DNA of 29,075 bases from a virus, in the IMG/VR virus record IMGVR_UViG_3300025736_000132, positions 1 to 29,075 of that record. One strand, written 5' to 3'. This document shows, piece after piece, positions 1 through 29,075 of the stretch. The translations under genes were made by a program, and so were the position numbers. How positions within the stretch are numbered: position 1 is the stretch's first letter; every line of letters starts with the position of its first letter. The notes under the pieces were generated by a model. The model did not search any database. It had not been told where the DNA came from and saw only the letters and a list, made by a program, of their open reading frames with translations.

Positions 1-33
1 AAAACACCACGGAACACAAAAAACGTAAAGAAT

Positions 34-96
34 GAGACATTCGGGACATTCGGGACATTCGGGACATTCGGGACATTCGGGACATTCGGGACATTC
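34..96. repeat. 9-bp tandem direct repeat (about 7 copies)
   Basis: Six perfect head-to-tail copies of GGGACATTC occupy 43-96, preceded by one copy with a single mismatch (GAGACATTC, 34-42). A period of 9 bp could be an iteron-like protein binding array. It could equally be coding: the frame starting at base 1 stays open through the repeats as a Gly-Thr-Phe repeat and stops at TAG 103-105, so this may be the 3' end of an upstream gene cut by the window edge. The other two frames have stops before the repeats. The sequence alone does not decide between these. Confidence 0.9.
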
Positions 97-128
97 AAGT
101 TTTAGTGCCCTACATATAGAGGCCTTCA

Positions 129-281
129 GAAATTTTGAAGTTTTTACAGTACAGTACCCAGGGAAATTTTGAAGTTTTTACAGTACAGTACCCAGGGAAA
201 TTTTGAAGTTTTTTCCAACAGGTACATATGAGCGCCGGGGAAATTTTGAGCTTTTTACAGTACACTATCGTCAGAAATTTT
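129..281. repeat. 34-bp direct repeats upstream of the sigma-like gene
   Basis: A unit beginning GAAATTTTGAAG and continuing into TTTTTACAGTACAGTACCC recurs at 129, 163, 197, 240 and 274. Units 1 (129-162) and 2 (163-196) are identical over 34 bp. Unit 3 keeps only the first half and is 43 bp long. Unit 4 (240-273) is diverged in its second half. Unit 5 is only the core, directly ahead of the ribosome binding site of the gene at 297. Spacing of 34, 34, 43 and 34 bp is roughly three to four helical turns, as expected for a cooperative DNA-binding array (origin iterons or operators). I infer a regulatory or replication role, not a coding one, since no long frame crosses it. Confidence 0.85.
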
Positions 282-296
282 GAAAGGAACTAAAAG

Positions 297-749
297 ATGT
301 CGGCAGAAATTTATCGGAAATTTGAAGGAATGATACTCAAAACAGTTAGAGATGCTTCCGAGCGATTTCCCGCTGTTTGTCAAGATGATCTCCTGTGCGA
401 GGCCAACGTTATCTTCCTGGACGCTGTAGAAAGCTTCGACGATTCTCAGGCAACTCTCTCCACTTGGTTGTTCAGAAATCTGAGTCTTAAGCTACTCAAT
501 TTCTCCCGGCGCGCAGTACATTTACAGAAGAAATTTGGTGGAGAACTACAGGATACCCCTGCTTCCCGGGAGTTTGACACAGAAGAATACCTGGGGAAAT
601 TCGGTAAGGATGCCCAGAAGGTTGTCACTATTGCTCTCACGGCGCCGGAGGACCTAAGCCGAGGGCTACTCAGAGAAGTTCTAAAGGATATGGGATGGGC
701 AGAGCTGAGGATTTTGGCCTGCTTTAAGGAAATTCGTTCGATTTTATAG
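297..749 (+). CDS. Small sigma-factor-like protein (sigma-70 regions 2 and 4 resemblance)
   Basis: 150 residues. The segment around residues 32-72, with acidic EAN..FLDAVESFD followed by STWLF and a basic stretch ending in SRR, resembles sigma-70 region 2 (the pattern SFD..(x)..FSTWLY..). The last 35 residues (LLREVL...GW....ILACFKEIRSIL) resemble a compact region 4 helix-turn-helix. It is shorter than a typical ECF sigma factor (about 170-200 residues). An AAGGA ribosome binding site lies just upstream of the ATG. It opens the + strand operon, directly after the 34-bp repeats, which may control it. If it is a functional sigma factor, the repeated bipartite motif described at 6156, 12489 and 21237 is an obvious candidate target; this link is inference. 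Alternative: a DNA-binding protein derived from a sigma factor. Confidence 0.6.
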   Translation: MSAEIYRKFEGMILKTVRDASERFPAVCQDDLLCEANVIFLDAVESFDDSQATLSTWLFRNLSLKLLNFSRRAVHLQKKFGGELQDTPASREFDTEEYLGKFGKDAQKVVTIALTAPEDLSRGLLREVLKDMGWAELRILACFKEIRSIL

Positions 750-758
750 GAGAGTGCC

Positions 759-1082
759 ATGAAAGATGTTAAGAAGAGCATACCAGTGAAAGAATGTTTG
801 ATCTGCAAGAGAGTCCTGCCCCTTACGGACTTTAAGCAACACACCACCTCAGCAGATGGGCATGATTACGTCTGCAAGCCCTGTGGCAATTTGGAAACTC
901 AGTACCGCAACATGAAATCAAAGTACAAAGACATCTATCCGGAACACGTTGAGTATCACAAGCGACTCCTGAAAATGTATCGGCGTCTGGTTATTGGCAT
1001 GACACCACGAGAAGCCGCAATTGATGAGGTAAACGAAGGGAAAACCAAGAATGAGCATATCAGAACCAGCAACCCGCGCTGA
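759..1082 (+). CDS. Small Cys-motif (zinc-ribbon-like) protein
   Basis: 107 residues. Near the N-terminus it has a C13-x2-C16 ... C39-x2-C42 arrangement in the pattern CxxC-(8 residues)-F-(about 13)-C-K-x-C, a likely zinc-binding module. The same module, with conserved spacing and an F/Y and DG in the same places, begins the HNH endonuclease at 16561. The remainder is a basic, helical region with no recognised domain. The ATG follows a GGAG ribosome binding site 9 bp after the sigma-like gene, and the 3' end overlaps the start of the SNF2 gene by 32 bp. It may be a DNA-binding regulator or a remnant of an HNH endonuclease that lost its nuclease domain; no nuclease motif is present. Confidence 0.6.
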   Translation: MKDVKKSIPVKECLICKRVLPLTDFKQHTTSADGHDYVCKPCGNLETQYRNMKSKYKDIYPEHVEYHKRLLKMYRRLVIGMTPREAAIDEVNEGKTKNEHIRTSNPR

Positions 1083-2478
1083 ATCCCGTGTCTTCAGGGC
1101 CCTCCGAAGGACTGTCATGGAGCGGGTGAACCATTGCCCCTATCCTTACCAGTTCAAGGGGATCTATGGCATTGATAAGGCCCATGGCCGTGCTCTGGTA
1201 GCCGATGAAATGGGATTAGGAAAAAGTTTGCAAGCCCTTGGCTGGTCAACACTTTATGGAGAAAGGCGCCCTGTCCTGATCGTCTGTCCCGCTTCCCTCA
1301 AATTCAACTGGCAGAATGAAATCAGGACACATTTGGGCAAGGATTCCATTATTCTCTCTGGGAAGAAGCCTTACAAATTTCCCGCCCATGAATACATCAT
1401 TATCAATTACGATGTACTCAAGCAATGGGCTCCTGTGCTTTTGAAAGAACACAAACCTCAGATTATGATTGCAGATGAACTTCATTATTGTAAATCACGG
1501 AAGGCCATAAGAACTAAGGTTACCATTAAATTAGGAAAAAAGATCCCCTACTTCATTGGCCTTACGGGGACCCCTATCGATAACCGTCCCGTTGAACTTT
1601 TCCCGCAGCTTTCCGTCATTACCCCGAGTCTCTTCCCAAACTTTTGGGACTTTGGCTTTCGGTACTGCGATGCCAAGAATTCATTTGGGCGCTGGGAATT
1701 TAAGGGGGCAAGTCATACCAAGGAACTACACAAGAAGCTCATCAATACTGTCATGATACGTCGAAAGAAATGTGATGTGCTCAAGGATCTGCCTCCGAAG
1801 ATTAGAAGTGTGCTTCCGCTGGGCATCTCCATGCAAGAGTACAATAAAGCTGAAGAAGACTTCATTGGGTGGCTTAAGATTAAAGACCCGCTGAAAGCTA
1901 AGAGCGCCCAGAATGCTGAGGCTCTAGCTAAAATCGGCTATCTCAAGCGATTAGCCGCCAGTGGGAAAGTCAAAGAGGCTGTGGCTTGGATTCGTGACTT
2001 CTTAAGTAATACCGATGAAAAGATCATTCTCTTTGCGGTCCACCACGAAATATTGAACCAGTTAAAGTTGGAGTTTGGTAATGAGTCAGTACTGCTGACG
2101 GGTAAGACATCGCAGAAAGGGCGAAAAGAGGCCGTAGAGGCCTTCCAGGGAGATCCGAAGGTTCGGGTGTTCATTGGTGGCCTAAAGGCGGCGGGCGTTG
2201 GCCTGACCCTCACTACGGCCTCCACCATTGCCTTCCTTGAACTCGGGTGGACTCCTGCAGAGCATTTACAGGCGGAATCGCGGCCCCACCGTATCGGACA
2301 GAAGAATGTTGTCAAATGCTACTACTTCGTGGCGCAGGATACCATTGAGGTTCCCATCTGTGACATGATCCAACAGAAGCAGGCCATCATCGAGAAGATT
2401 ATCGACGGACAGGAAGAAGTCGAAGACTGGAATGTTTACGAAAATCTCATTAAAACCCTGCAAAGGAGAAAGAAATGA
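1051..2478 (+). CDS. SNF2-family DNA helicase/translocase
   Basis: 475 residues, with superfamily 2 motifs in order: Walker A DEMGLGKS (52-59), motif II as DELH (142-145), motif III LTGTP (171-175), a C-terminal RecA lobe with ILFAVHHE, and the motif VI region SRPHRIGQ (about 414-421), which is diagnostic for SNF2/RapA proteins. It lacks extra domains, as is common for minimal phage SNF2 proteins. It would use ATP hydrolysis to translocate on duplex DNA, remodelling forks or recombination intermediates. The start at 1051 has a GAAGGG sequence about 10 bp upstream but overlaps the previous gene. A second ATG at 1117 with its own AAGG would give a protein 22 residues shorter, still complete in all motifs. 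The stop overlaps the next start in an ATGA. Confidence 0.93.
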   Translation: MSISEPATRAESRVFRALRRTVMERVNHCPYPYQFKGIYGIDKAHGRALVADEMGLGKSLQALGWSTLYGERRPVLIVCPASLKFNWQNEIRTHLGKDSIILSGKKPYKFPAHEYIIINYDVLKQWAPVLLKEHKPQIMIADELHYCKSRKAIRTKVTIKLGKKIPYFIGLTGTPIDNRPVELFPQLSVITPSLFPNFWDFGFRYCDAKNSFGRWEFKGASHTKELHKKLINTVMIRRKKCDVLKDLPPKIRSVLPLGISMQEYNKAEEDFIGWLKIKDPLKAKSAQNAEALAKIGYLKRLAASGKVKEAVAWIRDFLSNTDEKIILFAVHHEILNQLKLEFGNESVLLTGKTSQKGRKEAVEAFQGDPKVRVFIGGLKAAGVGLTLTTASTIAFLELGWTPAEHLQAESRPHRIGQKNVVKCYYFVAQDTIEVPICDMIQQKQAIIEKIIDGQEEVEDWNVYENLIKTLQRRKK

Positions 2479-2747
2479 TTAACCGCATTAGCAGATACAC
2501 AAAGCCCAATACGTCTAAAGCCATCAAACACTGGACGCTCGGCCCCAAAGGGAAGCCCAATCAAGATCCTTTGCTAGATAGCTTCCAGGCGATTATTGAG
2601 GATCAGGCTGAAATCATTGCGAAATTTGAAGAACGGCTTGCAACTAAAGAGCATACCATTCTCTGTATGATCAAAAAGCAAAGAGAAATTATCGAAATTG
2701 TAAAAAAGATGAAAGGAGCTCCCGATGACAGCCAAACGGAAGACTAA
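2475..2747 (+). CDS. Small hypothetical protein, C-terminal coiled coil
   Basis: 90 residues, starting in the ATGA that ends the SNF2 gene, so probably translationally coupled (upstream AAAGGAG at the end of SNF2). I do not recognise a family. Residues 1-35 are basic and probably unstructured; residues about 36-80 have heptad-like spacing of Ile/Leu with many Glu and Lys, suggesting a coiled coil and oligomerisation. It overlaps the next gene by 23 bp in another frame. Confidence 0.6.
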   Translation: MINRISRYTKPNTSKAIKHWTLGPKGKPNQDPLLDSFQAIIEDQAEIIAKFEERLATKEHTILCMIKKQREIIEIVKKMKGAPDDSQTED

Positions 2748-3015
2748 GTGGGCCTTGACCCCTGCAGGACCTGATCTGGACGCCCTGGGGTGCTATAAGA
2801 AGCATGTAAAGAAAGGCATCTATGTGACAGTCCTCCACATCGCGGAAGTCCCCGTGCGCCTTAAACGGCGATATGCCGCAGCGGTGAGGATGAACGGAGA
2901 CACCCAACGACGATCTATGTGCAGGTTCATGGAGGCGTATGCCAAGGAGATTGAGAAGAAATTTAACGTTTTTCTTGACCCAGAGTTCCCGGAGGGCTAT
3001 GATCCAACTCATTAA
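2725..3015 (+). CDS. Hypothetical protein
   Basis: 96 residues, preceded by a strong AAAGGAG ribosome binding site and overlapping the end of the previous gene by 23 bp. It is basic with a helical Arg-rich middle (RRYAAAVRM.......RRSMCRFMEAYAKEIEKKF). No domain recognised. It is the last gene before a terminator, so the first transcription unit of the window appears to end here. Confidence 0.65.
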   Translation: MTAKRKTKWALTPAGPDLDALGCYKKHVKKGIYVTVLHIAEVPVRLKRRYAAAVRMNGDTQRRSMCRFMEAYAKEIEKKFNVFLDPEFPEGYDPTH

Positions 3016-3023
3016 ATTATTAT

Positions 3024-3088
3024 CCTGTGGCGACAGGTACGGCATATTGAGAAAACACTTTTGGCTCATTACTCCCGCTCGCCAGCGG
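3024..3088 (+). other. Intergenic hairpins ahead of a terminator
   Basis: Between the genes ending at 3015 and starting at 3147 there are two short perfect hairpins: CCTGT-ggcg-ACAGG (3024-3037) and CCGCT-cgcc-AGCGG (3075-3088), followed immediately by the terminator at 3092. Three hairpins in about 100 bp without a gene suggest a structured 3' untranslated region or a small RNA ending at the terminator. The individual stems are only 5 bp, so this is suggestive only. Confidence 0.35.
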
Positions 3089-3091
3089 TCG

Positions 3092-3127
3092 GCCTCCCTG
3101 TTGTTTTCTCCGGGGAGGCTTTTTTAT
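3092..3127 (+). terminator. Rho-independent terminator
   Basis: GCCTCCC (3092-3098) pairs with GGGAGGC (3113-3119) across a 14-base loop, followed at once by TTTTTT (3120-3125) and ATT. It ends the 297-3015 unit only about 20 bp before the start codon of the replication initiator. That gene must therefore be expressed by readthrough, antitermination, or a weak promoter buried in the hairpin. Confidence 0.8.
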
Positions 3128-3146
3128 TCGTTATTGGAGGGAAATT

Positions 3147-4250
3147 ATGAGTAGGGAAATGCTACAGGCATTGAACCAGCGACCCATTGCGTATTATCCG
3201 CTATATGCTTCACTGACAGGCTCAATACAATCTGCTGTGCTTCTGTCCCAATTGATGTATTGGTTCTCCAAGAAGGATAAAATATACAAAACTAACGATG
3301 AAATAAGGGAAGAAATAGGACTTACCGAACACCAAATGAAACAAGCCAAACAACGCATTAAATCTCTCGACTTCATTGTGTCCACCAGAGAAGGTCTCCC
3401 TGCCAAAACGTACTATGAAATAAACTGGGAACTTTATGAGGCAGCTATCAAAAATCACCTAACTAGATGGGTGGAAACCCCACCATCTGGATGGTGCGAA
3501 ACCCCACCATCTGGATGGTGCGAAACCCCACCATCTCTCACAGAGATTACTACAGAGATAAAAAACAAGCAAAAAAAGCCCGGGGGGTTTCTAAGCCCGG
3601 CCCAATTAGCTCCCAAGAACGACACAGCTACACGGAAGCTAAGATCTTCTCCAAAAGTATGCGGGGCCGACGCCCCAGAAACTATCAGGCATGTCCGGAC
3701 GCTAGCCACCGGAATTACTATGCGGCCTTTTCCGCTGGTCACCTTGGCCGACCTGGACGCCAAGGTGCTTTACGTGGAGACAGAATACAAAGAGCTTAAG
3801 CCGACGGATGATAGTTCCCGGGCGCGGGGCCGGGGGCACGTCAGGAAACTTTTGCAGAACGGGTACACCGTGAAGCGTCTGCTTCTGGCCATTGAGCGCT
3901 ATGAGGCGGCAATGCGGCCAGAATGGGCCGGAGGTGAGTGGAAATTAGTCGATTACGTTCGTGGAAGTTGCTGGACTGAAAGCAAATACATCAAAAACAT
4001 GGGCAATTTCTTTGGGAAAGAAGCCGTTTTCAAAGAATATCTCGTAAAAGGCTATAAAGCAGACATCGACGAAGAGGATTGGAAGTGGTTCAAGTTGCTA
4101 AAAGGCGCCTATGGAAGCTTAATCCACGAAGATCCCGTGAAAATGAAGCGTGGATGGCCTGATTTGTATAACACGAATCGATTAATCCAACGCTATGGCT
4201 ATTCCCCGGCACAGCTACTTTCGCCCTATGACAGGAGGTTTGAATGTTAG
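3147..4250 (+). CDS. Replication initiator / replisome-organiser-like protein
   Basis: 367 residues with a GGAGGG ribosome binding site. Residues about 5-95 resemble the winged-helix N-terminal domain of phage replication proteins: alternating helices (LTGSIQSAVLLSQLMYWF), a recognition-type segment (TNDEIREEIGLTEHQMKQAKQRIKSL), then a wing ending in a Tyr-rich strand. This is followed by a linker with the tandem repeat ETPPSGWC (110-130) and LTEITTEI, a linker style often seen in such initiators, and a C-terminal helical domain of about 190 residues. In lambda O and similar phages the origin lies inside this gene; the linker here is encoded by DNA direct repeats, each containing an inverted repeat. 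It precedes the primase-helicase gene with a 7-bp overlap, as expected for origin recognition followed by helicase loading. The replication role is inferred from fold resemblance and position. Confidence 0.75.
   Translation: MSREMLQALNQRPIAYYPLYASLTGSIQSAVLLSQLMYWFSKKDKIYKTNDEIREEIGLTEHQMKQAKQRIKSLDFIVSTREGLPAKTYYEINWELYEAAIKNHLTRWVETPPSGWCETPPSGWCETPPSLTEITTEIKNKQKKPGGFLSPAQLAPKNDTATRKLRSSPKVCGADAPETIRHVRTLATGITMRPFPLVTLADLDAKVLYVETEYKELKPTDDSSRARGRGHVRKLLQNGYTVKRLLLAIERYEAAMRPEWAGGEWKLVDYVRGSCWTESKYIKNMGNFFGKEAVFKEYLVKGYKADIDEEDWKWFKLLKGAYGSLIHEDPVKMKRGWPDLYNTNRLIQRYGYSPAQLLSPYDRRFEC
3474..3536. repeat. 24-bp tandem repeats with internal dyads: candidate replication origin
   Basis: Two perfect 24-bp units (3474-3497 and 3498-3521) plus a 15-bp partial third (3522-3536), each containing CACCAT-ctgg-ATGGTG, a 6-bp inverted repeat with a 4-base spacer. 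They lie in the inter-domain linker of the initiator gene and encode ETPPSGWC repeats. They are followed by an A-rich stretch (3550-3577), which could serve as an unwinding element. Direct repeats plus adjacent A-rich DNA inside an initiator gene is the arrangement of the lambda origin within gene O. The repeats are seen directly; the origin role is inference. Confidence 0.55.
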
Positions 4251-6175
4251 ACAAGTTCCTATCCGTACTTTTCGAGCTGGATGATTTGGTGGAGATCCGA
4301 TGCACTCCGCGAACTCGGGACTCAGCGGAACGCCCCAAACAGTTTTGGGCTCTGGCAGAGGATATTCCTGACACGCAAAAACGTTTAGAGACTCTAAATC
4401 AGCAGGGAAAGAACATCTTTGTGGGGGTTCTCCCCCGTACGCACCAAGGAGGAGGCACCGATGAGGACTGCCTCCAGGGGAGAGTGATTTGGGCTGATAT
4501 TGAGGAAATGACAGCAAAAACAGCTCTTCGGAGGCTCGAACGCCTGGGAATCCCCTCTCCCACCATGGCCCTGAACTCCGGTAACGGCGTCCACGCTTAC
4601 TGGAAGCTAGATCAACTTGCGTATCCTGAGGATATATCGATTTGTGTTTACTCGTTAGCCAATTACATTCTGAGCGATGCCAAAGTCTTCAATCCATCTC
4701 GGGTAATGCGCCTGCCCGGATACCGGAACACAAAATACACGGATTCAGTCAAAAACTGTGAAATTATCCACTTTGAGCCCGATCTAACGTATTCGCTCTC
4801 AGAGTTTGCCTCTAAATTTCCACGCACAGCCCTACCGGGCTTCGCTACGCAACGCAAACTGCCTAAGGACACTTCTACACCCCCTAATCGCTTAGAGGTG
4901 GTTAAAAGGGCTTTCATTTACCTAGAAGCCGTTCCCGCAGTGAGCGAAGGAGAGGGTCGAAATAACAAAGCCCATGAGCTTTCCAAAAGATTAAGGGATA
5001 AGGGCCTTGATGTATCTGAAACATACTCTACTCTACGAGATGGATGGAATAACCGATGTGGTCCCCCCATGGATCTCCAAGAACTGTACGCTTGTGTACA
5101 GAGCGGATACAAATACGCCAGGAAAGATGCCGGATGTGAGCCCTTTGAGTTTGCAGAGGAAGAAGAGGAACGGGCACCCCGTCAACGTGGGCGCAAACGT
5201 GCAGAACGTGTAGTCGGTGAAAAAGAAGAGAAAGTGTCCGAAAATAAGACATATACTGAGATTGCGTTAGAGCGCTTCCGGGAACAGGCGGAAGGCAAAC
5301 TGAACGTTGTCCCTCTCCCCTGGCGGGATTTGGCAAAAGACTGTCCAATTCTCTACCCTCGGAAGTGCGGGATCATCACAGGCAATCCTGGGGCGTGTAA
5401 AACATGGTTCGCTATGCACCTCTGCAAAACCGTGAAAGACGCGGGGCACAAGGTGAAGTATCTCCCCTTAGAGGATGACCTTGCCTATTATCTGCAGCGA
5501 GGTGCCGCGATCAGCTCAGGGTCCTGGGGACCCAGCAAGCGGGTGTCTCAAATGGATGTGGATAAACGAGGCCGATACCTTAAACGCATGGCTATGAAAT
5601 ACGGGGAGCATTTCGAGTACTGGGGCGACATCGTTGAAGAGAACCCTACCATCCGAGAAGATGGGGAAATTATGGCCATTGATTCCGAATGGATTTTAGA
5701 TTGGGCAGAAGAGGCATGCGATGACGGCGCTCGGCTGATTGTAATTGACTCCTTGGCCCAGATTGAGTTCTCTGGGCGCGAGGAATACAAGGACCAAGCC
5801 AAATTCTGGCGCCGGATGCTGGGGATCGCTAACAGGTCGGGAGCTACGATCCTGATGATCATCCACCTCAGTAAGACTTCTGGGGGAAATTATGGCTCCA
5901 TCTATTCTGTAGAAGCCTCCAAGAGGTTTGGTGATTTGGCATTCTCTATTGTGGGTCTGGAGAATATCAACGCCGAACCGACTCAGGTAATCGGAGATGA
6001 TGGGCTCTGTTCTATGGAAAAGATAAATTGTGTGGCTCATATCATGAAGTGCCGTGAGGGATCACTGACTCATGGACCTCAGGCGTCTTTTGTCTTTGGA
6101 AAAAACGGGCCTTCCTTTGATTGTTTTGGATTTTTAACAAAAGATGATAAAAATATGACGAAAACGAAGAAGTGA
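4244..6175 (+). CDS. Primase-polymerase / RecA-fold helicase fusion
   Basis: 643 residues. The N-terminal 200 residues match an archaeo-eukaryotic primase (prim-pol) domain: WADIE (catalytic acids at 85 and 87), NSGNGVHAYW (111-120) and RVMRLPGYRNTK (153-164). A charged linker (about 300-350) leads to a RepA/DnaB-like ATPase: Walker A GNPGACKT (380-387), Walker B LIVIDS (498-503, acid at 502) and ILMIIHLSK (536-544). The protein would synthesise primers and unwind DNA at the fork, like plasmid and phage primase-helicase fusions. The Walker A is odd: the residue before the catalytic Lys is Cys instead of Gly. A strong AGGAGGT lies 6 bp before the ATG, and the start overlaps the initiator gene by 7 bp. 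The end of the gene contains the first copy of the repeated bipartite motif. Confidence 0.88.
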   Translation: MLDKFLSVLFELDDLVEIRCTPRTRDSAERPKQFWALAEDIPDTQKRLETLNQQGKNIFVGVLPRTHQGGGTDEDCLQGRVIWADIEEMTAKTALRRLERLGIPSPTMALNSGNGVHAYWKLDQLAYPEDISICVYSLANYILSDAKVFNPSRVMRLPGYRNTKYTDSVKNCEIIHFEPDLTYSLSEFASKFPRTALPGFATQRKLPKDTSTPPNRLEVVKRAFIYLEAVPAVSEGEGRNNKAHELSKRLRDKGLDVSETYSTLRDGWNNRCGPPMDLQELYACVQSGYKYARKDAGCEPFEFAEEEEERAPRQRGRKRAERVVGEKEEKVSENKTYTEIALERFREQAEGKLNVVPLPWRDLAKDCPILYPRKCGIITGNPGACKTWFAMHLCKTVKDAGHKVKYLPLEDDLAYYLQRGAAISSGSWGPSKRVSQMDVDKRGRYLKRMAMKYGEHFEYWGDIVEENPTIREDGEIMAIDSEWILDWAEEACDDGARLIVIDSLAQIEFSGREEYKDQAKFWRRMLGIANRSGATILMIIHLSKTSGGNYGSIYSVEASKRFGDLAFSIVGLENINAEPTQVIGDDGLCSMEKINCVAHIMKCREGSLTHGPQASFVFGKNGPSFDCFGFLTKDDKNMTKTKK

Positions 6176-6186
6176 ATGACATAGTA
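6156..6186 (+). promoter_or_regulatory. Bipartite motif copy 1 (candidate phage promoter/operator)
   Basis: TGACGAAAA (6156-6164), 13 variable bases, GACATAGTA (6178-6186). The same two 9-mers with the same 13-base spacing occur at 12489 and 21237. It overlaps the stop codon of the primase-helicase gene and lies about 30 bp before the next gene. TATTAT follows directly at 6185-6190. The halves are 22 bp apart (two helical turns), as for -35/-10 elements or a dimeric binding site. Confidence 0.6.
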
Positions 6187-6214
6187 TTATACCCTTTAAT
6201 AAATGGAGAAGCAG

Positions 6215-6409
6215 ATGTTTTTTATTTTAGCGTCACACAATATCACAGAACCAAAAGAGTACGAATTAATAATCAGCGTAGAAAGTTTGAAGAAGGCGAA
6301 GAAAAAGATAGCTGAAGAGTGCGGTTTCGGAGAAGGGGCTGTGGAATATATTATCGCTAAACAGGTATGTGTGGCGAAGCCCGTTGCAGAGTTTACTGAG
6401 GAGAAGTAA
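6215..6409 (+). CDS. Small hypothetical protein
   Basis: 64 residues from the ATG at 6215, which has GGAG six bases upstream. An in-frame ATG at 6203 has no ribosome binding site and would add four residues. The protein starts with a hydrophobic strand (FFILASHN) and is rich in Lys/Glu; no family recognised. It is the first gene after the bipartite motif and begins a run of small, AT-rich accessory genes. The stop overlaps the next ATG by one base. Confidence 0.6.
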   Translation: MFFILASHNITEPKEYELIISVESLKKAKKKIAEECGFGEGAVEYIIAKQVCVAKPVAEFTEEK

Positions 6410-6630
6410 TGCCAAGGAAGCCCAAAAAGAAAAAAGACACATTTCGAGAAGGCTATGATATTCGATATAACCACCAACTTGAAGACGGGTACTGGGAATG
6501 CGGCTGTATTAAATCTGTCTATGTTAATGTCGAACATGGCGTAAACGAAAAGAATAATCACGAAGCGGCCAGACAGAAATTTCTGAAGCGTTGGCCGGAT
6601 GCTGAAGTTACCTGTGTGTTTTATCATTAG
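6409..6630 (+). CDS. Small hypothetical protein
   Basis: 73 residues, GAGGAG ribosome binding site, TAATG overlap with the gene before. Very basic N-terminus (RKPKKKKD), then Y.IRYNHQLEDGYWECGCIKSVYVNVEHGVNEKNNHEAARQKFLKRWPDAEVTCVFYH. The pattern of a strand, a CGC pair, then a helix and a final strand resembles small phage beta-alpha-beta proteins, but I cannot assign a family. Confidence 0.6.
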   Translation: MPRKPKKKKDTFREGYDIRYNHQLEDGYWECGCIKSVYVNVEHGVNEKNNHEAARQKFLKRWPDAEVTCVFYH

Positions 6631-6643
6631 AGGAAGGTAAGAG

Positions 6644-6826
6644 ATGGCAAAAGCTAAGAATGAAACAATGGAAACACACGAAGACGCTAAAGAGGCACTA
6701 GAGACATTAGAGAGAATGATCCAAGATAGATTACACGAAGTAAAGGGCAGACAGAGCGATATGCATGCTTTATTATATTACAGATCTTTGCTACGGACTA
6801 TTCACTATTACGTTGGGGATAATTAA
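6644..6826 (+). CDS. Small hypothetical protein
   Basis: 60 residues with an AGGAAGG-like ribosome binding site. Almost entirely predicted helical (KEALETLERMIQDRLHEVKGRQSDMHALLYYRSLLRTIHYYV), acidic first half. No family recognised. Its stop directly abuts the next ATG. Confidence 0.55.
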   Translation: MAKAKNETMETHEDAKEALETLERMIQDRLHEVKGRQSDMHALLYYRSLLRTIHYYVGDN

Positions 6827-7393
6827 ATGACCGACGAAATGCCAGACGGTTCCGGATTTAAAAATGGAACCAATATTGGGCACGTTAACGAGGATGAGGA
6901 TAAGATGACAAGCAAACAGAAGTATATTTATTGGGTGCCGGGAAACGAAAAGCCCGATGGCGTGCCAGAAGGTGTTGAGCTCTGGTGTGAGTGCGAATAT
7001 GAATGGGTAAATAGGAGTAACAATATTGATCCTCTCGGGTGCTTAGACACATACCGACTTGCAGTCACAGAAGCAGAATACAGAGCGCACCACGGCATGA
7101 AGGCTTGGGAGTCGGCTACAGGTAACGGTTGCCCTGAAGGGTATGAGGTGATTGATTTTCGGTATCCCGTCGGAAATGAGCTTTTCCTTTTAGCAGGAGG
7201 AGGAGGCATTGGCAATGGAGGCACATCAGCAGTGCATCCTATCCTTCGCAAGATCGAGCCGGAACCTTGTGAGCACAAGAATACCGAAACAACTATGTCA
7301 ATTCATAATTGCGCTGACCTGAGGCAAGTATGTAGAGACTGTGGAATGTTCCGCGTGTCTTTGTTTGGACCGTGGGAGAAAGCTGATGGATAA
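6827..7393 (+). CDS. Hypothetical protein with C-terminal Cys/His cluster
   Basis: 188 residues from the ATG directly after the previous stop. An internal ATG at 6905, preceded by GAGGA, would give 162 residues and starts just before the recognisable part (KYIYWVPGNEKPDGVPEGVELWCECEY..). The C-terminus holds CEHKN......HNCADLRQVCRDCG, a plausible zinc-binding cluster of the kind seen in many small phage proteins. Function unknown. It overlaps the small membrane protein gene at 7386 by 8 bp. Confidence 0.6.
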   Translation: MTDEMPDGSGFKNGTNIGHVNEDEDKMTSKQKYIYWVPGNEKPDGVPEGVELWCECEYEWVNRSNNIDPLGCLDTYRLAVTEAEYRAHHGMKAWESATGNGCPEGYEVIDFRYPVGNELFLLAGGGGIGNGGTSAVHPILRKIEPEPCEHKNTETTMSIHNCADLRQVCRDCGMFRVSLFGPWEKADG

Positions 7394-7517
7394 AATCATC
7401 GCTGTTGGATGCACTCTTTTAATTATGGGGATTATGTATTTGATTTATATGTCCCTTATTGAAGTTATCCAAATATTGATTGGGAATGTTGATGACCTTG
7501 AAGAGGATGACAAGTAA
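7386..7517 (+). CDS. Small single-span membrane protein
   Basis: 43 residues, with a GGGAG ribosome binding site at the end of the preceding gene. A short Met-Asp-Lys start is followed by one long hydrophobic segment (about residues 4-35: IIAVGCTLLIMGIMYLIYMS... then IEVIQILIG) and an acidic tail (DDLEEDDK). This is the pattern of a one-span inner-membrane protein with an acidic cytoplasmic tail. The stop overlaps the clamp gene in TAATG, supporting that it is translated. Role unknown; superinfection exclusion or host-membrane effects are possible but not shown. Confidence 0.6.
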   Translation: MDKIIAVGCTLLIMGIMYLIYMSLIEVIQILIGNVDDLEEDDK

Positions 7518-8512
7518 TGAACAGAACTGAAATGATCAAAATTATCCGGAGCATCATGCCGGGAACTGATTCTTCTGGAAGCTCGGTAGGGCAATCCGAA
7601 TGTATCGTCTTCAAGGATGGGAATGCCTACACCTTCAACGACATGGTTGCCATGCGCACGGCAGTGCCTTTCATTTTCGAAGGGGCAATTGAAGCGTCTA
7701 AGTTTTTATTGGCTCTGCAAAGTTTTGATAGCGATACAGTAAAAATTAAACAAAAGGATGACCATATCATTTGTCGAGGAGGGAAAAGGCAGACCACTCA
7801 TGCGATTAATTCAAACATTGAGCTTCCGATCAGCATTGTGGATCTGCCTCGGAAATGGCGTCCGGTGCCGGGGGAATTTACCAAGGCCCTTCAAACTGTA
7901 GCCCGGATTGCAGGCAGGGATGAAAATAAGTATACCTTAACTTGCGTGCATATTGCGAAGGACCGGATTGAGGCTACTGATAATATCCAGCTCATGCGAT
8001 GGCCCATGACAACCGGGCTCCGGATGAGCGCTTTGATTTCAGCCAGAACAGCACTTATGCTAACAAAGTATAATATTACGGACTCAGGCATCACTGACCA
8101 ATGGCTCCACTTTAAGGACGATACGGGACTTGTCTATTCGATTCGAACACATGAAGACACCTACCCTGATATTTCAGAGTTCCTTGAAGTGAATGGGACT
8201 CCAATCGTGTTCCCTCCGGACATCGGGGAATGCGCCTCTCGGGCTGCGGGCTTCTTAGAGTCCGCTAAAGATGATGGCGTAAAAGTCACTCTGGAAGAGG
8301 GGCGGATCTTTATATCTGGTGAAGGCAGTGCTGTCATTTATGAAGAACGTGCTCTGGTGGACTATGAAGGAGATCCCATTTCCTTCTTTGTCAACCCTGG
8401 AATCTGCCAGAAGCTTTCCAAGGAAGCGGAAGAGACGATTATCTCCGCTGACCGGATCAAAGTGACCACTCCGGATTACGAATACGTGGCCATGCTTCAG
8501 GCCGTTAAATAA
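7517..8512 (+). CDS. DNA sliding clamp (beta-clamp-like)
   Basis: 331 residues, slightly shorter than bacterial DnaN (about 366). Sequence similarity is weak but the landmarks fit: L.CVHI....IEATDNIQLMRW (about 134-157) corresponds to the DnaN pattern L.G......ATD..RL; HEDTYPDISEFL corresponds to the (F/Y)PD segment; ISFFVNPGICQKLSKEA corresponds to F..N...L.. in domain III; and the protein ends in a strand (YEYVAMLQAVK) like DnaN. It would encircle DNA and tether the phage polymerase. A clamp-loader ATPase is encoded at 13380 and polymerase and exonuclease follow directly, which supports the call. The first base overlaps the previous stop. Confidence 0.65.
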   Translation: MNRTEMIKIIRSIMPGTDSSGSSVGQSECIVFKDGNAYTFNDMVAMRTAVPFIFEGAIEASKFLLALQSFDSDTVKIKQKDDHIICRGGKRQTTHAINSNIELPISIVDLPRKWRPVPGEFTKALQTVARIAGRDENKYTLTCVHIAKDRIEATDNIQLMRWPMTTGLRMSALISARTALMLTKYNITDSGITDQWLHFKDDTGLVYSIRTHEDTYPDISEFLEVNGTPIVFPPDIGECASRAAGFLESAKDDGVKVTLEEGRIFISGEGSAVIYEERALVDYEGDPISFFVNPGICQKLSKEAEETIISADRIKVTTPDYEYVAMLQAVK

Positions 8513-9756
8513 TGGGATTCCTACCTGAGAGTAAACTACAATGCAAGAAAGCCCCCACGTCCACCAAGAAATGCGGCGGGGCCTGCAAGCTCAATCTAGG
8601 ATGCCAGCGGCCTTATCAGAAATCTTATGGCTCCGGCGCTCTGTCTGTGCTCTTCATCGGAAGCTCCCCTTCGAAAGTAGAAGATACCGATGGGGTTAAA
8701 ATGAAAGGCCCTGCTAGTTCGATGCTTAAACAACTCTCACGCAAAGCAGGAATAAGGATAGATGAATGCACTAAAATAAATGCCGTGCGCTGTTATGCTC
8801 CCGAAGATCTGACAGATAATGAAATTAATGCCTGCCGATTATTTGTGGATGAATCCATTAAAGAAATCAATCCAGAAGTTATCATTCCCATGGGGTCAGC
8901 GGCGATCAAATCTGTTCTGGCACCTGAGTGGGGCGCTAAGGTGGGGGGATTCCCTCGTTGGGTAGGGTTCCAAATCCCTTCCCGGCGGTTGAATGCTTGG
9001 ATCTGCCCGACATACCATCCACATTGGGTTCTTGAAAAAGACGATGAAGTATTAGTTGATATCTTACAGGAGCACCTGGAAGACGCTTCTTGTCTATTAG
9101 GCACCCGCCCGGATAATTCGTGGGAACCTTCTACTGAGGTTACAGTTCTCATGGAACCAGAAAAGATCATTGAACGACTGCAGTACTACAGAGAGACAGG
9201 AGGGACTATTGCTTTTGACTATGAGACAACGGGGCTTAAGCCCGACGCTTCTCACATGGAGATTGTATCCAACTCAGTCTGTTATAACGGCCTGGAAACC
9301 ATTGCATACCTTATGGATGATACTGAAGTCATAGACGAGACCAGAAAGCTGTTGGAAGACCCCTCCACTGGAAAGATAGCTACTAATATGAAATTTGAAC
9401 ATCGCTGGACCCAAGAGAAGATGGGGACCACCGTACAGAATTGGGTCTGGGATACAATGCTGGCTTCTCATGTCCAGGACTGTCGAAGAGAAGTTAATTC
9501 GGTAAAGTTTCAAGCTTACCTGCGGTACGGGATAGGGGATTACAATAGCCACATCCACAAATACCTGACCGCTAAGGGTTCCAATGAATGCAATAATATT
9601 CGGGAGCTCGATGTCGGAGACCTCCTGCTCTATAATGGCATGGATTCTATTTTAGAATATCATGTAGCCGTTGACCAAATGCGAGAATGCGGGATACCAT
9701 GGCAGGAAAGCCAATATCGTAGGAAAAAGAAGAAAAATAAAAGGAGTGAGCGATGA
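8512..9756 (+). CDS. Uracil-DNA glycosylase-like domain fused to a 3'-5' exonuclease
   Basis: 414 residues. Residues 1-195 resemble the Fe-S type (family 4-like) uracil-DNA glycosylase superfamily: Cys at 21, 25, 31 and 94 as candidate cluster ligands, VLFIGSSPSKVEDTDG (46-61), INAVRC (89-94) and the C-terminal PTYHP (166-170). Residues 225-390 form a DEDDy exonuclease as in DNA polymerase I: exo I FDYETTGL (235-242), exo II TNMKFEH (291-297) and exo III YNGMD (374-378). Exo II has Glu instead of the usual Asp. In SPO1-type polymerases these two domains sit ahead of the polymerase in one chain; here the chain ends after the exonuclease with a basic tail, and the polymerase is encoded two genes later. 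It would proofread and perhaps detect uracil in the template. The stop overlaps the next ATG (ATGA). Confidence 0.82.
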   Translation: MGFLPESKLQCKKAPTSTKKCGGACKLNLGCQRPYQKSYGSGALSVLFIGSSPSKVEDTDGVKMKGPASSMLKQLSRKAGIRIDECTKINAVRCYAPEDLTDNEINACRLFVDESIKEINPEVIIPMGSAAIKSVLAPEWGAKVGGFPRWVGFQIPSRRLNAWICPTYHPHWVLEKDDEVLVDILQEHLEDASCLLGTRPDNSWEPSTEVTVLMEPEKIIERLQYYRETGGTIAFDYETTGLKPDASHMEIVSNSVCYNGLETIAYLMDDTEVIDETRKLLEDPSTGKIATNMKFEHRWTQEKMGTTVQNWVWDTMLASHVQDCRREVNSVKFQAYLRYGIGDYNSHIHKYLTAKGSNECNNIRELDVGDLLLYNGMDSILEYHVAVDQMRECGIPWQESQYRRKKKKNKRSER

Positions 9757-9968
9757 GTGAAGAGCCTGTAATATATGAGTGCCCTAACTGTGGGGTACAA
9801 ATGTATAAGATAGCAATCGATAAGGCCAAGTACAATTATCTCTGCCCTAGGTGCCGGACTGAAAAGATATCCTACTTCACCAAAGTCATTGATGACGATA
9901 TCGCCATGCACGCCCGAAATCACCCCGAACCCTATATGACTAAAGCTGTCAGAGGAGATTTCGGATGA
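9753..9968 (+). CDS. Zinc-ribbon protein between exonuclease and polymerase genes
   Basis: 71 residues, AAGGAG ribosome binding site. CPNCG (10-14) and CPRC (32-35) form a classic zinc ribbon; the rest is charged. It is joined by ATGA overlaps to the UDG-exonuclease gene before it and the polymerase gene after it, so the three are likely translated together. Position suggests a bridging or DNA-contact subunit between the separated proofreading and polymerising chains; that is inference. It could also be an unrelated small regulator. Confidence 0.65.
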   Translation: MSEEPVIYECPNCGVQMYKIAIDKAKYNYLCPRCRTEKISYFTKVIDDDIAMHARNHPEPYMTKAVRGDFG

Positions 9969-12481
9969 ATCCTCGCACAGTTGAAGCCTACCAGATACTC
10001 CATGATGGTTCTGTGGCCCTTGCTGAAGTCGAGAGGGCAGGAATGCCTGTGGACCTAGAATATTGTAAGCGTGAGTCCCGGCGCACGCTCATGAGAGCGG
10101 AGAGGCTTAAAGAGAAGATCATAGACAGCGATACAGGCCAACTCTGGAAGCGAATTTACGGCCCCCGGCTAAATTTTAAGTCCCCCAACCAAATGCGGAA
10201 TATCTTTTTCAACAAGCTGAAGCTTGAACCAGTGGGGTTCACGGAGACAGGCAAGCCGTCACTGGACGCCCAGGCCCTTGACATAATGCAGACCCGATAT
10301 CACTTGCCCTTCGTGCAAGACTTTATCCGCATGAAAAAGCTCCTAAAGATTGAAGGGACCTACCTCCGGGCCTTTGAAAGAGAGTCAGTGAATGGGGTGG
10401 TTCATCCATTCTTTAACCTCCACACCGTGCGCAGTTATCGATCGTGCATTGCCGAGTACGAAGAGATTACTGTCGTGCCAGAAGGGACCAAGAGCCCCCA
10501 ACAGGTCCCCATCAAGGACGTGAAGGTCGGGGATATGGTTTACTGTATGGACGATGACCTGAATCCCCAGATCAAGAAGGTTCTCTGGCAAGGGAAGACG
10601 GGCGACCGGGAAGTAATCCGGGTGCATTATTACCGTAAGGGCAAGCGAGGGCACATAGACTGCACCCCAGAGCACAGGATTAGAATGATCGACGGAAGCT
10701 ATGTCGAAGCCCAAGACCTGATGAAGGGCGACCACTATAAGAAGAAAAGCCCTAAAGAGCGCAACAATCGTGTCCTGGCTTGCAGTCGCGCTCGTGACGA
10801 AGTCTTCTTCACAAACCACCTAAAACACGGAAGAGGCATGAAAGAGTATCGATTCCTGTACAAAAAGCTTATCGGGCCATTGAAAAAAAATGAAGTAATC
10901 CACCATAAAGACCATAACCACTGTAACAACGAGCTAGATAATCTGCAAAAGATGACCAAAAGCGAACATGCCTCTCATCATTGTCCTGAGACGATAATGA
11001 GCCCCACAAGCAGGGCAAACAATCTGATTGCAGTGAAAAAAGCGCATAAGGAAGGAAGGTATCCCCCTCCTACAGGAGAAGAACACGCCCATTATCTCGG
11101 GCTGTCCCGTCAAATGTGTCTGCGGATACTGGCGCGAGGCAGAGGTAAAATCAAAGCAGGGGCCGATGCAAACGGCACCGATTTTGACACACTCAAAAAG
11201 TACCTAAAAATACACAGCATTGATTGGCGTATCGTCAAACTGCGATACGACAAAAATGGGAAGTATATATCTCGCGGACGCTTGAAGAAGCTCCACCCAC
11301 TCGGGCGCAAAGCGGTATCTAATCTGCTCGGACACAATCATTATAAGTTGATTGCACTGTACGAGCACTATGGCATGGACACAAAGCGAAAGTGGGGGAA
11401 TGCCCAAGGTGCGTTTGCTCCTGGAAATCATGTTATCACAAGCGTGGAATGGATTAAGAAGACTGTCCCTGTCTACGATTTGGAAGTGGAGGACTGCCAT
11501 AATTTCTTTGTAAACGAGATTTTAGCACATAATTCGAGTAACGCGCCGAATTTTCAGCAATTACCTTTGCGGGACCCGGAGATGGGCAAAGTAGTTCGAG
11601 GCGCAATCAAGGCACCTCCGGGGTACTGCATCGTGGAGAATGACTATTCCGGCATGGAGGTAGGCATTGGCGCTTGCTCCCACAAAGATCGGAACATGGT
11701 CGAATACATCACAGATAAGTCAAAGGACATGCACCGGGACAGCGCCATGGATATCTTTAAGCTGTCTGAAGATCAGGTATCGAAAGAGATCAGACAGTCA
11801 ATTAAGAGCGGGTTTGTTTTTCCCCAGTTCTACGGTTCTTATTATGTGGAATGCGCTAAAAATATTTATGATTCTGTGGGGCAGCTTGGCCTAAAGTTAG
11901 CTGACGGAAGCTCTTTAGAGGCGCACATGGAACGAGTAGGCATCGGAGACCGGGGAGAGTGCGATCCCGAAGAAAAACCTATAACAGGCACTTTTGAATA
12001 CCACGTACAGCAGATGGAAAGAATATTGTGGGAAGAACGATTCCCTGTTTTCAATAATTGGCGCCACGAAATTTACGATAAGTATAAAGAGGATTTATTT
12101 TTTGACTCCCTCACAGGCTTCCGATACGAGGGCTATTTTCGACGTAATGAGGTGATTAACTTCGGCACCCAGGGATCGGCATTTCATTGTCTGCTTAAGG
12201 CTGTAATAATTCTTGTGGGGGAATTATCCCAGAGGAAGATGAAAACGCGGGTAATCGGGCAAATTCATGACTCCATTGTAGCCTTGGTCCATATGGATGA
12301 ACTTCAATTCTATTTGGATCTGGTTTACGATATCATGGCTAAGCGGGTGAAGAAAGAATGGAAATGGATTATCGTTCCCTTAGAAGTGGATGCCGATGTC
12401 ACCCCAGAGGCAGGAAGCTGGGCCCAAAAAGCCGCATGGACAAAAGATAACGGTATTTGGGGTCCTGCAAAGAAAAAATAA
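9965..12481 (+). CDS. Family A DNA polymerase (polymerase domain) containing an intein
   Basis: 838 residues as translated; about 475 after removal of an in-frame intein (residues 161-523). The mature protein has the family A polymerase motifs: the template-contact region HTVRSYRS|SSNAPNFQQLP at the intein junction, motif A VENDYSG (catalytic Asp 560), motif B R610-x3-K614 running into FVFPQFYG, and motif C QIHDS (His 768, Asp 769). There is no exonuclease domain; that activity is on the separate chain at 8512. The first 160 residues correspond to the thumb. It would be the replicative polymerase, working with the clamp at 7517 and loader at 13380. It starts in an ATGA overlap with the zinc-ribbon gene, and a regulatory motif follows the stop. 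Confidence 0.93.
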   Translation: MNPRTVEAYQILHDGSVALAEVERAGMPVDLEYCKRESRRTLMRAERLKEKIIDSDTGQLWKRIYGPRLNFKSPNQMRNIFFNKLKLEPVGFTETGKPSLDAQALDIMQTRYHLPFVQDFIRMKKLLKIEGTYLRAFERESVNGVVHPFFNLHTVRSYRSCIAEYEEITVVPEGTKSPQQVPIKDVKVGDMVYCMDDDLNPQIKKVLWQGKTGDREVIRVHYYRKGKRGHIDCTPEHRIRMIDGSYVEAQDLMKGDHYKKKSPKERNNRVLACSRARDEVFFTNHLKHGRGMKEYRFLYKKLIGPLKKNEVIHHKDHNHCNNELDNLQKMTKSEHASHHCPETIMSPTSRANNLIAVKKAHKEGRYPPPTGEEHAHYLGLSRQMCLRILARGRGKIKAGADANGTDFDTLKKYLKIHSIDWRIVKLRYDKNGKYISRGRLKKLHPLGRKAVSNLLGHNHYKLIALYEHYGMDTKRKWGNAQGAFAPGNHVITSVEWIKKTVPVYDLEVEDCHNFFVNEILAHNSSNAPNFQQLPLRDPEMGKVVRGAIKAPPGYCIVENDYSGMEVGIGACSHKDRNMVEYITDKSKDMHRDSAMDIFKLSEDQVSKEIRQSIKSGFVFPQFYGSYYVECAKNIYDSVGQLGLKLADGSSLEAHMERVGIGDRGECDPEEKPITGTFEYHVQQMERILWEERFPVFNNWRHEIYDKYKEDLFFDSLTGFRYEGYFRRNEVINFGTQGSAFHCLLKAVIILVGELSQRKMKTRVIGQIHDSIVALVHMDELQFYLDLVYDIMAKRVKKEWKWIIVPLEVDADVTPEAGSWAQKAAWTKDNGIWGPAKKK
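10445..11533 (+). mobile_element. Intein with HNH homing endonuclease inside the polymerase
   Basis: 363 residues (161-523 of the host ORF). It begins with Cys 161 and ends in His-Asn (522-523) followed by Ser 524, the residues needed for standard protein splicing. Splicing block B is seen as CTPEH (T234, H237); blocks F and G as VPVYDLEVEDCHNFFVNEILAHN in the last residues. Between them lies an HNH endonuclease core: HHKDHNHCNN (313-322) with LDNLQ and a distal His pair (about 339-340). A basic helical part (about 375-490) may be the DNA-recognition region. The insertion splits the conserved polymerase segment RS|SSNAPNFQQLP, a typical intein choice of a highly conserved active-site region. 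Homing activity is inferred; HNH residues look intact. Confidence 0.93.
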
Positions 12482-12488
12482 AGATAGA

Positions 12489-12519
12489 TGACGAAAATCA
12501 GAAGTGAAAAGACATAGTA
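12489..12519 (+). promoter_or_regulatory. Bipartite motif copy 2 (candidate phage promoter/operator)
   Basis: TGACGAAAA (12489-12497), 13 bases, GACATAGTA (12511-12519), directly after the polymerase stop codon. The following TATACT (12518-12523) occupies the same place as TATTAT in copy 1. The downstream 115 bp to the next ATG is an untranslated leader with a small hairpin AAGCC-N9-GGCTT (12525-12543) and a 14-bp palindrome AGAATTttAATTCT (12568-12581). Confidence 0.6.
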
Positions 12520-12638
12520 TACTGAAGCCCAGATACGAGGCTTGAAGCGAAGAAAAAGAGAATTCAAAGAATTTTAATTCTAAAACCAAAAGAGGCGCCA
12601 TAATTCTAAGATTCATTTGATGCACTGAAAGGAAAAAC

Positions 12639-13019
12639 ATGGCAATTGATCCAAAATCAAATTATTACGACTGCGGGGGAATTGAGGTAATGCCCATCGT
12701 AAAGGCCAAGCTCACTGAAGAGCAGTTTACGGGAGCTATGCTGTCCAACATCATCAAGTACGCTTGTCGGTGCAACTTCAAGGGAAGCTTCCAAAGAGAT
12801 GTGGAAAAGATCAAAGTGTACGCCACTCTCCTGGATGAAGTCGTTAATCCTATTAAAGAACCTGCAGAAGAGCCCCCAGAAGCTGAAGTGATTAAGGCTC
12901 CCGAGAATGCTCCTCATATCTTGGCCCTCTGCTCAGCCCTTGCCGCTTACCGTAAATCATTGGAGACACAAGATGACTGTAATCAAGTGCCGGGAGTGTC
13001 GGAAAACGTGTGCGCCTGA
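12639..13019 (+). CDS. DUF3310 family protein
   Basis: 126 residues with an AAAGGA ribosome binding site. The first 70 residues fit DUF3310, a small helical family widespread in phages: YYDCGGIEVMPIV..KLTEEQF.G...SNIIKYACRCNFKG...RDVEKIKVYATLLDE, i.e. the Y..GGIE, F.G..L.NIIKY..R...KG and D..K...Y blocks. The C-terminal part is a Pro/Glu-rich linker and a short helix. Molecular role is not established for the family. It is the first gene after the second bipartite motif and overlaps the next gene by about 47 bp. Confidence 0.8.
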   Translation: MAIDPKSNYYDCGGIEVMPIVKAKLTEEQFTGAMLSNIIKYACRCNFKGSFQRDVEKIKVYATLLDEVVNPIKEPAEEPPEAEVIKAPENAPHILALCSALAAYRKSLETQDDCNQVPGVSENVCA

Positions 13020-13167
13020 AGAAGTGATTGAAGAGGGCAGAGGAAGTGACCTCACTTGCCCTTTTTGTGGGATGTCTGAATCCCTATATCTTGTTTTTGA
13101 TTCGGAAGTAATCGACGAAGTAAAGAGGGAGATGGCTATGAGAGAGAAGGAGTTTAAGGATGAGTGA
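12973..13167 (+). CDS. Small zinc-ribbon protein
   Basis: 64 residues from the ATG at 12973, which has GGAG seven bases upstream. The frame is open further upstream, but those residues would lie inside the DUF3310 gene and carry no features. KCRECRKTC near the start and CPFCG (about 27-31) form a two-knuckle zinc ribbon; the rest is acidic and helical. Unknown function; possibly transcription- or nucleic-acid-related. Confidence 0.6.
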   Translation: MTVIKCRECRKTCAPEEVIEEGRGSDLTCPFCGMSESLYLVFDSEVIDEVKREMAMREKEFKDE

Positions 13168-13477
13168 GTTTATCATACTGACCGGATGCGATGTAGAGAC
13201 TCCATTAGAATTAGGTGTCAGGCCAAATAATATAATTTGTATGCGTCGTTTAGATAATAAACTTAACTTTAAATCTAATTTTATTACCCGACTCACCATA
13301 GCTACAAAGTCGGATAATGATTATATGTACTGTAAAGAAACTCCCACGCAAATCTTAAAGAAAATCGAGGAGGCACAAAATGGTGGAACTTTACCGGGAA
13401 CATCGACCAACGAAATTCAGCCAAGTAGTAGGGCAGACTTCCACCGTAAAGCAACTCAAGAATTGTCTGAAGAATGA
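13160..13477 (+). CDS. Small phage protein, C-terminus overlaps the clamp-loader gene
   Basis: 105 residues. The first 73 (FIILTGCDVETPLELGVRPNNIICMRRL ... YMYCKETPTQILKKIEEAQ) follow a pattern common in small phage proteins: beta strands, then V/C-x-E-(T/S)-x-x-x-I as a short closing helix. The frame runs on for 32 more residues inside the start of the clamp-loader gene, giving an overlap of 98 bp, unusually long for this window. The tail has no recognisable pattern and is probably just the read-on to the next stop. Preceded by TTAAGGATG. Confidence 0.55.
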   Translation: MSEFIILTGCDVETPLELGVRPNNIICMRRLDNKLNFKSNFITRLTIATKSDNDYMYCKETPTQILKKIEEAQNGGTLPGTSTNEIQPSSRADFHRKATQELSEE

Positions 13478-14306
13478 CAGGCTTCCCCATGCCCTCTTGT
13501 TCACGGGAGGCTCGGGAGTCGGCAAAACTACTTTGGGGCGCATCATAGCTTCTGAGCTAGACTGTCACAAGGAAGAGTTCTTTGAGATCAACAGTGCTGA
13601 CTTCCGGGGGATCGAGATGATCAGGGAGATCCGCCAGAGCGTGAACTATGCCCCCATGCGCGGTTCTGTGAAGGTCTGGCTAATCGATGAATGTCATGCA
13701 CTCTCTCGCCAAGCCGAAGAGGCGATGCTCAAGCTCCTGGAAGATCCTCCGGAGCATGTCTACTTCATTCTCTGCACCACTGACCCTTCTAAGCTCCTGA
13801 AGACCACCCGGACCCGCTGCACGGAATTCGCTTTAAAAGAGTTCAGTAATAAAGCACTTGTATCATTTCTTGCGGGGTTCATGGGGGATCACCTGGAAGT
13901 AGACATCAGCAAGAAAACCTTGGAGGCCATCGCGGAGAAGTCGGCAGGGAGCCCCCGAAAAGCATTGGTAGCATTGGAAGGACTTATTGCACTGGACGAG
14001 GAGGACCAGAAGGCTTACGTTGAAAATCTGCAGGATGAAGAGACCAAAAGTATTGTGCTTTGTCGCGCTCTCCTCGCGGGGGCCAAGTGGAAGGAGGTCG
14101 CGGGGATCTTAAAGGAACTCAAAGATGACCCCGAGAGTATCCGCTACCATGTTCTGGCCTACGCAAGGACTGTCCTCCTTGGTGCGGGTGGGAGCGCCGA
14201 CAAAGCTTTTGTGGTAATTGACTGCTTCCAGGAAAATTTTTATGACTCAAAGCACGCGGGATTGGCCGCTGCCTGTTGGTCAGTTTTGAACGGAGATGAG
14301 AAATGA
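13380..14306 (+). CDS. Clamp-loader ATPase (DnaX/RFC-like AAA+)
   Basis: 308 residues. LYREHRPTKFSQVVGQ (4-19) is the characteristic DnaX/RFC opening. Walker A GGSGVGKT (43-50), Walker B LIDE (101-104), sensor 1 LCTTD, and the SRC-equivalent arginine finger region TRTRC (143-147) are all present, followed by the helical lid and collar region. The four-Cys zinc module of bacterial DnaX between Walker A and B is absent, as in RFC and T4 gp44. It would load the clamp encoded at 7517. No second loader subunit is obvious, although an unassigned gene follows directly. GAGGAGG lies 7 bp before the ATG. Confidence 0.9.
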   Translation: MVELYREHRPTKFSQVVGQTSTVKQLKNCLKNDRLPHALLFTGGSGVGKTTLGRIIASELDCHKEEFFEINSADFRGIEMIREIRQSVNYAPMRGSVKVWLIDECHALSRQAEEAMLKLLEDPPEHVYFILCTTDPSKLLKTTRTRCTEFALKEFSNKALVSFLAGFMGDHLEVDISKKTLEAIAEKSAGSPRKALVALEGLIALDEEDQKAYVENLQDEETKSIVLCRALLAGAKWKEVAGILKELKDDPESIRYHVLAYARTVLLGAGGSADKAFVVIDCFQENFYDSKHAGLAAACWSVLNGDEK

Positions 14307-14677
14307 AAAAGAAAAATGCAACACTGGTTGAAGTTTTTGACTGCCTAAATGCCGGAGGAAAGGCATGGGCAATAGAGGATACGGGGCCCCCTTTCCTGCG
14401 GGAAATTACCCTGGATAAAGGCGCCCTCTGGGACCCAAACAGTACACACGATTGGCGTGCTATTGGGATCACACGAGAAGATCTTTTCCGGACCGACTTC
14501 GTTATTGAGCCGAAAACGTCCCACGAAGATCAAATGAAGGACAGCCTGAAAACAGCCATCTCCCAAGCTGGTGGGGATCTTAGGTGGGACAAACTCAAGA
14601 ATGTGACCCTAGAGGATGCCCTGAAGGCCCTTGCCCCCAACAGTATTCGATTCGTGCATGTCAAGGAGGAAAAGTAA
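14303..14677 (+). CDS. Hypothetical protein (weak DUF2829/Tad2-like pattern)
   Basis: 124 residues, ATGA overlap with the clamp loader. The first 70 residues (VFDCLNAGGKAWAIED ... FLREITLDKGALW ... ITREDLFRTDFVIEP) resemble small phage proteins of the DUF2829 type: a helix ending in L..G, a strand, a turn, and a closing E-D-(L)-(F/L)-x-x-D-(W/F)-x-(V/I). DUF2829 includes the anti-Thoeris protein Tad2, but the resemblance here is by eye and weak. The C-terminal 50 residues form an added helical region. An alternative is a small clamp-loader accessory subunit, given its coupling to the loader gene. Confidence 0.5.
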   Translation: MKKKNATLVEVFDCLNAGGKAWAIEDTGPPFLREITLDKGALWDPNSTHDWRAIGITREDLFRTDFVIEPKTSHEDQMKDSLKTAISQAGGDLRWDKLKNVTLEDALKALAPNSIRFVHVKEEK

Positions 14678-14678
14678 T

Positions 14679-15155
14679 ATGGATCTAAAGGCAATAACAG
14701 AAATCGACCACAACGCATTGGATGTGGAGTGGATCGAACACCCCGGCATTTTCATGGAAGTGTCCATGGAGTTGGTCGAGGAAAAGAAGAAGCTAAAGAA
14801 GCTTCAAATGAGAGCGGATATGCGAGAAGCGGATGCCGCTAAAGAAATTAAGGAGGACCCAGAGAAGTTTGGCCTTAAGGCCAAGCCTACCATCCCTGAT
14901 GTAAAGGGAGCCGTGGACACCCATGAAGATGTTTTATCTTCCAGGAAGAAAATCATTGAGCAGGAATACGAAGTAGCAATGCTCTCCGCCTGTGTCGGTG
15001 CCCTCGATCACAAGAAGCGGGCTTTGGAGTCATTAGTCACCCTTCACGGACAACAATACTTCGCCAGCCCGAAAGAACCCCGGAACCTTGATACCGAATA
15101 TCTTGCAGAGGCCGGAAAACGAAGGGCACGCCAGGGCAGAAAAAGCAAGGAGTAG
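14679..15155 (+). CDS. Hypothetical helical/coiled-coil protein of the recombination module
   Basis: 158 residues from the ATG at 14679, which has AAGGAGG nine bases upstream. The frame is open further upstream but that part lies inside the previous gene. After a short N-terminus (ALDVEWIEHPGIFMEVSMELVEE) the protein is nearly all helix, with two long amphipathic stretches (residues about 25-60 and 88-130) and a basic C-terminal tail (RRARQGRKSK). The block LDHKKRALESLVTLHGQQYFASP is strongly patterned. Location between clamp loader and SSB/RecA, size and helical character would suit a recombination mediator of the UvsY type, but I see no firm sequence match. Confidence 0.6.
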   Translation: MDLKAITEIDHNALDVEWIEHPGIFMEVSMELVEEKKKLKKLQMRADMREADAAKEIKEDPEKFGLKAKPTIPDVKGAVDTHEDVLSSRKKIIEQEYEVAMLSACVGALDHKKRALESLVTLHGQQYFASPKEPRNLDTEYLAEAGKRRARQGRKSKE

Positions 15156-15157
15156 CT

Positions 15158-15307
15158 ATGGATAATCTAGCGAATGGCTTTTTATTCATTACTTGTTACT
15201 GTGGCATGCTAATTGCATTATACGCTATTATAAAGACGGTCATGTTGGCTATCTTGGGCGCAAAAAAAGAGTCTTTAGAAAGGACCAAGGAAAATGGCAA
15301 AAAGTAA
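15158..15307 (+). CDS. Small single-span membrane protein
   Basis: 49 residues, AAGGAG five bases before the ATG, starting 2 bp after the previous stop and overlapping the SSB start by 14 bp. A hydrophobic helix spans residues about 8-34 (FLFITCYCGMLIALYAIIKTVMLAILG), followed by a charged tail (KKESLERTKENGKK). The SSB ribosome binding site lies within it. Function unknown. Confidence 0.55.
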   Translation: MDNLANGFLFITCYCGMLIALYAIIKTVMLAILGAKKESLERTKENGKK

Positions 15308-16484
15308 ACGGAGAAGGTCAGCACGGGATAACGCAAAGCGCCGTGTTGAGGAACACAAGACAGGCGGGGGAGACTTCATCAAGCGGGCAAATGTGCCGGA
15401 GGGAACCAAGTTCATCAAGATTGATGACGAAGCTCCCCGTCGGTTCGACATTATCGGGTATGACGTGACAGCGGATCACAATCCCTTTGCAGATAAGGGC
15501 GACTTCCACTTTGAGCGGACTTACTACTGCCACAACATCCCGGACCCTATGAGCGACAAGGGGTACAGCGCCAAGATCCTCTGCCCCATGAAGAACTTCA
15601 ATAAGCCCTGCCCGATCTGTGAGTACATCGCCACTTTGGACCCCAGTGACGATAACGAGGCGAAGCTTGCCAAGGACATGAAGCTCAAGGAACGCCAGCT
15701 CTGGAACGTAATTGACGTTACCGATACCGAGAAGGGCGTCCAGATCTGGGACCAGAGCTTCTTCCTCTTCGGCCAGAAGTTGGACGCTGAGCTACAGAAC
15801 GCGGACGAAGAAGATGATTACGATCTTTTCGCTGATTGGGAAAACGGAAAAACACTCAAGATCGCCTTTGAGGAAAAGAAGATGGGGCCAAATAAGTTCT
15901 ATACGGCTTCCAGCATCAACTTTAAAGACCGTAAGACCGATTACGAAGATCCTGCCGCGATCGACCTTGATAACGCCTTGGTTCTCTACACTTACAATAC
16001 CATCAAATGCCTGCTGGAGGGCACTGAGGTATCACTGGAAGAGGACTCAATTGGGAGCAAACCAAAGGCCAAGAAGCCCTCGAAAAAGGCTGAAAAGAAG
16101 GAAGAGCCTGAGCCTGAGCCGGAAGACGATGCCCAGGATGCCGAAGACGAAGCAGAGGCCAAAGCCAAGGACGATAAGGAAGCTAAGGCGAGGATCAAGG
16201 CAAAGATCCGGGCAAAGGCCAAGAAGGAAGCCGCGGCTGAAGAAAAAGCCAAGGAAGAAGCCGAAGCCGCGGCTGAAGCCGAAGCCGAAGAAGATGCGGG
16301 GGGTGATGACGATGCTCCCGAGGGGTCCGAGGACGGCTCTTCCGATGGAGAGGCTTCCAAGGAGGGGGATAACCCCTGTCCATTTGGGCACACTTACGGC
16401 ACGGACAACGATAAAGAAGACGACTGCACGGATTGCGATGTCTGGGAACTTTGCTTTAAGGCACAAAAGGCGTTGCGAACTTGA
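15294..16484 (+). CDS. Single-stranded DNA-binding protein (gp32-like)
   Basis: 396 residues. The first 230 residues look like the OB-fold core of T4 gp32-like phage SSBs: a basic N-terminus, aromatic strands and a CPMKNFNKPCPIC cluster (Cys 97, 106, 109, with C79-H80 nearby) suited to zinc. Residues about 250-355 are extremely low complexity (Ala/Glu/Lys/Asp), then an acidic Gly/Ser stretch. The protein ends in a second Cys-rich motif, CPFGHTYGTDND....CTDCDVWELC (362-387). Phage SSBs usually use an acidic tail for partner binding; here that tail is long and capped by a possible zinc knuckle. It would coat template strands and recruit recombination proteins. The stop codon overlaps a sigma-70 promoter. 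Confidence 0.78.
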   Translation: MAKSKRRRSARDNAKRRVEEHKTGGGDFIKRANVPEGTKFIKIDDEAPRRFDIIGYDVTADHNPFADKGDFHFERTYYCHNIPDPMSDKGYSAKILCPMKNFNKPCPICEYIATLDPSDDNEAKLAKDMKLKERQLWNVIDVTDTEKGVQIWDQSFFLFGQKLDAELQNADEEDDYDLFADWENGKTLKIAFEEKKMGPNKFYTASSINFKDRKTDYEDPAAIDLDNALVLYTYNTIKCLLEGTEVSLEEDSIGSKPKAKKPSKKAEKKEEPEPEPEDDAQDAEDEAEAKAKDDKEAKARIKAKIRAKAKKEAAAEEKAKEEAEAAAEAEAEEDAGGDDDAPEGSEDGSSDGEASKEGDNPCPFGHTYGTDNDKEDDCTDCDVWELCFKAQKALRT

Positions 16485-16509
16485 CACAGTAAGTTCTTTC
16501 TGATATAAT
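16481..16509 (+). promoter_or_regulatory. Perfect consensus sigma-70/sigma-A promoter
   Basis: TTGACA (16481-16486), 17-bp spacer, TATAAT (16504-16509). It overlaps the SSB stop codon. Transcription would begin near 16516, inside the left arm of the hairpin at 16510-16536, and would express the HNH gene at 16561 and perhaps recA downstream. Confidence 0.88.
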
Positions 16510-16541
16510 CCCCCTACCTCTACATGGGGTAGGGGGATTTT
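16510..16541 (+). terminator. Hairpin terminator overlapping the promoter start site
   Basis: CCCCCTACC (16510-16518) pairs perfectly with GGTAGGGGG (16528-16536) over a 9-base loop, followed by ATTTT. The U tract is short. Readthrough transcripts from the SSB gene carry both arms and could terminate; transcripts starting at about 16516 would lack most of the left arm and should not. Confidence 0.7.
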
Positions 16542-16560
16542 GAGAGAATAGGAGAATGTG

Positions 16561-17268
16561 ATGGAAGGCGAGAAGAAGTGCAGGTTGTGCCGAGAATGGA
16601 GGTCCCTTGACCAATACACCAAGCGCAAGGGCACAGCAGACGGGCTTTTTGGCGAATGCAAGGCGTGTCGGGCGGAACAAGGGCGCAATCTTCGGGGGCA
16701 GTCATTAGTGAATGGAGAACTCGTTGTTATCAATAGGCCCCTATGGGAGAGGGCGAACGAGAAAATGCGCCTCAAGCGAGACGCCAATATTGAAAAAGCC
16801 AGGAAAGCTTCACGCGACAGTTATGCCAAGCACAAAGGAAGAATACAGGAACACCGCAAAGAGTACTATTTGGACAACAGGGAGGAGATCCTTGACGGCC
16901 AAAAAAAGAAAAGGCGAGAGCATCCCGAGAACGCCAGACGGGCGGAGCGTGCTTCGTACTATAAATATCATGACGCGAACAAAGAAAGAAAGCGAGTGCT
17001 TGGAAATGCCAGCAGGGCCAAAAAACGGGTGAAAGACCAAGCGTACTACAGCACGCCTGAGGGCAAGTTAAAGCGCCAAGCATACCGAAACGTTCGGCGT
17101 TCCCTTATGGAAGGCATTATCGTTCAACCCGAAGCCTGCGCCCAATGCGGGAAAGCTACAGAGGAACTACACGGGCACCATTACGCAGGCTACGATCTTT
17201 TACACCAATTAGTTATTAAGTGGCTGTGCACGCAGTGTCACGGCGAAGCTCACCGAAAAACAGACTAA
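16561..17268 (+). CDS. Free-standing HNH endonuclease with N-terminal Cys module
   Basis: 235 residues from the ATG at 16561, six bases after GGAG; a GTG one codon earlier is too close to the ribosome binding site. The N-terminus has C7-x2-C10 ... C33-x2-C36, the same module as the gene at 759. The middle (about 60-180) is very basic and helical and suits DNA binding. The C-terminus is an HNH nuclease core: CAQCG ... LHGHHYAGYD ... LCTQCHGEAH, with zinc-knuckle Cys pairs flanking the HH. It sits between SSB and RecA genes, has its own sigma-70 promoter and is preceded by a terminator, consistent with a self-contained mobile gene. Homing is inferred. Confidence 0.85.
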   Translation: MEGEKKCRLCREWRSLDQYTKRKGTADGLFGECKACRAEQGRNLRGQSLVNGELVVINRPLWERANEKMRLKRDANIEKARKASRDSYAKHKGRIQEHRKEYYLDNREEILDGQKKKRREHPENARRAERASYYKYHDANKERKRVLGNASRAKKRVKDQAYYSTPEGKLKRQAYRNVRRSLMEGIIVQPEACAQCGKATEELHGHHYAGYDLLHQLVIKWLCTQCHGEAHRKTD

Positions 17269-17281
17269 CGAAAGGAAAATA

Positions 17282-18379
17282 ATGGCAAAGAAACGGTCAG
17301 ATAGAATTAAGGAGGCCATCGATGCCCCGGAGGAAGAAGCTCCCGAGAAGTTTAAGCGAAGTGAATACCTCTCTTCCGGGAGCACCATGCTCAATCTGGC
17401 ACTCACTGACAGTCCCCACGGCGCATTCCGGAAGGGTTGCTACTACTACCTTGTTGGGGACTCTTCTTCCGGAAAGACCTTTTTGTCTTGCACTTCGCTT
17501 GCAGAAGCTGCGCAAAGTCCTATATTTAGTGGACACCGTTTCATTTTCGATGATGTGGAAAACGGTGCGCTTATGGACATGGAGCGATTCTTTGGAAAGA
17601 CTATGGCAGAACGCCTGGAAGCGCCTCGGGTCGTTAATAAGGAAAACGTCTTCTCCAGCACCATCGAAGACTTCTATTTTCATATCGATGATGCTCTCTC
17701 CGATGGGCGCCCCTTCATCTATGTCCTTGACTCGATGGATTGTCTCACGTCTGAGAAAGAAAGTTCTGAGTTTGATGACAACAAAAAGCTTGCCCGTAAA
17801 GGAAAAGACCAAGGCGGAAGCTACGGTGACGGGAAAGCCAAGAAAAACTCCGCCGGTATGCGAACCCTCGTCAACCGACTCAAGAAAACTGAATCAATCC
17901 TGATCGTCATCTCCCAGACCCGAGACAACATAGGCTTCGGGGCACAGTTTAACCCTAAGGTGCGCTCCGGCGGCCATGCCTTGAAATTCTACAGCACCTG
18001 TGAGATCTGGAGTTCGGTCATCGGCAAGATCGAAAAGGGCGTAAAGGGAAAGAAGCGCAATGTCGGAAAGCGAATCCAAATCGAGACAAAGAAGAATCGT
18101 CATACAGGGCGTGAAGGTAAGGTGGAGACTCCCATTTACCCCAGCTACGGGATCGATGACATGGAAGCCTGCATCAATTATTTAATTGAGGAGGACCATT
18201 GGGAAGCTTCTGGACAAAAGATCAAGGCCCCGGAGCTTTCTTTTGAGGGAACGCAAAAGAAGCTGATCGAAAAAATAGAAAGCGAAAACCTGGAGGCGAA
18301 AGTGCGCAAGGCCACTGGCATGGTGTGGAATGCCATTAATGACGCCTGCTCCCATAAACGGAAAAAGCGGTATGAATAA
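17282..18379 (+). CDS. RecA/UvsX-like recombinase
   Basis: 365 residues, about the size of RecA and UvsX. Walker A GDSSSGKT (59-66); acidic strand FIFDDVENG; Walker B region FIYVLDSMDCL; a disordered-loop segment rich in Lys/Gly (KGKDQGGSYGDGKAKKNSAG), corresponding to DNA-binding loop L1; and IVISQTRDNIG, then GG.ALKF, corresponding to the Q/R strand and L2 region. It would form filaments on SSB-coated single strands and pair homologous DNA for recombination-dependent replication. GAAAGGA precedes the ATG by 6 bp. The stop overlaps the next start by 8 bp. Confidence 0.88.
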   Translation: MAKKRSDRIKEAIDAPEEEAPEKFKRSEYLSSGSTMLNLALTDSPHGAFRKGCYYYLVGDSSSGKTFLSCTSLAEAAQSPIFSGHRFIFDDVENGALMDMERFFGKTMAERLEAPRVVNKENVFSSTIEDFYFHIDDALSDGRPFIYVLDSMDCLTSEKESSEFDDNKKLARKGKDQGGSYGDGKAKKNSAGMRTLVNRLKKTESILIVISQTRDNIGFGAQFNPKVRSGGHALKFYSTCEIWSSVIGKIEKGVKGKKRNVGKRIQIETKKNRHTGREGKVETPIYPSYGIDDMEACINYLIEEDHWEASGQKIKAPELSFEGTQKKLIEKIESENLEAKVRKATGMVWNAINDACSHKRKKRYE

Positions 18380-18668
18380 GATTAGCATTTCAGGGACACT
18401 CCACATGGAAGCTGTGCGTTCTTCTATAGGGCTCTCTCTGCGTACTTCTTTTAAAGAAGATGGGGAAGTGCGTGATGTCTTTGCCTGCTGGACAAAAGCT
18501 TCTGAAGTTAGTGGCAATATCAGATCATTTATTGAGGGGTGCCGTGCGGATCACCCTGAATCCCTTATGATGGGGTTCACTTCATTTTCGCAGGATGCCG
18601 CTATGGTGCTTCAAGGGGATGCTCCCGAAGCAATAAACACTTTTGGAATAGGAGAAAAATGTGGCTAA
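18372..18668 (+). CDS. Hypothetical protein
   Basis: 98 residues from the ATG at 18372. An earlier in-frame ATG lies inside the recA gene and adds nothing recognisable. Content: a strand (KISISGTL), a basic/hydrophobic middle, and a helical C-terminus. No family recognised. It is overlapped at both ends by neighbours (8 bp with recA, 8 bp with the resolvase gene), so it is probably translationally coupled to both. Confidence 0.6.
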   Translation: MNKISISGTLHMEAVRSSIGLSLRTSFKEDGEVRDVFACWTKASEVSGNIRSFIEGCRADHPESLMMGFTSFSQDAAMVLQGDAPEAINTFGIGEKCG

Positions 18669-19236
18669 AGGCGCACCTTTTGAGCGGGAGCTCTCTAAAC
18701 AATTATCCTTGTGGTGGACAGCAGACGAAGACGAACCCAGTGATGCCGTGTTCTGGCGCACCTCTCAGTCCGGAGGCAGGGCCACCACCCGGGAGAAGTC
18801 CGGGAAGAAGACCACAGGGCAGTACGGGGACATCACCGCCACCGATCCCATAGGACAGCCCCTCATTGAGTTGGTGAGCATCGAGGCCAAGAACGGGTAC
18901 AATAACCGAGACATCATGCAGTTCCTTGACGCCAAGAAGATCCCTAAGGCTTCTCTGCTGGAGTTTATCAATCAAGCTTCTCGGGATGCACTGCGGGCAG
19001 AAGTTCCCTACTGGTGGATGATCCATAAGAGGGACCGCAAACAGCCGATGCTCTACACTACTCCTGGGTTTTTGTTAGACCTCACAAAGATCAACACAGG
19101 AATAGTATTTCTCAGTTCCGCCATTCTTACCGTTGGCGGGCGAATGATAGGAGCGGTCCCCTGGGAAGATTTCCTAAATATCGTCGAGGCCAAGGTAGTC
19201 AAAAGATTATGGAGAAAAACATGTTCAAAAAGCTGA
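18661..19236 (+). CDS. PD-(D/E)XK nuclease, Holliday-junction-resolvase-like
   Basis: 191 residues with a GTG start, chosen because AGGAG lies 6-7 bp upstream and the FERE motif follows directly. FERELS (E10), FWRTSQSGGRAT (31-42), QYGDITA (Asp 57) and SIEAKNGY (Glu 75, Lys 77) give the E...D...ExK order of a PD-(D/E)XK active site as in archaeal-type junction resolvases. The C-terminal half (KINTGIVFLSS...) is mixed. It would cut branched recombination intermediates made by the RecA/UvsX and Mre11-Rad50 proteins of this cluster. It overlaps the Rad50 N-half gene by 16 bp. Confidence 0.75.
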   Translation: MAKGAPFERELSKQLSLWWTADEDEPSDAVFWRTSQSGGRATTREKSGKKTTGQYGDITATDPIGQPLIELVSIEAKNGYNNRDIMQFLDAKKIPKASLLEFINQASRDALRAEVPYWWMIHKRDRKQPMLYTTPGFLLDLTKINTGIVFLSSAILTVGGRMIGAVPWEDFLNIVEAKVVKRLWRKTCSKS

Positions 19237-20138
19237 CCCTTAAAAACTTCCAGGCGCACGAAAATACTGTAATCGACTTCGCCCCAGGGGTGAACGTAAT
19301 CGTCGGTAGATCTGATCGAGGCAAGTCCAGTATTATTCGGGCACTGCAACTACTTTTCTTTAATCGTCCGGGAGGTAAAGCATACATTCGTCATGGAGCT
19401 AAGGAGTGCCGAGTAGAAGCAGAGATGGCTTCGGGGCAAATAGTTAAACGCTTGCGCACTAAGTCTAAGAATGAATATCAGGTAGGCGCCAACCCCGCAT
19501 TAAAAGCTCCTGGCCGAGACGTTCCGCCAGAAGTCATGGAAATCTGCCCTATGCAAGAGATCAACTTCCAAGGGCAGCACGATAGCCCATTCATGCTTGC
19601 GGAGACTGCGGGAGAGTGCGGCCGCATGCTCAATAAATGCGTAGATCTTACAATTATTGACCGCACGCTGAATGACTTGAACACGAAGAAGCGAAACGCT
19701 ACTGGAAAGTTGCAGCATTCCGTTGAAGCTATCTCCGAACAAAGAGAAGAAATTACCCGATATAAAACAGTTCCAGCCATGATTTTAGATTCAAAAAGCC
19801 TCGCCGTGTTACTGAGTAGTTGCGTGGATCTTGAAGAGAAGCTGACATCTCTTGCTACTGCTGTTGATTCGTTTGAAAGACTTACTGCAGATTTAAAGGC
19901 GCTTCCGAACCCCGCTGAAGGACTCGAAGCGCTCACTGCCTTAGAGACCACAGTTAGGCAGGAGGCTAAGGATAAAGCGCACTTAGCCGAGCTTCAGGAT
20001 TCTATTGAGCTCGTGGCGGAGACTGAAGGGGATTTACGAGATATGGCAGAAAGCGAGAAACACCTAAAAGCTGAACTGGACGAAATTATGGGAGAAACGT
20101 GCCCGCTCTGTGGGCAAGCAACAGGAGGTATAGAATGA
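19221..20138 (+). CDS. Rad50/SbcC N-terminal half, ending just after the zinc hook
   Basis: 305 residues from the ATG at 19221, which has GGAG at the ideal distance; an upstream ATG at 19209 has none. FKKLTLKNFQAHENTVIDF and Walker A GRSDRGKSS (29-37) are typical Rad50/SbcC. The Q-loop is INFQGQHDSPFML (about 107-119). Then comes a coiled coil, and the chain ends ETCPLCGQATGGIE: the zinc-hook CxxC (Cys 294 and 297) followed by eight residues and a stop. A full-length Rad50 would continue with a returning coil, signature motif and Walker B; these are in the separate gene at 21852. The halves would have to assemble as a complex to make an ATP site. The stop overlaps the Mre11 start by 4 bp (ATGA). 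Confidence 0.88.
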   Translation: MFKKLTLKNFQAHENTVIDFAPGVNVIVGRSDRGKSSIIRALQLLFFNRPGGKAYIRHGAKECRVEAEMASGQIVKRLRTKSKNEYQVGANPALKAPGRDVPPEVMEICPMQEINFQGQHDSPFMLAETAGECGRMLNKCVDLTIIDRTLNDLNTKKRNATGKLQHSVEAISEQREEITRYKTVPAMILDSKSLAVLLSSCVDLEEKLTSLATAVDSFERLTADLKALPNPAEGLEALTALETTVRQEAKDKAHLAELQDSIELVAETEGDLRDMAESEKHLKAELDEIMGETCPLCGQATGGIE

Positions 20139-21028
20139 GAAAACCTATCGCCGTAGCCTGTAGTGACATCCATCTCTCTGACACGGCCCCTGTGGCCCGT
20201 GGGGATGAACCCAACTGGCACCAGAAGCAAAAAGAAGCGCTAAACTTCATTGTGGATGCTTCCCTTGAACATCATGTGCCTTTGATTATGGCAGGAGATC
20301 TCTTCCATAAGGCCCGGGCTACTCCTGCTATGGAGATCCTTGCCATGGATTGCCTTCGCAGGACAAAGCTAATTATGATCCCCGGGCAGCACGACCTACC
20401 CAACCACTCGATCGATAATGTCGGACGCAGTTCCTATGGGGTCGTTTGCACCCATCTGACTATGCTCGACTGCTTTGCCCACTTTGGGGACGCCTTTGCC
20501 TGCACTTCTTATAGCTACGGGGAGGACAGGGGAAAGGCGTGCCCCACAGAAAACAAGAACCACATCGCCGTCATGCACGATCTAGTATGGCGTGGAAAAC
20601 CCCCATACCCTGGGGCGCCTGAAGGAGGCAACACACAGAACCTCGTAGACAGTATGCCGGGGTACGACTTCATTGTGGCCGGGGACAACCACAAGGGCTT
20701 TTCCCAAACTGTAGGGGATACCGTAATAGTAAACTGCGGAAGCATGATGCGTCGTTCCTCAGACCAAGAGAACTACAAGCCCAGGGCATACATTCTCTAC
20801 GATGACAAGACCGCCGAGCCTTTCTGCCTCCCCATCCAGAGCGATGTATTCTCTCGGGAGCATCGGGATGAGAAGAACGCCAAGGATGCCAGAGTGGAGG
20901 CATTTGTTAATCGCCTCCAGGATATCGAAGTGGAGCTCTGCTATGAGACCAATATGACTCGATTCTGCAAGGCCAATAAAGTAGATAAAGAAATCATAAT
21001 TATTTTACAGGAGGCAATGAATGTTTGA
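20135..21028 (+). CDS. Mre11/SbcD-like nuclease (metallophosphoesterase)
   Basis: 297 residues from the ATG at 20135 with AGGAGGT upstream. Metal-binding motifs in order: CSDIHLS (D11, H13), MAGDLFHKA (D55), GQHD (85-87, the GNHD motif with Gln for Asn), MHD (H148) and AGDNH (184-186, the GHxH position). Shorter than bacterial SbcD (about 400) because the capping/C-terminal region is small. It would be the nuclease partner of the split Rad50 encoded on both sides of it, processing DNA ends for recombination. ATGA overlap before, 8-bp overlap with the next gene. Confidence 0.87.
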   Translation: MRKPIAVACSDIHLSDTAPVARGDEPNWHQKQKEALNFIVDASLEHHVPLIMAGDLFHKARATPAMEILAMDCLRRTKLIMIPGQHDLPNHSIDNVGRSSYGVVCTHLTMLDCFAHFGDAFACTSYSYGEDRGKACPTENKNHIAVMHDLVWRGKPPYPGAPEGGNTQNLVDSMPGYDFIVAGDNHKGFSQTVGDTVIVNCGSMMRRSSDQENYKPRAYILYDDKTAEPFCLPIQSDVFSREHRDEKNAKDARVEAFVNRLQDIEVELCYETNMTRFCKANKVDKEIIIILQEAMNV

Positions 21029-21236
21029 TGAGCCTGAAATACGAAGAGGACCAAAACGAAAACCACGGGCAGAGATCCGAAGTAAGTTTGTACAGGTCAC
21101 ATTAACGCCTTGGGAAAAACAACAGCTTGATGATATGGCTTCGGTTCAAGGAGTGACTGCAAGTAGTATTATTCGAAATCTTTTTACCCAATTATTAAGA
21201 GAAAGAGGCATCGAATTACCCCAATCTGAATTTTAA
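21021..21236 (+). CDS. Ribbon-helix-helix DNA-binding protein
   Basis: 71 residues, CAGGAGG before the ATG. After a basic N-terminus (RRGPKRKPRAE) comes KFVQVTLTPWEKQQLDDMASVQGVTASSIIRNLFTQLLRERG, which fits the ribbon-helix-helix (Arc/CopG) pattern: a short beta strand, a helix, a Gly turn, and a second helix starting with S/T. Such dimers act as transcriptional repressors. It is followed immediately by the third bipartite motif, which could be its operator. Confidence 0.7.
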   Translation: MFDEPEIRRGPKRKPRAEIRSKFVQVTLTPWEKQQLDDMASVQGVTASSIIRNLFTQLLRERGIELPQSEF

Positions 21237-21267
21237 TGACGAAAATCTAACTTCAAATGACATAGTA
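21237..21267 (+). promoter_or_regulatory. Bipartite motif copy 3 (candidate phage promoter/operator)
   Basis: TGACGAAAA (21237-21245), 13 bases, GACATAGTA (21259-21267), immediately after the TAA of the ribbon-helix-helix gene and 12 bp before the next ATG. The downstream TATTAT/TATACT seen in copies 1 and 2 is not present here (AAAGGG instead, which serves as part of the ribosome binding site). The start site would therefore be very close to the start codon if it is a promoter. Confidence 0.55.
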
Positions 21268-21279
21268 AAGGGAAGAGAC

Positions 21280-21495
21280 ATGACAAGGGAGTTCAACACT
21301 GTAACAATTTGGACCGGAGATAATTGTCCGGAATGCACAAAAGCAATAGCCGTTTACAAACTCAAAGGATTTAAAATAACCGAGATTAAAGCCTCTCTGC
21401 TACTTTCGGGAGAAATCCCTGACATAAACGCCCTTGCCTCTCTCGCCGCGCAAGGGATGAAGCTTCCGCTGATTCAAGAAGGAGTTGGGACATGA
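21280..21495 (+). CDS. Glutaredoxin/NrdH-like redoxin
   Basis: 71 residues. The beta strand NTVTIWTGDNCPECTKAIAVYKLKGFKITEIK carries a CPEC (17-20) redox motif at the start of helix 1, as in glutaredoxin and NrdH; MKLPLIQEG near the end corresponds to the cis-Pro strand. It would reduce disulfides, commonly for ribonucleotide reductase, although no reductase gene is in this window. GGGAAGAG precedes the ATG. Confidence 0.75.
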   Translation: MTREFNTVTIWTGDNCPECTKAIAVYKLKGFKITEIKASLLLSGEIPDINALASLAAQGMKLPLIQEGVGT

Positions 21496-21629
21496 AGATA
21501 CGAATACGGTGGGATTTATTCAAACTGTCAGGTAAGCGGCATGCGGGCGGGTTTTCTTTGGTGGTTAATGACACTGATGAAGACGGCAAGTTCTTCAAGG
21601 CGTTGTTTACGGGGGGAGAGCAGTTATGA
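21492..21629 (+). CDS. Small hypothetical protein
   Basis: 45 residues. Starts 4 bp inside the end of the glutaredoxin gene (ATGA) with GGAGTTGGG upstream, and its stop overlaps the next ATG (ATGA). Basic N-terminus (MKIRIRWDLFKLSGKR), then strands. No family recognised; the precise coupling on both sides is the main evidence that it is translated. Confidence 0.5.
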   Translation: MKIRIRWDLFKLSGKRHAGGFSLVVNDTDEDGKFFKALFTGGEQL

Positions 21630-21871
21630 GCGCATTACAAAAGATCATGCGATTTAAAAAAGACCTAGAGGGAATCACCACGGCCCGGGCACAGAAGGAA
21701 GGAGCCCTGGCTGAACGTCGCCGGGATCTCATAGAACTCTGCGGGACTGATGACGTAATGGAGGCTCGGGATACGTTGAAAGAACTCCGGGACGAACTGG
21801 CCGAAGTGGAGGCCCAATTAACTGCCGCACTCACTGGATTTGAGGAACAATATGCAGACTTCATTAACTAG
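21626..21871 (+). CDS. Coiled-coil protein, possible returning coil of the split Rad50
   Basis: 81 residues, nearly all helix with heptad-like Leu/Val/Ala spacing (LKELRDELAEVEAQLTAAL). It carries one Cys but no CxxC hook. It lies directly ahead of, and overlaps by 20 bp, the gene for the C-terminal Rad50 half. Taken with that gene it gives about 275 residues, close to the 305 of the N-terminal half. It may supply part of the descending arm of the Rad50 coil, or regulate the complex; this is inference. GGGGGAGAG precedes the ATG. Confidence 0.6.
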   Translation: MSALQKIMRFKKDLEGITTARAQKEGALAERRRDLIELCGTDDVMEARDTLKELRDELAEVEAQLTAALTGFEEQYADFIN

Positions 21872-22436
21872 CAAGGTGCGCAGGGCGCTTTCCATTACCC
21901 AAAAGGCCCAGGCACAACTTGAGTATGCTTCTGACCTATTAAAAAAAGAAACACTGAAGAAGCGTTCCATTATGCGCCTAGAATCCAATATGGAAGAGGC
22001 ACTGCTGATTGCGCAAGAGGTTGCCCAGCAGACTCAGGAAGAATTGGAATTTCAAGTGTCGGCACTGGTCACTAATGCCTTAGCTTCTATCTTTCCGGAC
22101 CCCTATGAGTTTAAGGTGGAATTTGAAATCAAACGGGGAAAGACTGAAGCGGCTATGTTCTTTACCCGGGGCGGAGAAGAGATTGATCCCTTAACAGCTT
22201 CCGGAGGGGGGGTAGTTGATATCGCCGCATTTGCTTTGCGCCTATCCGCTTTCCTTATTTCTGCGGAAAAACCGCCCCCTATCATTGTACTCGATGAACC
22301 ATTTTCGTGTGTCTCCGAAAACTACCTTCCCGCAGTCGCAGAACTCATGGAAGAAATGGCGGACAAGTTGGGAATCCAATTTATTATGGTGACCCATTTG
22401 AATACTTTGGAAATTGGCAATGTAATTAGAATGTAG
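21852..22436 (+). CDS. Rad50/SbcC C-terminal half
   Basis: 194 residues from the ATG at 21852 with GAGGA five bases upstream; a TTG four codons earlier is less likely. Residues 1-70 are coiled coil. ASGGG (116-120) is the ABC signature position (LSGGE-like in Rad50), Walker B is IIVLDEP (144-150) with catalytic Glu 149, the D-loop follows (FSCVSE), and MVTH (179-182) is the H-loop. There is no Walker A, which is on the N-terminal half at 19221, about 1.7 kb upstream, with Mre11, the ribbon-helix-helix, redoxin and two small genes in between. Together the halves have a full set of Rad50 ATPase motifs. Confidence 0.87.
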   Translation: MQTSLTSKVRRALSITQKAQAQLEYASDLLKKETLKKRSIMRLESNMEEALLIAQEVAQQTQEELEFQVSALVTNALASIFPDPYEFKVEFEIKRGKTEAAMFFTRGGEEIDPLTASGGGVVDIAAFALRLSAFLISAEKPPPIIVLDEPFSCVSENYLPAVAELMEEMADKLGIQFIMVTHLNTLEIGNVIRM

Positions 22437-22444
22437 GAGAAAGC

Positions 22445-23632
22445 ATGAACGTCATTTGCAGTGAGAAGATACCCGTTAAGCTCTGGTTGGACGATATTGA
22501 GGATGGGGCGTTGGTACAAGCGAAAGCACTGGCCAATCTACCCTTCGCCTTTCACCACATCGCCATCATGCCCGACAGCCACCAAGGATACGGTATGCCA
22601 ATCGGCGGGGTAATGGCGACCAAGGGAGTAGTGGTGCCCAATGCAGTAGGAGTTGATATAGGTTGCGGCATGTGCGCCGTGAGGACTTCTATCACGGCGC
22701 GAGATTTTTCACAGGAAGCCCTCAAGTCGATTCTGGGAGGATCAAAAGAACGCCAAGGAGGCATTCGTTCCCATATCCCCGTGGGCCGGTCCCACCATAA
22801 GAAAAAACAGGAATGGGAAGGATTTGACCGAGCACCCAACATCCCGGTGGTTACTGCGCAGTTGAGTTCAGCCAGAAAGCAATTGGGATCACTTGGAGGA
22901 GGCAACCACTTCATTGAAATCCAGGAGAGCGATGACGGTTATATTTGGATCATGCTCCATTCAGGCTCCCGGAACTTCGGCTATCAAATTGCAAGGGTGT
23001 TTAACCAATTAGCGCAAGATCTTTGCAAAAAGTGGTATTCCGCTGTCCCTGAATTTAAGGGACAGGACGGGCTTGCCTTCCTCCCCCTGGATACACAGGA
23101 AGGGCAGGACTACATGGAAGCGATGAATTATGCGCTTGAGTTTGCCCTCGCAAGCCGCTTCAGCATGATCGATCAGGTGAAGCATGCATTTACCAAAACA
23201 GTCGGTTGCACATTCGGCACTATCATTAACAAAAACCATAACTTCGCGTCTATGGAAAACCACTTTGGGGCGAACGTTATGGTACACCGTAAGGGGGCGA
23301 CCTCCGCCCGTGCCGGAGAACTTGGGATCATCCCGGGCTCACAGGGGACTAAAAGCTATATTGTGCGGGGGCTCGGGAACCCGGACTCCTTTAACTCCTG
23401 CTCACACGGGGCTGGCAGGAAGCTCTCTCGCAAGAAGGCGCAAAGAGAATTAAACCTGGAGGACGAAATTAAAGCACTTGACGATCAGGGCATTCTACAT
23501 GCCGTGCGGGGTGCGGGTGATCTCGATGAGGCACCAGGGGCCTACAAGGACATCGCTAAGGTGATGGCTAATCAAACTGATCTTGTGGAAGTTGTTACAG
23601 AACTCACCCCATTGGCTGTTATCAAAGGTTAG
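22445..23632 (+). CDS. rtcB: RtcB-type RNA ligase
   Basis: 395 residues, normal length for RtcB. PDSHQGYGMPIGGV (43-56), DIGCGM (71-76, Mn-binding Asp and Cys), GGGNHF, HSGSRNFG, HRKGATSA, GSQGTKSY and SHGAGR (guanylate-accepting His) are all present. RtcB joins 2',3'-cyclic phosphate and 5'-OH RNA ends using GTP and Mn. In a phage it would most plausibly repair tRNA or rRNA cut by host anticodon nucleases, as T4 does with a different ligase. No archease partner is visible. Its translation start, AGGAGAAAGCATGA, is identical to those of the next two genes. Confidence 0.95.
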   Translation: MNVICSEKIPVKLWLDDIEDGALVQAKALANLPFAFHHIAIMPDSHQGYGMPIGGVMATKGVVVPNAVGVDIGCGMCAVRTSITARDFSQEALKSILGGSKERQGGIRSHIPVGRSHHKKKQEWEGFDRAPNIPVVTAQLSSARKQLGSLGGGNHFIEIQESDDGYIWIMLHSGSRNFGYQIARVFNQLAQDLCKKWYSAVPEFKGQDGLAFLPLDTQEGQDYMEAMNYALEFALASRFSMIDQVKHAFTKTVGCTFGTIINKNHNFASMENHFGANVMVHRKGATSARAGELGIIPGSQGTKSYIVRGLGNPDSFNSCSHGAGRKLSRKKAQRELNLEDEIKALDDQGILHAVRGAGDLDEAPGAYKDIAKVMANQTDLVEVVTELTPLAVIKG

Positions 23633-23640
23633 GAGAAAGC

Positions 23641-23847
23641 ATGAAGGACGGTAAAACGAGCGACCCTGTAGAGAAGATCTTGAAGGATGTCTTTAACGAG
23701 TGGGGGCGCCGATATGAAGGGGCTCCCGAAGAGTTTGCCGAGACCCTGGACTCCGATGGAAAACTCATCACTGATTACGGAGAACGGTGCGCGGTCTACT
23801 TCACCAAGATCGCGGATGAAATCCACGGGAAGGAGGAGAAAGCATGA
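23641..23847 (+). CDS. Small hypothetical protein
   Basis: 68 residues starting with the AGGAGAAAGCATGA initiation region shared with its neighbours. Acidic, probably helical (DPVEKILKDVFNEWGRRYEGAPEEFAETL ... YFTKIADEI). No family recognised. Confidence 0.6.
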   Translation: MKDGKTSDPVEKILKDVFNEWGRRYEGAPEEFAETLDSDGKLITDYGERCAVYFTKIADEIHGKEEKA

Positions 23848-23990
23848 CTTCTAAGGAAAAGCTTATTATTCACTGCCCAGATCCCGCAGCTAAGCGCCGT
23901 CTGGCGGCAATGTTCGGTCTGGAGCTTCAGCGGTACTTGACTTGGTCTGCTCCGAAGGTGAACGCGCCTTGTTGGTGGGGGAAAGCGTAA
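23844..23990 (+). CDS. Small hypothetical protein, last gene of the + strand operon
   Basis: 48 residues, ATGA overlap with the previous gene and the shared AGGAGAAAGCATGA start. Basic with a Trp-rich C-terminus (YLTWSAPKVNAPCWWGKA). No family recognised. The structured RNA region begins 8 bp after its stop. Confidence 0.55.
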   Translation: MTSKEKLIIHCPDPAAKRRLAAMFGLELQRYLTWSAPKVNAPCWWGKA

Positions 23991-23997
23991 TTATTTT

Positions 23998-24065
23998 CCA
24001 TAGTGGGATGCCACTAGGCTCTTAGTTGCCCCTCATGGCATAGAGCGGCCAAAACTATGGTTTTT
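23998..24065 (+). ncRNA. Nested hairpin structure at operon end
   Basis: CCATAGT (23998-24004) pairs with ACTATGG (24054-24060), and inside it ATGCCA (24008-24013) pairs with TGGCAT (24036-24041), with a small GGC/GCC hairpin within. TTTTT follows at 24061-24065. The U run after a GC-moderate 7-bp stem fits a terminator, but the second nested helix makes it more elaborate than needed, so it may be a structured RNA element or small RNA. Confidence 0.5.
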
Positions 24066-24154
24066 AGAATATCTGTCGGGGGTTGCACTTTGTATTAATG
24101 GTGTTACTTCCCCACGAGGTAGCAAGCCGAACTGACAGATATTCTTTTTTATTT
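24066..24154 (+). terminator. Long-stem terminator or structured RNA
   Basis: A perfect 12-bp stem AGAATATCTGTC (24066-24077) / GACAGATATTCT (24134-24145), followed by TTTTT and ATTT. Inside it, GTTACTTC (24103-24110) pairs with GAGGTAGC (24116-24123) over a 5-base loop, counting two G-U pairs. About 56 bases within a terminator-like stem is unusually large. It ends the + strand replication operon; the reverse strand lacks a U run after this stem. Confidence 0.65.
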
Positions 24155-24165
24155 GAAAAGCACCG

Positions 24166-24206
24166 CTCCCTGTTGGCAGAAGAGGACGAAGAGGACCAAC
24201 AGGGAG
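24166..24206 (-). terminator. Hairpin terminator for the - strand virion operon
   Basis: A perfect 11-bp inverted repeat, CTCCCTGTTGG (24166-24176) / CCAACAGGGAG (24196-24206), loop 19. It lies 9 bp beyond the stop codon of the last - strand gene. On the - strand it is followed by a short GCTTTTC. It could act as a weak terminator or as a block to convergent transcription. Confidence 0.55.
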
Positions 24207-24214
24207 GGCACAAA

Positions 24215-25882
24215 TTACATGATGGCTGTTACATCCTCGGGCGCATCAGGCCCAGTAGCAGTAATCAGAGCTATCACATCAGTATTCCCGTCCGTTACCA
24301 GATCAGAAGACCGATAAACCCTCACCACTACTCTCACATCATCACCGGGATCATATGGCCCGATATTATACACCAGTTCTAGGCCATCCCCAATTAAATT
24401 AATGTCCGGGATGCCCTTAGTTTTAACCGCAACATCCACATCGGGATCTGGATCAACCCCAACCGACGCCCAGATAGACCACCTATTGGCGGCAAACCCA
24501 TCATCATTCCCCTTTAAATAATTAGTGCGCACTCGCACTTCCCCGTCATAGGTATCGGCAAGAGTCGTATCATATGGTGAACCGGGAGCCAATACCACTG
24601 GATCTCCTGAAGCATCCACTGATAGCTTCCGAGAATATTGATTGAGTGAAGTCAGCCCGTACCGATTCCGATACCGGACCACATACCAGTAAACTTTCTC
24701 TCCAGACACCGGTAACGTAACCGGGAGATTGATCGGCAATGTCGCGCTCACCGAATCAGGATCTGCAGTAAAATCAAATGTTCCGTCCTCACTCACGAAT
24801 AATTGCCACTGGACAGCATTAGCTACCCCGTAGAGGGAAGAGAATGGAACCGAGTACTCCGTGCCCCCTGCAGTGAAGACAACCTGAAGAGAGGAGAAGA
24901 GGGACGGCGTCTGAACGCTCCCGGCAGGGGTGTCTCGTTTGAGATGAAGCCCTTCCCAATCTCCTGCGGCCAAAGATGCCAAGGTAACTGCAGTGGCCTC
25001 AGTGAACGCCCCAGTGAAGGAAATAGCCGCCGGAGCCGTGTCCTCATCGACCGAAGCGGTAATTTGATCTGTCGTTGGGGCTTCTACGGCCAACTCCACT
25101 CCGTAAACAGGCGCAAAAGTATCCGTAAGAGCTCCAGCGGTGGCTGTGGTGCCACATCGACCTCTGTTGGCGGCACTTACATCATATCCAAAGGTAGAGC
25201 GCGTACCGTAGACTACTTCTTTGAGTACTCCAGCATTACTGTAGATGGCAAAATGGCAGTCATCAGGGAAAACCCCCACGTATTCTGAGGATTGGAGCTC
25301 TCCTAGCCCAGTGGCAGGGAGGCTTTCATTGTCCGAGGGCACAGCGGCGACTACAGGGCCCGCATAGACCTTTATGCCCGTAATGGCCCCAGAAGAGCCG
25401 TTACTGAGGCCCAGAGACCTGTATTTGAACCCTCCGGCCAACGATAAGGCCTCATCAGCATTATCTCCCGTCACGGCGTTGTTCTCATTCCACTCTAAAG
25501 CCAGAGTAGCGTCCTGGGACGCTTCATCAGCAGAGATCTTTGAAATCCGAACATACTTCTCTGGGTCGGCCCCGTCCTCGATGATTTTTGTCTCCCCGGT
25601 GAGAATAGTGACTGCTGCACCCACTGAGCTTCCGGGCGCTGTCCATGTTACCGCAGCCCCGGAGAAAGCCAGAGTTCCGGTCCCTTCCCCATTAGCCGCT
25701 GAAACATAAAGGATCTCAATATTGACAGGGAGACTATCTGGATTGTATTTCATAGTTTTCACAAACGTAGCGGACAGATACCCCCCAAGAGATAGTTGCT
25801 GATCAGTTTGATCGGCCCCTGCAGTAGCGGCCCCGGTATTCAAGACCCTCAAGGAATCAGCGCTGGTCCATGCACTTGACAT
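24215..25882 (-). CDS. Virion structural protein (tail/adsorption region)
   Basis: 555 residues, start immediately after the preceding gene's stop (TAA-ATG) with GGGAG upstream. The sequence is rich in Thr, Ser, Ala, Gly and Val with short beta-strand repeats. The final third contains a segment resembling a fibronectin/Ig-like fold (VYWYVVRYRNRYGLTSLNQYSRKLSVD), the pattern for residues around a conserved Tyr-Trp. This is the composition of phage tail or baseplate-associated structural proteins that display beta domains. No catalytic motif is seen. Exact role is not assignable. Confidence 0.65.
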   Translation of the reverse strand: MSSAWTSADSLRVLNTGAATAGADQTDQQLSLGGYLSATFVKTMKYNPDSLPVNIEILYVSAANGEGTGTLAFSGAAVTWTAPGSSVGAAVTILTGETKIIEDGADPEKYVRISKISADEASQDATLALEWNENNAVTGDNADEALSLAGGFKYRSLGLSNGSSGAITGIKVYAGPVVAAVPSDNESLPATGLGELQSSEYVGVFPDDCHFAIYSNAGVLKEVVYGTRSTFGYDVSAANRGRCGTTATAGALTDTFAPVYGVELAVEAPTTDQITASVDEDTAPAAISFTGAFTEATAVTLASLAAGDWEGLHLKRDTPAGSVQTPSLFSSLQVVFTAGGTEYSVPFSSLYGVANAVQWQLFVSEDGTFDFTADPDSVSATLPINLPVTLPVSGEKVYWYVVRYRNRYGLTSLNQYSRKLSVDASGDPVVLAPGSPYDTTLADTYDGEVRVRTNYLKGNDDGFAANRWSIWASVGVDPDPDVDVAVKTKGIPDINLIGDGLELVYNIGPYDPGDDVRVVVRVYRSSDLVTDGNTDVIALITATGPDAPEDVTAIM

Positions 25883-26497
25883 TTAGATACTCCCTATCAC
25901 AATGCTTCCGGCTGTAATTGTTGCCGTGAATTCTGGTGGATTTGGATGGCTTATAACATTGAAGGGGTGCTCAACAGCGTCTCCTTCAGTTTCCCATTCA
26001 TTCCTGGGAGTAACACTCCAGTTTTCTTCTAAGTCATCCCCGAGGAATCCTGTATTCCTAGAATAATAACCCGTACCTGCATCTCCTTGTGGTTGCCCTT
26101 GTTGCTTCCAGAGGGGGTCAATGTACCGATCCACTAAATAAGACTGTTCGGCAGGAGAAAACCACTGCAGATCAGCGTAGGGCTTATTGATTAGGGTGAG
26201 CGCTTCTGCCGCCTCTGAGTAAGCATAAACCTCTAAAGCAATCTCTTCTTCGCTTACCAAAGAATAGGTTCCGTCTTCAGTGGACGCAATAAACTCTCCT
26301 TGAAGATAAAGTTCGAAAGGAGTGTCTGTCGAAGTCCAAGTGAACGTCCACCTGTCATCATTATCCCGAGTGACCGTCATATCCTCATAATAAGGAAGAG
26401 GGGCATAATTTGCGATGAGGTTCTTCTGCCCCTCGGCATCGAAGGTAAGGTTTTTTTCACCTGCAGTATCAAAAGATAAGTTTGCGATAGTAACCAT
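25883..26497 (-). CDS. Virion-associated hypothetical protein
   Basis: 204 residues from the ATG at 26497, just after the stop of the upstream gene, with AAGG upstream; the frame is open further but overlaps the preceding gene. The middle (TVTRDNDDRWTFTWTSTDTPFELYLQGEFIAST...YSLVSEEEIALEVY) looks like a single Ig/fibronectin-type domain, commonly found in tail proteins. The start has a short repeat (SFDTAGEKNLTFDAEGQKNL). It lies between the LamG protein and the larger structural protein, so probably a tail or fibre component. Confidence 0.6.
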   Translation of the reverse strand: MVTIANLSFDTAGEKNLTFDAEGQKNLIANYAPLPYYEDMTVTRDNDDRWTFTWTSTDTPFELYLQGEFIASTEDGTYSLVSEEEIALEVYAYSEAAEALTLINKPYADLQWFSPAEQSYLVDRYIDPLWKQQGQPQGDAGTGYYSRNTGFLGDDLEENWSVTPRNEWETEGDAVEHPFNVISHPNPPEFTATITAGSIVIGSI

Positions 26498-26498
26498 T

Positions 26499-27845
26499 TT
26501 ATACAACCTTATAAGGGGAAGTCGGTACGTCAATCGTTGCGCCTGTCCATCCGTTGTCAGTACCGTTTCGGAAATTAATTTCTGCAAGTTTAGCATTTAA
26601 ATCTAGGCTAGCCGTAGCGTGCCGCCCTATGACTATATCTTCGGATGCATCAATAACTGAACCCGCTACTGTAACATTAACGTCCCGAACTCCGTTAATG
26701 TATGATGACCACAAATTCGCAGATGTACGACGAAACGCAAAGTGGCTCCACGCATTGAGCGGCAATGAGATAGTACCTATACCATTACCTCCACTATCAG
26801 CGTTTATCAAGTCCCAGCTAGTTCCATTGCTTGATGCCCATATGCATATATTCCTGGTCCCAAGATTATGAAAGTCTATAGCAAGCCAGTAATCCGTTGT
26901 CGCTCTATGCATTATCCACTGCCTTGTTTCAACCGTTGGATACATCCATCCGTCAATAGCAAATTTATTATCAACTACATTGAAATCCGTTGACTGTGCG
27001 ATTGTGAGGCTATCGCCAGTACCGTCAAAGTCAAACGATGCCCCAAATCCGAACGGATTACCAGAGTTGTTAGCAGACGCGTTTCCAACGGCTGTCACCG
27101 CATGACCATTACCAGAATAGTCAAGCAAGTCGGCTCCATGCAGAAGTGATACCGTATTCTTTGTTAGAGACAATGGGGCTTCCGGAACGTCAATCGTCGC
27201 CCCTGTCCATCCTCGATCATCTCCATTAACAATCTGAACATCACCAACATCTCCATTCCAAAAACCAGATCCATTTCTTGATCCGATTGTAACGGATTCA
27301 GTATTATCCCACATACTCGATAGCGCATTGGTGGATGTGAGTACCCCGTCTAGGTACATATAGACATTCGTTCCATCATACGCCAAGGCGATATGTACCC
27401 ATTGTTCTGTAGTTACTGCACCCAGAGATGCGACGATAGCCCAAGAATTTGATCCCGACCCTATCAGGATTCTCCAATTATAGGAATAGATAGTGATAGC
27501 GAAAGTCGCGTATGTCCCTGCGTTTGCCTTACCGAGGGCTGTCATATTTAAATTTGTGTCCGCATAGACAAACAAACTTATTGCCCACTTATTTCCATCC
27601 AGTGCCAGGTCTGTGGTATTAGGTGTAGCTATATAATCCCCTGTCCCGTCAAAACTATAATAACCCCCATCTACTGGACCCCCTGTAGCGTTCGCAGAAG
27701 CGTCTCCATACGCGGTCAGCACCTTAGAAGTACCGGACGTATCTGCTACAGAAGCGCCCTGAGCATATAGAACTAATCCATTCAACTTCTTTGTCGCTGG
27801 TGTCGGCGTGAACTGCTTTACTTTATTTCCGTATAGTCTTGGCAT
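26499..27845 (-). CDS. Two-LamG-domain protein, probable receptor-binding/fibre protein
   Basis: 448 residues. Two similar halves, each a concanavalin A-like (LamG/pentraxin type) domain. The first has YYSFDGTGDYIATP, WAISLFVYAD, EQWVHIALAYDGTNVYMYLDGVL and VTIGSRNGSG (about 60-215). The second has SFDFDGTGDSLTIA, FAIDGWMYP, NAWSHFAFRRTSANLWSSYINGVR and IVIGRHATAS (about 265-435). Both end with the same segment, GWTGATIDVP (before residues 225 and 445), suggesting internal duplication. Such domains bind glycans and are typical of phage tail proteins used for host recognition. AGAGGTC lies about 8 bp before the ATG. Confidence 0.85.
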   Translation of the reverse strand: MPRLYGNKVKQFTPTPATKKLNGLVLYAQGASVADTSGTSKVLTAYGDASANATGGPVDGGYYSFDGTGDYIATPNTTDLALDGNKWAISLFVYADTNLNMTALGKANAGTYATFAITIYSYNWRILIGSGSNSWAIVASLGAVTTEQWVHIALAYDGTNVYMYLDGVLTSTNALSSMWDNTESVTIGSRNGSGFWNGDVGDVQIVNGDDRGWTGATIDVPEAPLSLTKNTVSLLHGADLLDYSGNGHAVTAVGNASANNSGNPFGFGASFDFDGTGDSLTIAQSTDFNVVDNKFAIDGWMYPTVETRQWIMHRATTDYWLAIDFHNLGTRNICIWASSNGTSWDLINADSGGNGIGTISLPLNAWSHFAFRRTSANLWSSYINGVRDVNVTVAGSVIDASEDIVIGRHATASLDLNAKLAEINFRNGTDNGWTGATIDVPTSPYKVV

Positions 27846-27846
27846 A

Positions 27847-28395
27847 TTATTTGACCTCTATTGACTTTATGCAGTAGTTTACCGCTCCAGAAGAAGAATA
27901 TCCTAATGGTGCAGATGTCCCGACGTCTGCCTCTGATGCAGCCTTGTGATACATTGCGTTCCCTACAGATGAAGTGAATGATAACGAGTTTGTCTCACTG
28001 TCAGTTATAGCAAACGATATGATAACAGAACTTGTGTCATCTGGTGAAAACGTAACCCAATCTGAAAAGAACTTTTCTCCTGAAGATATAGTTTTTGTTG
28101 TAGTTCCACCAAATAGAAGCTGAACCTGGTTCCCGTCAAAATCCCATGCGTTACCAGACGAAGCGATCTTCCCTATATAAGCACCTGATAACGGTAGATC
28201 ATAGCCGCTAGTTGTTCCTGCCTGTATCTCAACTCTTATTTTCGTACCACTTCCGGATAAGTTCGTTGCACCCAACACTATTCTGATATTATATCCGTCA
28301 AGCGCTGAGGTGCTTGTCGGAAGCTCGGACTGTGAGAATAAAGTTGATACTCCTCCACCTAAGTCAAACGCATATGGATTTACAATCATCCCCAT
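27847..28395 (-). CDS. Virion-associated protein
   Basis: 182 residues from the ATG at 28395, six bases after GAGGG, two bases after the previous stop. An ATG two codons later (MIVNPYAFD) is also possible; proteins beginning MI(V/I)NPY are common among phage tail-fibre neighbours. All-beta, Ser/Thr/Gly rich, with a jelly-roll-like distribution of strands; no domain named. It lies next to the LamG protein and may be another adsorption or particle-decorating protein. Confidence 0.65.
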   Translation of the reverse strand: MGMIVNPYAFDLGGGVSTLFSQSELPTSTSALDGYNIRIVLGATNLSGSGTKIRVEIQAGTTSGYDLPLSGAYIGKIASSGNAWDFDGNQVQLLFGGTTTKTISSGEKFFSDWVTFSPDDTSSVIISFAITDSETNSLSFTSSVGNAMYHKAASEADVGTSAPLGYSSSGAVNYCIKSIEVK

Positions 28396-28396
28396 A

Positions 28397-29075
28397 TTAA
28401 GCCCTCGTCCCAATCAGCGTAACTTTAAGACCTGCACCTGCAATTGTTGAGCCGATAACGTCAATATCAATCGTGATCTCTGCATCGTCGGCAAGTGCTG
28501 TATCGCTAATGACTGCCGGAGTTGCCGCTGTAGTGCTTGTCTTCTCTGTTGCGTCAATCGTCAACTTGGTTGATAGCACTGTGGTTCCGCTCTCGTTAAT
28601 GTCAACGGTGATTGCGGCCCCCGTAGGCGCTGTGGTGACGCTTGCCCGGACTCCGGTCAAGGTCATGTCGTTAGGCATTCTAAACGTTACCTTGGCTGTA
28701 CCCGTGGTCAAGGCTGTTGTCTCATCACTTGCGGCTGTGATGATTTCCTGAACTACTCCAACAGATGCTGTGGTCGGGTAGTACCCGCCCTCGATAGTTC
28801 CGTCAGTCCGTGCGGTTCCTTGGAAGATGGTGACAGCATTGGCCGAGGTGTCATAGTTTGCGTTAGTGTCAAGCAAGATATAGTCTGAGCCAAGCGTGAT
28901 CGTTCTGCCACCTGTGCCATCTTGAACAAACCTGACTTCAATATATGTCCCTGCGGTTGCGTCAACGGTTGAATTAGCAAGCGTTACGTTGCCTGTGAGC
29001 GCTCCGATTAATGCGATGTTACCTGTAGCCCATACTGGGGTAACTGTTGCGCCATAGGTGATTGATTGGACGGTG
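28397..29075 (-). CDS. Partial virion structural protein, N-terminus beyond the window
   Basis: 225 residues visible; the frame is open to the window edge, so the gene continues beyond 29075. Upstream residues include GNIALIGALTGNVTLANSTV and AGTYIEVRFVQDGTGGRTITLGSDY, a pattern (G-N-V-T-L-x-N ... QDGTG-R-T-(I/V)-T) that is common in phage tail-fibre and structural proteins, where it forms beta strands. The rest is Thr/Ala-rich beta structure. A TTG at 28876 could mimic a start but is inside this conserved pattern, so it is not the true N-terminus. Confidence 0.75.
   Translation of the reverse strand, partial: TVQSITYGATVTPVWATGNIALIGALTGNVTLANSTVDATAGTYIEVRFVQDGTGGRTITLGSDYILLDTNANYDTSANAVTIFQGTARTDGTIEGGYYPTTASVGVVQEIITAASDETTALTTGTAKVTFRMPNDMTLTGVRASVTTAPTGAAITVDINESGTTVLSTKLTIDATEKTSTTAATPAVISDTALADDAEITIDIDVIGSTIAGAGLKVTLIGTRA

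Follow-up and report, generated by a model that had tools for sequence, protein, structure and literature searches.

We identified a two-part, 18-letter signal, ATGACGAAAA-N13-GACATAGTA, that stands before four gene blocks of an uncultured phage and that we consider, with a probability of about 0.68, to be the core of a promoter specific to this phage, with at least four copies, its reader most likely being the sigma-like protein encoded at 297. Three exact copies lie in the window (the whole 29,075-nt stretch analysed, from IMG/VR record IMGVR_UViG_3300025736_000132), all on the + strand (Table 1), and a fourth heads the structural genes on another contig.

Table 1. Positions in the window of the motif copies and of the features discussed with them
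Feature	Position	Strand	Evidence or context
Sigma-like protein, putative reader of the motif	297..749	+	Pfam Sigma70_r2, TIGR02937
Terminator-like hairpin GCCTCCC...GGGGAGGC, then TTTTTTATT	3092..3130	+	direct reading of the sequence
Motif copy 1, TGACGAAAA-N13-GACATAGTA	6156..6186	+	exact match; gap 6176-6214
Motif copy 2	12489..12519	+	exact match; gap 12482-12638
Perfect sigma-70 promoter TTGACA-N17-TATAAT (contrast class)	16481..16509	+	12/12 matches; hairpin after
Arc-like RHH protein, rival reader	21021..21236	+	phrog_3431, NCBIfam
Motif copy 3	21237..21267	+	exact match; gap 21237-21279

A repeated motif with fixed spacing

The original prediction placed two 9-mers with a 13-base spacing at these three sites, and a scan of the window confirms all three as exact matches. 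The gap between the two parts is exactly 13 bases, and all 18 positions and the spacing are kept in four out of four copies; the first block, TGACGAAAA, is preceded by an A every time, and the spacer is constant in length and variable in sequence. Allowing up to three mismatches adds no site in the window, and the next-best sites have mismatches at five of the 18 positions; the near match at 16461 (five mismatches) overlaps the sigma-70 promoter and is not significant alone. Shuffled sequence yields a mean of 0.02 motif matches per shuffle, and never three. When we searched de novo for any two 9-mers separated by a gap of 0-30 and occurring at least three times, the motif was the only dispersed pair (the others belong to the tandem repeats at 1-284), and no such repeated pair arose in any of 100 dinucleotide shuffles. 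Neither dyad symmetry nor direct repeats were found within the motif: the best inverted match is 3 and the best direct match is 4, and shuffled blocks reach these values 89% and 86% of the time, respectively.

Genomic contexts of the copies

The copies had been predicted to lie at or near stop codons before new gene blocks, and all of them are indeed found in gene gaps: the spacer of copy 1 contains a stop codon (6173-6175), copy 2 begins 7 nt past a stop (12479-12481) and copy 3 immediately past another (21234-21236). The + arm of the window is 97.8% coding and is interrupted internally by five gaps of 15 nt or more, of which three hold the motif, one the perfect sigma-70 promoter (the hairpin after it has -20 kcal/mol) and one the terminator-like hairpin. 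The latter sits in the gap 3016-3146, closing the first block, and is missing from the terminator scan list (the scan had a loop limit of 8).

Copy 1, with 88% A/T in the 25 bp upstream, may drive the block 6215-12481, which comprises small genes and those for the sliding clamp, UDG/exonuclease and DNA polymerase, with the transcript's 5' end predicted at ~6192-6195. Copy 2 (72% A/T upstream) may likewise serve the block 12639-16484 (DUF3310, clamp loader and SSB) from a 5' end predicted at ~12525-12528, giving a leader of ~110 nt. For copy 3 (68% A/T upstream), the candidate target is the block 21280-23990 (thioredoxin-like protein, C-half of SbcC and RtcB), with a predicted 5' end at ~21273-21276; its leader would be just 4-7 nt, without the gene's own ribosome-binding site, which counts against the promoter reading. 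The A/T hexamers claimed for copies 1 and 2 (TATTAT and TATACT) come directly after them; copy 3 is followed by AAGGG and by no TATAAT-like hexamer.

Contigs 3300025698_000144 and 3300005935_000292 (both 99.9% identical to the window overall) carry the same copies without any change, and since they represent this virus in separate assemblies, the motif is not an assembly artefact. The fourth exact copy is found in IMGVR_UViG_3300025698_000092 (18 kb, carrying a terminase), upstream of the contig's first + gene. The tetranucleotide correlation between this contig and the window is 0.90 (0.89 for the window's own halves, 0.21-0.61 for unrelated viral contigs); given this shared signature, the contig is probably from the same phage and presumably part of the same genome. 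All four copies are co-directed with the genes that follow, whose ATG lies 12, 28, 52 or 119 nt beyond the end of the motif. Over the four copies, the preceding 25 bp average 0.76 A/T (0.59 at gene ends and 0.52 for the genome as a whole), a mean not attained by any random set of four in 50,000 draws. Only four copies are known, which counts against a promoter. One element stands before both replication and structural genes without the usual timing separation, and this too counts against that reading.

The original prediction had proposed scanning related phages for further copies, and apart from this virus's other contigs none was found, either in the related phages of the collections or in any other phage. 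The motif is absent from UvsX-related phages (68 loci; 0.75 Mb in total) at up to three mismatches and spacing 13, other spacings give chance-like matches only, and private dyads in these phages offer nothing comparable, bar an unrelated intergenic array in one locus (L058). Scans for the primase/helicase and the clamp loader found only this virus's other contigs. Bacterial genomes (257 Gb) contain 10 exact matches in scattered taxa, with ~7.5 expected by chance (2 x 257e9 / 4^18), and a relaxed 16-position motif has 21 further matches in IMG/VR, all single and nearly all within long reading frames.

Candidate readers of the motif

The protein encoded at 297 comes from the gene that opens the first block. 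It matches Pfam Sigma70_r2 (E=1.3e-4, 22.2 bits, below the cut-off of 24) and, in its region 2 part only, TIGR02937 (E=2e-4). Region 4, which binds the -35 element, was undetected in profile searches, and this counts against a role as reader. No relatives were found in IMG/VR, phage records, PDB or the related loci fetched, and a single-sequence AlphaFold model (pLDDT 44) is too poor for use. That this protein reads the motif, as first proposed, is plausible, but with region 2 alone recognizable, and weakly (E ~1e-4, below curated cut-offs), the link is one that we infer. It is unlikely that we are dealing with a short sigma that has region 2 only, carries a new C-terminal domain where region 4 would be and reads a two-block promoter with 18 invariant positions; such a protein would be the first minimal sigma with a new mode of -35 block recognition.

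The other reader originally proposed, the RHH protein, matches the Arc-like repressor family phrog_3431 (E=4e-6) and an NCBIfam BrnA-type antitoxin (E=1.6e-4), and its predicted model has two helices (30-43 and 47-61). Operators of RHH proteins (Arc/NikR/MetJ) are expected to have palindromic or tandem-repeat half sites, and the motif has neither, so this part of the prediction finds no support.

A proposed model of promoter function

If the motif is a promoter, TGACGAAAA would be its -35-type block and GACATAGTA its -10-type block, held about two helical turns apart by the fixed 13-bp spacer, as in sigma-dependent promoters. A phage factor, most likely the 297 protein, would redirect host RNA polymerase to the motif sites; transcripts would begin ~6-9 bp past GACATAGTA and proceed into the downstream gene block, and the early block would thereby activate the structural arm as well as three blocks of replication/recombination genes. 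The A/T-rich upstream DNA, the variable start-codon distance and the variable spacer of fixed length fit a phage promoter of the -35/-10 type; a palindromic RHH operator, a sigma-70 promoter and an RNA element do not account for them. Of the original claim of a phage-specific promoter read by the sigma-like protein, the promoter stands as the best-supported reading—because of the four co-oriented copies, their operon-start gaps, the rigid spacing, the A/T-rich upstream DNA and the copy at the structural arm—and the sigma-like protein is a plausible reader.

Alternative explanations

A host sigma-70 promoter (TTGACA, 16-18 bp, TATAAT) was rejected: no motif copy is in the promoter scan list, and the layout is present at 16481 instead, as had been noted from the start. 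The best -10-like hexamer is CATAGT (4/6, 19 bp from ATGACG), and GACATAGTA taken as a -35 element has, on inspection, no good -10 16-18 bp downstream. The motif could also be an activator-dependent sigma-70 promoter, on which a phage activator binds the motif and host polymerase uses an overlapping hexamer without a -35 element, but we regard this as unlikely. Three out of four copies do have such a hexamer (TATTAT, TATACT or TATATT, overlapping the end of the motif by two bases) with 5/6 matches to TATAAT at an identical offset, and T4 middle promoters similarly combine a phage-specific 9-bp box, the MotA box, with the host sigma-70 -10 (PMC2988021). In copy 3, however, the hexamer is TAAAGG (only 3/6), the first block lies 20 bp from the hexamer (12 +/- 1 in MotA promoters), the second conserved block has no counterpart in T4, and no activator candidate was recognized besides the sigma-like and RHH proteins, nor any MotA or AsiA homologue. 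A T4-type middle promoter proper, whose box stands 12 +/- 1 bp away from a good -10, was likewise rejected, as TATxxT lies 20 bp from block 1 and copy 3 does not have it.

Less probable again is an operator or stoperator, through which the Arc-like protein or an asymmetric repressor with two domains would stop transcription from starting or continuing in lysogeny. The stoperators of cluster A mycobacteriophages (PMC9283540) and the SPBRE of SP-beta, dispersed in promoter regions (PMC10516654), are repressor sites of 13-15 bp; like them the motif is dispersed in gene gaps, it shares the stoperator hallmark of asymmetric, transcription-co-oriented sites in short intergenic spaces, and the Arc-like gene adjoins copy 3. 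But the motif is without dyad or repeat symmetry, no copy is found over the 16481 promoter, in front of the RHH gene or within the control region at 1-296, there are four copies and not >20, and no two-domain repressor was recognized among the ORFs scanned of the incomplete genome; the 18-position conservation and the A/T-rich upstream DNA fit initiation better. An RNA-level element (processing, anti-termination or translation signal) in a read-through transcript would suit the position of each copy at a gene junction in an otherwise unbroken + strand gene train, and short hairpins do follow copies 2 and 4, but it is very improbable: the 13-nt spacing is rigid, the spacer unconserved, no stem lies within the motif, the start-codon distance varies tenfold, and the A/T-rich upstream DNA is left unexplained. 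More improbable still, despite the position of the copies at gene-block borders, are recombination linkers, i.e. short common sequences that promote exchange between phages at module borders; the motif is missing from relatives that share the replication module and, so far, from all exchange partners, and two 9-mers split by a variable spacer make a poor substrate for homologous exchange.

Comparison with known phage elements

The closest precedent for a promoter of this kind is the set of eight late promoters of Salmonella phage 7-11 (GTAAtg-(16)-aCTA), which are read by the phage's own sigma, SaPh711_gp47 (PMC8948821). Two conserved blocks at fixed spacing (here TGACGA-16-GACATA with each block cut to six), repeated before several gene blocks, are common to both systems, as is a phage gene for a sigma or, in our case, for a weakly recognizable sigma-like protein. 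They differ in the block sequences, in that the sigma here is short with an unrecognizable region 4 and the promoter and its start sites are predicted, and in that the element here precedes replication as well as structural genes. The middle/late promoters of phiEco32 are also highly conserved elements before gene blocks, read by a phage sigma (gp36, without region 4), but consist of one block only (tAATGTAtA; PMC8948821), whereas two blocks are equally conserved here. In cluster K mycobacteriophages, SAS elements lie directly at translation starts and ESAS have inverted repeats with a variable spacer (PMC3203893). Like these elements, which mostly share one orientation, our motif recurs in front of some of the genes; unlike them, it has a fixed spacer and no inverted repeat, and its distance to the ATG (12-119 nt) rejects a fixed position at the translation start.

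Implications

Other phages are known to have switches of this kind, and the version found here is probably new. If the promoter reading is true, the transcription plan of an uncultured phage would have been obtained from its sequence alone, with four start sites placed to within a few bases; a divergent sigma-like protein would be paired with its probable target, and a further bipartite promoter read by a phage sigma would stand beside that of phage 7-11.

Copies of the bipartite motif and their gene context

The exact motif TGACGAAAA-N13-GACATAGTA is found at 6156, 12489 and 21237 of the window, each time on the + strand, as the original prediction had claimed. Allowing up to three mismatches reveals no sites in the window beyond these three (shuffled sequence gives a mean of 0.02 matches), and the next-best ones are mismatched at five out of 18 positions. 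Apart from the left-end tandem repeats (1-284), no other two 9-mers keep a fixed gap at three or more sites in the window (the same search yielded none in 100 shuffles). The base directly 5' of the motif is A in all copies. The copies are unchanged in contigs 3300025698_000144 and 3300005935_000292, which were assembled separately and share 99.9% identity with the window, and therefore are not an assembly artefact.

Genes between 297 and 23990 form a single + strand train that is 97.8% coding (calculated from our gene list, in which three small-gene starts are approximate), with only five internal gaps of at least 15 nt (see table). Three of these gaps hold the motif, in agreement with the claim that the copies precede new gene blocks, and thus each motif sits where the next block would need a promoter. 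The perfect TTGACA-N17-TATAAT promoter was also found as described.

Features of the window and of two other contigs (L031, contig IMGVR_UViG_3300025698_000092; L058, a UvsX-related phage locus)
Feature	Position	Strand	Description
Left-end repeats	36-98 and 124-284		5' of the sigma-like gene; 9-bp tandem repeat GACATTCGG (~7 copies) and 34-43-bp repeats with GAAATTTTGAAGTTTTTACAGTACAGTACC
Sigma-like gene	297-749	+	opens the first gene block
Gap	3016-3146	+	terminator-like hairpin GCCTCCC...GGGGAGGC, then T-rich DNA (~3092-3130, by eye)
Tandem repeats	3463-3536		three 24-bp units (CTGGATGGTGCGAAACCCCACCAT), iteron-like, within replication-initiator-like gene 3147-4250
Gap, copy 1	6176-6214	+	next block: small genes, sliding clamp, UDG/exonuclease, polymerase
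DNA polymerase gene	9965-12481	+	apparent intein with HNH-type region (~10450-11530), from sequence reading
Gap, copy 2	12482-12638	+	next block: DUF3310, clamp loader, SSB
Sigma-70 promoter	16461-16550		sole perfect one (TTGACA-N17-TATAAT at 16481); degenerate motif (13/18) overlaps its -35
Gap	16485-16560	+	just after this promoter; strong 10-bp GC-rich hairpin begins at expected transcript start (~+1)
SbcC/Rad50-like ATPase, N-half	19209-20138	+	ends at zinc-hook-like CPLCGQ
Gap, copy 3	21237-21279	+	next block: thioredoxin-like, SbcC C-half, RtcB
SbcC/Rad50-like ATPase, C-half	21852-22436	+	carries Walker B
RtcB-like RNA ligase gene	22445-23632	+	last + strand block; identified by sequence reading
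Copy 4	L031:466-496	+	next block: structural genes
Predicted promoter	L031:4330-4359		TTGACA-N18-TATAAG in gap 5' of putative small terminase gene; second strong sigma-70-type promoter predicted for this phage
Intergenic arrays	L058:1532-3500		at least five units, AAATACTC-N10-GTGTTACCCA-variable-TTAGTTTTTACTAAAA; three conserved parts with variable stretches between

A fourth copy

When all IMG/VR contigs were scanned with the exact pattern, the matches were contigs of the same virus and 3300025698_000092 (L031; 18,009 bases), with no others. Its copy lies upstream of the first + strand gene. This contig encodes a large terminase (phrog_2, E=1e-36) and has no overlap with the window; its source metagenome also yielded one of the two 99.9% identical contigs of the virus. 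Its tetranucleotide correlation with the window is 0.90, compared with 0.89 between the two window halves and 0.21-0.61 for unrelated viral contigs. We infer that the contig is this phage's structural arm. Copy 4 is followed by TATTAAGG and a short hairpin. The left end of L031, like that of the window, is repeat-bearing (several GGGACA repeats), so a divergent control region may be where the two contigs join.

Motif anatomy and candidate readers

The spacers of the four copies (CGAAGAAGTGAAT, TCAGAAGTGAAAA, TCTAACTTCAAAT and TGGGAGGTGAGGG) are equal in length and differ in sequence, as expected if a protein recognises the two blocks on double-stranded DNA. With 22 bp between their centres, the blocks are separated by roughly two helical turns, near the spacing of -35 and -10 elements; the motif lies 28, 119, 12 and 52 nt from the start codon for copies 1-4. 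No inverted or direct repeat relation was found between the two blocks (in 89% and 86% of trials, respectively, shuffled blocks matched each other equally well). A/T content in the 25 bp upstream is 88, 72, 68 and 76% (copies 1-4), compared with 59% for gene ends and an overall value of 52%; in 50,000 random draws from either background, no set of four reached this mean. The asymmetry, the fixed orientation to transcription and the A/T-rich upstream DNA suit RNA polymerase better than a symmetric repressor.

We therefore regard the motif as a putative phage-specific promoter (probability about 0.7). In the leading version, the protein encoded at 297 would direct sigma-type recognition. It gives weak hits to sigma-70 region 2 (Pfam, 22.2 bits, below the gathering score of 24; E=1.3e-4) and to TIGR02937 (E=2e-4, region 2 part only); its role as reader, for which it is the best candidate, is our inference. 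Searches of IMG/VR, phage records, solved structures and related-phage loci gave no relatives, and single-sequence structure prediction was uninformative. The promoter reading has two weak points: region 4 was not detected in this protein, and the copy 3 transcript would carry a leader of 4-7 nt.

The main rival, a sigma-70 promoter assisted by an activator, is improbable. The A/T hexamers reported after copies 1 and 2 (TATTAT, TATACT) are present and TATATT follows copy 4, each sharing its start with the final two bases of the motif; no TATxxT-type hexamer follows copy 3. An asymmetric operator or stoperator is less likely still. The proposal of an operator for the Arc-like RHH protein at 21021 (phrog_3431, E=4e-6; modelled with two confident helices of RHH length) was not supported: although the gene adjoins copy 3, no motif lies upstream of the gene itself, and the motif is asymmetric.

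Related phages and known systems

A UvsX query returned 70 loci: two are contigs of this virus and the rest belong to other phages (36-61% identity), many of them sharing clamp, UDG/exonuclease, clamp loader, SSB, UvsX, SbcC-N, SbcD and SbcC-C genes. The proposed scan of these other-phage loci found no motif at spacing 13 with up to three mismatches, and the fetched, incomplete stretches of related phages hold no homologue of the sigma-like gene; this joint absence agrees, weakly, with the two going together. Both SbcC halves have homologues in many UvsX-related phages; in the window, SbcD, the RHH gene, motif copy 3 and thioredoxin-like genes lie between them. Most phage homologues of the polymerase match just the C-terminal part beyond the apparent intein.

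The nearest documented system is that of Salmonella phage 7-11, in which eight late promoters carry GTAAtg-(16)-aCTA, an element that the phage's sigma reads, and transcripts start 6-9 bp away from it (PMC8948821); in the related phiEco32, a sigma lacking region 4 recognises a promoter with a single block (PMC8948821). For T4 middle promoters (PMC2988021), stoperators (PMC9283540), SPBRE (PMC10516654) and SAS/ESAS (PMC3203893), at least one tested feature failed or support was lacking.

By its working principle the motif is a putative sigma-type bipartite phage promoter: its sequence and its phage are new, and the kind of element is already known. To specialists it would be a neat, testable case with little surprise; the one feature that could raise its value is the absence of region 4 from the sigma-like protein in combination with the two fully invariant blocks.

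Follow-up and report, generated by a model that had tools for sequence, protein, structure and literature searches.

Rad50 genes split just past the zinc hook in phages and Bacillota: a probable multi-part Mre11-Rad50 complex

Rad50/SbcC, an ATPase of DNA-break repair, is usually one long folded-back chain. In the viral DNA analysed here (the window: positions 1 to 29,075 of IMG/VR record IMGVR_UViG_3300025736_000132) the chain is instead broken just past its zinc hook, and its two ATPase lobes are carried by separate genes. The set very probably encodes a functional split Mre11-Rad50 complex, in which the N- and C-halves would form one ABC head, a small helical-hairpin protein would sit on the arm and the hook would join N-chains.

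Layout of the split locus

The first-pass annotation had described a Rad50/SbcC split at the zinc hook, and both halves were identified as Rad50 by Pfam, PHROG and PDB profile searches (Table 1). The N-half matched AAA_23 of Pfam (E 2e-16), while the C-half matched PHROG 15167 (E 3e-22) and, in a profile search, the C-terminal chain of P. furiosus Rad50 (3qkr_B, E 5e-18). The SbcC equivalog TIGR00618 reported neither half at E <= 0.001. The N-half carries the Walker A motif GRSDRGKS and the Q-loop glutamine Q119 and, as had been read from the sequence, stops eight residues past the hook (C294-P-L-C297, then GQATGGIE). Signature, Walker B and H-loop were found where they had been placed, on a separate gene, as SGGG, VLDEP and MVTH; hook cysteines and ATP signature thus do lie on different chains. 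The 1713 bases between the halves hold all five genes named earlier, namely Mre11, a ribbon-helix-helix protein, a redoxin and two small ORFs (20135-21871). Gene junctions from N-half to C-half are mostly overlapping (ATGA, 8 nt or 20 nt), the N-half stop and Mre11 start sharing an ATGA, which is the pattern of a translationally coupled operon. To judge from the sequences, the ribbon-helix-helix protein is a local passenger outside the conserved set, with no counterpart among the parts that recur in other loci. The glutaredoxin-like protein is also a local passenger.

Table 1. Genes of the split Rad50 locus in the window.
Feature	Position	Strand	Description
Rad50 N-half	19221..20138	+	305 aa; Walker A, Q-loop, outgoing arm, C-terminal CPLC hook
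Mre11/SbcD-like nuclease	20135..21028	+	Pfam Metallophos/Metallophos_2, PHROG 100
Ribbon-helix-helix (Arc-like) protein	21021..21236	+	PHROG 3431, E 4e-6
Glutaredoxin/thioredoxin-like small protein	21280..21495	+	CPEC; PHROG 22, E 2e-4; Pfam Glutaredoxin, E 0.03
45-aa ORF	21492..21629	+	No assigned function; translationally coupled with adjoining genes
Helical-hairpin protein	21626..21871	+	81 aa; putative third part of split Rad50; family adjoins C-half in most loci
Rad50 C-half	21852..22436	+	194 aa; ~60-residue arm stub, xGGG signature, Walker B, H-loop

An assembly error joining fragments, which the annotation had named as one finding that would undo its reading, is contradicted by an independent contig (IMGVR_UViG_3300005935_000292) that is 99.92% identical to the window over 14,763 bp and shows zero differences between positions 17693 and 28915, across the whole split region.

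Recurrence and conservation of the parts

The search for other split cases that the annotation had proposed found the same parts as separate genes at about 80 more loci in phages and prophages as well as on Bacillota chromosomes. C-halves were sought with narrower alignments as queries rather than with a profile of five distant C-halves. Among the first 13 genomes examined, each one with a C-half also carried a separate N-half, and Mre11 was present in 7 of the 7 that were searched for it. The two Rad50 lobes are on separate genes in essentially all loci, phage and chromosomal. An Mre11 gene with intact catalytic D/H residues is linked to the split Rad50 in most of them, and RecA-like genes were observed near split loci.

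Walker A, Q-loop, Walker B and H-loop are conserved across the split sets. Residues G29, G34, K35, S36 and Q119 are invariant among 19 N-halves; in the C-half alignment D148 is invariant, E149 and H182 are retained in at least 90% and the GGG is conserved. The signature reads xGGG, not LSGGQ, and its serine is unconserved. In Mre11 the residues D11, H13, D55, H86, D87, H148 and H186 are invariant (22 sequences), and the window protein has GQHD and GDNH in place of GNHD and GHxH. Values of dN/dS ranged from 0.04 to 0.21 across the split parts (N-half 0.21, C-half 0.06, Mre11 0.05, hairpin protein 0.04 in a phage group). Together with the recurrent break at one site, these sequence data strongly favour the annotation's view of a working multi-part Rad50 over that of a decayed gene.

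Alternatively, the halves could work separately, say as one RecF-like and one ABC-like ATPase without a common head, and their genes do lie tens of kb apart in some phages. This is highly improbable, as each half holds just one half of an ABC active site, all complete records searched contain both, and Mre11 is naturally fused to both lobes in some relatives. The order N-half, Mre11, C-half is retained even at such distances. The N-half also matches LmuB, the Lamassu defence ATPase (E 2e-16), solely via the N-lobe; the neighbours seen around the split set are Mre11, recA and rny, not a Lamassu set.

Chromosomal sets in Bacillota

The C-half is carried by 40 of the 42 genomes of one Bacilli order, and 16 of 20 fetched Bacilli regions hold the set in the recA-rny interval in the order Mre11, N-half, hairpin, C-half. 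The recA/rny locus also recurs in other Bacillota. SbcC as defined by TIGR00618 was found in only one of the 42 genomes, which lacks the split C-half. In a survey of 399 Bacillota genomes the C-half was present in 66 and SbcC in 167, with both in 2 genomes where 27.6 were expected (Fisher p 1e-14); canonical SbcC thus occurs in 2/66 genomes with the C-half vs 165/333 of the others. The two genomes with both have the phage-type gene order. Since two SbcC candidates per genome were scored in this survey and up to 14 in the 42-genome order, absence of SbcC is less certain in the former. A YhaN-type SbcC-like protein coexists with the split set in one locus (L150). On these distributions the split set seems to stand in for the usual SbcC gene in many Bacillota, which would explain their apparent lack of SbcC: the genes adjoin recA but carry no family name.

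Arm, hairpin and hook

The outgoing arm of the window N-half is about 145 residues long, with AF2 helices at 144-225 and 231-290. Across N-halves the distance from Walker A to hook spans 254–480 residues. In contrast, C-half start and Walker B are consistently about 150 residues apart (median 152), and the returning arm is a stub of about 60 residues regardless of the length of the outgoing one; a canonical folded-back arm can therefore not be formed from the parts. The N-half arm lengths cluster in classes of about 260, 302, 348, 420 and 470. A regular arm repeat was considered and rejected: the best single period, 54.5, does not match the steps, and with related sequences in the set no repeat length is claimed.

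The hairpin protein, found in most split loci, measures 75-95 aa and is predicted with an AF2 pLDDT of 94. The annotation had suggested that the 81-residue coiled coil of the window could be part of the returning arm, a suggestion that needs revision: AF2 gives a helix-turn-helix hairpin (helices 3-39 and 44-75), and the length of the family stays near 80 without tracking that of the N-arm. PDB profile matches of the hairpin to apolipophorin and phosphoproteins were discarded as coiled-coil noise, and opposite-strand matches of an iterated hairpin HMM in L010, L083 and L090 were deemed spurious coiled-coil matches.

These dimensions bear on whether the returning arm is reassembled from hairpin and C-half stub, giving a three-piece canonical Rad50 with an SbcC-like folded arm and the hook at its tip. 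The sizes in the window nearly sum (81 plus about 60 against about 145), and the hairpin gene is present in most loci and absent where the arm is absent. We nevertheless regard this reading as unlikely: each of the two predicted antiparallel helices is about half the needed length, and the outgoing distance varies while stub and hairpin do not, whereas in one-chain proteins outgoing and returning distances differ little (463/475 in E. coli SbcC, 246/214 in gp46, 277/252 in IME392).

The CxxC begins 9-21 residues before the C-terminus in 35 of 36 non-redundant N-halves, rather than mid-chain as in canonical Rad50. A small group (Magritte, L017) has lost it, so the hook is not essential everywhere. 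The C-half and the coiled-coil protein have no conserved cysteine pair and the hook therefore cannot link N-half to C-half, which revises the earlier suggestion that it could join the halves in a non-canonical way and leaves pairing between N-chains or zinc binding by a single hook. For the latter, the CxxC would be a self-contained zinc knuckle and the arm ends would stay unjoined. Past the CxxC, 10.0% of residues are His or Cys, against 2.2% elsewhere (p 3e-12); many form an HxH or a C at the extreme end, which could complete a four-ligand site, and one subgroup has lost the CxxC. However, this enrichment was computed on related sequences and comes mainly from Firmicutes phages, and the window tail, like many others, has no further Cys or His. 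A self-contained knuckle is regarded as unlikely.

In the mechanism that we infer, N-half and C-half would associate non-covalently into one ABC ATPase head, whose ATP-driven dimerisation would govern Mre11 nuclease action at DNA ends as in SbcCD or gp46/47. The long arm would come from the N-half only and end in the zinc hook, the stub of the C-half would pair with the base of that arm, and the hairpin protein would pack on the arm or its base, standing in for the returning arm. Zinc held between the terminal hooks of N-chains would tether two complexes. More tentatively, the set may constitute a distinct Rad50 class in which arms made of N-chain only pair, whether parallel or folded back, as far as a C-terminal hook, with hairpin and stub clamping the base. 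If true, a continuous folded-back SMC-type arm would be dispensable for Mre11-Rad50 function, and the split form would be the housekeeping Mre11-Rad50 of many Bacillota.

Fused relatives and origin of the split

Homologues with continuous halves, the other finding that the annotation said would count against it, do exist. They are three relatives that join Mre11, N-lobe and C-lobe in one chain of about 690 aa, from which arm, hook and hairpin have been lost together, and being of this form they do not refute the split. These re-fused chains offer a natural minimal Mre11-Rad50 for comparison. In L148 Mre11 is fused to the N-half.

The split set is monophyletic with respect to one-chain relatives (support 0.96), split monophyly being unresolved in the N-lobe-only tree, and the split Mre11-Rad50 is probably of single origin. 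In Bacillus phage vB_BboS-125 the halves are separated by an AP2-domain protein (possibly HNH-type), as a recent homing-endonuclease break might leave it. With the independent contig, recurrence at the same point and purifying selection, gene decay and assembly error were ruled out; adding the monophyly, the chance that the split reflects decay, error or a recent break is negligible. An ancestral break by a mobile element is possible.

Comparison with known systems

Rad50, SMC proteins and their relatives are usually described as one long folded-back chain; in the split form the chain ends at the hook, so that the parts played by arm continuity, by the hook and by signalling from arm to head can be tested directly. 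No published description of a split Rad50/SbcC was found in the open-licence papers searched. The split ribonucleotide reductase of phage Aeh1 is a two-gene enzyme that still works, its break being occupied by a homing endonuclease; it is a split in one phage, whereas that of Rad50 is old and widespread. Separate-chain structures of P. furiosus Rad50 (1f2t/1f2u, 1ii8 A and B) were among the top matches for the N- and C-halves. There too N and C segments make one ATPase fold as separate chains, but these are laboratory constructs without hook or arms, and the separation in phages and Bacillota is natural. Mimivirus R555 and a protein of Bacillus phage 0305phi8-36 are Mre11-Rad50 fusions, and one P-loop NTPase segment is reported as not observed in the latter (PMC3175470). 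These are likewise natural rearrangements, fused rather than in separate genes. By fold, the protein of 0305phi8-36 (A7KV18) matches the window N-half, and we propose that it may be a member of the split group in which, as in L148, Mre11 is fused to the N-half.

The split set shares with SbcCD, archaeal Mre11-Rad50 and T4 gp46/gp47 both ATPase lobes, a coiled arm, a CxxC hook, an Mre11 partner and a tie to recombination genes, here RecA-like neighbours. Unlike all three, it breaks the chain just past the hook into separate genes and has a returning stub of about 60 residues, an extra hairpin protein and an xGGG signature.

Identity and setting of the two halves

Both halves of the split gene are Rad50. 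In profile searches of the PDB the N-half, carrying Walker A and the terminal hook, matched archaeal Rad50 (5f3w and 3aux, E about 1e-20). For the C-half, carrying Walker B, the match was to P. furiosus Rad50, C-terminal chain (3qkr_B and 1ii8_B, E 5e-18). P. furiosus Rad50 was also the top Foldseek match of the N-half AF2 model (pLDDT 83). Annotation of the window, a viral record of 29 kb in IMG/VR, placed the genes in a dense plus strand cluster at 17282-23632 (see table), with ATGA overlaps at N-half/Mre11, glutaredoxin-like protein/45-aa ORF and 45-aa ORF/coiled coil and a 20 nt overlap between coiled coil and C-half. An assembly error, considered in the first-pass annotation, is contradicted by an independent second contig, matched over 14,763 bp with 12 differences and 0 within the split locus. 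Mre11 of the window group has GQHD in motif III and GDNH in motif V versus the usual GNHD and GHxH. Elsewhere in the window, a family A DNA polymerase gene is broken by an intein-splicing domain bearing an HNH endonuclease (9965-12481), and a single protein combines uracil-DNA glycosylase and 3'-5' exonuclease domains (8512-9756).

Genes of the window cluster and natural single-chain fusions
Feature	Position	Strand	Remark
RecA/UvsX-like protein	17282	+	window cluster
PDDEXK nuclease	18661	+	window cluster
Rad50 N-half	19221	+	C-terminal end CPLCGQATGGIE
Mre11	20135-21028	+	window cluster
Ribbon-helix-helix protein, glutaredoxin-like protein, 45-aa ORF	between Mre11 and 81-aa coiled coil	+	
81-aa coiled coil	21626	+	window cluster
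Rad50 C-half	21852	+	window cluster
RtcB RNA ligase	22445-23632	+	directly 3' of C-half
Mre11 + Rad50 N-lobe + C-lobe, single chain	L171:2764-4818		
Mre11 + Rad50 N-lobe + C-lobe, single chain	L172:3652-5754	-	
Mre11 + Rad50 N-lobe + C-lobe, single chain	L173:3583-5670	-	

Recurrence in phages

The search for further split cases was successful. By tblastn against phages the split was found in Bacillus phage vB_BboS-125, Microcystis phage Mvi-JY20, Microbacterium phage Magritte, an uncultured 485-kb phage and Tunturiibacter phage Tunturi_5, and scans of IMG/VR and one scan of bacterial genomes added about 75 loci. Wherever both halves could be reached they were separate ORFs, of 303-534 aa for the N-half and about 186-245 aa for the C-half, whose start codon is uncertain in some loci. 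The N-half ends shortly past CxxC in 35 of 36 non-redundant sequences, Magritte's being the exception; Magritte-type N-halves (L003:4001-5053 and L017:1525-2586) have lost the terminal CxxC at ordinary arm length. Gene order is N, Mre11, hairpin, C in the window type and N, hairpin, C, Mre11 in Firmicutes phages; in Magritte-type phages tens of kb separate the three genes, with the order N, Mre11, C kept. An unannotated Mre11 gene was located in vB_BboS-125 (L001:7238-8218; NC_048735.1 22423-23403).

The hairpin is a 75-95 aa protein of helix, short loop and helix, encoded 5' of the C-half in most compact loci and present in several loci missed by HMM. Its loop often reads G-x-x-T/S-x-x-EA, and AF2 modeled helices at 3-39 and 44-75 (pLDDT 94). 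Profile searches gave no convincing Pfam or PDB family match. In PHROGs the parts are unconnected families, namely 16465 "exonuclease", 15167 "ATPase" and, for part of the hairpin family, 18563, given no function; no dedicated NCBIfam family was reported for the scanned proteins. Searches of an open-licence paper library found no published description of a split Rad50. A study of Mre11-Rad50 fusions (PMC3175470) reports, for phage 0305phi8-36 and Anaerostipes, that one P-loop segment was not observed; this may be a one-sided view of the same split.

A chromosomal system in Bacillota

The C-half was detected in 49 of 400 Bacilli genomes (E 1e-33 or better), in 40 of the 42 genomes of the order containing G062, a Bacilli genome, and in 66/399 Bacillota in a wider draw. 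Flanks fetched for 20 of the 49 had the order Mre11, N-half, hairpin, C-half, and in 16 the set lay between recA, usually followed by a RecX-sized gene, and rny; this neighbourhood recurred in many regions fetched from the wider draw. Chromosomal N-halves extend about 17-41 residues beyond the hook. At one recA-rny locus (L180:4344-5674, oriented) the N-half is in two ORFs of 109 and 280 aa, which is a frameshift or sequencing error.

The split set appears to replace SbcC. The SbcC equivalog TIGR00618, positive in 11/14 named genomes in a control search, was found with up to 14 candidates scored per genome in 1/42 genomes of the G062 order, that genome being among the two without a split C-half. 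Among the 399 Bacillota, 66 had the split C-half, 167 SbcC and 2 both versus 27.6 expected (p 1e-14, inflated by shared ancestry); here two candidates per genome were scored for SbcC, a weakness of which the order-level result is free. Split sets of both doubly positive genomes (L179 and L188) may be prophages, as their gene order is that of the phages (N, hairpin, C, Mre11) and they lie away from recA/rny. At L150:7532-11871 a full-length YhaO/YhaN-like pair is directly 3' of the split set; the two forms can thus occur together.

Origin and natural fusions

In a tree of both lobes, with five outgroups only, the split set formed one clade (support 0.96) apart from SbcC, gp46, IME392 and a YhaN-like protein, and Bacilli chromosomal and Firmicutes phage forms clustered together. 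The C-lobe alone gave 0.95 and the N-lobe alone no resolution, with the same outgroup limit. Mre11 is fused to the N-half at L148, leaving hairpin and C-half separate, and 684-700 aa chains of Mre11, N-lobe and C-lobe occur in three Bacillota genomes (L171-L173) with arm, hook and hairpin all missing. Judged from sequence, the latter are natural arm-less minimal Mre11-Rad50 proteins. These fusions support joint action of both lobes with Mre11, and a hairpin that is kept or lost along with the arm.

Arm geometry and comparison with known Rad50

Walker A-hook and hook-Walker B distances are nearly equal in E. coli SbcC (463/475), T4 gp46 (246/214) and IME392 (277/252). In the split form, C-start to Walker B stays near 150 despite a Walker A-hook distance of 254-480; of the returning arm, therefore, only a stub some 60 residues long is left. 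By this comparison the hairpin cannot replace the returning arm in long-armed forms, contrary to the first-pass suggestion for the 81-aa coiled coil. A hook joining N-half to C-half, also suggested there, is contradicted, since conserved CxxC is absent from both C-half and hairpin, limiting the hook to linking N-chains or binding zinc alone. An enrichment of His/Cys past CxxC in many phage tails (10.0% vs 2.2%) makes the latter a possibility. We infer that the C-half stub would pair with the N-arm base and the hairpin pack on the arm, the rest of which would pair with a partner's N-chain or fold back at breaks such as residues 226-230, where AF2 of the N-half breaks the arm. Rad50 is present as separate N and C chains in P. 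furiosus structures 1f2t/1f2u and 1ii8, so a Rad50 fold from two chains is established for a construct.
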